Shown piece by piece: positions 1-64,000 of a stretch of DNA of 64,000 nt. The first letter of the stretch is position 1. Every line of letters starts with the position of its first letter. The stretch spans positions 5,394,001 to 5,458,000 of the forward strand of contig NZ_JAMZDZ010000001.1 of NCBI RefSeq assembly GCF_024172085.1, in the 5' to 3' direction. The notes below the pieces were generated by a model, which saw only the letters and a list, made by a program, of their open reading frames with translations, did no database searches and was not told the origin of the DNA. The stretch comes from Hamadaea flava (GTDB lineage: Bacteria > Actinomycetota > Actinomycetes > Mycobacteriales > Micromonosporaceae). Position numbers and translations under genes: made by a program.

Positions 1-13
1 AGCGCCCGGCACC

Positions 14-1231
14 ATGGCGAAGATCAAGGTGACCAACCCGGTCGTCGAGCTCGACGGCGACGAGATGACCCGGATCATCTGGAAGCAGATCCGAGAGCAG
101 CTGATCCTGCCCTATCTCGACGTCGACCTGCACTACTACGACCTCAGCATCGAGCACCGTGACGCGACCGACGACCAGGTCACGATCGACGCGGCCAACG
201 CCATCAAGCAGCACGGTGTCGGCGTCAAGTGCGCGACGATCACGCCCGACGAGGCGCGCGTCGAGGAGTTCGGCCTGAAGAAGATGTGGAAGTCGCCGAA
301 CGGCACGATCCGCAACATCCTCGGCGGCGTGATCTTCCGCGAGCCGATCATCATGAGCAACGTGCCGCGGCTCGTCCCGGGCTGGACCAAGCCGATCGTC
401 GTCGGCCGTCACGCGCACGGCGACCAGTACAAGGCGACCGACTTCGTAGTCCCCGGCCCCGGCAAGGTGACCGTCACCTACACCCCGGCCGACGGCAGCC
501 AGCCGATGGAGTTCGAGATCGCCGACTTCCCCGGCGGCGGCGTGGCCATGGGCATGTACAACTACGACGACTCGATCCGCGACTTCGCGCGCGCCTCGTT
601 CAGCTACGGCCTGCTCCGGAACTACCCGGTCTACCTGTCGACGAAGAACACCATCCTCAAGGCGTACGACGGCCGGTTCAAGGACATCTTCGCCGAGGTC
701 TTCGAGGCCGAGTTCAAGGCGGAGTTCGACGCCAAGGGCCTGACCTACGAGCACCGGTTGATCGACGACATGGTCGCCGCCGCGCTCAAGTGGGAAGGCG
801 GCTACGTCTGGGCCTGCAAGAACTACGACGGTGACGTCCAGTCCGACATCGTCGCCCAGGGCTTCGGCTCGCTCGGCCTGATGACCTCCGTCCTGATGAC
901 GCCAGACGGGCGTACGGTCGAGGCCGAGGCGGCCCACGGCACCGTCACCCGGCACTACCGGCAGTGGCAGAAGGGCCAGAAGACCTCGACCAACCCGATC
1001 GCGTCGATCTTCGCCTGGACGCGGGGTCTGGCCCACCGGGGCAAGCTCGACGGCACCCCGGCGGTCACGGAGTTCGCCGACACGCTGGAGCAGGTCATCA
1101 TCGACACCGTCGAAGGCGGCGCGATGACCAAGGACCTCGCCCTGCTGATCGCTCCGGACGCGCCGTGGCAGACCACCGAGGAGTTCATGAACACCCTCGA
1201 CACGAACCTGGCCAAGCGACTCTCGGCCTGA
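14..1231 (+). CDS. icd: NADP-dependent isocitrate dehydrogenase
   Basis: Oxidatively decarboxylates isocitrate to 2-oxoglutarate with NADP+ in the TCA cycle; cytosolic. The 405 residues match the homodimeric eukaryote-like class of about 400-410 aa rather than the long monomeric actinobacterial form. Visible signatures are the N-terminal [13 protein letters not shown] block, [12 protein letters not shown] near residue 210, and the NADP-binding HGTVTRHYR (about 308) followed by [15 protein letters not shown] (about 325). The ATG is 14 bases from the window edge, so its upstream signals are not visible. The gene runs convergently into the S51/CysRS-like gene, and a hairpin plus a large palindrome lie between them. 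Complete, with no anomalies; identity is secure. Confidence 0.96.
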
Positions 1232-1323
1232 CCGCGTTACTCCGGTTTGGGTGATTCGTTACGAATAGTGAGGGCGGAGCCAGCCGCACTCACCCGAAGT
1301 GAATTCACCTGCTGTCCCTTCCC

Positions 1324-1353
1324 CGGGGCGGGCTCCGATGGGAGTCCGCCCCG
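1324..1353. terminator. GC-rich hairpin after icd
   Basis: The arms CGGGGCGGGCTCC and GGAGTCCGCCCCG pair with one G-T type mismatch around a GATG loop. It lies about 90 bases past the icd stop, between convergent genes, so it could end transcription in either direction. No long T-run follows. Confidence 0.65.
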
Positions 1354-1366
1354 TCCCTTATCCCGG

Positions 1367-1450
1367 GCGCGATCATGCTGTCGGGGAGTTGATCAGGGTC
1401 GCGGGGACACGACACGCCGGTTGATCACGACCGATAGTTCATGATCGCGC
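1367..1450. repeat. Long imperfect palindrome between convergent genes
   Basis: The outer arms GCGCGATCATG (1367-1377) and CATGATCGCGC (1440-1450) are perfect inverted copies. Inside are TTGATCAGGGTCG and GGTTGATCACGACC, which share the GATCA(C/G)GG core with the other dispersed palindromes of this window. It sits just before the 3' end of the minus-strand gene at 1464 and probably helps terminate both convergent transcripts. Confidence 0.6.
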
Positions 1451-1463
1451 GGAGAGAACGGGG

Positions 1464-2657
1464 TCAGGTGAGGCGTTGGTCTTGGACGGTGAAGCCGGCT
1501 CCGGTCAGCGCGTCCCGGAGGGCGTCGGCCATCGCGAAGTCCCGGTTGGCCCGGGCCAGCTCGCGGGCGGCGCGTACGGAGGTCAGCAGGGCGGGGATCG
1601 CCTCGTGCGCGTCGGTCGCCAGCTGACCGAGCTGCAGGATCATGCCGCGCAGGAGGCTGCGGGCGTGCTCGTGGTCGGGGGAGACGTTGGTGTCGGCCGC
1701 CCAGTCGTCGATCGCGGTCTCCAGTTCGAGCGCGATGGCGACGCATTCCTGCACGTCTTGGGCGGCGAGTGCGGTGGCGAACCGGGCGTCGAGCGCGTCG
1801 GCGACTTCGCCGACGGAGGCGGCGCCGGGTTCGGCGAGCGGTCCCGTAGGCGACGCCGGGGCGGGGGGAGCGACAGCGGCCGCGGCCGTGGTGTCGGCGA
1901 GCGCCTCCAGCGGCAGCGTACTGCCGGTGGGGTAGACGCGGCTCTCCCCGCGTCGCCGCAAGGTCAGCCCGCCTTGGCCGACGACCTGCACCGATCCGGT
2001 CGGAAGGTCGACGAGGGCGGCGGTGTGCTCGTCGATGCCGACGATCACCGATTCCTCGGGCAGCCACTGCTCCATCCGGGCGAGCCGGCCTTCGCCGAGA
2101 TAGCAGAACCGGGTGTCGTGGTGGCCGCCCTCGGCGTTGTCGTAGTGCGGGATGATCACCGCCGGTACGCCGGTCAGCTCGCGGAAGATGTCCAGCGCCG
2201 GAACCCAGTGCGGATCGAGCCCGGCCTTGTAGATCTCGTAGACCGGAATGGCGTGGGACCCGAGGGTCAGCGCTGCGGCACTGGCGAAGACGACGACCTT
2301 CGACTTCGTGATCAGACCCGGGATCGGCGTGTCCCGCCAGTGCGTCAACGCGTACGTGGGGGAGCCGGGACCGGCGAAGAGCCACTCGGCCTGCCGCATG
2401 GTGGTCAGCGCCCGTTCGGCCTCGACGGCCGGCAGGTCGCGGCGGCGCCAGGAGACGACGCCGATGTCCCGGCCGACGCTGGCCTTGAAGTACGCCACCG
2501 CCCGCGCGGAGATGTCGTCGGCGTTGGACTGGAAGCCGTAAGGAGTGTCGAGCAGGACGGCGGGAGCGTCGCCGACGCGGTCGAGGATCGCTCGATGCGG
2601 TTTGATCATGGTGGGCGTCGTCTCGCCCGATCCCATGAGGACGATCAACTCGGTCAT
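1464..2657 (-). CDS. S51/cyanophycinase-like peptidase fused to a CysRS C-terminal-like domain
   Basis: 397 residues. The first ~270 look like a class-I-glutamine-amidotransferase-fold peptidase of the S51/cyanophycinase type: MGSGETTPT at the N-terminus, GPGSPTYAL (96-104), FASAAALTLG (124-133; an SAxA turn is the likely nucleophile elbow) and HYDNAEGGHH (171-180). Residues ~290-397 are helical and end in REL-AR-NRDFAMADALRDAL-GF-VQDQ, which closely resembles the C-terminal helical domain of cysteinyl-tRNA synthetase (AR..KDF..AD.IRD.L...G). An Ala/Pro-rich linker joins the two parts. The start lies 4 bp after the hydrolase stop, so the two are probably cotranscribed. Substrate unknown; the peptidase assignment is moderate, the tail resemblance good. 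Confidence 0.7.
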   Translation of the reverse strand: MTELIVLMGSGETTPTMIKPHRAILDRVGDAPAVLLDTPYGFQSNADDISARAVAYFKASVGRDIGVVSWRRRDLPAVEAERALTTMRQAEWLFAGPGSPTYALTHWRDTPIPGLITKSKVVVFASAAALTLGSHAIPVYEIYKAGLDPHWVPALDIFRELTGVPAVIIPHYDNAEGGHHDTRFCYLGEGRLARMEQWLPEESVIVGIDEHTAALVDLPTGSVQVVGQGGLTLRRRGESRVYPTGSTLPLEALADTTAAAAVAPPAPASPTGPLAEPGAASVGEVADALDARFATALAAQDVQECVAIALELETAIDDWAADTNVSPDHEHARSLLRGMILQLGQLATDAHEAIPALLTSVRAARELARANRDFAMADALRDALTGAGFTVQDQRLT

Positions 2658-2661
2658 CGGT

Positions 2662-3498
2662 TCACCCCGCCAGGCTCAGCAGATCGGCGGCCAGCTCCTT
2701 GGGCCGTTGGGCATGCAGGTCGTGGTCGCCGCCGGCGTACGCCTGGACCCGGGCGTCGGGCAGCGCGGTGGCGGCCCGGTCGACCCGGGCGCGCGTCCGC
2801 TCCGCCCGGACGGGGTCGTTGGGCAGTGCCGGGAGCAGCAGAGTCGGCGCCGTGATCCGGGGTAGCCAGTCCCAGACGGGGTGGTACCACATGTCCCGGA
2901 CGATCTCCATGTGCCGGGGGATCGGCAACCGCCGCTCGACCGTCCCGTCCGGCAGCTCACGCAGGTTGTACGCCGTGGCCGAGACGGCGGCGTCGGACCA
3001 GTCGGGATGCGCCTTCCGCAGGTACGCCTCGAGATCGCCGGCCCGCATCCCGTCCACCGACGGCGGCCGCAGCGCCTGCTCGCAGTCGGCCCAGTCGGCG
3101 AACTCACCAGCCAGGTCGATCCAGCCGCCGTCGACCAATGCCACCGCCGACACCAGATCCGGATGCTCGGCGGCGAACCGCACGACGACGTTGCCGCCCC
3201 AGGACTGCCCGACGGCGATCACCGACTGCAGGTCGAGTGCGGCGCAGACCGCGGCGAGGTCGTTCGCGGCGGTCGCCGTGTCGAAGCCGCGGTCGGGCAG
3301 CGTCGAGTCGCCGTGCCCTCGCAGGTCCACGGCCCAGGTCGGGTGACCTGCTGCCACCAGGGCGGTCGCCGTCTCGTCCCACAGCTGCGCGTTGGAAGCC
3401 AGCCCATGGACCAGCAGGAATCCACGACCAGGCGCGCCTTCCCCGAAGTGGCGCACACTCAGGACGGCGTCGGGCAGCGTGACATGCAGCGGTCGCAT
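2662..3498 (-). CDS. Alpha/beta hydrolase
   Basis: 278 residues with a classic alpha/beta-hydrolase plan: oxyanion HG in VHGLAS (30-35), DLRGHGDS (58-65), nucleophile elbow GQSWGG with Ser99, a late acidic stretch (LPNDP, about 225) and the catalytic His in GGDHDLHAQRP (about 255-265). No signal peptide, so cytoplasmic. It lies 21 bp after galT and 4 bp before the S51-like gene, in one minus-strand transcription unit. The closest general class is haloperoxidase/esterase-like hydrolases; the substrate cannot be inferred. Confidence 0.85.
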   Translation of the reverse strand: MRPLHVTLPDAVLSVRHFGEGAPGRGFLLVHGLASNAQLWDETATALVAAGHPTWAVDLRGHGDSTLPDRGFDTATAANDLAAVCAALDLQSVIAVGQSWGGNVVVRFAAEHPDLVSAVALVDGGWIDLAGEFADWADCEQALRPPSVDGMRAGDLEAYLRKAHPDWSDAAVSATAYNLRELPDGTVERRLPIPRHMEIVRDMWYHPVWDWLPRITAPTLLLPALPNDPVRAERTRARVDRAATALPDARVQAYAGGDHDLHAQRPKELAADLLSLAG

Positions 3499-3519
3499 GC
3501 CCCCGACACTAGCTGGGAC

Positions 3520-4647
3520 CTACGACAAGGTCGCCTGCATTGCGGCACGGAGCGCAGCCGCGGCCTCCTCCGGCGGGATGTCGTTGACGAACGCGCCCAT
3601 CGCCGACTCCGACCCGGCCAGGTACTTCAGCTTCCCCGGCCCGCGCCGGATGCTGAACAGCTGCAGGTGCAGATAGGCCAGCTCCCGGTCCTCGCGTACC
3701 GGTGCCTGATGCCAGGCCGCTATGTATGGCATGGCGCTGTGGAAGAGCGCGTCGAAACCGCGTACCAGTGAAAGCCACAGCGGGGCTGCGGCCTCGCGCT
3801 CCTCGTCGGACAGCGCGGCGAGGTCCGGGACCTGGCGGTGCGGCGCGAGATGGACCTCGAACGGCCAGCGCGCGAAGGCCGGCACGAAGGCGGTCCAGTG
3901 GTCGTTGCGCGCGAGCACGCGCGCACCGTCAGCGATCTCCGCGGCCAGGACGTCCGCGTAGAGGTTGCGGCCCGTGGCGGCGAGGTGGCGGCGCGCGGCC
4001 GCGAGATGCTGCCGGGTCCTCGGCGTCACATAGGGGTACGCATAAATCTGCCCGTGTGGATGGTGCATCGTGACACCGATCTCGACCCCGCGATTCTCGA
4101 AGCAGAAGACCTGCTCGACGCCCGGAACCTGGGACAGTTCGGCAGTACGCTGCGCCAGCGCCGCCAAGACGGTGCGCACCCGGCTCTCCGGCAGCTTGCC
4201 GAAGGACGACTCGTGGTCCGGCGTGAAGCAGACGACCTCACATCGGCCGACGCCGGGCCGGGTGCTCGGGTAGCCGTCGCTCAGGTCTGACCGCACTTCT
4301 GGCGGCTCGCCCGAGAGACTCCCCGGCTCGATCGCCGCGCTGGTGGAGAACGAGGGAAACCGGTTCTCGAAGACCGCGACGTCGTAGTCGTCGGCCGGGA
4401 TCTCCGTGAAATAGTCGGGCTTCGACGGGCAGAGCGGGCACTCGCTGGTCGGGGGGAGCAGCGGGCGACCCTGGCGGCTGCTCGCGATCGCCACCCACTC
4501 CTCGGTCAACGGGTCGCGCCGCAGCTGGGTCGGCGCGGGGGGCGCGGCCAGATCCCGCTGGTCCACCGAGGCGCGTACGGCGTCGTCGGCCTCGTCGAAG
4601 TAGATCAGCTCCCGGCCGTCGGCCAAGCGGATCGAGGTGTGCTTCAT
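3520..4647 (-). CDS. galT: Galactose-1-phosphate uridylyltransferase
   Basis: Leloir enzyme that exchanges UMP between UDP-glucose and galactose-1-phosphate. About 375 residues, with the metal-binding ECPLC (69-73), ENRFPSFS, and the active-site HHPHGQIY (about 195-202) whose His forms the uridylyl intermediate. The ATG at 4647 is preferred because GAAGGA lies 4 bases upstream. An in-frame GTG at 4659 would add four residues but has no ribosome site. galT directly follows a deoR-type regulator, a common actinobacterial pairing, but no galK is present; an alpha/beta hydrolase follows. The leader upstream of the start is a 22-bp tandem repeat array. Confidence 0.93.
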   Translation of the reverse strand: MKHTSIRLADGRELIYFDEADDAVRASVDQRDLAAPPAPTQLRRDPLTEEWVAIASSRQGRPLLPPTSECPLCPSKPDYFTEIPADDYDVAVFENRFPSFSTSAAIEPGSLSGEPPEVRSDLSDGYPSTRPGVGRCEVVCFTPDHESSFGKLPESRVRTVLAALAQRTAELSQVPGVEQVFCFENRGVEIGVTMHHPHGQIYAYPYVTPRTRQHLAAARRHLAATGRNLYADVLAAEIADGARVLARNDHWTAFVPAFARWPFEVHLAPHRQVPDLAALSDEEREAAAPLWLSLVRGFDALFHSAMPYIAAWHQAPVREDRELAYLHLQLFSIRRGPGKLKYLAGSESAMGAFVNDIPPEEAAAALRAAMQATLS

Positions 4648-4653
4648 CTTTTC

Positions 4654-4762
4654 CTTCACATGATCTCGGCGTGCGCTTCACATGGTCTCGGGGCGCGCTT
4701 CGCATGGTCTCGGCGTGCGCTTCATACGATCTCGCGTGCGCTTCACACGATCTCGGCGTGGG
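4654..4762. repeat. Five 21-22 bp tandem repeats spanning the deoR stop and the galT leader
   Basis: Units begin at 4654, 4676, 4698, 4720 and 4741 and read approximately CTTCACATGATCTCGGCGTG on the plus strand; one unit is 21 bp. The unit at 4741 contains the deoR stop codon and its last codons, so the array looks like repeated duplication of the deoR 3' end. It fills the whole deoR-galT gap and ends at the galT ribosome-binding site. Units differ by a few bases, so the amplification is not very recent. Confidence 0.88.
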
Positions 4763-5498
4763 TGAGGGCTTCGCGAGCTTCGTCGGGCAGCTGATCATCG
4801 GTGACCAGCACGTGCGCCGCCGCGAGATCAGCGATCGTGGCGATGCCGACGACGTCCCACTTCGAGGAGTCGGCCACCACGACCGTCCGCCGGGCGGAGT
4901 CGATCAACGCCCGATCGGTCTCCGCCTCCAGCAGGTTCGGGGTGGTGAACCCGGCGCGGGCGCTCATCCCGTGTACGCCGAGGAACAACAGGTCGACGTG
5001 CAGGCTCCGGACCGCCGCGCTCGCGATCGGGCCCACCAACGCGTCCGACGGCGTACGCACACCGCCGGTCAGCACGACCGTCTGGTCCGGGCGGCCGGCG
5101 CGGTGGAAGAGATCGGCGACCGGGATCGAATTGGTCACCACCGTCAGGCCCTCGACCGCGGTCAACCGTTGGGCGAGCCGGGCGGTCGTCGTTCCGGCCG
5201 ACAGCGCGATCGCCGTACCCGGCTGGACGAGCCCGGCGGCCTTCTCCGCGATCGCGTCCTTCTGCCGCTGATGCAGCTCGGCCTTGGCGGCGAACCCGGG
5301 CTCCTCGGTGGCCCCCGGCCGCAGCGCCGTCGCACCCCCATGCACCTTGAGGATCAGCCCACGATCGGACAACATCTCCAGGTCACGGCGAATCGTCATG
5401 TCCGACACGCCGAACCGGTCCACCAGGTCGGCCACGCGTACGCCCCCGGTCGAGCGGACCGCGTCGAGGATCGCGGACTGCCGCTGTGCCGCCAGCAC
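4743..5498 (-). CDS. DeoR-family transcriptional regulator
   Basis: About 251 residues from the GTG at 5498. An N-terminal winged helix contains FGVSDMTIRRDLEML, the diagnostic DeoR helix-turn-helix. It is followed by the sugar-phosphate-sensing domain with LSAGTTTARLAQ, VVTNSIPVADL, LTGGVR and the terminal VVVADSSKWDVVG, as in DeoR/GlpR proteins. GTG 5498 begins VLAAQRQSAILDAV, the usual start of the domain; an in-frame ATG at 5561 would add 21 non-homologous residues. It sits directly upstream of galT on the same strand and probably represses that unit in response to a phosphorylated sugar. Its 3' end is copied in the repeat array behind it. Confidence 0.9.
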   Translation of the reverse strand: MLAAQRQSAILDAVRSTGGVRVADLVDRFGVSDMTIRRDLEMLSDRGLILKVHGGATALRPGATEEPGFAAKAELHQRQKDAIAEKAAGLVQPGTAIALSAGTTTARLAQRLTAVEGLTVVTNSIPVADLFHRAGRPDQTVVLTGGVRTPSDALVGPIASAAVRSLHVDLLFLGVHGMSARAGFTTPNLLEAETDRALIDSARRTVVVADSSKWDVVGIATIADLAAAHVLVTDDQLPDEAREALTHAEIV

Positions 5499-5581
5499 TA
5501 TCCCTTCACCCCGCTCCACACACTCGCACGTTTCCCAACACGTTCCAACATACACCCTCACGCGGCGGCACTGTCAGATGC

Positions 5582-5636
5582 AGATCACGGTTACGCGTGC
5601 TTCCGAGGCCCTCGGAAGCACGCGTAACCGTGATCT
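5582..5636. repeat. Perfect 27-bp-arm palindrome, GATCACGG family (copy 1)
   Basis: Arms 5582-5608 and 5610-5636 are exact inverted copies with a 1-nt centre. Each arm starts AGATCACGGTTACGCGTGCT. It begins 20 bp after the stop of the WecG/TagA-like gene and lies upstream of deoR on the same strand. A transcript would fold into a 27-bp stem, so a terminator role is likely. Related copies lie at 8464, 9574 and 32258. Confidence 0.9.
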
Positions 5637-5655
5637 ACAGGGAAAGCGAGCAGGG

Positions 5656-6519
5656 TTAGGGGCGGCGGAGGGCGGCGCCGGCCAGCAGGCGGACGGCGTA
5701 CGGGGCGTCGTGCCGCAGGTAGCGTGAGGCGAGCCGCCGGGGTTCCTGGGCGAGCCGGTGCGCCCATTCCAGGCCGCTGCGCTGCATCCAGATCGGGGCG
5801 CGCTGCTGCTCGCCCGCGATGAAGTTGATCGCCGCGCCGCAGCCGAGGAACCAGGTCGACGGCAGGGCGTCGCGCAGGTCGGTGATCACCCGTTCCTGCC
5901 GGGGGAAGCCCAGGCCGACGAAGCAGACGTCCGGGCGTGCCGCGATGACGGCGTCCAGGACGGGGGCGTACTGGTCGGGGTCGGCGTCGAAGCCGAACGG
6001 TGGCGCGGCACAGCCCGCGATGATCAGGCCCGGGCAGGCGCCGGCGAGTTCGGCGGCCGCGCGGTGCGCTCCGTCGGCGCTGCGCCCGGCGACGCCCACG
6101 GCGGACGCCATGAGCAGCCAGTCGTCGCCCTCCTCCGGTTCGATCGCGGACGGCACCGGCGCGCCACCGAGGAGGTAGACCGATCCGGCGATGTCCCCGA
6201 TCGCCTGCGAGACGGTCCAGATCAGGCTGGCGCCCGCGACCCGTTCGGGCAGCGGGTTTCCGGCGAGTTTGCTCGCCCACACCAGCGGCATGCCGTCGGC
6301 CACCACCAGGGTCGCATCGTCGAGGAAGCTGCGGACTTCGGCCGCGATGGGCCGGTCGCTGTCGGCGAGCCGCAGGATGTCCACGTTCGGGGTGACGATC
6401 CGGCCGCCTTCGCCCCGGCTCAGCGCCTCGACGACATGTGCGGCGACCTCTTCCTCGGTGATCGCGTCGAATTCCCGGCCGGCCAGTCTCACGCGCTCAT
6501 TTCCCACGAAATTGGACAA
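5656..6519 (-). CDS. WecG/TagA/CpsF-family glycosyltransferase (GT26)
   Basis: 287 residues. Transfers a sugar (ManNAc-type in characterised members) from a UDP-sugar to a lipid-linked intermediate at the cytoplasmic membrane. Family landmarks are TPNVDILR (43-50), the catalytic-region DGMPLVW (75-81), the central VCFVGLGFPRQE block (about 195-210) and the GCGAAINFIAGE...AP-W element near 225. It stands at the edge of the polysaccharide locus, divergent from a sulfotransferase, with a 77-bp shared promoter region. It is followed immediately by a strong palindrome. The exact sugar cannot be read from sequence. Confidence 0.9.
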   Translation of the reverse strand: MSNFVGNERVRLAGREFDAITEEEVAAHVVEALSRGEGGRIVTPNVDILRLADSDRPIAAEVRSFLDDATLVVADGMPLVWASKLAGNPLPERVAGASLIWTVSQAIGDIAGSVYLLGGAPVPSAIEPEEGDDWLLMASAVGVAGRSADGAHRAAAELAGACPGLIIAGCAAPPFGFDADPDQYAPVLDAVIAARPDVCFVGLGFPRQERVITDLRDALPSTWFLGCGAAINFIAGEQQRAPIWMQRSGLEWAHRLAQEPRRLASRYLRHDAPYAVRLLAGAALRRP

Positions 6520-6596
6520 TAGCGGGTCAATCCCCGTGGATCAGTCGTTAACCGCAGTGACACACGAACCGACAAAACCGTGCAGGGGGTGCGCCG

Positions 6597-7538
6597 ATGG
6601 CGCGGGTGATTTTCCTCGGCGGGCTGGGACGCAGCGGCACGACGCTGATCGAGCGCGTCCTCGGCGAGGTGCCGGGCATCTGCGCGGTCGGCGAGCTGGT
6701 CCATCTCTGGCAGCGCGACCTGCGTGACGACGAGAAATGCGCCTGCGGCAGCCACTTCTGGGGCTGCGACTTCTGGGAACGCGTCGGCATCGCGGCGTTC
6801 GGAGGCTGGCACCGGGTCGACGTGCATCGCGTACTCGCGCTGCGCGAGCTGGTCGAACGCACGCGCCACATCCCGCGCCTCGCGACTCGCGTGCCCGCCG
6901 GCTATGCCGATTTGGTACGCGAGTACGCCGACTACTACGTCCGCATCTACGAGGCAGCGGCCGCCGTCAGCGGAGCCGAGGTGATCGTGGATTCGTCGAA
7001 GCATTCCGCGCTCGCGCATGTGCTCCGCTATGCCACGCGGGTGGAACCAGCCCTCGATCTGCGGGTGCTGCATGTCGTGCGGGACGCGCGTGGGGTGGCG
7101 TACTCGTGGACGAAGAACGTGCTGCGGCCCGAGGCGGCCGCCGACGAGATGACCCGATACTCCCCGGCCCGCTCGGCTCTGCTGTGGACGGCGCACAACG
7201 CCGCGTTCTCGCTGCTCCGCCGCCGAGGCGTACGCGTACGCACCTTGCGCTACGAGGAGTTCCTCGCCGATCCGGAGGCCACCCTGCGACGGCTGGTCAC
7301 GTTCGCCGGGCTCGACCCGTCGGCGGTGGACCTCGGCTGGCTGGAACGGGACCAGGTGACGCTGAGCGTGTCGCACAGCGCCGCGGGGAACCCGATGCGG
7401 TTCACCACCGGACTTGTTCCGCTGCAACGCGACGACGCCTGGCGTACGCACCTCGCGCCGAGACAGCGGGCCGTCGTGAACGCCGTCTGCGCGCCGATGC
7501 TGAAGGCGTACGGGTACGAGCTGGGGGTCAAGCGATGA
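6597..7538 (+). CDS. Sulfotransferase (PAPS-dependent)
   Basis: 313 residues. The N-terminus carries the 5'-phosphosulfate loop, GGLGRSGTTLIERVL (residues 8-22). VIVDSSKHSA (about 130-140) and the 3'-phosphate-binding LHVVRDARGVAYSW (about 158-170) complete the PAPS site. C-terminal YEEFLADPEATLRRL is typical of the Sulfotransfer_1/3 fold. No signal peptide or membrane span, so it acts in the cytosol on a small or lipid-linked sugar acceptor. Its stop overlaps the GT2 start in ATGA, so the two are translationally coupled. With the APS kinase at 20981 it points to a sulfated glycan; the acceptor is unknown. Confidence 0.88.
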   Translation: MARVIFLGGLGRSGTTLIERVLGEVPGICAVGELVHLWQRDLRDDEKCACGSHFWGCDFWERVGIAAFGGWHRVDVHRVLALRELVERTRHIPRLATRVPAGYADLVREYADYYVRIYEAAAAVSGAEVIVDSSKHSALAHVLRYATRVEPALDLRVLHVVRDARGVAYSWTKNVLRPEAAADEMTRYSPARSALLWTAHNAAFSLLRRRGVRVRTLRYEEFLADPEATLRRLVTFAGLDPSAVDLGWLERDQVTLSVSHSAAGNPMRFTTGLVPLQRDDAWRTHLAPRQRAVVNAVCAPMLKAYGYELGVKR

Positions 7539-8455
7539 CGACCTGGCCCTCGGTGGACGTGGTGGTGCCGACCAGGGATCGGCCCGAACTGCTCACCCGT
7601 ACGCTCAACGGCATTCTCGAGCAGGACTACGAAGGCCCGGTACGCATCCTCGTCGTCTACGACCAGGCCGAGCCCGACCCGTCCCGGGAATCCGCCGAGG
7701 ACCGTCCGGTGACCGTGCTCTGCAATTCGCGTATTCCTGGATTGGCGGGAGCCCGGAACACCGGAATCCTGGCCTGTACCGCGGAGCTGGTTGCCTTTTG
7801 TGACGACGATGACGTGTGGGTGCCGAACAAGCTGCGGGACCAGGTGACGGCCCTGCGCCAGCACGCGGAGGCCGAGATGGTGACCTGCGCGATCGAGGTG
7901 CGGTACGCGGAGCGGCGCAGCATCCGACTGGCCGGGCGCGACCTGGTGACCGTCGACGACCTGGCGCGGTCGCGGATGGCGATGCTGCACTCCTCCGGCT
8001 TCCTGTTCCGGCGCGCGGCGCTCGTCGATCCCACCGGGCTGGGCCTGGTCGCGGAGGACGCGCCGGGCAGCCAGAACGAAGACTGGGACCTGCTGCTGCG
8101 GGCGGCGCGACGGCACCCGATCCTCCATGTCGACGAGCCACTCGTCCGGGTGCTCTGGGGCCGGAGTTCGTTCTACGCCTACGAGTACGCCACCAAGATC
8201 TCGTCGCTGCGCTGGATGATGGCCCGGCACCCCGAGATCAAAGGCTGCCCACCGGGCGCCGCCCGGGTCTACGGCCAGCTCGCCTGCTGGTCGGCGGCGG
8301 CGGGAAACCGGACCGACGCCTGGAAATGGACTCGGGAAACCGTACGCGCCAACTGGCGGGAACCGCGCGCCGCGATCGCGTTGGCGGCCCTTACCGGTGC
8401 CGTCCGCATCGAACGGGTCCTGAGCGCCCTCCACAAACACGGCCACGGCATCTGA
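7535..8455 (+). CDS. Glycosyltransferase family 2
   Basis: 306 residues with a GT-A fold: VDVVVPTRDRPELLTRTL at the N-terminus, SRIPGLAGARNTGI (65-78), the metal/nucleotide-binding CDDDDVW (89-95) and the acceptor-side GSQNEDWDLLLRA (about 179-191), the usual ED motif of inverting GT2 enzymes. There is no membrane anchor. It overlaps the upstream sulfotransferase by 4 nt, suggesting that one enzyme adds and the other sulfates a residue of the same polymer repeat. A 27-bp-arm palindrome starts 9 bp after the stop and should end this two-gene operon. Confidence 0.9.
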   Translation: MTTWPSVDVVVPTRDRPELLTRTLNGILEQDYEGPVRILVVYDQAEPDPSRESAEDRPVTVLCNSRIPGLAGARNTGILACTAELVAFCDDDDVWVPNKLRDQVTALRQHAEAEMVTCAIEVRYAERRSIRLAGRDLVTVDDLARSRMAMLHSSGFLFRRAALVDPTGLGLVAEDAPGSQNEDWDLLLRAARRHPILHVDEPLVRVLWGRSSFYAYEYATKISSLRWMMARHPEIKGCPPGAARVYGQLACWSAAAGNRTDAWKWTRETVRANWREPRAAIALAALTGAVRIERVLSALHKHGHGI

Positions 8456-8463
8456 TTTTTTGG

Positions 8464-8526
8464 CTGCAGATCACGGTTGTGCATGCTTCCGGAGCCGTTG
8501 GAAGCATGCACAACCGTGATCTGCAG
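8464..8526. repeat. Perfect 27-bp-arm palindrome, GATCACGG family (copy 2)
   Basis: Left arm 8464-8490 (CTGCAGATCACGGTTGTGCA onward) is matched exactly by 8500-8526, with a 9-nt loop. It starts 9 bp after the GT2 stop and lies upstream of the DUF559 gene. Probable terminator and member of the dispersed family. Confidence 0.9.
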
Positions 8527-8595
8527 CTATCGGGGCTGGTCGGGGTTATCCACAGGGGGTGGTGGGGGAGGGCACGGCGGTGGCACCTTCGCGGG

Positions 8596-9504
8596 GTGCC
8601 TAGACGACCCACGATTCCGCCGGCGCTGCGCGGAGTGACGTTTCGCGGCAGCGCAGCGATGCGGGACGGCCTGCTGACGCGGGGTCAGCTCGCGAGTTCG
8701 GCCTGGCGACGGCTGTTCCGTGACGTCTACGTCCAGCGCTCGGTCGAGATCGACCATCGTGGACTCTGCGTCGCCGCTGTCGAGCACGTCCTGCCGTCTG
8801 CGGTCGTCACGGGTGCGTCGGCGGCCTATCTGCACGGCGTACGCCTGGTGGGGCCGGACGATCCCGTCGAACTGCTGACGCCGGCCCCGCACGGTCCCGT
8901 GCACGGCATCCGGCTGCATCACGGCCCACTCGATCCGGGAGATCTGGTCGAGGTCGACGGTCTTCGGGTGGCGAGCCCGACGCGTACGGTGTGGGACCTG
9001 GTTTGCCATCGCGACCTCGCGGACGCCGCGCGGTTCGTCGATCCGTTGTTGCGCCTCGGCCGGCTGACCGGCGACGACCTGGCCAAGTACGCGTGGGAGC
9101 ACCGGGGCGAGCCGGGCTACCGGTTGATGGAGCAGATGGCAGAGCTAGCCGACGCCGGCTCGGAGTCACCCCAGGAATCGCGTACGTGCGTCGAACTCGT
9201 GCTCGCCGGAGTCCCGAAGCCGCGGACGCAGTACGTGATCCGGGACGGCGGACGGTTCGTGGCGCGGTCCGATCTGGCCTGGCCGGAATACCTGGTCGCG
9301 CTGGAGTACGACGGGTACGACTTTCATCATGACCGGTCGGATCTGTCACGTGACCGGGCGCGGCTCAACCGGCAGCTCATCGCCGGATGGCTGGTCATCC
9401 ACGTCACCGGCGATCGGCTGCGACGAGATCTGCCGGGCGTGGTGGCGGAGGTGCTGGCCGCCCTCCGCTCCCGAGGCTGGCCCGGACCTCCTCGGCTGCC
9501 CTGA
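8596..9504 (+). CDS. AbiEi-like winged-helix plus DUF559 endonuclease-fold protein
   Basis: 302 residues from a GTG. The N-terminal half (MRDGLLTRGQLASSAWRRLF... YLHGVRL) resembles the AbiEi-type antitoxin winged helix with its helical extension. The C-terminal ~90 residues show the Vsr/PD-(D/E)XK-like DUF559 pattern: ARSDLAWPE, LVALEYDGYDFH and a final GWLVIHVTGD. Such two-part proteins are common as single genes in actinobacteria, but their role is not established; regulatory or DNA-processing functions have been proposed. The start is uncertain: the GTG at 8596 has only a weak upstream purine tract, and an in-frame ATG lies at 8659. It stands alone inside the polysaccharide locus, bracketed by palindromes. 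Confidence 0.72.
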   Translation: MPRRPTIPPALRGVTFRGSAAMRDGLLTRGQLASSAWRRLFRDVYVQRSVEIDHRGLCVAAVEHVLPSAVVTGASAAYLHGVRLVGPDDPVELLTPAPHGPVHGIRLHHGPLDPGDLVEVDGLRVASPTRTVWDLVCHRDLADAARFVDPLLRLGRLTGDDLAKYAWEHRGEPGYRLMEQMAELADAGSESPQESRTCVELVLAGVPKPRTQYVIRDGGRFVARSDLAWPEYLVALEYDGYDFHHDRSDLSRDRARLNRQLIAGWLVIHVTGDRLRRDLPGVVAEVLAALRSRGWPGPPRLP

Positions 9505-9515
9505 CGGTCCCCCGG

Positions 9516-9566
9516 CGTTACGTGCAGACCACGCCTTCGGCGTTTACGTGCAGACCACGCCTTCGG
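9516..9566. repeat. Two-copy 25/26-bp direct repeat
   Basis: The units at 9516-9540 and 9541-9566 share ACGTGCAGACCACGCCTTCG and differ by one inserted T. They begin 11 bp after the DUF559 stop and adjoin the next palindrome. No function can be assigned. Confidence 0.8.
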
Positions 9567-9573
9567 CGATAGG

Positions 9574-9634
9574 TGCGGATCACGGTTGCGCATGCCTCCG
9601 GGGCCGTTGGAAGCATGCACAACCGTGATCCGCA
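9574..9634. repeat. Palindrome, GATCACGG family (copy 3), between convergent genes
   Basis: Left arm 9574-9599 (TGCGGATCACGGTTGCGCAT onward) pairs with 9609-9634 with two mismatches that would be G-U pairs in one transcript. It is placed exactly between the 3' ends of the convergent DUF559 and GH26 genes, as expected for a bidirectional terminator. Confidence 0.88.
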
Positions 9635-9651
9635 GGAATCAAACGGAGGGG

Positions 9652-10611
9652 TCAGGGGAAGGCGGAGCGGAAGGTGGCGAACGCCGTCGCGTCGCCGGCC
9701 AGCCGGAACTGTCCTTTCTCCCCGTTGCCGTCCGGATCAGACTCGAAGTACGCCACTGCTTTGATCTGCGGCCAGCCCCGGACGAAGTCGCCGGCTTCCC
9801 GGATCCACCGCGTACGCACGGTGGGGCCCCACGTGCGGGCGACGCCGAACTCTCCGACGACGATGGGCTTGGGGTGCTGCGCCGCCCAGGTGAGGAACGG
9901 CGTGAGCAGGTCTTTCAGCGACGCGAACTTGCTCCCGGCGTACGCGTCGACGCAGACCCAGTCGACCGTGTCGTCGCCGGGGTAGTACGCGGCGGCTCGC
10001 CCGGCCGCGAAGCCTTCGGCGGTGGGGCACCACACCCAGGCGACGTTGCGTACGCCTTCTTCGGCGAACACGGCCCGGATGTGCCGCCACGCCGCGATGT
10101 AGTCTGCCGCGCTCCACATCGTGGCGGCCAGGTTCGGCCGGTCCATCTCCCAGCGGACGCGCAGCAGGACCGGGTCGCCGAAGCGGCGCAACTCCGCGGC
10201 CCGCGTACGCAGCTCCCGGTCGGTGTGGCCGAGGGTGATCGAGCGGGTGTCACCGGTGGCCCAGCTGAGCATGAGCGTGCTGCCCTTGCGGCCCAGCTGG
10301 CGGTCGCTGTAGGTGTCGAACGGCTCGTCGATCCGCCGGTACGTGTTGACGATCCGGAGGCGGCGGCCGAGCGACTCCTCGTATTGGCGTACCGCGGCGA
10401 TCCGGCCGGCCTGGGTGAGCTGGGCCGGCCGGACCCACGCGCCGAGCCAGGCGCCGGTGGCGGGCGGAGTCACCGCGCCACCGGCGAACGGCCCGGGATG
10501 GGGCGCGACTTTGTCCAAGGCTGAGGGGGTCGGCGCCGGCTCGTCAGGCGGCGGTGAGCACGCCGTCAGAGCCAGCAGTCCGACCGCCACCACGGCGACG
10601 AAGCGCCTCAC
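9652..10611 (-). CDS. Lipoprotein glycoside hydrolase, GH26 (beta-mannanase)-like
   Basis: 319 residues from the GTG at 10611, which overlaps the methyltransferase stop in GTGA. A signal peptide, VRRFVAVVAVGLLALTAC, ends in a lipobox with Cys18, so the enzyme is tethered outside the membrane. The catalytic region has GH26 landmarks: LLRVRWEMDRPN (acid/base Glu near 157), WRHIRAVFAEEGVRNVAWVW, PGDDTVDWVCVDAY, and KPIVVGEFGV (nucleophile Glu near 255). As the last gene of the polysaccharide operon it probably trims, releases or edits the polymer at the cell surface. The substrate of mannan type is a family inference only. Confidence 0.82.
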   Translation of the reverse strand: MRRFVAVVAVGLLALTACSPPPDEPAPTPSALDKVAPHPGPFAGGAVTPPATGAWLGAWVRPAQLTQAGRIAAVRQYEESLGRRLRIVNTYRRIDEPFDTYSDRQLGRKGSTLMLSWATGDTRSITLGHTDRELRTRAAELRRFGDPVLLRVRWEMDRPNLAATMWSAADYIAAWRHIRAVFAEEGVRNVAWVWCPTAEGFAAGRAAAYYPGDDTVDWVCVDAYAGSKFASLKDLLTPFLTWAAQHPKPIVVGEFGVARTWGPTVRTRWIREAGDFVRGWPQIKAVAYFESDPDGNGEKGQFRLAGDATAFATFRSAFP

Positions 10612-11669
10612 CAGCTCTCCGCGTCCGGGTCGCGCCGCGGCCGCTCGGACTCCTCGGCCGGCTCCGCTGCCGGCTCCACCGGGTGCGAGGACTCGGGCGA
10701 GACCGCGTGGGAAGGCTCGGGCGAGACCGCGTGGGAAGGCTCGGGCGAGACCGCGTGGGAGGACTCGGGCGAGCCCATCTGAGAGGGCTCGGGCGAGACC
10801 GCGTGGGAAGACTCGGGCGAGACCGCGTCTGACGACTCGGGCGAGACCAAGTGGGAGGACCCAGGCGAGCGCGGCTGCTCGGACGCGGACGGCGCGAGAT
10901 CGCCGCTGGCCAGACTGCCCAAGGTCGGACGGGTACGCCGGGCGATGTAGAGGACGTTGACGGAGTACCGGCCGGCGAGGCCGACCCGGGTGGCCAGGTC
11001 GTCCACGAACTGGGCGATCGGGCGCAGCCAGCGGCGGCCGTACCAGCCCTGTGTGAACAGGGCGAAGCCGCGCTGCTCGACGATGGTGAAGCCGTGCCGG
11101 TCGAGGATCGTGGCCACGTCGTCGTGCGACAGCTCGGAGAACCAGGGCTTCGCACCGTGCCGGCGGTGCCGCAGGTGCCGCAGCGAGTGGGCGTTGCCGT
11201 GGTTCTCCACGACGAGGAGCCCGGCGTCGTAGTGCGGCAGGACCTGGGCCGCGAAGGCGATCGCCCGGTCGCGTACCACCTCGTCGACGTTGAGAAGCAG
11301 GCGGAACACCGTGACAAGGGCGGGAGCATCGGTCGGGACCGGGATCGGCACCGGGCCGGTCTCGTCGATCTGATGCATGACCGCGTACGCGCCGACCTCG
11401 TGCGCCTTGGTCAGCATGGCGGCGCTGGTGTCGTAGCCGTGCGCACCGCGCACCAGACCGTGCAGGATGCGGATGGCCCGGCCGGTGCCACAGGCGAAGT
11501 CGTGCTGAACCGGTCGCCGGTAGGGGAACGCCCGCCGGGCGAGGCCGCGCAGATACTCGCGCTGCCGCCGGTTGATCGCCGACCAGTAGCTGTCCGGGGC
11601 GTACACGATGTGCTCGTACTTCTCCACCGCCGCGGAGTCCTGGAAGATCTGGGTGTAATCGGTGCGCAT
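10608..11669 (-). CDS. Class I SAM-dependent methyltransferase with repetitive C-terminal tail
   Basis: 353 residues. The Rossmann core has the SAM-binding HDFACGTGRAIRIL (about 56-69), an acidic residue after GYDTSAAML, FRLLLNVDEV in the motif-IV region, and the strand-6/7 tail VLYIARR near 250. Residues ~265-350 are a low-complexity array of SPESSHAV-type octapeptides rich in Ser, Glu and His, then an acidic-basic end. The core alone would be a complete enzyme; the tail may bind surfaces or simply be expanded sequence. It lies between the flippase and the GH26 lipoprotein in a coupled operon, so it may O-methylate the glycan. The acceptor is unknown. Confidence 0.82.
   Translation of the reverse strand: MRTDYTQIFQDSAAVEKYEHIVYAPDSYWSAINRRQREYLRGLARRAFPYRRPVQHDFACGTGRAIRILHGLVRGAHGYDTSAAMLTKAHEVGAYAVMHQIDETGPVPIPVPTDAPALVTVFRLLLNVDEVVRDRAIAFAAQVLPHYDAGLLVVENHGNAHSLRHLRHRRHGAKPWFSELSHDDVATILDRHGFTIVEQRGFALFTQGWYGRRWLRPIAQFVDDLATRVGLAGRYSVNVLYIARRTRPTLGSLASGDLAPSASEQPRSPGSSHLVSPESSDAVSPESSHAVSPEPSQMGSPESSHAVSPEPSHAVSPEPSHAVSPESSHPVEPAAEPAEESERPRRDPDAESW
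10690..10869. repeat. 24-bp in-frame tandem repeats in the methyltransferase gene
   Basis: Seven full units and one partial begin every 24 bp from 10690, approximately GACTCGGGCGAGACCGCGTG plus four bases. They encode octapeptides such as SPESSHAV and SPEPSHAV. Units are nearly identical at DNA level, so copy number probably varies between strains. Confidence 0.92.
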
Positions 11670-11687
11670 GGTTCTCCTCGAGTGTTG

Positions 11688-13238
11688 TCAGACCCGCCGG
11701 CTCAATGGGGTCATAGGCAGGCGGCGGCGCAGCAGCACCACCCCCAGCAGGTACGCGACCGCCCCGGCTCCGATGGCCAGCCAAGGCGGGGACGCGTGCA
11801 GCGCGACCGGCACCGCGCCGAAGCTGACGGAGGTCAGCAGCACGGCGGCGAGGGTGTCGCCGCCGAAGGGGTGCAGCCGCATCGTGACCACGATCTGGGC
11901 GAGGGGCAGCAGGTTGTTCACGGCGACCGCGCAGGCCAGCCCGAGAGCGGCGCCGACGATCCCGAGCGCCGGGATGAGGAGAAGATCCACAGCGACCATC
12001 GCGATCAGGGCCGCGAGAACGTTGACGAGGTTCCAGACGGTTCGGCCGCCCATGGCGAGCACCATGTCGACCATCCCGCAGCCGGTGGCCAGCAGCATCA
12101 CCAACGCCAGTACGCGTACCACCGGGGCGGCCTGCCGGTAGTGCGTGCCGAACAGGCCGAGGTAGTCCCCGGCGTACTGGAGGATCGTCAGGTGCAGCGG
12201 CCAGGAGGTGAGGATGAGCCAGCCGGTCGCGGTCTGATACAGCCGCCGCGCGGTGGGCAGGTCGCCGACCGCGAGTGCCTCGGCCAACCGGGGCTGCACC
12301 GCCTGCGAGATGGCGCCGTTGGCGAGCTGGCCGACGACGACGAACCGCCCCGCGACGGAGTACGCCGCCGCGGCGGCCAGCCCGGCGAGCGCGGCGACCA
12401 GCAGCACGTCGATGCGTTGCAGGGCGGTCTGGGCGACGTTGGCGAGAGCGCGGGGCGCGGTGAACCGCCAGAACCGCCACCCCATCCCGTCCGCTGCGGG
12501 TTTCCTGCGGATCAGGGATATCCAGGCGATCACGGCCGCTTTTGACATGCGTATCCGTGATCTGCTGCCCAATGGATTGGCCAGGCGCCAGAGGAGGTAG
12601 CCGGCGGCGACGCAGACCGGCAGGTACGGCCCGGCCCACGCGACGGCCCAGACGGCCACCGGTGCGCCGACGAGGAAGACCAGGCCCAGCAGGACCAGTT
12701 GCAACGCCGGCCGGGTGATCTTCTCCAGCAGCACGGTCGGGCGCATCTGCCGGTAGCCGCGGGTCGCGGCCAGCAATGCGTCGGCGAGCGCGGCGAGCGG
12801 CAGGAAGAACGCGAGCGCCCGCAGCGGTCCGGCGTACTCCGGGGTCAGCACGGGGGCCAGCCAGAAGGTGACCCCCGTGAGCACCAGTCCCGCGAGGAAC
12901 ACCGGTGGCAGGGCGACCCGCAGGCACGCCCCGATCAGCTCCGGTGTGGACAGTGCGCGCAGCCGGGCCGGCCAGTACACCAGCCCGGTCACCGTCCCCA
13001 GCCGGGCCACCCCACCCACCAGCGTGAACGCGGCCGTGGCCGCGAAGAACGAACCCGCCTGCTCGGCCCCCAGTCCGCGCGCGACCAGCCAGGTCACGCC
13101 GAGGCCCGCGACCCCGGCCAGGCCCGCGCCCAGCAGGTTCGCGACGCCGCCGCGCGCGGTCGAGGTCAGCGCGTCCCGGTGCGAACCAGCTCCGCGTTGC
13201 GAGGGCGCCTGGGTGCGAGTCGGGTTCTCCGTGGTCAT
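11688..13238 (-). CDS. Polysaccharide flippase (Wzx/MATE-like, MOP superfamily)
   Basis: 516 residues with about 12-14 predicted membrane helices. The first is LLGAGLAGVAGLGVTWLVARG, and the later half contains the typical ALANVAQTALQRIDVLLVAAL and GMVDMVLAMGGRTVWNLVNV stretches. It would move a lipid-linked, probably sulfated, repeat unit across the membrane for assembly by the ligase/polymerase encoded upstream. Its ATG overlaps the preceding sulfotransferase stop in ATGA. Residues ~226-243, in a loop between helices 6 and 7, are encoded by an in-frame palindromic element with unusual codons (AGA, TCA, ATA, AAA). The reading frame stays open through it. Confidence 0.87.
   Translation of the reverse strand: MTTENPTRTQAPSQRGAGSHRDALTSTARGGVANLLGAGLAGVAGLGVTWLVARGLGAEQAGSFFAATAAFTLVGGVARLGTVTGLVYWPARLRALSTPELIGACLRVALPPVFLAGLVLTGVTFWLAPVLTPEYAGPLRALAFFLPLAALADALLAATRGYRQMRPTVLLEKITRPALQLVLLGLVFLVGAPVAVWAVAWAGPYLPVCVAAGYLLWRLANPLGSRSRIRMSKAAVIAWISLIRRKPAADGMGWRFWRFTAPRALANVAQTALQRIDVLLVAALAGLAAAAAYSVAGRFVVVGQLANGAISQAVQPRLAEALAVGDLPTARRLYQTATGWLILTSWPLHLTILQYAGDYLGLFGTHYRQAAPVVRVLALVMLLATGCGMVDMVLAMGGRTVWNLVNVLAALIAMVAVDLLLIPALGIVGAALGLACAVAVNNLLPLAQIVVTMRLHPFGGDTLAAVLLTSVSFGAVPVALHASPPWLAIGAGAVAYLLGVVLLRRRLPMTPLSRRV
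12509..12563. repeat. Palindromic element inserted in frame inside the flippase gene
   Basis: Ends GGATCAGGGATA (12509-12520) and TATCCGTGATCT (12552-12563) are inverted copies with 2 of 12 mismatches. Read on the minus strand, the right part AGATCACGGATACGCATG matches the arm of the intergenic copy at 32258 at 17 of 18 bases. The left part resembles the GATCAGGGAT group at 16708 and 47655. It therefore looks like a hybrid member of the intergenic family that now encodes about 18 amino acids of the flippase. Confidence 0.85.
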
Positions 13239-14107
13239 GCTCGCCAGGCAGGCGTACGCCCAAGCCAGGCGGTCAGGGCCGCATCGTGTGGTGCGAAGTG
13301 CGCGCGGAGCTCCGCGTGGATCTCGTCGGGCAGTTCGGTCTCCCGGGGCCGAGCGTTGTGCTGCTCGAATTCGGGGAAGCCCAGGTGCGGCAGGCCGAGG
13401 AAGTTCTGCACTCGTTCGTAGACCGTCTTCGGGTCGGTGAAGAACTCTTCGGCCTCCTGGACGAGGATGCTGTCCCGGCCGAGCTGATGCGCCAACTGCT
13501 CCAGCGCGATGGCGTACTCGCCTCGGGCCCGGTACGCGTGGTGCTGATGGGCGAACGAGTACGCGAACGGGTCGGCGGTCAGCCGGGCCTGCTGGCCCCG
13601 CAGCCGGCTCGTTTCGAGGGAGAGCGCGCGGGCGAAGTCGGCCTCGAGCTCGAAGCCCCGTGCCACTTCATGTGCGTGTTGCGAGTGCGCCCGCTCGACC
13701 GGGTCGCGGACGAGCACGATCACGCGTACGCCAGGCAGGTCGCGCGCGATCCGGGCGGCCGCGTGCGGGTGGTAGAGGTAGTACGGGCTCGACTCGAAGG
13801 TCTGCCCCGGATAGCCGTGTTCGTCGAGCAGCCGCTCGGCCGCCCGGCGCAGCGGGAAGTGGGCGCGGTACCAGTCCGGCCCGCGGTGGTAGTTCGTGTC
13901 GAAGTAGTGCACTCCCTTGTGCAGCACCGCCTTGAGGATCAGCGGATGCTGCGAGAGCGCGCGGTAGAGCGACGTGGTTCCGCAGCGCTGCCCGCCGCAG
14001 ATCAGGAACGAGGGCAGCATGCGGGAGCCGGCGGTGAGCCGGCCGAACGAGCGGGATCCGGCGTGGATGATGCGTTTGACGGGTTCGGGCACGGTGCTGG
14101 AGTTCAC
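13235..14107 (-). CDS. Sulfotransferase (second of the locus)
   Basis: 290 residues from the GTG at 14107, which overlaps the preceding stop in GTGA. The P-loop-like 5'-PSB is FLICGGQRCGTTSLYRAL (34-51) and the 3'-phosphate region VRVIVLVRDPVERAHSQ is near 120-135. KGVHYFDTNYHRGPDWYRAHF is typical of carbohydrate (heparan-type and bacterial NodH-like) sulfotransferases of the Sulfotransfer_1 fold. It is soluble, with no signal peptide. Its start overlaps the APH-fold gene and its stop overlaps the flippase start, so it is embedded in the core operon. Two different sulfotransferases suggest at least two sulfated positions on the polymer. Confidence 0.88.
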   Translation of the reverse strand: MNSSTVPEPVKRIIHAGSRSFGRLTAGSRMLPSFLICGGQRCGTTSLYRALSQHPLILKAVLHKGVHYFDTNYHRGPDWYRAHFPLRRAAERLLDEHGYPGQTFESSPYYLYHPHAAARIARDLPGVRVIVLVRDPVERAHSQHAHEVARGFELEADFARALSLETSRLRGQQARLTADPFAYSFAHQHHAYRARGEYAIALEQLAHQLGRDSILVQEAEEFFTDPKTVYERVQNFLGLPHLGFPEFEQHNARPRETELPDEIHAELRAHFAPHDAALTAWLGRTPAWRA

Positions 14108-15354
14108 GTCAGCCTCCGGACGCGGTCGATGAGCACGGGAAGCAGCCAGGTTCCGAGGACGCCGAGGCGCGCACCCGCCTCGGCCTGGCGGTCGGCCAGA
14201 TAACGGGCGGCGAGGTCCACGAGGTAGAGCAGCGCGGTGACCTCGCGCCCGTCGGGGATCACGTCGAATGGATCGAGCAGTGTGGACGCCTGGGCGACCA
14301 CGTCGGCCACGCAGGCACGCGCGTCGGCGTCGGACTGGATGCGGCGTTGCAGCTCGTAGTGGAGGGCGTCGAAGCCCATCGGGACGCCCGGGGTGAACCG
14401 TTCCCAGTCCCACACCAGCACGTCGGACCCGTCGTCGCTGTCGACGCAGGCCATGTTCCAGGGCGCCCAGTCGCCGTGCCAGGCGCCGTAGGTCAGCGGT
14501 ACGTCGCCGCTGCGGTCGATCAGGGTCCGTGCGGCGTCCAGCAGCGGCGCCCCGTCGGCGTGATCGGCCACCTGCACCAGGCGGTTGCGCAGGTCGGCCC
14601 AGTAAGGGCTGGTGGCCAGCCAGCCGCGGGTGGTCCCCACGGCACGGGCGACCTCCAGCATCGCGGTGGTCAGTCTTTCCGGCCCGAGTGGTACGCGATC
14701 CCGCCAGATCGGCAGCGCGGACTGCACCAGCACCTGGTGCCCGTGCCACTGCCCGGTGTGGAGGACCTGTGGAACGGAGACTTCCTTGAGGTCGATGTGG
14801 GACAACGCGGTCAGCGCCGCGGTCTCGGCCCGGACGAGCCGTCGGGTCAACGGGCCGGTCCCCAGCTTGGTGAAGCCGAAGGTACGCCCGGTCGGCGTGA
14901 GCAGTTGCAGGACCGGCTTCCGATTGGCCCGCGCCGGTCCGATGTGGATACTGATGCTGAGCGGCGCCTGCAGGTGCCGTTCCAGGTAGCTGTCGATGGA
15001 GTCGGCCCCGGGCGACGGTGCGTTGATGCGTACGCGGTCACGCAGGAGCGCCGGCCACGCCCCGGTGCGCAGCGCCGCCACGACGGCGTCCCGTTTGAGC
15101 TTGGCGAGCCGGGTCTGCGGCTCGGCGAATCGGCGTACGGCCGCGGCGGCGACCCGCCGGGACCCCATCGGGATCAACAGCTTCGGCCGCCGCGCGTGCG
15201 GCACGACGAGATACTCCGCGACTCGGTCCGGTCCGTCGCCGGTGAGCGAACAGGGCGCCGGATACAGCAGGTCGAGGACTTCGGCGAGGTACTGATGGCG
15301 TAGTTGGGCGTCGGCCGCGGTCAGCTGGGCCGGAGCGGTGGTCACCGGGCTCAT
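14104..15354 (-). CDS. APH-fold (aminoglycoside phosphotransferase-like) kinase
   Basis: 416 residues. The C-terminal half has kinase-like motifs: catalytic loop YGAWHGDWAPWNMA (about 287-300) and the metal-binding VWDWERF (about 308-314), as in APH/choline-kinase proteins. The N-terminal half (KLLIPMGSRRVAAAAVRRF..., FGFTKLGTGPLTRRLVRAE) contains a plausible nucleotide Lys. Its place between an O-antigen ligase and a sulfotransferase, coupled to both by 4-nt overlaps, argues for phosphorylation of a sugar or polymer component rather than antibiotic resistance. This is inference from context; the substrate is unknown. Confidence 0.78.
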   Translation of the reverse strand: MSPVTTAPAQLTAADAQLRHQYLAEVLDLLYPAPCSLTGDGPDRVAEYLVVPHARRPKLLIPMGSRRVAAAAVRRFAEPQTRLAKLKRDAVVAALRTGAWPALLRDRVRINAPSPGADSIDSYLERHLQAPLSISIHIGPARANRKPVLQLLTPTGRTFGFTKLGTGPLTRRLVRAETAALTALSHIDLKEVSVPQVLHTGQWHGHQVLVQSALPIWRDRVPLGPERLTTAMLEVARAVGTTRGWLATSPYWADLRNRLVQVADHADGAPLLDAARTLIDRSGDVPLTYGAWHGDWAPWNMACVDSDDGSDVLVWDWERFTPGVPMGFDALHYELQRRIQSDADARACVADVVAQASTLLDPFDVIPDGREVTALLYLVDLAARYLADRQAEAGARLGVLGTWLLPVLIDRVRRLT

Positions 15355-16667
15355 GCGTCACCCCGATCAGAGTTCGTTTTCGGGAGGGTTGCGCGCCAGA
15401 GCAGCGCGTAGGCCAGGAAGGTGAAGGCCAGCGGGGTGACCAGCGAGTTGTACCAGAACATCGCGACGAAGGTCCCCACGATCGCGGCCTGGCCCGCGAT
15501 CCCGATCGGCGTGCGGTCGCGGCGGAACCGCCACAGCCCGTAGCCGAAGAAGCCCAGGTATCCGACGGCACCGACGGCGCCATGAGCGAACAGCAGCTGC
15601 CACAGCTGCCCGTTGCCGCCGACGGTGAAGTTGCCGCAGCGTTCGCAGGCAGCACTCTCGCCGACCGTGATCGACTGCCGGCCGCCGAGCGTGTTGCGCG
15701 TCGACCCGAACCCGACCAGCGGGGACTGCCGGAACCCGTCCAGCGCCCGCTCAGTCAGATACATGCGTACGCCGTTGGACTTGCCGTTCTCCAGGCGTTT
15801 GGTGACGACGTCGCCCAGCGGCGTCACCGCCAGCACCCCGGCCAGCGCGGCGGCGGCGCCCGCCCCGGCCAGCAGCATGCCCGACCGGCCCGCCTGCGCC
15901 TGGCGTACCGCCACGTAGGCGAGCGTGACCCCGAGCCCGATCCACAGGCCCCGATTGAGCGAGTGGACGACCGGCACGGCCGCGACCACCAGCAGGGCGA
16001 GCGCCGCGGTCTTGACCCGCCGCGGGGCTGCCGTGCGGACCGCGACGGCGAACCAGACGACGAGCAGGCAGAAGTTGTTGCCCCAGGTGTTCGTGTAACC
16101 CCACGGCGCGGCCGGGCGGGGCTGGGGGTCGCCGACGAGGTCCATGATCTGCGCGGCGTAGGGGTGGACCAGCGACTTGATGAAGCCCTTGCCGCGCACA
16201 CCCGGTGGGAGCAGCAGCTCGACCGGCGAGGTGAAGCTGAAGTGCCCGGCGAAGGTGCCGAGCAGTCCACCCGCGACGGTGACCACGAACAGCCAGGCCA
16301 GCAGTTTGACCAGGCGCGTCTGGGAGAGCGCGCCGGTCGGCAGGTTACCGGCGTAGATCAATAGGACGGTCAGCGAGACGTACTCGACCAGACGGAAGGC
16401 GACGCCGCTGACCCGCTCGGCCGCGCCCGCCTGGACCACGCCGTCCGGGTCGGCCCCGAGCACGGCCACGCCGACGATCACCGCGCCCAGGAAGAGCAGC
16501 CAGAAGGGAAAACCGGGCGGCAGCTTGACCGCCTCGCCGCGCCGGTGCTTCCGGACGAGTTGGACGACCATCGGGACGGCGAGGATCGGGAAGATCAGAA
16601 CGCCGAGCCCGAGCGCCCACCACAGCGGATACAGGGCCAGCAGCGCCACCAACGGCCACGCGGACAT
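15351..16667 (-). CDS. O-antigen ligase / Wzy-like polymerase
   Basis: About 438 residues starting at ATG 16667 (MSAWPLVALLALYPLWW). There are 10-12 hydrophobic spans and a long extracytoplasmic loop around 215-310 that holds LEYTNTWGNN-type polar sequence and the family's HSLNRGLWIGLG motif. GFGSTRNTLGG near 315 fits the Wzy_C/O-antigen ligase domain. It would polymerise or attach translocated repeat units on the outer membrane face. It is the first gene of the coupled block reading to the GH26 lipoprotein. Longer upstream reading in the same frame crosses the palindrome at 16708 and is not coding. Confidence 0.86.
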   Translation of the reverse strand: MSAWPLVALLALYPLWWALGLGVLIFPILAVPMVVQLVRKHRRGEAVKLPPGFPFWLLFLGAVIVGVAVLGADPDGVVQAGAAERVSGVAFRLVEYVSLTVLLIYAGNLPTGALSQTRLVKLLAWLFVVTVAGGLLGTFAGHFSFTSPVELLLPPGVRGKGFIKSLVHPYAAQIMDLVGDPQPRPAAPWGYTNTWGNNFCLLVVWFAVAVRTAAPRRVKTAALALLVVAAVPVVHSLNRGLWIGLGVTLAYVAVRQAQAGRSGMLLAGAGAAAALAGVLAVTPLGDVVTKRLENGKSNGVRMYLTERALDGFRQSPLVGFGSTRNTLGGRQSITVGESAACERCGNFTVGGNGQLWQLLFAHGAVGAVGYLGFFGYGLWRFRRDRTPIGIAGQAAIVGTFVAMFWYNSLVTPLAFTFLAYALLWRATLPKTNSDRGDA

Positions 16668-16707
16668 GCTGGGCGCCTCGTCGCCGCCCCTGCCGCCCCT
16701 GTGCGCC

Positions 16708-16762
16708 GGATCAGGGTTCTCGGTCGAATCTTGACCCAAGATTCGACCTGGATCCCTGATCC
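16708..16762. repeat. Palindrome, GATCAGGG group (copy 1), inside the polysaccharide operon
   Basis: Left arm 16708-16733 (GGATCAGGGTTCTCGGTCGA onward) pairs with 16737-16762, three mismatches and a 3-nt loop; the centre reads AATCTTGACCCAAGATT. It lies between the Wzz-like gene and the ligase on the same strand, so it could attenuate transcription into the ligase or separate two units. Similar centres occur at 47655 and 50005. Confidence 0.88.
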
Positions 16763-16789
16763 AGTGCCCACGATCCGGGGCGACGACAC

Positions 16790-18499
16790 TCACGCGGCGC
16801 CCTGCCCGGCGGCGGCGTCCAGCTCCGCCAGCTTCGTCTCGTCGATGCGCTCGAAGTGCTGGGTGTCCTCGACGAGAGCTGCGGACGGCGTCGGCCGGGG
16901 GGCCGGGGCGACCGCCGGCACCGAAGTGGGCACCTTGAGCCGGGGTACGACCACCGCTCCGAGCAGCACCGTCCCGACCCGCCGCAGCTGTTCGGCGGCG
17001 TCGAGGACCTGCGGGTAGCGCGTACGCCGGAGTTCGATCGCGACGATGGCCGCGTCGGCCACGCCGGCCAGGCTCTGCGCGTCCGCACTGGCCTCGGCCG
17101 ACGGGGCCTCGATGATCAGGTAATCGCACTGCGTACGCAGGTGGGCGACGATGTCCCGCAGTGCCTGCGACTGCAACAGCCCGGCCGCGCTGGCGGTCGC
17201 GCCGGTGGCGAGCACCCGCAGATGAGGCGTACGCGGAGCGCGCTGCAACGCGGTGGACAGCGCGACCCGGCCGCAGATGACGTCGGACAACCCCGGGGTC
17301 GGCTGCACCCCGACCAGGCCGGCCAGTGGCGCGACGCCGACGAGCAGGTCCGGCAGGTGCGCGCCGACGAGCACGACTTCGCTGCCCGTACGCGCGAGCG
17401 CGGTCGCGAGGTTGGCCGCGACGAGGGTGGCCGACGGTCCCCGGCTGGCCCCGGTCACCACGACCGCCCGGCCGAGCGCGGTTTCGGCAGCCGGCTGCGT
17501 TCCGGACGGCTCGCGTAGGCGCTCACCGGCGGGGACGACGGCCGAGATCGCCGCGACGACCTCGTTCCGCAGCCGGTTGAAGATCCGGCCGCCGCTGCCG
17601 TACGGGGGGAAGACGTCGTCCAGCCGCGGCTTGGCGCGCCCGGTCACCTCGGCGAGCACCGGCACGTCGGCGCGACGCCAGACGTCACCCGCCCGGCGTA
17701 CGCGCCGGTCGAGGCGATGCCGCAGGGCCGCGGCCAGCAACCCGAGCAACGCGCCGAGCACGGCGCCACCGGCCAGATTGATCTTCAGATCCGGCTTGCG
17801 CGGCCGGTTGGGCAGACCGGCGTCGCTGATGATCCGGCCCGCGCTCACCGCCGTCGTCGACAGCCCGTTGAGCTTGCCGTTCAGCTGGTTGATCTGGGCC
17901 TGGAGGGTGGCTCGCTGGCTGTCCAGGGTGGGCCGGTTCGGGGCGTCGCCGGACTGCTTGCCCAGCTTGACGATCACCTGGCCGAGCTGCGTCGACAGCT
18001 GCTTGAGCTTGGCGTTGAGCGCCTTGATCTGGCTGTCCAGGTCGTAGTGCGCGTTCGCGTCCCGGCTGCGCAGGTACGCCTCCGCGAACGCGTGCGAACC
18101 GGCCTGGGCCAGCTCCGGCGTACGCGCGGCGTACTTGATCTGCAGGACGGTGGTGTTCGGCGGAACCTCCACCGACACGCTGCGGGAGAGGTTCCGCGGG
18201 TCGACGTGCGTACGCAGCAGCTCGGCGGCGGTCGTGGCGACCTGGGTCGAGCGCACCAACTGCGCCTCGGTGTCGAGGTTGATCTCGCCCTTGGTCCGGC
18301 CACCGGCCGCGTTCGCGTCCCCACCCGACGGCTGGACCAGCACCGACGTGCTCGACACGTACTCGCGCGGCAGCGTACGGGTGACGGCGGCGGCGCCCGC
18401 CACCCCGACGGCGGTCAGGAGCAGGACGACCCACCAGTGCCGACGGACCAGCCCGAGGTAGTCGGAGAGGTCCATCGACCCGGGATGAGCGGCGTCCAT
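16790..18499 (-). CDS. Wzz/chain-length protein with degenerate BY-kinase domain
   Basis: About 569 residues from ATG 18499, which has GAAAGG at good spacing. Two membrane spans (about 20-40, HWWVVLLLTAVGVAGAAAV; about 235-252) bracket a periplasmic coiled-coil (SQIKALNAKLKQLSTQLGQV) as in Wzz/CapA proteins. The C-terminal part has the BY-kinase layout, but the Walker A position reads VTGASRGPSATLVAANLA, lacking the lysine and GK(S/T), and the later DYLIIEAPS replaces the usual Walker B aspartates. It is therefore probably a pseudokinase that controls chain length or recruits partners rather than phosphorylating tyrosine. No Tyr-rich tail. It is the first gene of the minus-strand polysaccharide operon. 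Confidence 0.85.
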   Translation of the reverse strand: MDAAHPGSMDLSDYLGLVRRHWWVVLLLTAVGVAGAAAVTRTLPREYVSSTSVLVQPSGGDANAAGGRTKGEINLDTEAQLVRSTQVATTAAELLRTHVDPRNLSRSVSVEVPPNTTVLQIKYAARTPELAQAGSHAFAEAYLRSRDANAHYDLDSQIKALNAKLKQLSTQLGQVIVKLGKQSGDAPNRPTLDSQRATLQAQINQLNGKLNGLSTTAVSAGRIISDAGLPNRPRKPDLKINLAGGAVLGALLGLLAAALRHRLDRRVRRAGDVWRRADVPVLAEVTGRAKPRLDDVFPPYGSGGRIFNRLRNEVVAAISAVVPAGERLREPSGTQPAAETALGRAVVVTGASRGPSATLVAANLATALARTGSEVVLVGAHLPDLLVGVAPLAGLVGVQPTPGLSDVICGRVALSTALQRAPRTPHLRVLATGATASAAGLLQSQALRDIVAHLRTQCDYLIIEAPSAEASADAQSLAGVADAAIVAIELRRTRYPQVLDAAEQLRRVGTVLLGAVVVPRLKVPTSVPAVAPAPRPTPSAALVEDTQHFERIDETKLAELDAAAGQGAA

Positions 18500-18756
18500 G
18501 GGCGGCCTTTCGCGTACGGGGTCGACGGGGTCGGGGAGAAGGAGGAGAGGCCCCTGAGAGGTAAACGGCACGGGCGGGCTGACGTAACTCCGGAAAACAG
18601 GCTGTATGTCCGGATTTGCTGGGCGTGTCGCTGCACGATTTCCGCGATGGGTCCACTTTTCTGGACGTTTACCCCTTTAAGCCACCACAGGTCGCGAATA
18701 GGATCAATAGCAGCAATCAGTGCGTTTCTCTCGACTGGCGGAGGGGAGGCACCGCG
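18500..18756. promoter_or_regulatory. Divergent control region, wzz-like / GH26-DNRLRE
   Basis: 257 bp between divergent starts and clearly AT-richer than its surroundings (about 18590-18725). GAATAGGAT near 18700 could be a -10 element for the plus-strand gene, whose ribosome site GGAGG is at 18745-18749. No clear operator palindrome was seen. It probably coordinates polymer export with the secreted glycosidase. Confidence 0.5.
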
Positions 18757-21000
18757 ATGGTCAGGTCCGGCCATGGCAGGCGGTCCGCGCGGGTGGCGCT
18801 GCTCGCCGCCGCCGCGGTGACAGCGGCGACGACGATCGGGCTGCTCGGCGGCCGGGTTTCGGACCGGCCCCGGATCGTGCCGGTCGCGGAGGACGTCGCG
18901 GTCCGGGACTTCGCGCCCGCCTCGCTCGACACCCCCGAATCGCCCGCACCGACCGCTGCGCCTGCCGAGAGCGTGGACCTCCTGGCGGCCGGCGGCTGGG
19001 CCGGCGGCGCAGCGGTCAGCTACCTCAAGTTCCGCGTCGACCTGCCGGCCGGCGCCCCGCCCGCGCACGCCGAACTCTGGCTCGCCCGGCACAGCGGCCG
19101 CCTGCCCGGAATCGTCGAACTCAGCGTCGTCCCGTGGGCGGACTGGCGGGCCGGCCAGGTCACTGCGGGGTCCGCGCCCCGGCTCGGCCAGGTGGTCGGC
19201 TCCGTGTTCCCCACGGGATTCGAGACTGCGGTCCACTTCGACGTCACGAGCGTCCTCCGCGACTCCGGCGAGTACGCGTTCGCGGTGACCGCGCCGACAA
19301 GCGACGCGATCGGCCTGTTCGACGCCCAGGAGAGCCGGGCTAAACGGCCGCCGACGCTGACCCTGCAATGGAACACGGGACCCCGTCCGTCGGCGAGCCC
19401 GCTCAACCGGCTGCCCGGCTCGATGATCGTCGCGCCGCCGAGCACCGCCCTGCGCTACCTGCAGCTCCCGGGCTGGCTGCCGGAGGAGGCCGCGCCCTAC
19501 TGGGCTCCGTCCACCGACGACGGTGCGTACGCCACCGCGAGTGCGACCGAAGAGCCGTCGCCGCCCCCGCCGCCCTTGCCGACCCCGGGCGACCCGGTGG
19601 CTACTCCAGCGCCGTCTCCCTCGGATTCGGCCGCACCTTCGTCGGAACCGACGCCGTCGGGGATGCCGTCGCCGTCTGTCCTGCCGTCGCCGACGGACTC
19701 GCCCGCGCCCTTGCCGTCCAACTCTCCGTCAGCGTCGGATCGGCCCAGCCCGTCGGGCTTGGCTAGCGTGTCGGTGTCGCCGAGCGCATCGGTGGCACCC
19801 AGTCCGTCGCGGTCGCCGAGTGCGTCGGTCTCACCGAATGCGTCGGGGTCCCCGGGCGCGCCGGTCTCACCGTCGGTCTCACCGAGCGCTTCGGGCTTGC
19901 CGAGCGCGTCCGCGTCGCCGAGCGCGTCCGCTTCGCAGGGGCCGTCGCCGAGCCCGAGCAGCAGCGGGCCGTCCGAACCCGACTGCCGCCTCGGCGACCG
20001 GGGCGTACCCGAGTGCGGGGTGCTCTGGGGCGTCGCGCCGGGGGCGCACACCTCGGTCAACCGGGCCAGCGCGTTGCGTACCTTCGAGAATCTGACCCAA
20101 CGGCCGCAGGCGGTCTATCACGCGTACCACCGTGGAGACCAGATGTTCCCCACCGCCGAGGAGATCGGCGTGGCCCGGGATCCGCGCAGCCCGCGGATGC
20201 TCATGCTGAACTGGAAGCCGCTGAATGCCACCTGGCGGGAGATCGCGAACGGCGACCCCTGGTCCGACGACTATCTGGACCGGCTCGCCGCGCACATCAA
20301 GGCGACCTTTCCCGAGCAGTTCTTCTTCACGATGCACCACGAACCCGAGGACGACGTACGCGCGAATCCGCTGCTCGGGATGACCGCGCGGGACTACGCC
20401 GCCGCGTTCCGGTACGTGGTGCAGCGGCTGCGGGCCGACGGCGTCACGAACCTGATCTCGGTGGTCTGCTTCATGGCGTACATCCCGTGGAACACCAAGT
20501 CGTGGTTCCCCGATCTCTACCCGGGTGACGACGTCGTCGACTGGGTCGCCTGGGACGCGTACGCCTACAGCGATCCCGGTTACGGCTACGGCGACTTCGC
20601 CGAGATGATGAACCGGCGGTCGAGCGGCCATCCGGACTGGCCCGGCTTCTACACCTGGGCCGCGAAGCGGTTCCCGAAGAAGCCGCTGATGGTCGCCGAA
20701 TGGGGGCTCTGGTACTCCGCGTTCAACCGTGGTCACCAGGCCGACTTCTTCCGCAGCGTCGGGCGGCAGATCGACCTGTTCCCCCGGGTCAAGGCGCTGA
20801 TCTACTTCGAGACGCCGAGCAACCAGGCCGGCCGGGACTCCCGGGTGCATGCCACCGCCGACGGGCTGGCCGCGTACCGGGATCTGGGGAAGCTGCCGGT
20901 GTTCCGGGTCGAGCCGCCGCCAGAAGTGCGGTCGGCGGACCAGCGGCCCAAGGCGCCGAGCCCACCCAGCCCGACCGCGGTCAAGCCTCCGGGAGGCTGA
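18757..21000 (+). CDS. Secreted GH26-like glycoside hydrolase with DNRLRE domain and Pro/Ser linker
   Basis: 747 residues. ATG 18757 follows GGAGG by 7 bases and starts an Arg-rich signal peptide (SGHGRRSARVALLAAAAVTAATTIGLL). Residues ~70-215 resemble a DNRLRE carbohydrate-binding domain (YLKFRVDLP.AHAELWL). Residues ~265-405 are a Pro/Ser/Ala-rich linker with SPSASVSP-type repeats. The C-terminal ~330 residues are a GH26-like barrel: FFTMHHEPED (acid/base Glu), YPGDDVVDWVAWDAYAY and KKPLMVAEWGL (nucleophile Glu). It is divergent from the Wzz-like gene. The last 20 bp overlap the end of the convergent APS kinase gene. Probably degrades or remodels the exported polymer; the substrate is not proven. 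Confidence 0.83.
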   Translation: MVRSGHGRRSARVALLAAAAVTAATTIGLLGGRVSDRPRIVPVAEDVAVRDFAPASLDTPESPAPTAAPAESVDLLAAGGWAGGAAVSYLKFRVDLPAGAPPAHAELWLARHSGRLPGIVELSVVPWADWRAGQVTAGSAPRLGQVVGSVFPTGFETAVHFDVTSVLRDSGEYAFAVTAPTSDAIGLFDAQESRAKRPPTLTLQWNTGPRPSASPLNRLPGSMIVAPPSTALRYLQLPGWLPEEAAPYWAPSTDDGAYATASATEEPSPPPPPLPTPGDPVATPAPSPSDSAAPSSEPTPSGMPSPSVLPSPTDSPAPLPSNSPSASDRPSPSGLASVSVSPSASVAPSPSRSPSASVSPNASGSPGAPVSPSVSPSASGLPSASASPSASASQGPSPSPSSSGPSEPDCRLGDRGVPECGVLWGVAPGAHTSVNRASALRTFENLTQRPQAVYHAYHRGDQMFPTAEEIGVARDPRSPRMLMLNWKPLNATWREIANGDPWSDDYLDRLAAHIKATFPEQFFFTMHHEPEDDVRANPLLGMTARDYAAAFRYVVQRLRADGVTNLISVVCFMAYIPWNTKSWFPDLYPGDDVVDWVAWDAYAYSDPGYGYGDFAEMMNRRSSGHPDWPGFYTWAAKRFPKKPLMVAEWGLWYSAFNRGHQADFFRSVGRQIDLFPRVKALIYFETPSNQAGRDSRVHATADGLAAYRDLGKLPVFRVEPPPEVRSADQRPKAPSPPSPTAVKPPGG

Positions 21001-22519
21001 TCCAGCTGCCGTTGACGAGGTAGTCGAGGACCTCGTCGACGGCGTCCTCGACCGAACCCTGGCTCGTGTCGATGGTCAGCTCCGCGTCGGTGGGCGCCTC
21101 GTAGGGGTCGTCGATGCCGGTCATCCCGCGGATCAAGCCCGCCCGCGCCTTGGCGTACAGGCCTTTGCGGTCGCGCTTCTCGCAGACTTCCAGCGGCGTG
21201 GCGACGTGGACGAGGATGAAGTCCGCTCCGGCGGTGCGGGCCATCGCACGGGCTACCGCGCGGGCTGCCGCGTACGGCGCGATCGGGCAGGCGATGGCCA
21301 CGCCGCCGTGCCGGGCCACTTCGGCGGCGACGAACCCGATCCGCCGGATGTTCAGGTCCCGGTCCTCTTTGCCGAAGCCCAGGCCCTTGCTCAGCTCCCG
21401 GCGGACGACGTCGCCGTCGAGCATCGTGATGCTGCGTTCGCCCTCCTCCCGCAGCACCTCGGCCACCCCATGTGCCACCGTGGACTTGCCGGAGCCGGAC
21501 AGGCCGGTGAAGAACAGGACGAGACCACGTTGGCGCCGCGGCGGCCGGGCCTTGGCCAGCTCGCGGGCGACGCCCGGCGGCGTGTGCCACTCCGGCAGCG
21601 TCTCGCCGTCGTCGAGCAGTTGCGCGATCTCGTCCGGAGTCAGCGGCAGCCGCGCGAACCGCGGGTTCACGTCGTTGGCGTCGCGCCACTGACCGTCCCG
21701 CGTGTCGTACGCGAGCGCGCGGGGGACCAGTACGCGAGGACCCCGGCCGGCGATGGTCTCGGCAGTGGACAGCAGATGCGTGACCCCGTACGCCTCGGCG
21801 ACCCGAGCCCGCAGCGCGCCGTCGGCGAACTGGTCCTCCCGCCGATGCAGCGGGATCGCCACCACCAACGGGTCCGGCAGGCGCTCGGCCGCAGCGAGTA
21901 CGCAGCGCAGCAGGGCGTGCTGCTCCAACCCGTCCGGCCCCGGCTCGGCCACCGGCACCAGCAGCACGATCTGCGCGCTGAGCTGTCGTGCGGTGTGCAG
22001 CAGCTGGGCCAGTTGGGGCCGGTGCAACGGGCGGTCGGCGTAGAAGCCGAGGACGCGGCTGGCTCCCGCTCGATCCGGCGCCTCGGTCTGGCCGGCGTGG
22101 AGATGATGGCGAGCCTCGGCGGCGGACAGCCGATAGCGGTGGAAGGGCAGCCCGCCGTCGCCGTACGCGCGTACCGCCCCGGAGAGGTAGCTGTGCCCCG
22201 GTTTCCGGGCGGGCCAGCGCTCGGCGATGTGCAACGCGCCGACCGGTGCGCCCTCGGGGTCGGTCAGCACGACCGCCTTCGCCTCGGGGCGTACCGCCAC
22301 GTCCGGGATGAGCAGCGTGATCAGCGGCCACACCCCGTCGTTGGGCAGCCGCCCGTGCTGCTCCACCGCGGCGCAGTCGGCCCGGCTCATGAACCCGTCC
22401 AGCGGTGCGTACGCCCCGGCGAGCAGCATCTGGAGGTCGGCCAGCTCGACCGGTTCGGGCGTGTGGGCGGGCGCGCTGGCCAGATCCTCGTCGGTGAGGG
22501 CCCACTCGAACCGGTCCAC
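20981..22519 (-). CDS. APS kinase fused to a degenerate ATP-sulfurylase-like domain
   Basis: 512 residues from GTG 22519 with GGAGG upstream. The C-terminal ~180 residues are a convincing adenylylsulfate kinase: FFTGLSGSGKSTVAHGV (P-loop near 340), MLDGDVVRREL, FGKEDRDLNIRRIGFVA, DFILVHVATPLEVCEKRDRKGLY. It makes PAPS, the donor for both sulfotransferases. The N-terminal ~330 residues follow the ATP sulfurylase plan (PUA-like part, then a catalytic-like part), but QTRNPxHRxH has become YADRPLHRPQ and GRDHAG has become STAETIAG. Sulfurylase activity is therefore unlikely and APS must come from elsewhere. The gene lies alone on its strand between the GH26 gene and ppc. Confidence 0.87.
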   Translation of the reverse strand: MDRFEWALTDEDLASAPAHTPEPVELADLQMLLAGAYAPLDGFMSRADCAAVEQHGRLPNDGVWPLITLLIPDVAVRPEAKAVVLTDPEGAPVGALHIAERWPARKPGHSYLSGAVRAYGDGGLPFHRYRLSAAEARHHLHAGQTEAPDRAGASRVLGFYADRPLHRPQLAQLLHTARQLSAQIVLLVPVAEPGPDGLEQHALLRCVLAAAERLPDPLVVAIPLHRREDQFADGALRARVAEAYGVTHLLSTAETIAGRGPRVLVPRALAYDTRDGQWRDANDVNPRFARLPLTPDEIAQLLDDGETLPEWHTPPGVARELAKARPPRRQRGLVLFFTGLSGSGKSTVAHGVAEVLREEGERSITMLDGDVVRRELSKGLGFGKEDRDLNIRRIGFVAAEVARHGGVAIACPIAPYAAARAVARAMARTAGADFILVHVATPLEVCEKRDRKGLYAKARAGLIRGMTGIDDPYEAPTDAELTIDTSQGSVEDAVDEVLDYLVNGSWISLPEA

Positions 22520-22626
22520 GTCGCCTCCTGTTCGTGCTGACTGCACTTTGGCGTCTCGGGCGAGGCATCCCCTGGCTCGCGTCGAGATGACTAGTGTGCC
22601 AGCTCGACCGTGGCACTGCGATCGGG

Positions 22627-25416
<2,790 letters not shown>

Positions 25417-25584
25417 CGCGGTTCCTTCCAGGGTGCTGCCGCGCTGGCGCGAGGAGATCGCTTGCCGTCCCCGCAGCGCGCGCCTGAGAAACGGACGCCG
25501 CTGTCCTGGCCCGCATGTTACCTGCCCGAGATGTGTCCGGGCGCTGTGACGCCGCTCTCGGGCCCGCCTGTCGGCCGGTGAATG

Positions 25585-25631
25585 TAGGCTGGTGACCGAG
25601 CGTCCACCCCCCACCCGATTCGGGCGGGGGG
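25585..25631 (+). promoter_or_regulatory. Probable mfd promoter -10 box and leader hairpin
   Basis: A TAGGCT box at 25585-25590 is a plausible -10 for mfd. About 17 bases later CCCCCCACCCG pairs with CGGGCGGGGGG (25607-25631) around an ATT loop, a stable leader hairpin that could attenuate or stabilise the mRNA. Attenuation is inference. Confidence 0.45.
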
Positions 25632-25691
25632 CTAGTCGGCGTGGCCGAAACACGGTGCCCGACCTGGGGCCGAAATCTAGGGGGAAATGTC

Positions 25692-29270
<3,579 letters not shown>

Positions 29271-29283
29271 CCCCTGCGAGCCT

Positions 29284-29335
29284 TGATCAGGGTCATTTCC
29301 ATGTCGCTATGGCACCGCGGAAATGACCCTGATCA
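29284..29335. repeat. Palindrome with GATCAGGG ends between mfd and mazG
   Basis: The 17-bp arms TGATCAGGGTCATTTCC (29284-29300) and its exact inverse (29319-29335) enclose an 18-nt loop. It begins 13 bp after the mfd stop, and its right end contains the mazG stop codon. A bidirectional terminator is likely. Confidence 0.87.
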
Positions 29336-30277
29336 TGAAGTCAGCTGTCGGAGTGCCTCGCGAAGAGCGTCGACGGCGTCCTCGTCCCGCGACGACTGCG
29401 CCAGCGTCGCCAGCGCGCTCGCCAGCGACGTCGTCGCCCGGGGCGGATGCGCGGCCCGTTCGGCCGCCTTGACGGCGTTCCAGTTGGCGACGATCTCCTC
29501 GAGGTCGTCGGTCTCTCGGCCCGGCTCGAAGACGTGCGGGTTCCGGCGGATCATCTTCTCGACGAACTCGCCGGCCACGTCGTCGATGGTCCAACGCTCT
29601 TCGTCGGGGAGTTCCTCGGCCATCCGGGCGTGCAGCAGGACCTGCAGCAGGACGTCGCCGATCTCCCCGCGCAGCGCGTCGAGGTCGTCGGCCCGGATCG
29701 CGTCGTACGCCTCGTACGCCTCCTCCAGCAGGTAGCGGGCGAGGGTCTGATGGGTCTGCGAGCGTTTCCACGCGTCGTCGGCGTGCAGACGGTCCATGAC
29801 GGCGACCGCGTCGAGGAGCCGGGCGCCGGGCGGATCCCAGGAGCCGTAGAGCAGCTCCATCTCGGCGAGTTCCGGATTGCTCGCCAGCTTGAGGCCGAGC
29901 TCCCGGGCCAGTCGCTGGTCGCCGTCGGGCCCGGCCAGCCAGACAACCGTGCCGCCGCCTTCCACGGAGGTGCCGCCGTCTTCCACGGAGGTGCCGCCGT
30001 CTTCCACGGAGGTGCCGCCGCCTTGCACGGAGGTGCCGCCGTCTTCCACGGAGGTGCCGCCGTCTTCCACGGAGGTGCCGGCGGCGGCCAGGAGCGCCGC
30101 GGCGGTCGGCGACGGCAGGATCGTGACGTCAGCCCCGTTCGCGCGCAGCGCGGTGGTCTGCGCGTTCTCGGCTCCGGCCAGCACCGGGTACGCGCGTACC
30201 AGGTCCCACGCCTGTGCGGTGAGCAGTCCAGCCGGCAGCCGAGGGGAGGTGACGAGCAGGACGATTCGCGCCGTCAT
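29333..30277 (-). CDS. mazG: MazG-family nucleoside triphosphate pyrophosphohydrolase
   Basis: 314 residues. Hydrolyses NTPs/dNTPs to monophosphates, a house-cleaning activity. The MazG core lies in the C-terminal half: LLYGSWDPPGARLLDAVAVMDRLH, EEAYEAYDAI and EIGDVLLQVLLHARMAEE give the EExxE..ExxD metal-binding pattern. The N-terminal ~65 residues are the variable actinobacterial extension, followed by six heptapeptides of TSVEDGG type (about 68-109) that are absent from typical MazG. The ATG shares one base with the upstream lipoprotein stop (TGATG), so the two are coupled. The repeat is a local expansion in a linker and probably harmless. Confidence 0.9.
   Translation of the reverse strand: MTARIVLLVTSPRLPAGLLTAQAWDLVRAYPVLAGAENAQTTALRANGADVTILPSPTAAALLAAAGTSVEDGGTSVEDGGTSVQGGGTSVEDGGTSVEDGGTSVEGGGTVVWLAGPDGDQRLARELGLKLASNPELAEMELLYGSWDPPGARLLDAVAVMDRLHADDAWKRSQTHQTLARYLLEEAYEAYDAIRADDLDALRGEIGDVLLQVLLHARMAEELPDEERWTIDDVAGEFVEKMIRRNPHVFEPGRETDDLEEIVANWNAVKAAERAAHPPRATTSLASALATLAQSSRDEDAVDALREALRQLTS
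29951..30076. repeat. Six 21-bp in-frame tandem repeats in mazG
   Basis: Six units approximating GTGCCGCCGTCTTCCACGGA plus one base (plus strand) encode TSVEDGG four times, then TSVQGGG and TSVEGGG. The third and last units differ by one or two bases. Copy-number variation between strains is likely. Confidence 0.93.
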
Positions 30278-30975
30278 CAGCTCTGGACGGCGCCGGTTCC
30301 ACCAGCGGCGGTCTCGGACGGGGCCGGCGTGGGCGCGTCGACGACGCTGTCGTTGGCGGAGTCGCCGAGCTGCAGGACGACCGGCACGTTGCCGGGCGCG
30401 CCGACCGAGATGCTCAGCGCCCGGTAGCGGGGGCTGACGGAGATGTCCTGGTTGGCGGTGGCGTCGGCCCACATCCGGCGCAGCGCCAGCGTCTGCACGA
30501 CCTCCTGGCTGCCGCTGAGCTCCGGCTTGACCTGCTCGAAGGTCACGTTCGGCTGGATCGCGCCGTACTTGATCGCGTCGTCGTAGAACCAGCGGAGGTC
30601 CTCGTCGGTCACCTTGACCCCGGCGTCGGGCGCGCCGTAGATGCAGCTGTGCATCTCCAGCCGCAGCCGGCCGATCTCGGTGGACTGGTCGAGCCCTTCG
30701 GTCGACAGCGCCTGAGCGCCCTGCTGCGTGTTCGGCGAGAAGCCGGCGTCGGCGGCGAACTGCTTGCAGGCGTTGGCGAGCACGAAGCTCAGCACGACGC
30801 CTTCTCGCGTGATCCGGCCCCCGGTGCTGTCGACCATGTCGGTCACCTGAGCCTCGGTGAGCCGGCTGTCGCCGACGTACGCCGCGGCGCTCGGCGCCGA
30901 TCGGCAGCCGGCCAGGGCGAGCGCGGCCAGGGCGCCGGCCACGGCGGCAGTGGTCAGTCGGCGGTGTGTACGCAC
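30277..30975 (-). CDS. SurA-N-terminal-like lipoprotein
   Basis: 232 residues. A signal peptide ends in the lipobox LALAGC (Cys24), so the mature protein is anchored outside the membrane. The region after it (AAYVGDSRLTEAQVTDMVDST, ANACKQFAADAGF, VTDEDLRWFYDD) resembles the helical N-terminal half of SurA/PrsA-type folding factors, without a complete prolyl-isomerase domain. The C-terminus is Pro/Thr/Ser-rich. It is coupled to mazG and stands where mycobacteria have the lipoprotein lpqU. A folding or secretion role is inferred from the fold only. Confidence 0.7.
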   Translation of the reverse strand: MRTHRRLTTAAVAGALAALALAGCRSAPSAAAYVGDSRLTEAQVTDMVDSTGGRITREGVVLSFVLANACKQFAADAGFSPNTQQGAQALSTEGLDQSTEIGRLRLEMHSCIYGAPDAGVKVTDEDLRWFYDDAIKYGAIQPNVTFEQVKPELSGSQEVVQTLALRRMWADATANQDISVSPRYRALSISVGAPGNVPVVLQLGDSANDSVVDAPTPAPSETAAGGTGAVQS

Positions 30976-31127
30976 GGCGGCCTCCAGAAATCGACAGTCC
31001 GGCAGGCAGCTTACTCATGGTCGGGATCTCAGGGAGAGTTCGGGGACGCGGTGGATACCCAAGCGGCGTGTCGCACGGCAGAATTCCCTGAACGTTCGTG
31101 CCCCTTCTATCGAGACGAGTTGACCCA

Positions 31128-32252
31128 GTGACGATCTTGACGTTGCCGCCCACGGACTGGGCTCGCATCGCCATCTCCGGGCCGACCGAGGAGCAGCGCC
31201 CCGCCACGGTGCTGCTGGTCTACCGGTTGTGGCTGGTGGCGTTCATCCTCAAGATGCTGGGCTCCACCTGGGACATGTCGTGGCACTTCAAGTGGCTGCG
31301 CGACGACCTGGCCCCGCCGCATCTGCTCAACACCGTCGGCACGGTCCTCGCCGTCGCGCTCGTCATCTTCCAGGTGCGTACGGGAGTGGGGGTGGACAAG
31401 CGGGCGCGCAACCTGATCGTCCTGGGCACCGGCCTGTTCCTCATCGCCATCCCGATCGACATCGTGAACCACCGGGTCAACGGGCTCGACATCACCGCCT
31501 GGTCGCCGAGCCACGCGCTGCTCTACATCGGCACCGCCTTCATGATCCTCGGCGTGGCGCACGGCTTCGGGATCAGCACCGCGGAGGGCCGCGTACGCAC
31601 GATCGGGCTGGGCCTGGCCTGGTTCTTCTTCCTGGAGAACGTGCTCTTCCCGAGCCAGCACCAGGAGTACGGCGTGCTGTCGCTGAAGGCGTACCTGGCC
31701 GGCAAGCCCTATGCGGAGCCGATCCTGCTGCAGTTCGCCGCCGACCAGATCAACCGTCCGGTCGACACGATCGCGATCACGAACTTCTCCCTGCCGGTCG
31801 GCTCGTGGGTCTACCCGGTCTGGCTCGTCGGGGCGGCGATGCTGGCCCTGGTCGCGGCGCGGATCTTCGTCGGCGCCTGCTGGACGGCGACCGTTCTCGC
31901 GGCGGCGTACGTCGCGTACCGGTGTGTCGTCTGGGGCATCCTCTACGGCACCGGCTTCCCGCCCTCGGCCGTCCCGTTCGCCCTGCTCGCCGGGGCGATC
32001 GCGGTCGACCTCGCGTTCCTGCTCGGCACGGTGAGCGGCGCTGAGCGTACGCTCCCCGGCCGGGTCGGCGTGGCCGTCCTTGGTGCGACGCTGACCGCGG
32101 CGGCCCTCGGTGCGGCTCTGTACCTCCAGGCTGAGCTGGTCGCCCCGCCTGTTCGGTACGCGGTCCTGCCGCTCGCCGCGCTCGCGCTCGCCGCCGGGTG
32201 GACCGCGTTGACGTTCCGCCGCACCCCCGCCGAAGCGGCCCCGCAGAGTTAG
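31128..32252 (+). CDS. Integral membrane protein of unknown function
   Basis: About 374 residues from GTG 31128. Roughly 9-10 hydrophobic segments, for example VLLVYRLWLVAFILKMLG, NTVGTVLAVALVIF and GLGLAWFFFLENVLF. Conserved-looking polar patches sit between them: STWDMSWHFKW, HALLYIG and LFPSQHQEYG with several His and Trp, which could bind a metal or cofactor. No family could be named with confidence. The ribosome site is weak; an in-frame codon at 31098 would add ten residues. A perfect palindrome starts 6 bp after the stop. It is divergent from the SurA-like lipoprotein. Confidence 0.65.
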   Translation: MTILTLPPTDWARIAISGPTEEQRPATVLLVYRLWLVAFILKMLGSTWDMSWHFKWLRDDLAPPHLLNTVGTVLAVALVIFQVRTGVGVDKRARNLIVLGTGLFLIAIPIDIVNHRVNGLDITAWSPSHALLYIGTAFMILGVAHGFGISTAEGRVRTIGLGLAWFFFLENVLFPSQHQEYGVLSLKAYLAGKPYAEPILLQFAADQINRPVDTIAITNFSLPVGSWVYPVWLVGAAMLALVAARIFVGACWTATVLAAAYVAYRCVVWGILYGTGFPPSAVPFALLAGAIAVDLAFLLGTVSGAERTLPGRVGVAVLGATLTAAALGAALYLQAELVAPPVRYAVLPLAALALAAGWTALTFRRTPAEAAPQS

Positions 32253-32257
32253 CCACC

Positions 32258-32312
32258 AGATCACGGTTACGCATGCCAAACCCGCCACGGCAGGCATGCG
32301 TAACCGTGATCT
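32258..32312. repeat. Palindrome, GATCACGG family (copy 4)
   Basis: The 20-bp arms AGATCACGGTTACGCATGCC (32258-32277) and its exact inverse (32293-32312) enclose a 15-nt loop. It begins 6 bp after the membrane-protein stop and ends 23 bp before the promoter of the DUF885 gene. Probable terminator separating two same-strand genes. Confidence 0.9.
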
Positions 32313-32334
32313 GCACCCGGGGGTGGGCGGCCGG

Positions 32335-32346
32335 TAGGGTCAGGGG
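32335..32346 (+). promoter_or_regulatory. Leaderless-type -10 box for the DUF885 gene
   Basis: TAGGGT at 32335-32340 ends 6 bases before the ATG at 32347. Transcription starting about 7 bases past the box would begin at the ATG itself. No separate ribosome-binding site is present. Confidence 0.6.
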
Positions 32347-33948
32347 ATGGAGTTCGCGCCGCTCGCCGAGAAGATCGTCGACGCCGTCCTGGAGTCGGAC
32401 CCCGTCGCCGCGAACTACGCGGGCGACCACCGGTTCGACCATCGTCTGCCCGACCTGAGCACCGAGGGCGTCGCCGCCGACGTGGCCATGCTGCGCGAGG
32501 CCGCGCACGCGTTGTCCCAGGTGGACGTGGACGAGCTGGATCCGGCCGAGCAGGTCGACCACGAGATCCTGTCGAGCATCGTCGACCGGCAGATCTTCGA
32601 GCGGTCCGATGTGCGCGAACACGAGTGGAACCCGCTCGTGCACAATCCGGGCGCGTTGCTGCACGCGCTGATGTCCCGTCCGTTCGCCCCGGTCGAGGAA
32701 CGGCTGGAGTCGCTGGCCCTGCGGCTCGCCTTCGTCCCGGACGCGCTGGCCACCGCGCGTACCCTGCTCGACGGGTGCCCGCAGGTCCACTTGGAGACCG
32801 CGGTCGGCCAGTTCCAGGGCTCCGCCGAACTCATCCGCGACTCGTTGCCGCCGATGGTCGCGCAGGTCCCGGGCCTGGAGTCGGTGGTCGGCCCGGTCGC
32901 CGACCAGGCGGTCCGCGCGTTGGAGGAGTTCTCCGGCTGGCTCGGCCGGCAACGTCCGGCGCGCGATCCGCGCTTGGGCCGCAAACTCTTCGAGGCCCGC
33001 CTCTGGCACACCCTCGACACTCAGCTGTCCGCGGCCGAGGTCCTGGATCGCGCGGAGGCCAACCTCGAGCGGGTCACGGAGGAGATCCGCGAAGCGGCGT
33101 CCGGCGTCGCGGGGGGTCCCGCCTCCGACCAAGGGGTACGCGCAGCGTTGCGGTCGTTGTCCGAGCAGCGGCCGGCCAACGACACGGTCGTGGAGCTCGC
33201 CCGGGTGACGATGGACGAGACGACCGAGTTCGTCCGGGCGAACGAACTCGTCTCGCTGCTCGACGACCCGTGCGTCCTCGAGGAGATGCCCGAGTTCGCC
33301 CGCGGGGTGGCCGTGGCGTACTGCGACGCGCCGGGGCCGCTGGAGACGGCGGACGTGCCGACGTTCTACTGCATCGCGCCGACGCCCCGGGACTGGTCGC
33401 CGGAGCTGGTCGAGTCGTTCTACCGCGAGTACAACGACCACATGGTCCGGAACCTCACCGTGCACGAGGCGATGCCGGGCCATTATCTGCAGCTCGCGCA
33501 CGCCCGCCGCTACCGGGGTTCGACCCGCGTACGCGCGCTGGGCTCCTCCGGCCCGTTCGTCGAGGGCTGGGCGGTGTACGCCGAGGAGATCATGGCCGAT
33601 CACGGCTTCGGCGGCCTGCCCGTACGCCTGCAGCAGCTCAAGTTGCAGTTGCGGATGACGATCAACGCGATCCTGGACCAGCTCGTGCATTGCGAGGGGC
33701 TGGCCGAGGTGGACGCGATGGCGTTGATGACCGAGCGTGGGTTCCAGGAGGAGGGCGAGGCGGCCGGGAAGTGGCGGCGGGCGCTGTTGACCTCGACGCA
33801 GCTGTCGACCTACTTCGTGGGCTGGTCGGAGGTGTCGGCGATCGGCCGCGCCCGCCCGGCCGGCACGCCCGCCCGGCAGTGGCACGACGCCATGCTCGCC
33901 CACGGCTCGCCGTCGCCGCGCCACCTGCGTACGCTGCTCGGGCTGTGA
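32347..33948 (+). CDS. DUF885-family zinc peptidase-like protein
   Basis: 533 residues, the usual size of the family (about 550). The signature HEAMPGHYLQLAHARR near 378 carries the HExxxGH-type metal site, and FVEGWAVYAEEIM about 30 residues later supplies the third ligand region. The N-terminal DPVAANYAGDHRFDHRLPDLS is also typical. No signal peptide, so probably cytosolic, acting on peptides or amino-acid derivatives; no substrate is established. It begins at an ATG exactly 6 bases after a TAGGGT box and is likely a leaderless message. Convergent with the lipoprotein gene at 33973. Confidence 0.86.
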   Translation: MEFAPLAEKIVDAVLESDPVAANYAGDHRFDHRLPDLSTEGVAADVAMLREAAHALSQVDVDELDPAEQVDHEILSSIVDRQIFERSDVREHEWNPLVHNPGALLHALMSRPFAPVEERLESLALRLAFVPDALATARTLLDGCPQVHLETAVGQFQGSAELIRDSLPPMVAQVPGLESVVGPVADQAVRALEEFSGWLGRQRPARDPRLGRKLFEARLWHTLDTQLSAAEVLDRAEANLERVTEEIREAASGVAGGPASDQGVRAALRSLSEQRPANDTVVELARVTMDETTEFVRANELVSLLDDPCVLEEMPEFARGVAVAYCDAPGPLETADVPTFYCIAPTPRDWSPELVESFYREYNDHMVRNLTVHEAMPGHYLQLAHARRYRGSTRVRALGSSGPFVEGWAVYAEEIMADHGFGGLPVRLQQLKLQLRMTINAILDQLVHCEGLAEVDAMALMTERGFQEEGEAAGKWRRALLTSTQLSTYFVGWSEVSAIGRARPAGTPARQWHDAMLAHGSPSPRHLRTLLGL

Positions 33949-33972
33949 GCCCGGCGGACGGGGCGGCGGGAC

Positions 33973-36140
<2,168 letters not shown>

Positions 36141-36194
36141 CTCGCTGACGCTCCCGGGAGCGCAGGAGACCGCCGGAGAAGAGATCGATCCGGC

Positions 36195-36206
36195 TAAGGT
36201 GAACGC
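36195..36206 (+). promoter_or_regulatory. Leaderless-type -10 box for the divisome gene
   Basis: TAAGGT at 36195-36200 followed by exactly 6 bases to the ATG at 36207, matching the spacing at 32335 and 53798. No ribosome site precedes the ATG. Confidence 0.55.
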
Positions 36207-36737
36207 ATGACGCAGCGCCGGACGCCGAGTGGGCAAGGACCCGCACGGCGCTCCGGCGCGCGGATCACCCGAAGCGGCCGATCGGCGGCCCGGCCGGCCA
36301 CCGCGCGCCGTACGGTCTCGGCCGGAGCGGCCGCGCGGACGACCGCCAAGGGCCAGCGCCGGTTGACCGGGCGCGCCGTGATCCTGCTCGTCGTGCTGGT
36401 CGCGCTGGCTTTGGCGTACGTGTATCCGCTGCGCGTGTATTTCGGCCAGCAGGACGAGATCTCGGCGCTCCAGGCGGATCAGGCGCGGCAGCGGGCCCAC
36501 ATCGCCGAGCTGGAGCAGACCCGGCAGAAATGGGACGACCCGGAATACGTCCGGATCCAGGCGCGGCGGCGGCTGTTCTACGTCCGCCCCGGTGAGGTGC
36601 CGCTGGTCCCGATCTGGGCGCCGGAGTGGGCCGCCCGCGAGGCCGGGGTGCAGCCCGAACCCGCCGAGAACTCGGATCGGCCCTGGTACGAGACTCTGTG
36701 GGGGAGTGTCGGCGCCGCCGGCTCGAAGACCGAATAG
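36207..36737 (+). CDS. FtsB/DivIC-family septum formation initiator
   Basis: 176 residues. A basic, Arg/Ala-rich cytoplasmic N-terminus of ~55 residues precedes one membrane span (RAVILLVVLVALALAYVY) and a coiled-coil (QDEISALQADQARQRAHIAELEQ). The extracytoplasmic YVRIQARRRLFYVRPGEVPLV is the diagnostic DivIC/FtsB segment. It helps link FtsL/FtsQ in the divisome. Gene order behind eno is as in other actinobacteria. The final codons and stop lie in the first unit of a 57-bp tandem triplication, so the C-terminus GAAGSKTE is copied three times downstream, each copy ending in a stop. Confidence 0.9.
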   Translation: MTQRRTPSGQGPARRSGARITRSGRSAARPATARRTVSAGAAARTTAKGQRRLTGRAVILLVVLVALALAYVYPLRVYFGQQDEISALQADQARQRAHIAELEQTRQKWDDPEYVRIQARRRLFYVRPGEVPLVPIWAPEWAAREAGVQPEPAENSDRPWYETLWGSVGAAGSKTE

Positions 36738-36896
36738 CGTCAAGGACCGAGCGGTGCCGCTTGTCACCGTGCCGCCGGCTCGAAGACCGAATAGCGTCAA
36801 GGACCGAGCGGTGCCGCTTGTCACCGTGCCGCCGGCTCGAAGACCGAATAGCGTCAAGGACCGAGCGGTGCCGCTTGTCACCGTGCCGCCGGCTCG
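36714..36896. repeat. 57-bp tandem repeat, three identical copies plus 12 bp
   Basis: Copies at 36714-36770, 36771-36827 and 36828-36884 look identical; a fourth begins GCCGCCGGCTCG at 36885. Each unit holds the 3' end of the divIC/ftsB-like gene including its TAG. It fills the gap to DUF501. Perfect identity means very recent amplification. A 57-bp period is a multiple of three, but the in-frame stop prevents translation through it from the upstream gene. Confidence 0.95.
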
Positions 36897-36919
36897 GAAC
36901 AGAAGTGATGGGGGAGTAA

Positions 36920-37435
36920 ATGGACCGGGACCTCGTCCCGCTTCCGGTACGCACGCCGGCCACCGCAGAGGATCTCGACGTCGTCGGCCGTCAGCTCGGC
37001 CGCCCGCCCCGGGGGACGCGCGCCGTCGCGCATCGCTGCCCGTGCGGCAATCCTGATGTCGTGGAGACCACCCCGCGGTTGGACGACGGGACGCCGTTCC
37101 CCACGCTGTACTACCTGACCTGTCCCCGGGCGGTCGCGGCGTGCAGTCGGCTGGAGTCCGAGGGCCTGATGAAGGATCAGCAGGCGCGGCTGGCCATCGA
37201 TCCCGAGCTGGCGTCGGCGTACCTGCGGGCGCACGAGGACTATCTCGCCAAGCGTGAGGCGATCATGCACGTCGACGAGATCGCGGGGGTCTCCGCGGGC
37301 GGCATGCCCAGCCGCGTGAAGTGCCTCCACGTGCAGCTCGGGCACGCGCTGGCCGCCGGGCCCGGGGTGAACCCCATGGGCGACGAGGTGATCGAGACGA
37401 TCGAACCGTGGTGGAGCGGCGGCCCCTGTGTCTGA
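36920..37435 (+). CDS. DUF501-family protein
   Basis: 171 residues with the family pattern: VVGRQLGRPPRGTRAVAHRC near the start, CGNPDVVETTPRLDDGTPFPT, YYLTCPRAVAACSRLE and EDYLAKREAI. Several conserved Cys and His (HRCPCG, TCP) suggest metal binding. The function is unknown, but the position between the divisome gene and ppx is conserved in actinobacteria. ATG 36920 follows GGGGGAG. Its end overlaps the GNAT start by 8 bp. The 57-bp repeats occupy its whole leader. Confidence 0.9.
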   Translation: MDRDLVPLPVRTPATAEDLDVVGRQLGRPPRGTRAVAHRCPCGNPDVVETTPRLDDGTPFPTLYYLTCPRAVAACSRLESEGLMKDQQARLAIDPELASAYLRAHEDYLAKREAIMHVDEIAGVSAGGMPSRVKCLHVQLGHALAAGPGVNPMGDEVIETIEPWWSGGPCV

Positions 37436-37937
37436 GGCGATCGTCCGGCGGGCCCGGACTGGTGACGTGCGCGGCATCCGCCGCCTCGTCGACGTCTACT
37501 CCCCGCAGCGGCGGCTGCTCAGCAAGGCGACGGTAACGCTCTACGAGGACGTCCAGGAGTTCTGGGTCGCCGAGCTGGACGGCGAGGTCGTCGGGTGCGG
37601 GGCGATCCACGTGATGTGGGAGGACCTGGCCGAGGTGCGCACCGTCGCGGTCGACCCGACCGCGCGCGGGCGCAAGATCGGCCACGCCATCGTCAGCGCC
37701 CTCCTGGATCAGGCCCGGGAGTTGGGCGTACGCCGGCTCTTCGCGCTGACCTTCGAGACGGACTTCTTCCGCTCGTTCGGCTTCGTCGAGATCGACGGCG
37801 CACCCGTTCCACCCGCCGTCTACGAGCAGCTGCTCCGGTCGTACGACGAAGGTGTGGCCGAATTCCTCGCGCTGGAACGGGTCAAGCCCAACACCCTCGG
37901 CAACACCCGCATGCTGTTGCACCTGGAGCCCCGATGA
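37428..37937 (+). CDS. GNAT acetyltransferase, ArgA-like
   Basis: 169 residues from GTG 37428. GNAT motif A is EVRTVAVDPTARGRKIGHAIV (acetyl-CoA pyrophosphate loop RGRKIG), preceded by VVGCGAIHVMWEDLAEVR and followed by FALTFETDFFRSFGFVEID. The layout resembles the short N-acetylglutamate synthase of actinobacteria (amino-acid N-acetyltransferase), which would feed arginine synthesis, but a generic GNAT cannot be excluded. It overlaps DUF501 by 8 bp and ppx by 4 bp, so translation is coupled. Confidence 0.83.
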   Translation: MSEAIVRRARTGDVRGIRRLVDVYSPQRRLLSKATVTLYEDVQEFWVAELDGEVVGCGAIHVMWEDLAEVRTVAVDPTARGRKIGHAIVSALLDQARELGVRRLFALTFETDFFRSFGFVEIDGAPVPPAVYEQLLRSYDEGVAEFLALERVKPNTLGNTRMLLHLEPR

Positions 37938-38848
37938 CCAGGGTCGCCGCCATCGACTGCGGCACGAACTCGATTCGGCTGCTCATCGCCGACTTCGACG
38001 GCGACCGGGCGACCGACGTCAGCCGCCGGATGGAGATCGTCCGGCTCGGCCAAGGTGTGGACGCCACCGGACGGCTTGCTCCCGAGGCGATCGAACGGAC
38101 CCGGGCGGCGCTCTCGGCGTACAAGTCGGAAATCGACGAGGCCGGTGTCACCGCGGTCCGCATGGTCGCGACCAGCGCGACCCGGGATGCGGCGAACGCC
38201 GCCGATTTTCACGACATGGTGCTGGCGACGCTGGGCAGCGAGCCGGAAGTGGTCAGCGGCGAGGAGGAGGCGCGGCTGTCCTTCGCGGGCGCCGTGCGTG
38301 GCCTGGACGCCGAGCCGCCGTTCCTGGTGGTGGACATCGGCGGGGGCTCGACCGAGTTCGTGCTGGGCGACAACGCCGGAGTGAGCAGCGCGATCAGCGT
38401 CGACATCGGCTGTGTCCGGATGACCGAGCGGCACCTGCACAGCGACCCGCCGGAGCTGGACGAGCTGGCAGCGGCGACCGCCGACATCGGCAAGGCCGTC
38501 GACCACGCGTTGACCGTCGTCCCCGGTACGCAGGCCCGCACGCTGGTCGGGCTGGCCGGGTCGGTGACCACGGTGACCGCGATCGCGCTGGGGCTGACCA
38601 GCTACCAGTCGGAGCGGATCCATCGGGCGCGGGTGAGCAAGGAGGAGGTCGCCCTGGTCACCGCGGGGCTGGCCGAGATGACTCACGACCAGCGGGCGGG
38701 TATCGGCGTGATGCATCCGGGCCGGGTCGACGTCATCGTGGCGGGGGCGTTGATCCTCCGGACGATCATGGAAAAGACCGGTTTGTCCACCGTGCTCGCC
38801 TCTGAACACGACATCCTCGACGGGATCGCGTTGTCGCTCCTCCGGTAG
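37934..38848 (+). CDS. ppx: Exopolyphosphatase / guanosine pentaphosphate phosphatase
   Basis: 304 residues, the short actinobacterial Ppx/GppA form lacking the C-terminal helical extension. Sugar-kinase/actin-like fold: AAIDCGTNSIRLLIAD (phosphate 1), catalytic-region SGEEEARLSFAGAV, VVDIGGGSTEFVLG (phosphate 2), LVGLAGSVTTVTAI and the final ASEHDILDGIA. It degrades polyphosphate or pppGpp in the cytosol. Overlaps the GNAT stop in ATGA. The order eno-divIC-DUF501-ppx is conserved; the GNAT gene is an insertion relative to mycobacteria. Confidence 0.93.
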   Translation: MTRVAAIDCGTNSIRLLIADFDGDRATDVSRRMEIVRLGQGVDATGRLAPEAIERTRAALSAYKSEIDEAGVTAVRMVATSATRDAANAADFHDMVLATLGSEPEVVSGEEEARLSFAGAVRGLDAEPPFLVVDIGGGSTEFVLGDNAGVSSAISVDIGCVRMTERHLHSDPPELDELAAATADIGKAVDHALTVVPGTQARTLVGLAGSVTTVTAIALGLTSYQSERIHRARVSKEEVALVTAGLAEMTHDQRAGIGVMHPGRVDVIVAGALILRTIMEKTGLSTVLASEHDILDGIALSLLR

Positions 38849-38852
38849 CCGG

Positions 38853-38866
38853 TAGGGTGAGCGATC
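38853..38866 (+). promoter_or_regulatory. Leaderless-type -10 box for the MFS gene
   Basis: TAGGGT at 38853-38858 lies 8 bases before the ATG at 38867, directly behind the ppx stop. Spacing fits a start of transcription at or next to the ATG. Confidence 0.5.
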
Positions 38867-40117
38867 ATGAGCGCGCTCACCCCGCTGCGCCACGCCCCCT
38901 TCCGGTACCTGTTGCTCGGCCGCACTAGCAGCATGCTCGGCAACTCGGTCGCCCCGATGGCGTTGGCCTTCGCCGTCCTCGACCTCACCGGGTCGGTCCG
39001 CGACCTCGGTTTCGTGGTCGCCGCCCGATCCCTGACGAACGTCGTCTTCATCCTGTTCGGCGGCGTCCTCGCCGACCGCCTGCCCCGGCGGCTGGTCATG
39101 ATCGGGTCGAACACGCTGGCCGCGCTGACCCAGGGCGTGGTCGCGATCCTGCTGTTCACCCATTCGGCGACGTTCGGGCTGCTGATGGCCCTCGCCGCGC
39201 TGAACGGACTGGTCGCGGCGTTCTCCTTCCCGGCGATGTCGGCGATCGCCGGTCAGGTCGTCCCGGACGAGATCCGCCAGCAGTCCAACGCCCTCATCCG
39301 GCTGTCGGTCAACGTCGTCGGCATCGGCGGCGCGGCCGTCGGCGGCCTGCTCGTCGCGGCGTTCGGCTCCGGCTGGAGCATCGCCATCGACGCGGCGTCC
39401 TTCGCCCTGGCCGGGGTGTTCTTCGCCTTCATCCGGGTGCCGTCGGTCCGGGCCGCCTCGACCGGAGAGCGGGCCTCCACACTGCACGAGTTGCGGGTCG
39501 GCTGGCGTGAGTTCGTCGCCCGGCCCTGGCTGTGGGCGGTGGTCGCCGGATTCTGCGTCCTCAACATGATGCTGTCCGCCGGACTGTCGGTGCTCGGCCC
39601 GTCCGTCGCCGACGAGCACTTCGGGCGTACGGCGTGGGGGCTCATCGTCGCGGCCGAACTCGCCGGGCTCGCCCTCGGCGGGCTGATCGCCCTGCGCCTC
39701 AAGGTACGCCGCTTCCTGCTGGTCGGCGTGATCGCGATGGCTCCCGTCGTCCCGGTGCTGCTGGGCCTCGGCCTCACCCCGTACGCCCCGCTGCTGATCG
39801 GGCTGAACCTGCTGGCCGGGATCGGCATCGAGATCTTCGGGGTCTCCTGGGAGACGAGCATGCAACGGCACGTCCCGGCCGACTTGCTGGCCCGGGTCTA
39901 CTCGTGGGACATGCTCGGCTCGATCGTGGCCGTGCCGATCGGGCAGGCCGTCGCGGGACCGGTCGCCGCCGCGGTCGGCACGCCGGCCGCGTTGGTCGGC
40001 GCGGGGGTGCTGAGCCTGGTCGCCGTGCTCGGGATGGTGCTCGTTCCCGCCGTGCGCAACCTCGACAACACGCCCGCACCGGCTGCGGAACCGTTGGTGG
40101 AACCAGCTTCGGTGTGA
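38867..40117 (+). CDS. MFS transporter (MFS_3/enterobactin-exporter-like)
   Basis: 416 residues and about 12 membrane helices. LRHAPFRYLLLGRTSSMLGNSV at the N-terminus and GGVLADRLPRRLVMIGS (the MFS loop 2-3 motif GxxADRxxRR) are typical of the MFS_3 exporter group. QSNALIRLSVNVVGIGGAAVGG and SWETSMQRHVPADLLARVYS complete the family pattern. Substrate unknown; this class usually exports small hydrophobic compounds. Its own leaderless-type promoter follows ppx. A 197-bp gap with no visible gene separates it from the next one. Confidence 0.88.
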   Translation: MSALTPLRHAPFRYLLLGRTSSMLGNSVAPMALAFAVLDLTGSVRDLGFVVAARSLTNVVFILFGGVLADRLPRRLVMIGSNTLAALTQGVVAILLFTHSATFGLLMALAALNGLVAAFSFPAMSAIAGQVVPDEIRQQSNALIRLSVNVVGIGGAAVGGLLVAAFGSGWSIAIDAASFALAGVFFAFIRVPSVRAASTGERASTLHELRVGWREFVARPWLWAVVAGFCVLNMMLSAGLSVLGPSVADEHFGRTAWGLIVAAELAGLALGGLIALRLKVRRFLLVGVIAMAPVVPVLLGLGLTPYAPLLIGLNLLAGIGIEIFGVSWETSMQRHVPADLLARVYSWDMLGSIVAVPIGQAVAGPVAAAVGTPAALVGAGVLSLVAVLGMVLVPAVRNLDNTPAPAAEPLVEPASV

Positions 40118-40314
40118 CGCCGTCTGCGCTCACAGCGAGTCGCCGCACGTGACACGCCGTCAGCGCCGTCGAGCGGCGGAATTCGGCACGTGAGGACCGT
40201 GACTTTTACATCTGACGCCTTCCCCTGGGTGGGTAGAGCGTGGTTGGCTACGCCCAACACGTCCTGACCCTGGGCGAACGGCCAACGACGTCTGACCGAC
40301 AGGAGGACCCATCC

Positions 40315-40989
40315 GTGGGCGAAAAGGTGAGCTTCGGTTCGGGCAGCGAGGGCTACCTCGCGCTGCCGGACGCCGGTGACGGTCCGGCGGTTCTGGTCAT
40401 CCAGGAGTGGTGGGGACTGGTCTCGCACATCACCGGGTTGGCCGATCGGTTCGCCGAGGCCGGTTTCGTCGCGCTCGCCCCGGACTTCTACCACGGTGAG
40501 AACACGACCGAACCGGATGAGGCTCGCCGGCTCCTGATGCAGTTGGCGTTGCCGCAGGCGGCGGCCGACATCGCCGGGGCGGCGGCGTACTTGCGGGAGC
40601 TGCCGCAGGTCACGGGCGGGGTCGGCGTGGTGGGTTTCTGCGCCGGGGGCAGCCTGGCGCTGTGGTCGGCGACGGTCGCTCCGGAGCAGATCGCCGCGGT
40701 GACGGCGTTCTACCCGGGTGGGTACACGGAGAAGCTCGCCCCCCGATGGTCGGCGTACGCCGACAAGCCGGTGCTGATCCATTGCGCGGCGGAGGACGGC
40801 ACGTCGGCCGCGCCGCACATTCAGGCCGCGGTCAAGGGCATCGAGGAGGCGGGCGGCACCGCGACGGTGTACGACTACCCCGGCACCGACCACGCCTTCT
40901 TCAACGACGACCGGCCTGAGCACTACCATCGGGAGGCCGCGACCCTGTCGTGGGCACGAACGCTGGACTTCTTCCGCAGCACCCTGTAG
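40315..40989 (+). CDS. Dienelactone hydrolase-family protein
   Basis: 224 residues from GTG 40315, chosen for AGGAGG at 40301-40306. The fold landmarks are VLVIQEWWGL, the nucleophile elbow GFCAGGS (Cys near 108, as in true dienelactone hydrolases), the acid in AEDG and the His in GTDHAFFNDDR near 195. Such enzymes open dienelactones or act as general carboxy-ester hydrolases; no aromatic pathway genes are nearby, so the substrate is open. A strong hairpin terminator follows. Confidence 0.88.
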   Translation: MGEKVSFGSGSEGYLALPDAGDGPAVLVIQEWWGLVSHITGLADRFAEAGFVALAPDFYHGENTTEPDEARRLLMQLALPQAAADIAGAAAYLRELPQVTGGVGVVGFCAGGSLALWSATVAPEQIAAVTAFYPGGYTEKLAPRWSAYADKPVLIHCAAEDGTSAAPHIQAAVKGIEEAGGTATVYDYPGTDHAFFNDDRPEHYHREAATLSWARTLDFFRSTL

Positions 40990-41007
40990 GACTCCAGCAA
41001 GAGACTT

Positions 41008-41042
41008 GCGGCCCCCGATTCTCCTTCCCCGGGGGCCGCTTT
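41008..41042 (+). terminator. Rho-independent-type terminator after the dienelactone hydrolase gene
   Basis: The perfect 10-bp stem GCGGCCCCCG / CGGGGGCCGC (41008-41017, 41030-41039) is followed by TTTA. Downstream to 41117 are three short TTACGTRC copies of unknown meaning. Confidence 0.85.
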
Positions 41043-41141
41043 ACGTACCCGGCACCCGGGCGTTCCAGGTATGCCCGGCCTTACGTGCGGGGCGGGGCCG
41101 CTTTACGTGCGTTGGGGGCACGGCCGCAGCGCACAGACGGC

Positions 41142-41153
41142 TAGGCTGTGCCG
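41142..41153 (+). promoter_or_regulatory. Leaderless-type -10 box for udgB
   Basis: TAGGCT at 41142-41147 is followed by 6 bases and then GTG at 41154. The same box and spacing occur before cbs. It argues for the GTG at 41154 rather than the one at 41148, which would lie inside the promoter. Confidence 0.55.
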
Positions 41154-41858
41154 GTGACCGCCGCCGACTTAGCCGTATTGGACGAGCAGGTCACCCACTG
41201 CCGAGCCTGTCCTCGGCTGGTCGAGTGGCGCGAGAAGGTGGCGCGGGAGAAACGCGCGGCGTTCCGGGACCAGACCTATTGGGGTCGTCCCGTGCCCGGC
41301 TTCGGCCCGAGCGACGCCCGCATCCTGATCTTGGGGCTCGCGCCGGCCGCACACGGGGCGAACCGTACGGGCCGCATGTTCACCGGCGACCGGAGCGGTG
41401 AGGTCCTCTACGCGGCGCTCTACCGCGCCGGACTGGCGACCAAGCCGGTCAGCCTGAGCGCCGACGACGATCTGCGGCTCGTCAAGACTCGGATCACCGC
41501 GCCGGTGAAGTGCGCCCCGCCCGCGAACAAGCCCGAGACCTCCGAACGCGACAACTGCGCGCACTGGCTCCACCGCGAGATTCGCGATCTGCCCGAACTC
41601 CGGGTCGTGGTGACGCTCGGCGCGTTCGGCTGGGCGGCGTGGTGGCAGGCGCAGGAACCGGTCTACGGCGTACGGCCCCCGTCGCCTCGGCCACGGTTCG
41701 GCCACGGCGCGGTCCATCGCACGCCCGGACAGCCGGTCGTCCTCGGTTGCTACCACGTGTCGCAACAGAACACCTTTACCGGACGTCTCACACCCGCCAT
41801 GCTGGACGACGTGTTCCGGCAGGCTCGGTCGCTCGCCGGAGAGGAGTCGCGGGGGTGA
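41154..41858 (+). CDS. udgB: Uracil-DNA glycosylase, family 5 (UdgB-like)
   Basis: About 234 residues. Removes uracil and related bases from DNA. Family 5 motifs are clear: GLAPAAHGANRTGRMFTGDRSG (motif A without the catalytic Asp/Asn of family 1) and the C-terminal HVSQQNTFTGRLT. Iron-sulfur cluster cysteines are HCRACPRL near the start and VKCAPPANKP..RDNC. GTG 41154 is preferred from the promoter spacing; 41148 is the alternative. Residue 6 is encoded by TTA (41169-41171), the only TTA I found outside the ATPase/TOPRIM island, so expression could depend on the tRNA-Leu(UAA). The stop overlaps the next start in GTGA. Confidence 0.9.
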   Translation: MTAADLAVLDEQVTHCRACPRLVEWREKVAREKRAAFRDQTYWGRPVPGFGPSDARILILGLAPAAHGANRTGRMFTGDRSGEVLYAALYRAGLATKPVSLSADDDLRLVKTRITAPVKCAPPANKPETSERDNCAHWLHREIRDLPELRVVVTLGAFGWAAWWQAQEPVYGVRPPSPRPRFGHGAVHRTPGQPVVLGCYHVSQQNTFTGRLTPAMLDDVFRQARSLAGEESRG

Positions 41859-42544
41859 ACGTGCTGCGCCGCTTCTGGCCGCTGACGGCGGCGGTGGCCC
41901 TGCTGGTGATCGCGGGGTTCGCCGCGGCCACCGGCTCCCTGCCGTTGCGTCCGGCGCCGTTGCAGGGCGAGCCCGTCAACGAGCCGCCGCCTACCTGGGA
42001 CCCGCATCTCGCCTCCCAGGAACCGCCGCGGACGCCCGGCACCGCCGCGCAGCGCATCGAGGTCTCCCCGGCGCTGATCCTCGCGGTCCAGGCCATCTGC
42101 CTGCTTCTGGTGGTCGCGATAGTCGTCCTGCTCGTGGTGCTCATGATCCGCGGGGTGGCTCAGCGCCGCGTCGGCTTCGACGCCCCAGGGGTACGCCCGA
42201 CGCAGCGACAGACGACCGAGGAGTTGCTGGCCGCGGTGGACCAGGGACTCGTCGAGCTGGACGACGACGGGGATCCCCGGCGGGCGGTCATCGCCTGCTG
42301 GGTCCGCCTGGAACGGGCGGCCGAGGCGGCGGGCGTACCGCGCAAGCCGGGCGACACCTCGACGGACCTCGTGGTGCGGCTGCTCGACTCCCGGGCGATC
42401 AACCGGACGGTGCTCAACGACTTCGCCGCCGTCTACCGCGAGGCGCGCTACTCGCCGCACCCGGTGACGACGGCCACCCGTGACGACGCGCGGGCCGCGT
42501 TGCGGCTGCTGCGGGACGAGCTGGGAGCGGAGCGACCGGCATGA
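41855..42544 (+). CDS. DUF4129-domain membrane protein
   Basis: 229 residues from GTG 41855. An N-terminal span (FWPLTAAVALLVIAGFAAA), a Pro-rich extracytoplasmic stretch and a second span (LILAVQAICLLLVVAIVVLLVVLMI) precede a cytoplasmic DUF4129-type domain (TEELLAAVDQGLVEL, VIACWVRLERAAEAAG, DFAAVYREARYS). DUF4129 proteins accompany MoxR ATPases and DUF58 proteins, as here. Coupled to udgB and to the following gene by 4-nt overlaps. Confidence 0.82.
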   Translation: MNVLRRFWPLTAAVALLVIAGFAAATGSLPLRPAPLQGEPVNEPPPTWDPHLASQEPPRTPGTAAQRIEVSPALILAVQAICLLLVVAIVVLLVVLMIRGVAQRRVGFDAPGVRPTQRQTTEELLAAVDQGLVELDDDGDPRRAVIACWVRLERAAEAAGVPRKPGDTSTDLVVRLLDSRAINRTVLNDFAAVYREARYSPHPVTTATRDDARAALRLLRDELGAERPA

Positions 42545-43097
42545 GCCAGTCCAGTATCGACGAACTTCTCGGCGGGGCGTACGAGGACGAGGAGCGCCAA
42601 CAGCGATCCGGCCGGCCCGTGGCCGCGTACGCGAAGGCATTCGGGGCCGCGCTCGCGTTGACGTTCGTCGGCGTGGCCGCCCTGCGTACGGCCAAGCTCG
42701 CCGCGCCGGCGTGGTTCATCTTCCTCGTGAGCTGTGCTCTCGTTCTCGTCTACGTCGCCGTCCGCCAGGTACGCCCGCCGCTGCCGTCCCGCGGCGCCGG
42801 TCGCCGCCACCTGCCGGACAGCACCCCGGATGGGCTGCGCCACGCGGTGAAGCGGTGGGAGGCCCGGCTGGACTGGTGTCACGCCGACGCGAGTGCGTTC
42901 AACCGTAAGGTGATCCCGGCGCTCGGCGAGATCGTCGACGAACGACTGCGCCAGCGGCACGGCATCACGCGCGAGTCCGATCCGGCTCGCGCCCGGAACA
43001 TCGTCGGCGAGCCACTGTGGACATTTCTGTCCGCCCCGGTACGCCGTCCGCCGGCCCCTCGGGAGCTGGCCAATCTGATCGCCTGGATGGAGCGGAT

Positions 43098-43101
<4 letters not shown>
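42541..43101 (+). CDS. Two-span membrane protein of the MoxR operon
   Basis: 186 residues. The acidic N-terminus (SSIDELLGGAYEDEE) precedes two spans (AFGAALALTFVGVAAL and PAWFIFLVSCALVLVYVAV) and a soluble C-terminal region (AVKRWEARLDWCHADASAFNRKVIPALGEIVDERL). The latter pattern recurs in hypothetical proteins between DUF4129 and MoxR genes in actinobacteria. No enzymatic motif. It probably belongs to the membrane complex served by the ATPase. Confidence 0.78.
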
Positions 43102-44189
<1,088 letters not shown>

Positions 44190-44191
44190 CC

Positions 44192-45604
44192 TTGGCGCTA
44201 CGACCGGCCGTTCCGCGTACGCCCCCGCCGGCGGCTCCCTCGGAGGAAGTGACCCAGGACTGGCACCCGACCCGGGCGCTCGGCCGTGCCCTGCTGCTCA
44301 TCGGGTTGCTGCTGGTCGCGGCCGCCCTGTTCGGCCGGGTCGACCTGGTCGTCCTGGCGGTCCCGTTCGCCCTGAGCGTCGCCTGGGGGCTGTCCCGGCG
44401 GCCCACCTCCGTGCCCGGTCTACGCCTGGCGACCAGCGAGGAGTATGCGACCGAGGGCAGTTCGCTGACGACCACCCTCACGATGGCGAACCGCGACGTG
44501 GTGGCGTACGACATCGCGATCGCCCGGACCCAGCACTCGGCGTGGCTGGAGTTGACCGCGGAGGGTTCGGGCGCCAAGCCGGACCGGCCCGTGGTGGCGG
44601 CGCTGAACAGCAACGAGGCGGCGGCGGTGGTGCTGGCCGGGCCGGCGCGACGTTGGGGGCGGCACAGCATCGGCCCGGCGGCGGCGGTCGCGGCGGCCTG
44701 CGGAGGTCTGCTCGCCTGCCGCGCGGTCGTGACGGGTTCGCTCGGCTTCAAGGTGTTCCCGGTGACCGAGGCGTTCGCGGCCGACGACGCGATGCCACGG
44801 GCCGCCGGCCTGGTCGGGCAGCATCGGTCGCGACGGCCGGGCGAGGGCGGCGAACTGGCCGGCGTACGCGTCTTCGGGCCGGGCGACCGGCTGCGGCGCA
44901 TCGACTGGCGGACCACACTGCGGACGCGGCAGTTGCACGTCGCGCGCACGTTGTCCGACCGGGACGCCGAGGTCGTCCTCGTGCTCGATCTGCTCGCCGA
45001 GGCCGGGGTCTCCGGTGGGGCGGGCGCCGGGGAGCCTCTTGGGCGAGCCGCCGGGAGCGCAGTCAGAAAATCCAGCGTGATGGATATCACCGTACGCGCG
45101 AGCGCCGCGATCGCGGAGCACTACCTGACGTTGGGCGACCGCGTCTCGATGATCGAGTACGGCGCCGGCGCGCGCCGGTTGCGTCCGGCGTCCGGTCGTC
45201 GGCAGTACATGATGGTGCTGGAGTGGCTCCTCGACGTCTCCCCCCGCCAGGTCGTACGCGTGCCGGGGGAGAGCCGGATGTCGACGGCGATCTCGCCGAA
45301 CGCCCTGGTCGTGGTGATGACGCCGCTCCTCGACGCCCGGTCGGCCGACATGGTCGCCGGGTTGGCTCGAGCCGGCCGCTCGGTCGTCACGGTCGACACG
45401 CTGCCCCCCGGGCTGCATCCGGCGACGCCCGGACCGTGGACCCAGTCGGCGTACGGCATCTGGCGGCTCGAACGGGCCAACACCATCGGCCAGCTGCGGG
45501 AGCACGGCGTACCGGTGGTGGCGTGGGCCGGCACGGGCAGCCTCGACCTCGTGCTCCGGGACGTGGCCCGGATGGCCGGCCGAGCCCAGGGAGCACGCCG
45601 ATGA
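44192..45604 (+). CDS. DUF58-family membrane protein
   Basis: About 470 residues, with a TTG start at 44192 two bases after the MoxR stop and GAGG just upstream. Two close spans (ALGRALLLIGLLLVAAALFG and VDLVVLAVPFALSVAWGL) are followed by a beta-rich domain and the DUF58 signature VFGPGDRLRRIDWRTTLRTRQLHVA (about 230). A vWA-like region with VVLVLDLLAEAG comes next. It is the probable client of the MoxR ATPase at the membrane. The non-ATG start is inferred, and the first residues could differ. Confidence 0.87.
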   Translation: MALRPAVPRTPPPAAPSEEVTQDWHPTRALGRALLLIGLLLVAAALFGRVDLVVLAVPFALSVAWGLSRRPTSVPGLRLATSEEYATEGSSLTTTLTMANRDVVAYDIAIARTQHSAWLELTAEGSGAKPDRPVVAALNSNEAAAVVLAGPARRWGRHSIGPAAAVAAACGGLLACRAVVTGSLGFKVFPVTEAFAADDAMPRAAGLVGQHRSRRPGEGGELAGVRVFGPGDRLRRIDWRTTLRTRQLHVARTLSDRDAEVVLVLDLLAEAGVSGGAGAGEPLGRAAGSAVRKSSVMDITVRASAAIAEHYLTLGDRVSMIEYGAGARRLRPASGRRQYMMVLEWLLDVSPRQVVRVPGESRMSTAISPNALVVVMTPLLDARSADMVAGLARAGRSVVTVDTLPPGLHPATPGPWTQSAYGIWRLERANTIGQLREHGVPVVAWAGTGSLDLVLRDVARMAGRAQGARR

Positions 45605-46158
45605 ACGGGTACTTCGAGCGCGTCCTGACCGCGGTGTCCCGAATCACCCCGGCGACGCTCCTGGTCCGGGGTGCGGTCTTCGTCTTCACCACGGCGTGCC
45701 TGGTCATGGCCATTCCGTCGTTCCTGTTCGGGCCGCGGCCGATCTTGGCCGCCGCCGTTTTGGCCCTGGTGGTCGCGCTGGCGCCGGGCAGCCGGATCGT
45801 CACGGTGGTGCTGCTGCTGGCCGCGGTCGGCTGGGGCGCGGCCTGGCTCGGGCGGCTGGCCGAGATCTCGCCGCTCGAACTGGTCGCCTTCGGCAGCCTG
45901 CTCTACCTGGCCCACTCGTCGGCCACGCTCGCCGCGCTCATCCCGTACGACGCGGTGGTCACGCCCGAGGTTCTCGTCCGGTGGTTCGTCCGGGCGCTCG
46001 CGATCGTCGCGGCATCGGCTGTGATCTCTCTCGCTCTGCTCGTCGGCATCTCGGCGCTCGCCGGGTTCAACGGGGCGGCGATCGCCTCGCTGCTCGGCCT
46101 CGCAGCCGCGGTCGCCCTGGTCACGGTGGGGGTCAGACTGGTACGCACACGCGGCTGA
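45601..46158 (+). CDS. Hydrophobic membrane protein ending the MoxR operon
   Basis: 185 residues with five or six spans (LLVRGAVFVFTTACLVMAIP, ILAAAVLALVVAL, IVTVVLLLAAVGWGAAWLG, ELVAFGSLLYLAHSSATLAAL, VRALAIVAASAVISLALLVGI, IASLLGLAAAVALVTVGV). No known domain recognised. Its ATG overlaps the DUF58 stop, so it is the sixth gene of the udgB-led operon. Confidence 0.8.
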   Translation: MNGYFERVLTAVSRITPATLLVRGAVFVFTTACLVMAIPSFLFGPRPILAAAVLALVVALAPGSRIVTVVLLLAAVGWGAAWLGRLAEISPLELVAFGSLLYLAHSSATLAALIPYDAVVTPEVLVRWFVRALAIVAASAVISLALLVGISALAGFNGAAIASLLGLAAAVALVTVGVRLVRTRG

Positions 46159-46229
46159 CCTGCGTGTGCGTGGTCACAAGTTGCCTTGCTGAATCGGCAT
46201 CGACACAAAGACGCGGGAAAATAGTTCTC

Positions 46230-47618
46230 GTGAAGCCTCAGCGCATCCTTGTGGTCGGTGCCGGACATGTCGGGCTCTACGCGGCCCTCCGCCTGTCTCG
46301 CAAGCTCAGTTCCCGCGAGGCTGAGGTGATCATCGTCGATCCCCAGCCACACATGACCTACCAGCCGTTCCTCCCCGAGGCGGCGGCCGGCAACATCTCC
46401 CCCCGGCACTCCGTCGTGCCCATCCGGCGGGAGCTGAAGAAGTGCAAGATCGTTGCCGGTGAGGTCACCAAGATCTCGCACGGCGCCAAGACGGCGACCG
46501 TGCAGCCCTACGTCGGCCCGGCGCTGGAGCTGGAGTACGACCACGTCATCGTGGCCCCCGGCAGCGTCTCGCGTACCCTGCCGATCCCCGGCCTGCGCGA
46601 GACCGGCGTCGGCTTCAAGACCATCGGCGAGGCCATCTGGCTGCGCAACCACGTTCTCGACCGGCTCGACGTCGGCGCCAGCACGAGCGACCCCGCCGTC
46701 CGCAGCCGGGCGCTGACCTTCGTCTTCGTCGGCGGCGGCTTCGCCGGCATCGAGGCGCTGGCCGAGATGGAGGACATGGTCCGCGACGCCATCAACCGGT
46801 ACTACCCCGAGTTGTCCCCGGACGACGCCCGGTGGGTGCTGGTCGAGGCGGCCCGGCGCATCCTGCCCGAGGTCGGCCCGGAGATGGGCGCGTACACGGC
46901 GGAGCAGTTGACCAAGCGCGGCATCTCCGTCCGCCTGGACACCCGCCTGGAGTCGTGCGTCGACGGACTCGTGAAGCTGTCCGACGGCGACGAGTTCGTC
47001 ACCGACACCCTGGTCTGGACGGCCGGCGTCAAGCCCAGCCCGATGCTGGAGGCGACCGACCTGCCCCGTAACCAGCGTGGCGCGGTCACCTGCCTGCCGA
47101 CCCTCCAGGTCGTCGACGGCGACCGGATCATCGACGGGGCGTGGAGCGCGGGCGACTGCGCGGCTGTTCCCGACATCACCGGTACGCCGGACCAGAACGG
47201 GCAGCTTCCGTTCTGCTCGCCGAGCGCCCAGCACGCGGTACGCCAGGCCAAGCGCATGGCGGACAACATCCGGGCGTCGGTCCGGGGCAGCGGCCTCAAG
47301 CCGTACCGGCACAAGCACGTCGGCAGCGTGGCCAGCCTCGGCCTGCACAAGGGCGTCGCGCACGTCTACGGCGTGAAGCTCAAGGGCTGGCCGGCCTGGA
47401 TGATGCACCGGACCTACCACATGAGCCGGATCCCCTCGGTCAACCGGAAGGTCCGCGTGATCGCCGACTGGACCCTGGCGCTCTTCCTCCGCCGGGAGGT
47501 CGTGCCGCTGGGCAGCCTGCACACGCCGCACCAGCCGTTCGACGAGGCCGCCGCGACGACCCCGCCGCGAGTCGCGACCGTGCCGGTTCCTCCCGTACGC
47601 GAAAAGGTCGGCGTCTAG
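46230..47618 (+). CDS. ndh: Type II NADH dehydrogenase
   Basis: 462 residues. Transfers electrons from NADH to menaquinone without pumping protons; peripheral to the membrane. The FAD-binding Rossmann motif ILVVGAGHVGLYAAL (6-20), PHMTYQPFLPEAAAGNI, the NADH-binding FVFVGGGFAGIEALAEME (about 165-182), VWTAGVKPSPM and SAGDCAAVPD are diagnostic. The C-terminal region (WPAWMMHRTYHMSRIPSVNRKVRVIADWTLALFL) provides the amphipathic membrane anchor. Start GTG 46230 is inferred from homology; the ribosome site is poor. A palindrome lies between it and the convergent membrane gene. Confidence 0.93.
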   Translation: MKPQRILVVGAGHVGLYAALRLSRKLSSREAEVIIVDPQPHMTYQPFLPEAAAGNISPRHSVVPIRRELKKCKIVAGEVTKISHGAKTATVQPYVGPALELEYDHVIVAPGSVSRTLPIPGLRETGVGFKTIGEAIWLRNHVLDRLDVGASTSDPAVRSRALTFVFVGGGFAGIEALAEMEDMVRDAINRYYPELSPDDARWVLVEAARRILPEVGPEMGAYTAEQLTKRGISVRLDTRLESCVDGLVKLSDGDEFVTDTLVWTAGVKPSPMLEATDLPRNQRGAVTCLPTLQVVDGDRIIDGAWSAGDCAAVPDITGTPDQNGQLPFCSPSAQHAVRQAKRMADNIRASVRGSGLKPYRHKHVGSVASLGLHKGVAHVYGVKLKGWPAWMMHRTYHMSRIPSVNRKVRVIADWTLALFLRREVVPLGSLHTPHQPFDEAAATTPPRVATVPVPPVREKVGV

Positions 47619-47654
47619 CCAGCCGCTTCCGCGCTTCGGCGTGGGATGCGTTTG

Positions 47655-47721
47655 AGCGCTGGATCAGGGATGTGCGTCGTATCTTGGGCAAAGATTCGAC
47701 ATAGATCCCTGATCCAGCGCT
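47655..47721. repeat. Palindrome, GATCAGGG group (copy 2), between convergent genes
   Basis: AGCGCTGGATCAGGGAT (47655-47671) pairs exactly with ATCCCTGATCCAGCGCT (47705-47721). The interior GTCG.ATCTT / AAGAT.CGAC extends the stem with mismatches. TTTTG follows on the plus strand. It sits between the ndh stop and the 3' end of the gene at 47741, consistent with two-way termination. Confidence 0.9.
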
Positions 47722-47740
47722 TTTGTGTCGGTGGGGGCGG

Positions 47741-49555
47741 TCAGCGCTTGATGCGCCAGACGGTGGCGTCGGCGATCTGCTCACCCGGGCCGAGCAGCCG
47801 GTTCATGGTCATCAGCAGGGCTTCTTCGTGCGGGGTGGCGGTCAGCACGACACAGTCGGCCTTCCAGTACGCCAGATCGCGGCGAGCCAGCGCCCGATCG
47901 GTGTCGTTGACGTCCCGCGCCCGCCCGGTCTTGGCGACGTCCGCGATGAGCAGCGACGTCGGCCGCTTGAAGGTGCCGATCGAAGCCCGGCGGGACCGCC
48001 CGTACGGCCCGATGAAAAAGCCCTCGGGCATCCCGAAGGCCACGTTGGTGGCGACGGCGTACCGCATGGGCTCCGGCGCCGGTGGGGTGGCGATCGGCAC
48101 CGGCACGATCACCCCGCCTTCCGGCGCGCACTCCCGCCAGTGGCCTTCGCTGTAGAAACGGGGAACGGCAGGGCGCTCCGTCGTAGGCAGCGTCATGGGC
48201 AGCAACGGCGCCAGCGAAGCCAGGACCAGCGCCGGTACGCCGTACCGCAGCATCGGGGTGGGCCGGGTGCGTACCTCCTCGATGAGGAGGACCAGCAGGA
48301 TCGCGATGAGCGGGACGGCCGCGAGCGCGAACCGCATCGGCAGTGCGCCGTCCACGATCGGCAGGCCGTGGATGATCCGGTAGAGCCCGGGGATGCCGGT
48401 CTTCTCGCGGTCGATCACGATCTGCGGGCCGAGCGACAGCACGCACATGATCAGCGCCGCGACCGCGCAGGCGACCGCGATCGCCTGACGGCGCAGCCAG
48501 ATGATCGCCACGACGGTCACGATCAGCAGCGGCCAGCCGAGGAACGTGTTCAGCTCGGTGTAGCCCGTGGACAACCGCAGGCTGTCCGGCGAACCCGCGA
48601 TCGACAGCGGCGAGAAGGCCCCGAAGCTGGCCAGGTCGGCGTAGAAGTAGTCGGGGCTGAACGGGCCGTCCGGCACGCTCTGCCGCCCGGCGAACTGGGT
48701 CAGCAGCGGCCCGGCCAGCAACGCCGCGGCGACGCCGGTCGCGACGCCCAAGCCGGCCAGGAACCGCCCGATGTCGGCGCGAGCCGGTCGCCGCATCACC
48801 GCGTACACGATGGTGATGACCAGAAGCGTGAGCGCCGTGAGGAAGAGCGTCTCCTCGCCGATGAGGACCTGGAGGGTGACCAGGACCGCGAGGATGAGGC
48901 CGCTGACGACGGCGCGGTTGCGCACGCCCGCCTGCGCCGCGCGCCACATCCGCACGACCGCCCAGACCATCGCCGGCACCAGCCACTGGGCCGTGATGTG
49001 GAGGTGGGCGTTGGACTGCGAGATCATGCCCGGCGCGAACCCGCAGAGCGCCGCGCCGACCGCCGAGGCGAACCGACCGGCCCGCAACGTACGCGAGAAG
49101 AGCAGGTACCAGGCGATCGCCGTGCCGGCCAGGTTGATCGGGACCAGGAGGGCGAACGTGACGGGCGCGCCGAACAGCAGCGTGATCGGGGCGAGCACCG
49201 TCCCGAGCGCGATCACCGTCGTGTTGGCGAGTAGGTTCACGCCGTCCGGCGAGTTGAGCCGGTCGGTGACGAGACTGAAGTCGCCGGTCCAGATGTGCGT
49301 GTCGTACGCCAGGAACCACTCGTACAGCGCCTGGTCGGTCGGGTTCTGCCCGAGCGCGCGGCCGTGTGGGTCAGCGAGCAGATCGTGGACCAGCCAGAAG
49401 GCGAACCCAGCGAAGACCGCCATCACCACGACGTCACACAGCCACGACCGGCGGACCACCTTGATCAGGCGGTCGCGCAATCCCTCGGTGATGTCAGGAG
49501 CCGGAGCCTCCACCGAATCCCGGAGTGGCGTGCGGAGCGGAGCGGTGCGCGTCAC
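47741..49555 (-). CDS. Multispanning membrane protein, probable GT-C-type glycosyltransferase
   Basis: 604 residues with 11-13 hydrophobic spans. After the first span comes an extracytoplasmic loop with LGQNPTDQALYEWFLAYDTHIW and RLNSPDGVNLLANTT. Acidic residues in that first loop resemble the layout of GT-C enzymes that use polyprenyl-phosphate sugars. A soluble ~130-residue C-terminal part contains FGMPEGFFIGPYGRSRR and RDLAYWKADCVVL. The family name is uncertain. It is divergent from the tRNA-Leu gene and not part of the main polysaccharide locus. Confidence 0.65.
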   Translation of the reverse strand: MTRTAPLRTPLRDSVEAPAPDITEGLRDRLIKVVRRSWLCDVVVMAVFAGFAFWLVHDLLADPHGRALGQNPTDQALYEWFLAYDTHIWTGDFSLVTDRLNSPDGVNLLANTTVIALGTVLAPITLLFGAPVTFALLVPINLAGTAIAWYLLFSRTLRAGRFASAVGAALCGFAPGMISQSNAHLHITAQWLVPAMVWAVVRMWRAAQAGVRNRAVVSGLILAVLVTLQVLIGEETLFLTALTLLVITIVYAVMRRPARADIGRFLAGLGVATGVAAALLAGPLLTQFAGRQSVPDGPFSPDYFYADLASFGAFSPLSIAGSPDSLRLSTGYTELNTFLGWPLLIVTVVAIIWLRRQAIAVACAVAALIMCVLSLGPQIVIDREKTGIPGLYRIIHGLPIVDGALPMRFALAAVPLIAILLVLLIEEVRTRPTPMLRYGVPALVLASLAPLLPMTLPTTERPAVPRFYSEGHWRECAPEGGVIVPVPIATPPAPEPMRYAVATNVAFGMPEGFFIGPYGRSRRASIGTFKRPTSLLIADVAKTGRARDVNDTDRALARRDLAYWKADCVVLTATPHEEALLMTMNRLLGPGEQIADATVWRIKR

Positions 49556-49615
49556 GGTGCGACCCTACCGTGACTACGGGGATCCGGTAGTTCTGCGTTA
49601 CGGTGATTGCGCTGC

Positions 49616-49696
49616 GCCCAGGTGGTGGAACGGCAGACACGGCTGGCTTAAACCCGGCTGCCGCAAGGCGTGCGGGTTCGAATCCCGCCCTGGGCA
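49616..49696 (+). tRNA. tRNA-Leu, anticodon UAA (bldA type)
   Basis: The acceptor arms GCCCAGG (49616-49622) and CCTGGGC are complementary, with discriminator A at 49696. The anticodon stem GCTGG/CCGGC encloses CTTAAAC, giving anticodon TAA at 49649-49651. A long variable arm (GCC GCAA GGC) marks a class II tRNA, and the T arm is GCGGG TTCGAAT CCCGC. CCA is not encoded. This is the sole reader of UUA codons in such genomes and the counterpart of Streptomyces bldA, which controls development through rare TTA codons. The symbol is withheld because the regulatory role here is unproven. Confidence 0.95.
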
Positions 49697-49697
49697 C

Positions 49698-49991
49698 ATG
49701 GAGACGGAAACTTTGGCCGGCCAGGCCGACCTGCTCGTCCGGCAGGTGACGCATTGGACCCCGGCCCGCTGGTCCGGCCGCGGCGACGCCGTGTACGCAT
49801 TGGTGCAGCGACTGGCGGACGCGGCAGCCGCCGCCGAGGGTCAGCCGCGCCGGCCGGTGCCCCGCCTCGCCGACACCGTCCTCGCCGACCAGGTCCGTGT
49901 CATCGTCGCCGACCTGCTCGCCATTGCCCCCTCCGGCGCTGTCGCCGACGCGCTCGCCGCGGACATCCGCTCCACGCGCCTCGCCCTTTAG
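49698..49991 (+). CDS. Small hypothetical protein immediately behind the tRNA
   Basis: 97 residues. ATG 49698 lies one base after the tRNA discriminator, so it has no room for a ribosome site; the mature 3' end of the tRNA would release a leaderless mRNA. The protein is helical and Ala/Arg-rich (TETLAGQADLLVRQVTHWTPARWSG, DAVYALVQRLADAA, LADQVRVIVADLLA) with no known motif. Codon usage is normal for the genome, and a GATCAGGG palindrome starts 13 bp after the stop, which supports a real gene. Function unknown. Confidence 0.72.
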   Translation: METETLAGQADLLVRQVTHWTPARWSGRGDAVYALVQRLADAAAAAEGQPRRPVPRLADTVLADQVRVIVADLLAIAPSGAVADALAADIRSTRLAL

Positions 49992-50004
49992 TGCTTTTTG
50001 GCAA

Positions 50005-50061
50005 CAGATCAGGGATGTGCCTGGAATCTTGAGTCAAGATCGCATGCATATCCCTGATCTG
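50005..50061. repeat. Palindrome, GATCAGGG group (copy 3), between convergent genes
   Basis: CAGATCAGGGATGTGC...AATCTTG (from 50005) pairs with CAAGAT...GCATATCCCTGATCTG (to 50061), with mismatches in the middle and the same AATCTTGAnnCAAGAT core as at 16708. It sits between the small gene and the convergent thiolase gene. Confidence 0.88.
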
Positions 50062-50093
50062 CCGGTAAGGCCGTGCCCGGTGAAGCGGACCGG

Positions 50094-51341
50094 TCAGCTG
50101 AGGCGTTCGAGGATCATGGCCATGCCCTGTCCGCCGCCGACGCACATCGTCTCCAGGCCGAACTGCTTGTCGTGCCACTGAAGCGAGTTGATCAGCGTGT
50201 TGGTGATGCGGGCGCCGGTCATGCCGAACGGGTGGCCGACCGCGATCGCCCCGCCGTTGACGTTGACCTTGTCGAGGGGCAGCCCGAGTTCCCGGTAGGA
50301 CGGGATGACCTGAGCCGCGAAGGCTTCGTTGATCTCGGCCAGGTCGATGTCGTCGATGGTCATCCCGGCCCGGGCGAGCGCCTGCCGGGTGGCGCCGACC
50401 GGCCCGATGCCCATGATCTCGGGGCTCATCGCCGTCACACCGGTGCTGACGATCCGGGCCAGCGGCGTGATGCCCAGTTCGCGGGCCTTGGTGTCGGACA
50501 TGATCACGACAGCGGCCGCGCCGTCGTTCAGCGGGCAGCAGTTGCCGGCCGTGACCCGGCCGTCGGGCCGGAAGACCGGCTTCAGTCCGCTGACCGCCTC
50601 CAGCGTCACGCCCGGCCGGGGGCCGTCGTCGCCGCTCACGACGGTGCCGTCCGGCGTCGTCACCGGCGTGATCTCGCGCGCCCAGAAGCCGTCCGCGATC
50701 GCCTTCTCAGCCAGGTTCTGGCTGCGTACGCCGAATTCGTCCATCTCGGCGCGGGTGATGCCGTGCAGGTCGGCGAGGTTCTCCGCGGTCTGCCCCATGG
50801 CCATGTAGATGTCGGGCAGCTCGCCGTCTTCGCGGGGGTCGTGCCACGGCTCGGTGCCGCCCTGCGCCCGTTGGGCGGTGCGCTGCACGGCCGCGTCGAA
50901 CTTCGGATTGCGCCACGAGCCGCCGACGAGCGCCTGTGCCTCGGGCGGCAGGCCGTCGGAGCTGCCCCGGGCGAAGCGGGAGACCATCTCGACGCCGGCG
51001 GAGACGAAGATGTCACCCTCGCCGGCCTTGATGGCGTGGAAGGCCATCCGGGTGGTCTGGAGCGACGAGGCGCAGTAGCGCGTGACCGTCGCGCCGGGCA
51101 GGAAGTCCATGCCGAGCAGGGTGGAGACCACCTTCGCCATCTGGTGGCCCTGCTCGCCGCCGGGCATGCCGCAGCCGAGGTAGAGGTCGTCGATGGAGCG
51201 CGGGTCCAGTTGGGGCACCTTGGCCAGCGCCGCCTGGATGATGGTCGTGGTGAGGTCGTCCGCACGCAGGTCGCGCAGCGAGCCCTTGACGGCCCGGCCG
51301 ATGGGGGAGCGGGCGGTGGCGACGATGACGGCTTCAGTCAT
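50094..51341 (-). CDS. Acetyl-CoA acetyltransferase / thiolase
   Basis: 415 residues. Condenses or cleaves acyl-CoA; cytosolic. Nucleophile Cys90 lies in [21 protein letters not shown], the general-base loop [20 protein letters not shown] (His near 370) and CVGGGQGMA (second Cys near 400) complete the active site. It resembles mycobacterial FadA3 (degradative type), and the neighbours (SGNH hydrolase, cbs, metB) reproduce the Rv1074c-Rv1079 order of M. tuberculosis from memory. Clean start at ATG 51341. Confidence 0.93.
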
Positions 51342-51379
51342 GGTTCCAACCCTACTGGCGAGTAACTAGCCTGCCAAGG

Positions 51380-52174
51380 TCAGGGGAGTGTCGGGCTGAC
51401 CCCGGCCGCGTGCGCGACCGCCGGGAGCAGGGCGTACGCCCAGACCCGGTAGCCGTCGGCGGACGGGTGGTAGCGGTCTTCACAGAGCGTGGCCGGATCG
51501 GCTCGGAAGACGGGGCCGGTCTCGGCTCCGAGGTCCACGACCGCTCCGCCGGCGGCGTGCACCGCGCGTATCTGGGCGCGGGCGACCCGGCGACCCAGCC
51601 AGCCGACCACCTGCCGCAGCGGCGGGGCGATCGCGCGAGCGGCTCCCATGTCGGGGCACGTCCCGACGACCACTTCGACGCCCGCCTCGCGAAGCCGGCG
51701 TACGGCCGCGCCGAGGTGCGTCGCCGCCTCGCCCGGCGAGCGCAGTCCGATGACGTCGTTCGCGCCGACGAGGATGACCGCCACGTCCGGGCGCAGGCCC
51801 AGCAACGCCCGCGCGACCTGGGTGGCGAGATCCGACGAACGGGATCCCGAGACCCCGACGCTGGACAGCTCGACCCGGCGGCGCGGTTCGCCGCCGACCG
51901 GATTGGACAGCAGATCGGCGAGCTGACCGCCGACGGTGTCGGCGACCCGGTCGACGCCCACGCCGAGGGCGGCCGAGTCGCCCAGCATCACCAGGCGCAG
52001 GGGCGGGGCGACGTCGGCCCCGATGCTGGCCCGGACGTTGAGCCCCAGCGCGGGCTGGGCGTACGAGCGCCGGCGCGCCACGATCGCCTCGGCGGTCAGC
52101 AGCGCGGCGCCGCCGACGGTGCCGGCGACCAGGGCCACCACCGTCGCCTTCCCGACCCGCTTGAGCAGGCTCAT
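51380..52174 (-). CDS. SGNH/GDSL hydrolase with membrane anchor (1)
   Basis: 264 residues. An N-terminal span (ATVVALVAGTVGGAALLTAEAIV) probably anchors it with the enzyme outside. Catalytic blocks: VMLGDSAALGVGV (Ser nucleophile near 67), VGVSGSRSSDL (Gly), VILVGANDV (Asn) and the C-terminal DRYHPSADGY (Asp and His). It is coupled by a 4-nt overlap to a second, related SGNH gene, suggesting tandem duplication. Orthologue position matches Rv1075c. Likely an esterase acting on cell-envelope esters. Confidence 0.87.
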   Translation of the reverse strand: MSLLKRVGKATVVALVAGTVGGAALLTAEAIVARRRSYAQPALGLNVRASIGADVAPPLRLVMLGDSAALGVGVDRVADTVGGQLADLLSNPVGGEPRRRVELSSVGVSGSRSSDLATQVARALLGLRPDVAVILVGANDVIGLRSPGEAATHLGAAVRRLREAGVEVVVGTCPDMGAARAIAPPLRQVVGWLGRRVARAQIRAVHAAGGAVVDLGAETGPVFRADPATLCEDRYHPSADGYRVWAYALLPAVAHAAGVSPTLP

Positions 52175-53304
52175 GTCGGCTGTCCCTCCACTCCGTCGCC
52201 GCCGACCACCGCTCGATCCGGCGTCAGCCGGGAGGACGGTGGGTCGGCCCTATCAGTCCGGCCGGCCGCCAGATGCTCGGCGGCGGTGCCGCGATGGCCG
52301 TCGGCGCGGGCCGCCGCGTCCTCGCCGGGCAGCCGCAGCACCTCCCAGACTCGGTGGCGAAGCTGTGCCCATCGACCAGCCGGGCCGCGGTCCCGCCCGC
52401 CGACGGAGACCCCGCTGACCTCCGTACCGGGCAGGCGCACCGCCTCGGCAGCCGCCTCCGGCAGCGACCGTACCCCCTTACCGGCGGTCTGCGCAGCCGG
52501 GCGGGCGTCCCCACGATGCATGGCGGCGATGGCGGTGGGCAGCAGAGCGGCGCTGGCGATGGCGTACCCCTCGGCCGATGGGTGGAAGCGGTCGCTGCCG
52601 AACATGCGCTGTGGCTCGCGGGCGAACCGCGGCCCGAGCAGGTCGCCCAGCGACACCGTCCAGCCGCCCGCCTCGACGACCGCGACCGTCTGCGCCATCG
52701 CCATCTGACGGCTCCAATGCCGGGCCAGCCAGCGCAGCGGCGGCCGGATCGGCTGAACCGCGCCGAGATCGGGGCACGTCCCGACGACGACCTGGCAGCC
52801 CGCGGCCCGTAGTTCGCGTACGGCGTTGGCCAGGTAGCGAACGGCGGTGGCCCGGCTGCCGGCGTGCGTCACGTCGTTGGCGCCGATGAGGATGACCGCC
52901 AACTCGGCCCGCACCTCGAGGGCCGCCTCCACCTGCGGTCGCAACTGAGCCGAGGTCGCCCCCACGACGGCGAAGGTATGCGCGACGACCGGCCGGCTCA
53001 GCCGACGGGCCAGCCCGGTCGCGATCAGGGCAGTCGGGGTCTCCCGGGGACGGAATACGCCAAACCCGGCGGCCGAGGAGTCGCCGAGCACGACCATGGT
53101 CAATTCGGGCCCGTCGTGGCGCTGACCGTAGCGGCCGTCCGGCCGGGGCGGCGGCGCCTCCGCCAAGGGGATGATCCGCTTGGCTTGTTCCGCCTGGGCG
53201 TACATGACACCCGCCGCCACCAGACCCGCTGTGACGGCGAAACCGCCGCTGTACGCGACGGCCCGTCCGATGGTCTTGACGGCCTTCTTTCCTGCGGTGC
53301 TCAT
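52171..53304 (-). CDS. SGNH/GDSL hydrolase with membrane anchor and long tail (2)
   Basis: 377 residues. Same plan as its downstream neighbour: N-terminal span (AVAYSGGFAVTAGLVAAGVMY), VVLGDSSAAGFGV (Ser), VVGATSAQLRPQV, VILIGANDVTH (Asn) and DRFHPSAEGY (Asp/His). The last ~110 residues form an extra Arg/Ala/Gly-rich tail without recognisable fold. GGAG precedes the ATG at 53304. Parology to the second gene is inferred from matching motifs around each block (GTCPDLGAVQPIRPPLR against GTCPDMGAARAIAPPLR). Confidence 0.87.
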   Translation of the reverse strand: MSTAGKKAVKTIGRAVAYSGGFAVTAGLVAAGVMYAQAEQAKRIIPLAEAPPPRPDGRYGQRHDGPELTMVVLGDSSAAGFGVFRPRETPTALIATGLARRLSRPVVAHTFAVVGATSAQLRPQVEAALEVRAELAVILIGANDVTHAGSRATAVRYLANAVRELRAAGCQVVVGTCPDLGAVQPIRPPLRWLARHWSRQMAMAQTVAVVEAGGWTVSLGDLLGPRFAREPQRMFGSDRFHPSAEGYAIASAALLPTAIAAMHRGDARPAAQTAGKGVRSLPEAAAEAVRLPGTEVSGVSVGGRDRGPAGRWAQLRHRVWEVLRLPGEDAAARADGHRGTAAEHLAAGRTDRADPPSSRLTPDRAVVGGDGVEGQPT

Positions 53305-53368
53305 GGCGGACTCCGAGTAACGTGAGGCTCGTACCCTTCGGCGTGTGACTCAAGGTTAGCGAGATCAA

Positions 53369-53767
53369 ATGGGACGGACCATCAGGCGTACCGCAGCCTT
53401 CACAGCCTTGTGGAAAGCGGTGACCGCGTCGCATCGCGGTGGACCTGGACTGGTCGACCGGGTGTTCAGCGTGCCCCGGCTGGCCTGGGCCTCGTTGCGC
53501 GGTCAGTATGACGGCTCCGGCCGGTTCCTGTTGATGGCATTGGCGACCTTGTACGTGGTCTCTCCCATCGATCTCGTGCCCGAGATCATCATGGGTCCGC
53601 TGGGACTGATCGACGACGGCATCGTCATCGCCTGGATCGCGGGGGCGTTCCTCTCGGAGACCGACCGGTTCCTGCAATGGGAGCGGCTGTTCCCGAAGGG
53701 TCGCCGCCGGGAGCGCCCGACGAGCGCCCGGCCCGGCGACTTCATCGACGGCCAGGTCGTCGACTGA
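53369..53767 (+). CDS. DUF1232 (YkvA-like) small membrane protein
   Basis: 132 residues. The DUF1232 core is GRFLLMALATLYVVSPIDLVPEIIMGPLGLIDDGIVIAWIAGAF, with the typical SPIDLVPD/E..G..DD pattern across one or two membrane segments. Function unknown in all bacteria. It is divergent from the SGNH pair and sits 42 bp ahead of cbs on the same strand, within a neighbourhood otherwise conserved in actinobacteria. Confidence 0.85.
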   Translation: MGRTIRRTAAFTALWKAVTASHRGGPGLVDRVFSVPRLAWASLRGQYDGSGRFLLMALATLYVVSPIDLVPEIIMGPLGLIDDGIVIAWIAGAFLSETDRFLQWERLFPKGRRRERPTSARPGDFIDGQVVD

Positions 53768-53797
53768 TCATCGCGAAATAAGATCATCACCGCGTAA

Positions 53798-53809
53798 TAG
53801 GCTCTGGCC
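53798..53809 (+). promoter_or_regulatory. Leaderless-type -10 box for cbs
   Basis: TAGGCT at 53798-53803 is followed by 6 bases to the ATG at 53810, with no ribosome site. An AT-rich tract (GAAATAAGATCATC) lies upstream. Confidence 0.6.
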
Positions 53810-55177
<1,368 letters not shown>

Positions 55178-55234
55178 GCGAACCGCGCTGCTGGCGGCTC
55201 GCCCGAGCGGCTTTCCGGCCCGTCACCGTTTGGA

Positions 55235-55265
55235 GCGACCCGCGTGCATCCTGCGCGCGGGTCGC
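55235..55265 (+). terminator. Terminator hairpin after cbs
   Basis: The perfect 10-bp stem GCGACCCGCG / CGCGGGTCGC (55235-55244 and 55256-55265) has an 11-nt loop and is followed by ACAGTTTG, a weak T-run. Confidence 0.75.
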
Positions 55266-55346
55266 ACAGTTTGTCCGAGTGTGACGCTTGACCGAGGCGT
55301 TGACTTCCATGTCAGGAGCACACCGCTCCTCCTTGGGGGGGAAGTC

Positions 55347-55727
55347 GTGATCAGCGTCGCCGAACCTTCAAACCAGGCCACCACCGGTGCGTCCGAGATC
55401 CTCGATCCGCTGCTCTGGCAGGACGCGCAGGTCATGCTCGCTCGCCACGCGCCGCGAGACGGGATCGGCACGGACGACGACACCTGTGCCTGGTGCGGCC
55501 TCCAGTGGCCGTGCCCGCCGAGGCGCCTCGCCGAGCGCGCCGCGGCCGCATCGACGCGGACCTGGCAGCACGCCTGGACCGCTCGGCACGACCTCAACAG
55601 CCTCCGCGCGCTGCCCAGCGTGCGGGCGCAGTCGGGCGGCCGGAATTCCGGCAGCCTGCTCGGACTCGACGCCCCGCGCGTCGACGAGGTCGGGCGGGCC
55701 GGTGTCAACCGGGCCCTCTTCGACTAG
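55347..55727 (+). CDS. Small actinobacterial protein with a CxxC-type motif
   Basis: 126 residues from GTG 55347, preceded by a GGGGGGGAAG ribosome site. The centre carries CAWCGLQWPCPPRRLAE, a CxxC plus a third Cys that could bind zinc or iron, in an otherwise Ala/Arg-rich, soluble helical protein (STRTWQHAWTARHDLN). Similar short proteins are common in Micromonosporaceae, but no function is known to me. Monocistronic, between the cbs terminator and a large palindrome. Confidence 0.7.
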   Translation: MISVAEPSNQATTGASEILDPLLWQDAQVMLARHAPRDGIGTDDDTCAWCGLQWPCPPRRLAERAAAASTRTWQHAWTARHDLNSLRALPSVRAQSGGRNSGSLLGLDAPRVDEVGRAGVNRALFD

Positions 55728-55873
55728 CCGAACAACGGACGTCCATTCCCGCCGGACCCGTCCCCCGGCTATGGCGGGGTGACATGTCCGGTATAGCGGC
55801 GACGCGCCGTGCCCGCCAGCGCGCGCGTCCCGCGAACACCCGCCCGTCGCGGTAATCGGCTGCCTCCGCCGAT

Positions 55874-55897
55874 GCGACGCCTCCGGCCAGGCGTCGC
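55874..55897. repeat. Short inverted repeat
   Basis: The perfect 9-bp arms GCGACGCCT and AGGCGTCGC enclose 6 nt. It lies 150 bp after the CxxC gene in an otherwise featureless GC-rich stretch (55728-55918). Confidence 0.6.
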
Positions 55898-55918
55898 GGA
55901 CCGCGGGACGGCGGGAAA

Positions 55919-55981
55919 GTTGGGCGGGAGTACGCGATCAACCGGTTCCCCCGCAGTCCGGTCGCGTTACTCCCGCCCAAC
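55919..55981. repeat. Palindrome between convergent genes (GTTGGGCGGGAGTA arms)
   Basis: The 14-bp arms GTTGGGCGGGAGTA (55919-55932) and TACTCCCGCCCAAC (55968-55981) are perfect, and the next CGCG pair extends them. Unrelated in sequence to the GATCA(C/G)GG family but similarly placed, before the MarR 3' end. Probable terminator. Confidence 0.8.
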
Positions 55982-56003
55982 ACATGTCAGCTGTCAGCGC
56001 AGC

Positions 56004-56495
56004 TCAGCGCTTCTTCGCCGGTTTGGCGGGAGTCATCGCCCGGAGCCGATCGATCTGCCGCTCCTGGATGCCGATGGCCCGCTCGAAGAAGTCCAGCAGC
56101 AGCTTGAGGTCGTCCTCGGAGTAGCCGGCGATGCTGCGGGTCGAGTCCTCGATCAGCGGCAGCATGACCTGCCAGGCCTGGTCGGCGATCTCCGGCCGGG
56201 CCTGGACGACCACCTTCCGCCGGTCGCCTGGGTCGGGCGTACGCGAGATGTAGCCGCTCTTCTCCATCCGGTCGAGCATTGCCGTGACGCTGCCGGTGGT
56301 GAGCCCGAGTTCGGTGGCCAGCCGCCCTGGCGCAGTCGGACCCGCCTGCAGCAGCAGGTCGAGGCAGCGCAGGTCGGTCCGGTTCAGCCCGAGGAGCCGG
56401 GCGATCTCGTCGTCGCCCTGGTCGACCGCGCGCTGGAAGGCTCTGACCTGCTCGCCGAGGCGCTGCTCGAGATTATCTCGAGAATCACTTGACAT
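56004..56495 (-). CDS. MarR-family transcriptional regulator
   Basis: 163 residues. The winged helix is LRCLDLLLQAGPTAPGRLATELGLTTGSVTAMLDRMEKSGYISRTPDPGDRRKV in layout, with the MarR wing DPGDRRK near 88-94. Flanking helices form the dimer interface; the C-terminus is Lys-rich. It is divergent from a 154-aa beta-rich protein across 70 bp that contain two palindromic operator candidates, so it probably represses both itself and that gene. Ligand unknown. Confidence 0.9.
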   Translation of the reverse strand: MSSDSRDNLEQRLGEQVRAFQRAVDQGDDEIARLLGLNRTDLRCLDLLLQAGPTAPGRLATELGLTTGSVTAMLDRMEKSGYISRTPDPGDRRKVVVQARPEIADQAWQVMLPLIEDSTRSIAGYSEDDLKLLLDFFERAIGIQERQIDRLRAMTPAKPAKKR

Positions 56496-56501
56496 TCGAG
56501 T

Positions 56502-56540
56502 ATCTTGTCCTTCAAGCTATAGATGTCTTGATAGTCAAGA
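56502..56540. promoter_or_regulatory. Two inverted-repeat operator candidates
   Basis: CTTGTCCTTCAAG (within 56502-56518) and TCTTGATAGTCAAGA (56526-56540) share CTTG/CAAG half-sites in an AT-rich divergent promoter. They fit MarR operators of 13-17 bp; two sites 24 bp apart would place dimers about two helical turns from each other. Confidence 0.65.
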
Positions 56541-56565
56541 TACCAGAACATCAAGGGAGTTGGCC

Positions 56566-57030
56566 ATGAACACGACCGTCACCACCGAGCCCGTCCGCGT
56601 CGAGGCGTACGCCGACACCGTGAAGAAGCTGGGCGACTGGACCGACGCGAACCGCTTCGAGGTACGCGGTCGCAGTGGTTACGCGCTGCTGGACCTGCGG
56701 TCGCCGCGGATCACCGGCGATGTGGAGGTTCGGGTGCACGCCTCGCGGTCCACGATCAAGCTGCTGGTCCCCGAGGACGCCGTGATCGACCAGTGGGATC
56801 TGACGTTCCGAGGCCGGGGCACGGTGAAGGACTGGGAGCGCACCAAGGGCACCGGTGGCCGACGCGTCCGGATCGTCGGCGAGATCGAGAACGGCGAGGT
56901 GCGCATCGCCCGGGGCGGCGTCGCGATCCTGACCGCGATGTTCTCCCGCGAGTTCGTCGACGACTGCGTCCGTGCCCACCGCGACGGCGGCCGGCCGACC
57001 GTGCACGACCCGGCCGACACGCACGCCTGA
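56566..57030 (+). CDS. Beta-rich protein under MarR control
   Basis: 154 residues. RSGYALLDLRSPRITGDVEVRV, STIKLLVPEDAVIDQWDLTFRG and VRIVGEIENGEVRIARGGVA form repeated short beta strands like the C-terminal domain of LiaF/DUF1707 envelope-stress proteins. No membrane span or signal peptide is seen. ATG 56566 follows AAGGGAG. The C-terminus is rich in His/Asp (HRDGGRPTVHDPADTHA). It is probably induced when the divergent MarR protein releases the operators. The resemblance is moderate and the role is not known. Confidence 0.72.
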   Translation: MNTTVTTEPVRVEAYADTVKKLGDWTDANRFEVRGRSGYALLDLRSPRITGDVEVRVHASRSTIKLLVPEDAVIDQWDLTFRGRGTVKDWERTKGTGGRRVRIVGEIENGEVRIARGGVAILTAMFSREFVDDCVRAHRDGGRPTVHDPADTHA

Positions 57031-57044
57031 TCGTCCGAGACGTC

Positions 57045-57070
57045 AGCGGCCCCGCGAACGCGGGGCCGCT
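57045..57070. terminator. Bidirectional terminator hairpin
   Basis: The perfect 11-bp stem AGCGGCCCCGC / GCGGGGCCGCT has a GAAC tetraloop and stands between two convergent genes. Very stable; no T-run. Confidence 0.85.
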
Positions 57071-57082
57071 GCGGCAGAAGTT

Positions 57083-57649
57083 CTAGCGGCCGGAAGCGCG
57101 CAGCAAATCGCGCCAGGCGTCCGGCGCGTCGGTCGGCGACGACCATCCCGGGCTCGCCCATATCGGCCAGTCCCGGGTGTGCGCCCGCAGCCGTTCGCAC
57201 AGCCCGTCCGGCGGCTTGAACGGCACACCCAGCCCCTGGCACACGTCGTGCGCATGCAGGATGAGTTCGAGCCCCGCCCGGGGCGGGAAGTCGGCCGGAC
57301 CGCGTACCTCGACTTCTGGACGCCGCCAGATCACCGCTCGCGCACCGGCTTCCGCCGTGCGGACCACGCCGGCGAGAATGCGAGCCGAGGTCGCCAACGC
57401 TTCGATGAGGACGGCTGGAGCCGCGTCCGCCCCGGGAGTGCTGACCCCGTACGCCGGATAGCCGTCCAGCTTCCGCGAAGCGAGGAAGATCGCCGGGGCC
57501 AGCACGGTGTCCACGGTGTGGTCGGCCGTCCGGAGGCAACTCCAGGTGAGGCGGCCGGCCGGAGCCGACCAGTCCCGGTCGAGCCCGGTACGCCAGGCGG
57601 CGACCACGAGACCGGTCAGCTCTTCGACATCATCGATCGTGAATGCCAC
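57083..57649 (-). CDS. DinB-like (mycothiol-dependent maleylpyruvate isomerase-type) protein
   Basis: 188 residues. The N-terminal helix bundle (FTIDDVEELTGLVVAAWRTGLDRDW, SCLRTADHTVDTVLAPAIFLASR) and the later GLELILHAHDVCQGLGVPF fit the DinB_2/MDMPI fold. His in ADHTVD and in HAHD are the likely metal ligands. Many such actinobacterial proteins use mycothiol; the reaction here is unknown. Its start lies 18 bp from the msrA fragment, so the fragment may have been its upstream neighbour. Confidence 0.78.
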   Translation of the reverse strand: MAFTIDDVEELTGLVVAAWRTGLDRDWSAPAGRLTWSCLRTADHTVDTVLAPAIFLASRKLDGYPAYGVSTPGADAAPAVLIEALATSARILAGVVRTAEAGARAVIWRRPEVEVRGPADFPPRAGLELILHAHDVCQGLGVPFKPPDGLCERLRAHTRDWPIWASPGWSSPTDAPDAWRDLLRASGR

Positions 57650-57667
57650 CCGACCAGTGTGGCCGGG

Positions 57668-57772
57668 TCAGCCGAGGGTCGCGACTCCGGTTTGGCAGGT
57701 CAACCCGTTCGGGCGGATGCCGCAGTAGCCGTCCGGGTTCTTGGCCAGGTACTGCTGGTGGTAGTGGTTGTG
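57668..57772 (-). pseudogene. msrA 3'-terminal fragment
   Basis: The last 34 codons read [21 protein letters not shown] then LTCQTGVATLG, the C-terminus of peptide methionine sulfoxide reductase A. No catalytic GCFWG part exists upstream; the frame runs into unrelated sequence at about 57773. The intact msrA at 60063 has the same C-terminus with clearly different DNA, so this is a diverged remnant, not a recent copy. The break coincides with the start of the ATPase/TOPRIM island. Confidence 0.85.
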
Positions 57773-57812
57773 CCTAGGCCATAGAACGCTGGCACCGCTT
57801 GCGGGACCGGTG

Positions 57813-57822
57813 CAGGCAGGGT
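57813..57822. repeat. 10-bp direct repeat near the island left edge (copy 1)
   Basis: CAGGCAGGGT occurs here and at 60018-60027, just outside the two ends of the ATPase/TOPRIM pair. AACCGC follows both copies at slightly different distances. It may be a junction or target duplication, but ten bases could be chance. Confidence 0.35.
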
Positions 57823-57830
57823 TAACCGCA

Positions 57831-58483
57831 TTACTCTCCAACAGCTTGCTGCCAGCTACTGGCCACGTTCTGAATGTCTGCCACCAACTGTGTCCAGCCC
57901 TGAAGGCGCGAAATTGGTCCCCTTCGATCAATGCGTTCTAGTAACTGCCTGCGATGTTGATTAAACCGTTTTGTCATCGCTTCTCTGCGCCGACCGGTAA
58001 CTTCGGCCGCTTTGAGGAGACATTCTTGCAGCTTTGCCTTCGGGTCTGCCATGGATTCGATTTCGTGGGACTTGGTAAGCGCAGATCGATTCGTCCCTTT
58101 GGATTTCCGGCGACCGTCCTAATTTCGAGCTCGTCGAGCAGTAGCCACGCCTCAGTCATTCGAATGGGAATCACCGGCACCACATATGAGGTCGGCTGGT
58201 CGCGTACGGCCCTCTCGATTTCGGCGCGCCTGACGGCGTAGCCCGCGTTATCCGCGTCGCGGTGGACTATAACGATGTCGATCGGGGCGTTCCCGAGTAA
58301 CTGAATTCCGGCAGTAACACGAGAATTCACGTCTTTGCTGACTCCGCGCAACAAGCTGAAGTCGGGCTTGCTTAGGTGAACAGAAGCACCGAAATCGAGA
58401 AAGACAGCTTCGATGAGTTCCGCTAGAGGAAGATCGGAGGTCCCTTCAGAGACGAACAAGCCTGTGCGAGTCCGGTTAGTCAC
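57831..58483 (-). CDS. TOPRIM-like (DUF4276-type) protein, apparently frameshifted
   Basis: GTG 58483 overlaps the ATPase stop in GTGA. The uninterrupted frame gives 169 residues to 57974: FVSEGTSDLPLAELIE, DIVIVHRDADNAGYAVR (acidic TOPRIM-like site) and IRMTEAWLLLDE. After LPSPTKSN near 58055 the sequence stops making sense. The -1 frame continues naturally as MADPKAKLQECLLKAAEVTG to TAA at 57831, the kind of C-terminus expected for this family. One lost base, a sequencing error or programmed slippage would each explain it. Restored length about 217. Codons TTA, CTT and AAA are frequent, unlike its neighbours. Likely nuclease/effector partner of the ATPase. Confidence 0.65.
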
Positions 58484-59907
58484 TTGACGAACTCCAGGGG
58501 CAGCATTAACTGCGTGTCCGGCGGGGCGACCAGGTACGCGATCACGTCCGCTTCAGTGAAGTAGGGTTCTCCACTCGCGGCCCGCCACGAACCCCTGAAT
58601 GGAAGCAGGGAGAGTGCCCTAACAAAGCTGCCGTCAGGTGCTAATTGCGGTCTAACTTCCGCCAGAAGCAAATCATCGGTGCTGCACAACTGAACGACGC
58701 CAGGAGAATGTGTATTAACGATAATCTGGCGGAACGGATTCGTCTCGTCGGGTGCTTCGTCAGGCTCTACGGCTAGATCTTTCACAAGCTGTAGCATCGC
58801 TGGAAGATTGGCAGGATGAATTCCGTTCTCCGGTTCCTCCATACAAATCAGTCCGGTGAATGTCGGATCCTCAAGTAAAACGCACAGGGCCAGGAATCTC
58901 AGGGTGCCTTCAGACAATGCGCGAGCTGGCAAGCGTAGGTCACCCCTCTCCTCGAGGAAGAGAGTGAACACCTCTCGGACTTGGTCGAGCTCAACAGTTA
59001 ATCCTTTGACGCCGACGCCCGACAGATCCGAAAGCCGACCGGCGACGCGAGCATAAGTGGCCTCGGGGCCGAGTTCGCCGGAGGCTTGTGTGCGATCATG
59101 GGCGATCCTATAAAGCGTCGCAGCGAGGTGTCTTCCATCAGGATTCAGCTGCCTCGGCGCCGTCAAGCCGTCGGGCGCGCGCAGAGCGGACGGTTCGAGC
59201 GCTAGGCGCCGCCAACTTTGCATTTCTCGTCGCGCAGCCAGAATTGTGGGATAGTCGTTGGTTGTCACGGTGCTCAAGACAGTTCGACCTGCGCGGGCGG
59301 CGGCGCGAGGCTGAGGTTTTCCAAAGCTGCCGCCATCACCATGAACGTTGATCACGGTTCCGCTTTCGCGGTACTCGGTCGAAAGAAAGGCCCCACCTCG
59401 ACGCTCGCCTACAACGACGGCGGATCGGAAACGCTTCGCACTATGGGGGAACTTCAGAAACTTGGCGGCTTCTCCTCTGCGGATGTGCCGCAATTCCTCC
59501 GAAAGAAGACTGAGCCTGCCGACTGAACCTTCACCTGTTGGACGTTCGTAGCCGAGGGAGACTTCGTACCTAAGGAAGGTCGTAGTTGCTCGAGCTGGAG
59601 CGCCCAAGTCATCTTCGACCTCCCTCGGCACTACCATTTCCGCAGCAAGCCTGATCACTCGGTCGTGATCTCTGTAGCCATCCCAAAACAGGTCGCGTGG
59701 ATCCCCGCCTCGCATACCTGAGGATCCTCGAACCCGCTGGGACGACTCGACGAGGGTGTCGGTTGCTAGGTATGAAAGAAACTCGATTACATCGAACACG
59801 TTCGACTTGCCCATACCGTTCGCACCAGCAATACAGGTGAATGGGCCGAAATCAACGCTAACGTCCAGGAGGTTCTTGAACCCCTGAACCTCCAGGCGTG
59901 TGAGCAT
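58480..59907 (-). CDS. AAA_21/OLD-like ATPase of a two-gene module
   Basis: 475 residues with an SMC/ABC-like split ATPase: MLTRLEVQGFKNLLDVSVDFG, Walker A IAGANGMGKSNVF (about 28-40), signature ALSEGTLRFLALC, Walker B LICMEEPENGIHP and the H-loop IIVNTHSPG. A middle insertion (about 90-270) separates the halves. Its stop overlaps the TOPRIM-like gene, the usual design of OLD/PARIS/AbiL-type antiphage pairs in which the ATPase senses and the TOPRIM partner cuts. At least three TTA codons and visibly lower GC than flanking genes point to horizontal transfer. A defence role is inference; a specific system name is not claimed. Confidence 0.85.
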   Translation of the reverse strand: MLTRLEVQGFKNLLDVSVDFGPFTCIAGANGMGKSNVFDVIEFLSYLATDTLVESSQRVRGSSGMRGGDPRDLFWDGYRDHDRVIRLAAEMVVPREVEDDLGAPARATTTFLRYEVSLGYERPTGEGSVGRLSLLSEELRHIRRGEAAKFLKFPHSAKRFRSAVVVGERRGGAFLSTEYRESGTVINVHGDGGSFGKPQPRAAARAGRTVLSTVTTNDYPTILAARREMQSWRRLALEPSALRAPDGLTAPRQLNPDGRHLAATLYRIAHDRTQASGELGPEATYARVAGRLSDLSGVGVKGLTVELDQVREVFTLFLEERGDLRLPARALSEGTLRFLALCVLLEDPTFTGLICMEEPENGIHPANLPAMLQLVKDLAVEPDEAPDETNPFRQIIVNTHSPGVVQLCSTDDLLLAEVRPQLAPDGSFVRALSLLPFRGSWRAASGEPYFTEADVIAYLVAPPDTQLMLPLEFVK

Positions 59908-60017
59908 GCTGAGAGCTTAGCTCCGGAGCCGCGAGGGTATGGTCCCGGAGCATCAGCCTTCTTCACTTGTGGCATTCAAGCTGTGGCAGGCCGAACGTGG
60001 CGCGCGTCCGTGCCCAA

Positions 60018-60027
60018 CAGGCAGGGT
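60018..60027. repeat. 10-bp direct repeat near the island right edge (copy 2)
   Basis: CAGGCAGGGT again, 35 bp from the end of the intact msrA. See the copy at 57813. Otherwise 59908-60062 holds no gene; the ATPase promoter must lie here. Confidence 0.35.
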
Positions 60028-60062
60028 GGCCAGCGCAACCGCCCGCTAGTTATTGATGCTGG

Positions 60063-60719
60063 TCACGCGTCGGTCTTGGCGACACCGATAGGACAGCTCA
60101 TACCGTTCGGCCCGATGCCGCAGTATCCATCGGGATTCTTCGAAAGATATTGCTGGTGGTAGTCCTCGGCGAAGTAGTACTGGCCGAGCGGGGCGATCTC
60201 GGTCGTGATGTCGTCGAGGCCGGCCGCCTTGACCACCGGCGCGAACGTGTCACGCGAGGCCAGCGCCTCGTCGAGCTGCGCTGGAGTGGTGGCGTAGATC
60301 GCCGAGCGGTATTGCGTGCCGACGTCGTTGCCCTGGCGCATGCCCTGGGTCGGGTCGTGGTTCTCCCAGAAGACCTTGAGCAGCTGGGCATAGCTGATCC
60401 TGGCCGGGTCGAACACCACCTCAAGGACCTCGGTGTGCCCGGTGAACCCGGAACAGACCTCGTCATAGCTGGGGTTCGTGGTCAGCCCGCCGGCGTACCC
60501 GACGGATGTGGTGTAGACCCCGTCGAGCTTCCAGAACAGCCGCTCGGCGCCCCAGAAGCAGCCCATTCCGAAGACCGCCGTCTCCAGGCCGGCCGGGAAG
60601 GGGCCGGTCAACGGCGTACCAAGGACGAAATGGGACGAAGGCACCCGCATCGCCTCGGCGCGACCGGGCAGGGCCTGCTCGGGCGTGGGAAGGTCGAGCA
60701 TCTTGCGGCGTAGGAACAT
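60063..60719 (-). CDS. msrA: Peptide methionine-S-sulfoxide reductase A
   Basis: 218 residues. Reduces methionine-S-sulfoxide in proteins. The nucleophile Cys54 lies in [65 protein letters not shown] and [20 protein letters not shown] follow, the last with a resolving Cys; a further Cys lies in MSCPIG. ATG 60719 has a strong GGAGGTG. It is divergent from metB across 52 bp. The last ~70 bases are more AT-rich than the rest, consistent with past recombination at this end next to the island. Confidence 0.95.
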
Positions 60720-60771
60720 GAATTACACCTCCGGTGGCATGAACGCCGGCCGGGTGAGAGAAAATCCCAGC

Positions 60772-61911
60772 ATGTCTTACGGATTCGAGACGCTCGCCAT
60801 CCACGCCGGTCAAGAGCCGGACGAGCGGACCGGTGCGGTGATCCCGCCGATCTTCCAGACCTCCACGTACGCCCAGGACGCGGTCGGAGCGCCGCGCTTG
60901 GGGTACGAGTACTCCCGCAGCGGCAACCCGACCCGGGACGCGCTCCAGGAGTGCCTGGCGGCGCTGGAAGGCGGACGCCACGGGCTGACCTTCGCCAGCG
61001 GCCTGGCCGCGGAGGACACCCTGCTCCGGTCGGCGCTACGGCCGGGTGATCACGTCGTGATCCCCGACGACGCGTACGGCGGCACCTATCGCTTGTTCGC
61101 CCGGGTCGCGCAGCCTTGGGGCGTACAGTTCACGCCCGCGCGGCTGACCGACGCGGACGCCGTGCGGGCGGCGGTGACCGCCCAGACGAAGATGATCTGG
61201 GTCGAGACCCCGACGAACCCGTTGCTGGGCGTCGCGGACATCGCCGAGATCGCCGAGATCGCCCGCGAGGTCGGTGCGATCCTGGTGGTGGACAACACCT
61301 TCGCCAGCCCGTATCTGCAGCAGCCGCTGGCGCTCGGCGCGGACGTCGTCGTCCATTCGACGACCAAGTACGTCGGCGGACACTCTGATGTGGTCGGTGG
61401 CGCGCTCGTCGTCAACGACGCCGAGCTGCATGAGAAGGCGAAGTTCCACCAGAACGCGATGGGCGCGGTGAACGGCCCGTTCGATGCGTGGCTGACCCTG
61501 CGCGGCGTGAAAACCCTCGCCGTACGCATGGAGCGCCACTGCGACAACGCGGAGCGCGTGGTCGAGTTCCTCAGTGGACACCCGGCGGTGACTCAGGTGC
61601 TCTACCCGGGGCTGCCCGAGCACGCGAACCACGACGTCGCAGCGAAGCAGATGCGCCGCTTCGGCGGCATGGTCAGCTTCCGCGTCGGCGACCTGGCGAA
61701 GGCCGAGCGGATCTGCAACAGCACCAAGGTCTTCACGCTCGCGGAGTCGCTCGGCGGCATCGAGTCGCTGATCGAGCACCCGGGCCGCATGACCCATGCC
61801 AGCGTCGCCGGGTCGGCTTTGGAGGTTCCGGCCGACCTCGTACGCCTTTCGGTCGGCATCGAGACCCTCGACGACCTGCTGGCCGATCTGGACAATGCGC
61901 TGAGTGCCTAG
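60772..61911 (+). CDS. metB: Cystathionine gamma-synthase / gamma-lyase
   Basis: 379 residues. PLP enzyme of the Cys/Met metabolism family: LGYEYSRSGNPTRDALQECLAALEGG, FASGLAAEDTLL, VVDNTFASPYLQQPLALGADVVVHSTTKYVGGHSDVVGG (PLP Lys in STTKY near 200) and the C-terminal SLGGIESLIEHPGRMTHAS. The sequence alone does not separate synthase from lyase; with cbs nearby, a lyase running reverse transsulfuration to cysteine is likely. Corresponds to Rv1079 in order. ATG 60772 begins the conserved part; no clear ribosome site. Confidence 0.92.
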   Translation: MSYGFETLAIHAGQEPDERTGAVIPPIFQTSTYAQDAVGAPRLGYEYSRSGNPTRDALQECLAALEGGRHGLTFASGLAAEDTLLRSALRPGDHVVIPDDAYGGTYRLFARVAQPWGVQFTPARLTDADAVRAAVTAQTKMIWVETPTNPLLGVADIAEIAEIAREVGAILVVDNTFASPYLQQPLALGADVVVHSTTKYVGGHSDVVGGALVVNDAELHEKAKFHQNAMGAVNGPFDAWLTLRGVKTLAVRMERHCDNAERVVEFLSGHPAVTQVLYPGLPEHANHDVAAKQMRRFGGMVSFRVGDLAKAERICNSTKVFTLAESLGGIESLIEHPGRMTHASVAGSALEVPADLVRLSVGIETLDDLLADLDNALSA

Positions 61912-61968
61912 TGAGTCACTCCTCCCCGGTAGAGTGTGCGCCACGCACTGCTGGGGAGGAGTGGGTAG

Positions 61969-63360
61969 ATGCCCGAGACGTGGGTCGGCGCGACCGCGAA
62001 ACAGATCGCGCGCGCGGTGCGTCGCGGTGATGCCTCGGCGACGCAGGTCGTCGCAGATCACCTCGACTACATCCGGGCGAACGACGACCAGGTCCACGCC
62101 TTCCGTGCGCTGCGCGACTCGGAGGCCGCCTTCGAGGCGGCCGAGGTCGACGACCAGCCTGACCTGGGCCATCTGCCGCTTGCGGGCGTCCCGGTCGCGC
62201 TGAAGGAGAACACGCCCATCGCGGGCCTGCCGACCTGGCGTGGTTCGGCCGCGGCTCGGTCCGAGGTGGCCGACGCCGATCACGAGGTGGTCCGCCGTCT
62301 GCGCGGCGCCGGCGCCGTGATCGTCGGTGTGACCCGCATGCCGGAATTGGGACTCTGGGCGACCACCGACGACGACTCGGCAGTGACCCGGAACCCGTGG
62401 AACCTCGAGCGGACCCCGGGCGGTTCGTCCGGCGGTTCCGCGGCGGCGGTCGCGTCCGGGCTGGTCCCGATCGCGCACGGCAACGACGGGCTCGGCTCCA
62501 TCCGGATTCCGGCGGCCTGCTGCGGACTCGTCGGGCTGAAGCCGGGCCGGGGCGTGGTGCCGGCGCAGCTGGGCCGGGAGGACTGGTTCGGCCTGGTCGA
62601 GCACGGCATCCTCGCCACCACGGTGGCGGACGCGGCGGTCGGTTTCTCCGTCCTGGCCGGGCGCACGCCGGGCAAGCTGGAGCATCCGCCGCGGCTGCGG
62701 GTCGCCGTCTCGCTGCGCTCGCCGGTCGCGGGCACGGCCGCCGACGCGGCCAACCGCGAAGCCGTCGCCACCGCCGCGAACCTGCTCGTCGAGGCGGGCC
62801 ACGACACCGTCTCGGCCGATCCGGCGTACCCGGTGGGGTTGGGCCTGCGCGGCCTGGCGACCTGGTTCGCCGCGGCCTATCGGGACGCCGAGGACGCCGG
62901 GCTGCTGGACGCGAAGCTCCAGCCACGGTCGCGTCGCCATCTGCGGATGGGCCGCTGGGCCTGGAACCGGGGGATGATCCGCGAAGAGGACCGCGAAGGA
63001 TTCCGGGAGAAGTCGATCGCCTTCTTCGGCGACGGGAACTACGACATCCTGCTGACCCCGGCGTTGGCGCGTACGCCGTTGCCGGCCCGGTCCTGGTCGT
63101 CCCGGGGTTGGCTGTCCAATGTCACGGCCTGCCTCCGCTTCGCCCCGTACGCCGCACCCTGGAACATCTCCGGGTTGCCCGCGTTGACCGTGCCGGTCGG
63201 CGTACGCCCCGACGGCCTGCCCGCCGCGGTCCAGCTCGTCGGCCCGCCCGGCAGTGAGCTGACCCTGCTGGCCATCGCCGGCCAGTTCGAACTGCTGCAC
63301 GCGTGGCGCCGGCACGCCCCGGGGTTTCCGATCGCGGCCACCCCCGCACGGGCGCGGTAG
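61969..63360 (+). CDS. Amidase-signature family amidase
   Basis: 463 residues. The Ser-cisSer-Lys triad regions are visible: Lys in PVALKENTPIAGLP (near 78), the Gly/Ser-rich TPGGSSGGSAAAVASGLVPIAHGNDGLGSIRIPAACCGLVGLKP layout (about 148-190) holding both serines. TVPVGVRPDGLPAAVQLVGP near the end is typical. It hydrolyses an amide; the substrate (aryl or aliphatic amide, amino acid amide) is open. GGGGAGGAG lies upstream at 61952-61960, and TAGAGT at 61929 may be its -10. Soluble. Confidence 0.92.
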   Translation: MPETWVGATAKQIARAVRRGDASATQVVADHLDYIRANDDQVHAFRALRDSEAAFEAAEVDDQPDLGHLPLAGVPVALKENTPIAGLPTWRGSAAARSEVADADHEVVRRLRGAGAVIVGVTRMPELGLWATTDDDSAVTRNPWNLERTPGGSSGGSAAAVASGLVPIAHGNDGLGSIRIPAACCGLVGLKPGRGVVPAQLGREDWFGLVEHGILATTVADAAVGFSVLAGRTPGKLEHPPRLRVAVSLRSPVAGTAADAANREAVATAANLLVEAGHDTVSADPAYPVGLGLRGLATWFAAAYRDAEDAGLLDAKLQPRSRRHLRMGRWAWNRGMIREEDREGFREKSIAFFGDGNYDILLTPALARTPLPARSWSSRGWLSNVTACLRFAPYAAPWNISGLPALTVPVGVRPDGLPAAVQLVGPPGSELTLLAIAGQFELLHAWRRHAPGFPIAATPARAR

Positions 63361-63364
63361 GCGG

Positions 63365-63877
63365 TCAGAACGGCCGGATCACCATCAGCAGGGTGATCAC
63401 GGCGAAGACCAGCAGCACGAGGAAGCCGGCTCCGGCGACGCGTCCGGTGATGGCGTCGAGGCGTTCCTTGAGGCGCAGGTCGTCGGTGGTCGCGGTCAGC
63501 GCCGAGACTTCCGGCTGGGTGTCGATGACGCCTTCGGAGACCATGCGGGCCGCCTTGTGCAGCGCCGGGACGGCGTAGAAGAACACGAGTCCGAGCGCCA
63601 CCACGTACAGCGTCATGGAGATGATCACCCAAGGCGTGGCGAACTCGTACTTGCCGTCGCTTCCGAGGACCGTGAGTATGCCGAGCACGGCGGTGAGCAC
63701 CGTGCCCGCACCGAAGGCCCGGGTCTGCGTGGCTGCCATGCGTACGCCGTCCGCGCTGCGCCGCTGGATCGCCCGGCGGCCGATGAAGGGGGCGGACATG
63801 AGCGGGCCGACCAGCATGACCGCACTGAGCACGTGCAACGCCTTCAGGAACGTCATCACATTCGCGATCATAGGCAT
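63365..63877 (-). CDS. Small four-span membrane protein (DUF2269-like)
   Basis: 170 residues with four hydrophobic segments: FLKALHVLSAVMLVGPLMSAPF, GAGTVLTAVLGILTVLG, PWVIISMTLYVVALGLVFFYAV and GAGFLVLLVFAVITLLMVI. The first helix with LHVLSAVMLVGP resembles DUF2269/CopD-like membrane proteins, where a His may bind heme or metal. Convergent with the amidase gene, 4 bp apart. Start is at ATG 63877, or at the third codon, also ATG. Confidence 0.75.
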   Translation of the reverse strand: MPMIANVMTFLKALHVLSAVMLVGPLMSAPFIGRRAIQRRSADGVRMAATQTRAFGAGTVLTAVLGILTVLGSDGKYEFATPWVIISMTLYVVALGLVFFYAVPALHKAARMVSEGVIDTQPEVSALTATTDDLRLKERLDAITGRVAGAGFLVLLVFAVITLLMVIRPF

Positions 63878-63971
63878 ACAAAACGCCTGATCAGCGCAAA
63901 TAACCTTTCGAGCCGGGTGAGCTGGTTGAGCCGGTGGAGTACGCCACCGAGCGCGGTGCGACGATCAGGGC

Positions 63972-64000
63972 GTGACACCTCACCTCGTCAGCGTCGACGA
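63972..64000 (+). CDS. Possible start of a truncated gene at the window edge
   Basis: A GTG at 63972 opens the frame MTPHLVSVDD, still open at the end. The divergent upstream stretch 63878-63971 is AT-richer and promoter-like. Ten codons are too few for identification. Confidence 0.35.

Follow-up and report, generated by a model that had tools for sequence, protein, structure and literature searches.

In the window examined (the whole stretch of Hamadaea flava DNA, 64,000 nucleotides or 64 kb) we identified a locus whose genes very probably serve to make and export a sugar polymer bearing sulfate, and the gene set makes it highly likely that the product would be an O-sulfated extracellular polysaccharide made by the Wzx/Wzy route. 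As judged by sequence comparison, the locus is the ortholog of the wps-1 cluster of the sporangium-forming actinomycete Actinoplanes missouriensis, published in June 2026 (PMC13390465), and thus the locus itself is not new. What our comparisons add to the published wps-1 is a much wider host range, a likely first enzyme and the sulfate-donor genes.

Gene content and predicted pathway

The gene models (Table 1) were obtained by combining GC3-guided gene calls and ORF lists with Pfam and reading of the sequence. The locus comprises GT26, ST1-GT2 and Wzz-Wzy-APH-ST2-Wzx-MT-GH26, and beside it are encoded an APS kinase and a second GH26-like protein with CBM96. All the genes listed in the first-pass annotation were recovered, including the two PAPS-type sulfotransferases; an AbiEi-like gene inside the locus was missing from that list. 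The coupling it described from 9652 to 16667 was exact, with four 4-nt overlaps (10608-10611, 13235-13238, 14104-14107 and 15351-15354) and one 18-nt gap between the Wzx and methyltransferase genes (11670-11687). An alternative GTG start of the Wzy gene near 16793 would create an overlap with the Wzz gene. The Rfam scan returned one tRNA and nothing else, the search for sigma-70-type promoters found none, and the two terminator-like sites were fewer than in shuffled sequences.

Table 1. Genes of the locus, with positions in the window and supporting matches
Feature	Position	Strand	Evidence
GT26 (WecG/TagA-type) glycosyltransferase, WpsC ortholog	5656..6519	-	PF03808 8.3e-50; TIGR00696 above cut-off
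ST1, predicted PAPS-dependent sulfotransferase, WpsB ortholog	6597..7538	+	PF13469 2.7e-14; 5'-PSB pattern
GT2 glycosyltransferase, WpsA ortholog; 4-nt overlap with ST1	7535..8455	+	PF00535 1.8e-20
AbiEi-like gene	8659-9504		
GH26-like lipoprotein, WpsE ortholog	9652..10611	-	PF02156 2.9e-5 on 9652-10593; GTG start at 10611 by reading
SAM methyltransferase (MT) with repetitive C-terminal tail, WpsF ortholog	10608..11669	-	PF13489 9e-5, under curated cut-off
Wzx-type flippase, WpsG ortholog	11688..13238	-	PF01554 (MatE) 3.8e-7
ST2, heparan-sulfate-type sulfotransferase, WpsH ortholog	13235..14107	-	PF00685 3e-10; profile against structures
APH-fold kinase, WpsI ortholog	14104..15354	-	HGDxxxxN and DW[ED] motifs; structure model
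Wzy-type polymerase, WpsJ ortholog	15351..16667	-	PF04932 (Wzy_C) 8.6e-7, under curated cut-off; sequence reading
Wzz-type chain-length protein with BY-kinase-like C-terminal region, WpsK ortholog	16790..18571	-	PF02706 8.6e-10; TIGR01005 under cut-off
Secreted CBM96 and GH26-like protein	18757..21000	+	PF24517 7.4e-6 on 18751-21000; likeness to first GH26-like protein
APS kinase with N-terminal PUA/pseudo-ATP-sulfurylase region, AMIS_7390 ortholog	20981..22519	-	PF01583 2.6e-57, PF14306 9e-14, partial PF01747; motifs, model

Several assignments rest on more than one kind of match. The APH gene had no Pfam or NCBIfam match, yet its structure model (pLDDT 90.5) was APH-like, resembling APH(3'), maltokinase and LicA at low TM, and HGDxxxxN was found in 134/135 homologous rows and DW[ED] in 121/135. 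The sole Pfam match of the second GH26-like protein was CBM96, but its sequence shares 27% identity with that of the first protein (E 2e-18). The two GH26 patterns were present in 88/90 and 85/90 rows for the first protein and in 88/96 and 52/96 rows for the second, the last value being that of the nucleophile pattern. The Walker A pattern GK[ST] occurred in 3 of the 128 rows of Wzz homologs, and the window Wzz was without it.

The sulfotransferase motifs were well kept among the homologs, counted over rows that include repeats of the same record: for ST2 the 5'-PSB in 140/140, the 3'-PB in 136/140 and the Glu motif in 129/140, and for ST1 the 5'-PSB in 118/121 and a second pattern in 119/121 (111 rows being distinct). 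The ST2 profile matched the structures 3rnl, 3-OST-5 and NDST-1, and by sequence ST2 thus resembles glycan (heparan) sulfotransferases. For ST1, the single PDB sequence match at E<=0.1 was the polyketide-synthase sulfotransferase 4gox (E 6.7e-4). A third sulfotransferase of the genome (L164) was not tied to the locus and was set aside as a part of the pathway.

The Wzx/Wzy pathway set is present, with Wzx, Wzy (under its Pfam cut-off) and Wzz in the window and a candidate initiating enzyme, a polyprenyl glycosylphosphotransferase (PGT), elsewhere in the genome. From the genes and comparative genomics, the following course may be proposed. CysD-CysN would supply APS, which the fusion protein of the window, acting as an APS kinase, would turn into PAPS; the TIGR03025-type PGT at 4.29 Mb would load hexose-1-phosphate on undecaprenyl phosphate, and GT26 and GT2 would extend it to a repeat unit roughly three sugars long. 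ST2 and ST1 would use PAPS to sulfate this unit, further decoration could come from the methyltransferase and the APH-fold kinase, and a CysQ-like phosphatase would remove the by-product PAP. Wzx would then flip the unit, Wzy polymerise it and Wzz set the chain length, and the GH26-like proteins may trim or release the polymer. In Hamadaea, which we take to be non-sporangiate, it is hyphae or spores, in place of sporangia, that would be coated by the polymer.

Orthology to wps-1 and distribution of the locus

The wps-1 genes, wpsD excepted, are needed for normal sporangia, and their product was predicted as a sulfated polysaccharide, without chemical proof and called unverified by the authors (PMC13390465). 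In that study the mutants showed no growth difference while the sporangium was affected: deletion of wpsH gave squashed sporangia, like deletion of the Wzx, Wzy or Wzz genes, and the mutants in wpsA, G, H, J and K combined this shape with poor release of spores. Because the wpsB (ST1) deletion strain had a normal appearance in SEM and its spore release was about ten-fold lower (PMC13390465), the role of ST1 is minor or redundant. The export of a sulfated, probably methylated glycan by Wzx/Wzy, proposed in the first-pass annotation as possibly methylated, is the best reading of the window and agrees with this independent reading and the gene disruptions of wps-1 (PMC13390465).

In the presumed A. 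missouriensis stretch (L257) we found the same order, GT2-ST-GT26 / GH26-MT-Wzx-ST-kinase-Wzy-Wzz / APS-kinase fusion, and the same product is predicted. The window differs in that its GT26/ST1-GT2 block is inverted, and the place of WpsD is taken by the AbiEi-like gene, with no DUF4262 gene among the calls there. The host differs as well, Hamadaea being presumably non-sporangiate.

The eight core genes (GT26, ST1, GT2, Wzx, ST2, APH, Wzy and Wzz) were found in one stretch in 67 of the 80 named records, Streptosporangium among them; in the window, too, all eight lie together. Some genera among these full-set carriers are, we assume, non-sporangiate. Outside the family, 16 of 20 stretches kept six or all of seven core genes. 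One stretch, L255, was cut at its ST2 end by the coordinates chosen. Since the same gene set recurs in synteny in many genera, we rejected a chance grouping of the genes. The wide spread of the locus, the wps-1 precedent, the candidate initiating PGT of the cys operon and the degenerate state of the sulfurylase part in the APS-kinase protein had all been missed in the earlier annotation.

A candidate initiating enzyme in the cys operon

The main text of PMC13390465 was found to mention neither PAPS nor CysD nor an initiating glycosylphosphotransferase, and the words 'conserved in' are absent from it. In the Hamadaea genome, a PGT over the TIGR03025 cut-off is encoded at 4.29 Mb together with CysQ-like, CysD and CysN proteins, and gene neighbourhood and co-occurrence make it likely that this enzyme initiates the polymer of the locus. 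The PGT stood immediately ahead of CysQ-CysD-CysN in 22 of the carriers, the Hamadaea genome included, that were sampled, and at L258:9827-11233 in the presumed A. missouriensis. Among 14 non-carriers sampled, none had it beside CysQ; seven of these gave no ST2 match and were each at least 98% complete, and the other seven had ST2 of other types. In two genomes (G037 and G024) the stretch examined contained only a CysQ homolog without CysD, and a high-scoring PGT was found in both.

Among 200 genomes of the family, at cut-offs of 1e-100 for ST2 and 1e-150 for the PGT that were chosen after the scores were seen, 124 had both, 2 ST2 only, 11 the PGT only and 63 neither. Thus an ortholog-level PGT match was present in 124/126 carriers and lacking, that is without a match at E<=1e-150, in 63/74 non-carriers; in 56 of these 63 a PGT was still matched more weakly, at E about 1e-123 to 1e-132, whereas 7 had none at 1e-120. 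One of the 11 genomes with the PGT only (G080) is fragmented and belongs to the same genus as the window. The genome-level Fisher test ignores shared ancestry, and the genus-majority tally (27 both, 13 neither, 4 PGT only, 0 ST2 only) is safer, as is the split within one genus (g23) into one genome with both and three with neither.

The two gene groups also meet physically: PGT-CysQ-CysD-CysN adjoins GT2-ST1-GT26 in two loci (L209 and L059), and runs into ST1-GT2-GT26 in three outside the family (L239-L241), the PGT adjoining the locus in Streptosporangiaceae-type genomes. In a tree of 29 rows (27 different), the cys-operon PGTs formed a group apart from the genome's other two PGTs (support 100/100). 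Three loci (L059, L239 and L241) had partial PGTs that a 400-aa filter removed, so that L240 alone represents the outside group, and the L209 row is a match in two pieces, long and oddly composed. Those other two PGTs, encoded at 5.69 and 4.93 Mb, lie outside the cys-operon group and were not linked with the locus.

Sulfate donor and rival explanations

The APS kinase of the earlier annotation held as to its kinase domain and P-loop; the protein is not a plain APS kinase, being a fusion of 512 aa with PUA, degenerate ATP-sulfurylase and APS-kinase parts. HxxH and GRDHAG are ATP sulfurylase motifs, and neither pattern was found in any of 94 CysC rows, while the kinase P-loop was found in all 94 (83 rows distinct, some short ORFs, L044 and L087 without most of the N-terminal region, and those from outside the family with a shorter one). 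An H-x-x-Q pattern was present in 81/94 rows; of the other 13, L039 has HRPQ and 12 have neither form. HRPQ occurred in 22/22 aligned members of the window's CysC family, at the place where 1m8p shows HRAH and 3cr8 HRAQ. The latter, from Thiobacillus denitrificans and deposited as 'Hexameric APS kinase', has the same PUA/ATP-sulfurylase-like and APS-kinase architecture and was matched by the fold of our model at 32-33% identity over the match. The Pfam sulfurylase match covers positions 15-119 of 212 only, the bifunctional model NF004040 scored 367 bits against a cut-off of 669, and the APS-kinase model TIGR00455 was above its cut-off. These comparisons suggest that the ATP-sulfurylase half is inactive and probably structural or regulatory. 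The co-occurrence of APS kinase and locus does not discriminate: 199/200 family genomes have the gene, among them 73 of the 74 that lack a wps-1-type ST2. It is therefore not exclusive to the pathway, and, also against the link, AMIS_7390 was not activated along with wps-1 in A. missouriensis (PMC13390465).

The same protein could instead be a working bifunctional ATP sulfurylase/APS kinase serving cysteine synthesis, the sporangium phenotype then reflecting sulfur starvation, as the discussion of PMC13390465 implies. This agrees with the domain names and the published annotation of AMIS_7390 (sulfate adenylyltransferase/APS kinase family; PMC13390465), with the near-universal presence of the gene in the family, with the likeness of the model to ATP sulfurylases in fold and with CysH scoring above the cut-offs of NF002537 and TIGR00434, named phosphoadenylyl-sulfate reductase/cysH (TIGR02057 was under). 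We nevertheless regard it as the least probable of the alternatives, and a slight one. The sulfurylase motifs are absent, separate CysD-CysN are present in the genome, and CysH carried CC...CxxC, the cysteine motif of Fe-S APS reductases, in 30/30 loci examined, with 215 bits against the APS-reductase model TIGR02055, just under the cut-off of 235.3. C. glutamicum makes cysteine with an APS-reducing CysH and without APS kinase (PMC1266029), and deletion of AMIS_7390 caused no macroscopic growth difference (PMC13390465). From the CysC pattern (no sulfurylase motifs, P-loop kept) and the APS-reductase motif of CysH, PAPS is probably not needed for cysteine, and the AMIS_7390 deletion phenotype, called 'unexpected' by the authors (PMC13390465), would therefore be explained.

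It is very unlikely that the glycan machinery is real and the sulfotransferases and APS kinase, neighbours by chance, serve a lipid or a small metabolite. Small-molecule substrates do occur among PAPS sulfotransferases of these Pfam families, and the 4gox match of ST1 and the third, unlinked sulfotransferase fit such a role; against it stand the company of ST1 and ST2 with Wzx, Wzy and Wzz in the 67 full-set records, the conservation outside the family, the glycan type of ST2, and the wpsH phenotype shared with the Wzx, Wzy and Wzz gene deletions (PMC13390465). A sulfated wall-anchored secondary polymer (teichoic- or teichuronic-like), in place of a free exopolysaccharide or matrix, seems unlikely. 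The GT26 family includes TagA of wall teichoic acid synthesis, and a TarA model matched below its cut-off; however, Wzx, Wzy and Wzz are the set used for exopolysaccharides and capsules, the Pfam scan of the locus genes showed no LCP ligase or ABC exporter, and the A. missouriensis mutants were affected in the sporangium and not in growth (PMC13390465).

We consider it fairly probable that a sulfated-glycan system of this kind is widespread in Actinomycetes beyond sporangium-formers and Micromonosporaceae, that it has a conserved design of three parts (PGT-CysQ-CysD-CysN, the pseudo-ATP-sulfurylase APS kinase and the two-sulfotransferase Wzx/Wzy module), and that its PAPS supply is apart from cysteine synthesis; sulfation would therefore be a developmental or surface trait on its own branch. 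Sulfated polysaccharides are described in few bacteria. If the proposal is true, the capacity to make them would be common in Actinomycetes and the gene set much more complete, with an initiating enzyme and a branch that supplies the sulfate donor. It would directly predict that the AMIS_7390 deletion phenotype reflects a loss of PAPS.

The synechan cluster of Synechocystis likewise concerns a bacterial sulfated exopolysaccharide, and the paper (PMC8205485) contains the terms sulfotransferase and Wzx; its host is a cyanobacterium, unlike ours. Sulfated capsules are also described for Cobetia marina KMM 1449 and Vibrio sp. KMM 8419 (PMC11766843, PMC11641403), and both papers contain the term sulfotransferase; there, in other hosts, the polysaccharide was isolated, whereas the Hamadaea polymer is predicted from its genes. 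These two capsules show that bacteria other than cyanobacteria also make sulfated polysaccharides.

Gene layout of the sulfotransferase locus

At a window GC content of about 70%, open reading frame length alone is misleading, and genes were called from third-position GC and checked with Pfam. By these calls the glycan and sulfotransferase genes lie where the first-pass annotation had placed them, and the tight coupling that it described from Wzy to the GH26-like lipoprotein was found again, where neighbouring genes either overlap by 4 nt or stand 18 nt apart. Beyond the APS-kinase fusion (hereafter CysC) lie ppc and then mfd. The first-pass list lacked an AbiEi-like gene inside the glycan locus (PADLOC AbiEi, 4.3e-13), which is probably a variable insertion, since matches to it occurred in just two of the best 80 titled records listed. 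The genome of H. flava is a single contig of 8,864,410 bases, and the closest titled match of the sulfotransferase ST2 among the best 80 records listed came from a Hamadaea sp. MAG (96% identity).

Features of the locus and its surroundings (window positions; single numbers are gene starts)
Feature	Position	Direction	Remark
GT26	5656-6519	opposite to ST1-GT2
ST1 (sulfotransferase)	6597	rightward	divergent from GT26; 4-nt overlap with GT2
GT2	7535	rightward
AbiEi-like gene	8659-9504
Wzy, APH, ST2, Wzx, methyltransferase, GH26-like lipoprotein		leftward	behind Wzz
Methyltransferase C-terminal tail	10608-10900		degenerate SPESSHAV-type repeats
Hairpin	16690-16780		between Wzz stop and Wzy ATG
Wzz	16790-18571	leftward
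CBM96/GH26-like secreted protein	18757-21000
512-aa CysC	20981-22519		C-terminal APS kinase
Palindromic repeat, about 60 nt	5579-5639, 8463-8527, 9574-9634		dispersed, at gene ends
AAA ATPase and small partner	57974-59907		low GC

The hairpin is very strong (-54.1 kcal/mol, z -5.7) and could be an attenuator within the operon. The methyltransferase ortholog in the presumed A. missouriensis genome was called at 244 aa.

Relation to wps-1 and distribution

The first-pass observation and its interpretation as a sulfated-glycan locus both stand, and the locus belongs to a kind described in June 2026, being an ortholog of wps-1 from A. missouriensis (Tezuka and Ohnishi, AEM; PMC13390465). According to that paper, deletions disturbed sporangia or spore release for all genes but wpsD; the wpsB (ST1) mutant looked normal by SEM, yet released about ten-fold fewer spores, and deletion of the neighbouring APS-kinase fusion gene AMIS_7390 was "unexpectedly" severe. 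The sulfated polysaccharide is the authors' own prediction, with verification awaited. No mention of a glycosylphosphotransferase, of CysD or PAPS, or of the phrase "conserved in" was found in the main text of PMC13390465, and the literature searched listed no further paper apparently describing a wps-1-type locus. In the presumed A. missouriensis genome, ST2 lies near 0.785 Mb with the gene order of wps-1. The present analysis adds a candidate first enzyme, a degenerate sulfurylase half and a wide spread, none of which replaces a chemical test.

ST2 homologs (E<=1e-10) were present in 183 of 200 Micromonosporaceae genomes. Their scores form separate groups, and the wps-1 type (E<=1e-100; genomes with it are called carriers) was found in 126 genomes and 29 of 44 genera. 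All eight core genes (GT26, ST1, GT2, Wzx, ST2, APH, Wzy, Wzz) were matched in 67 of the best 80 titled-record stretches, the remaining 13 including short contigs and loci whose ST1-GT2-GT26 part lies outside the stretch. The titled records listed include Catellatospora, Asanoa, Glycomyces, Hamadaea, Streptosporangium and Sphaerisporangium; to our knowledge, the first four have no sporangia. Class-wide, ST2 matched at E<=1e-70 in 63 of 394 genomes, and 60 of these come from ten families other than Micromonosporaceae. Among 20 stretches sampled from these 60, ten held all of ST1, GT2, Wzx, ST2, APH, Wzy and Wzz, and 16 held at least six of the seven.

A second, paralogous type of sulfotransferase/Wzx/Wzy cluster was seen in five stretches (L064, L065, L068, L069, L070), including both g4 stretches examined (L064, L065). 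In two g35 genomes (L066, L067) an ST2 homolog adjoins APS kinase beside galT-deoR, with the other core genes unmatched in the stretch; this is perhaps a remnant.

A candidate initiating enzyme next to sulfate-activation genes

No phosphoglycosyltransferase was called within the locus. The H. flava genome has three PF02397 matches, and the polyprenyl glycosylphosphotransferase (PGT) at 4.29 Mb, above the TIGR03025 cut-off, overlaps by one base a CysQ-like gene (called under its own cut-off) that is followed by CysD and CysN. We fetched 40 stretches around CysQ homologs and scanned them together with further stretches. The PGT stood directly before CysQ-CysD-CysN in 22 carriers, H. flava included. 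On its far side pth was seen in 20 of these, and the remaining two were truncated at the limits of the stretch or contig. Among 14 sampled non-carriers, none had a PGT beside CysQ; seven of them, each with a completeness of 98% or more, lacked any ST2 match (E<=1e-10), and seven had other ST2 types. The fragmented genome G080, from the same genus as the window, had a PGT beside CysQ and no detected ST2, and in two genomes of the sample (G037, G024) the stretch showed a CysQ homolog but no CysD.

Across the 200 family genomes, 124 had both a wps-1-type ST2 and the PGT (ortholog level, E<=1e-150), two this ST2 only, 11 the PGT only and 63 neither (Fisher p 9e-38, uncorrected for ancestry); by genus majority the counts were 27, 0, 4 and 13. 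In some genomes the two gene sets are close together. GT2-ST1-GT26 lies about 0.25 kb from PGT-CysQ-CysD-CysN in G070 and G035, and in three stretches taken for Streptosporangiaceae (L239, L240, L241) the latter set is continuous with ST1-GT2-GT26, behind which follow ST2, APH, Wzy, Wzz, a GH26-like gene, CysC and mfd (Wzx was unmatched in L240). CysD-CysN stood next to ST1 in seven of ten stretches of that family, with the PGT included in three. In a tree of 29 rows, 27 of them different and with L240 as the sole row from outside the family, the cys-operon PGTs formed a group apart from the remaining two H. flava PGTs (support 100/100). With good support from these sequence comparisons, we infer that the cys-operon PGT would start the repeat unit. 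The paralogous cluster of G071 (L069) has its own PGT-CysD-CysN.

Predicted sulfate donor and transfer

ST2 gave profile matches to the bacterial sulfotransferase 3rnl (1.9e-30), heparan 3-OST-5 and NDST-1. The Glu of its ESSPYY motif did not vary in an alignment of 29 sequences, and a pattern search recovered it in 129 of 140 rows. It aligned with EKSPAY in 3-OST-5 and EKSANY in NDST-1, where this Glu acts as the catalytic base. The sequence of ST1 had one weak PDB match only. The APH-type protein gave a good model (pLDDT 90.5), whose matches to APH(3'), maltokinase and LicA have low TM-scores. Of 128 Wzz rows, 125 show no Walker A GK[ST] in the C-terminal region.

In CysC, the match to the Pfam ATP-sulfurylase domain covers just positions 15-119 of 212. 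The HxxH position reads HRPQ in all 22 aligned proteins, and neither HxxH nor GRDHAG was present in any of 94 rows (repeats of the same record included), all of which have the kinase P-loop. Despite the partial Pfam match, the whole model (pLDDT 87.8) is still ATP-sulfurylase-like, with fold matches to P. chrysogenum ATP sulfurylase and to 3cr8, which its depositors named a hexameric APS kinase.

The CC...CxxC motif of CysH was present in H. flava and in all 29 genomes with CysH found among 30 chosen (CysH was not found in G030). In C. glutamicum, CysH acts on APS and APS kinase is absent (PMC1266029). On this basis, PAPS is probably dispensable for cysteine and free for sulfation. However, the NCBIfam models for which CysH scored above cut-off are named PAPS reductase, and APS kinase was present in 199 of the 200 genomes of the family; 73 of the 74 non-carriers have it, and 57 of the 74 have another ST2 homolog.

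Of the other window features, the half-site of the palindromic repeat had 131 genome-wide matches (at most two mismatches) versus none for the reversed control; the repeat is a REP-like element of the H. flava genome. The AAA ATPase and its partner matched PADLOC HEC-01A (4.5e-100) and HEC-01B (1.2e-11), and this pair is a candidate phage-defence island.
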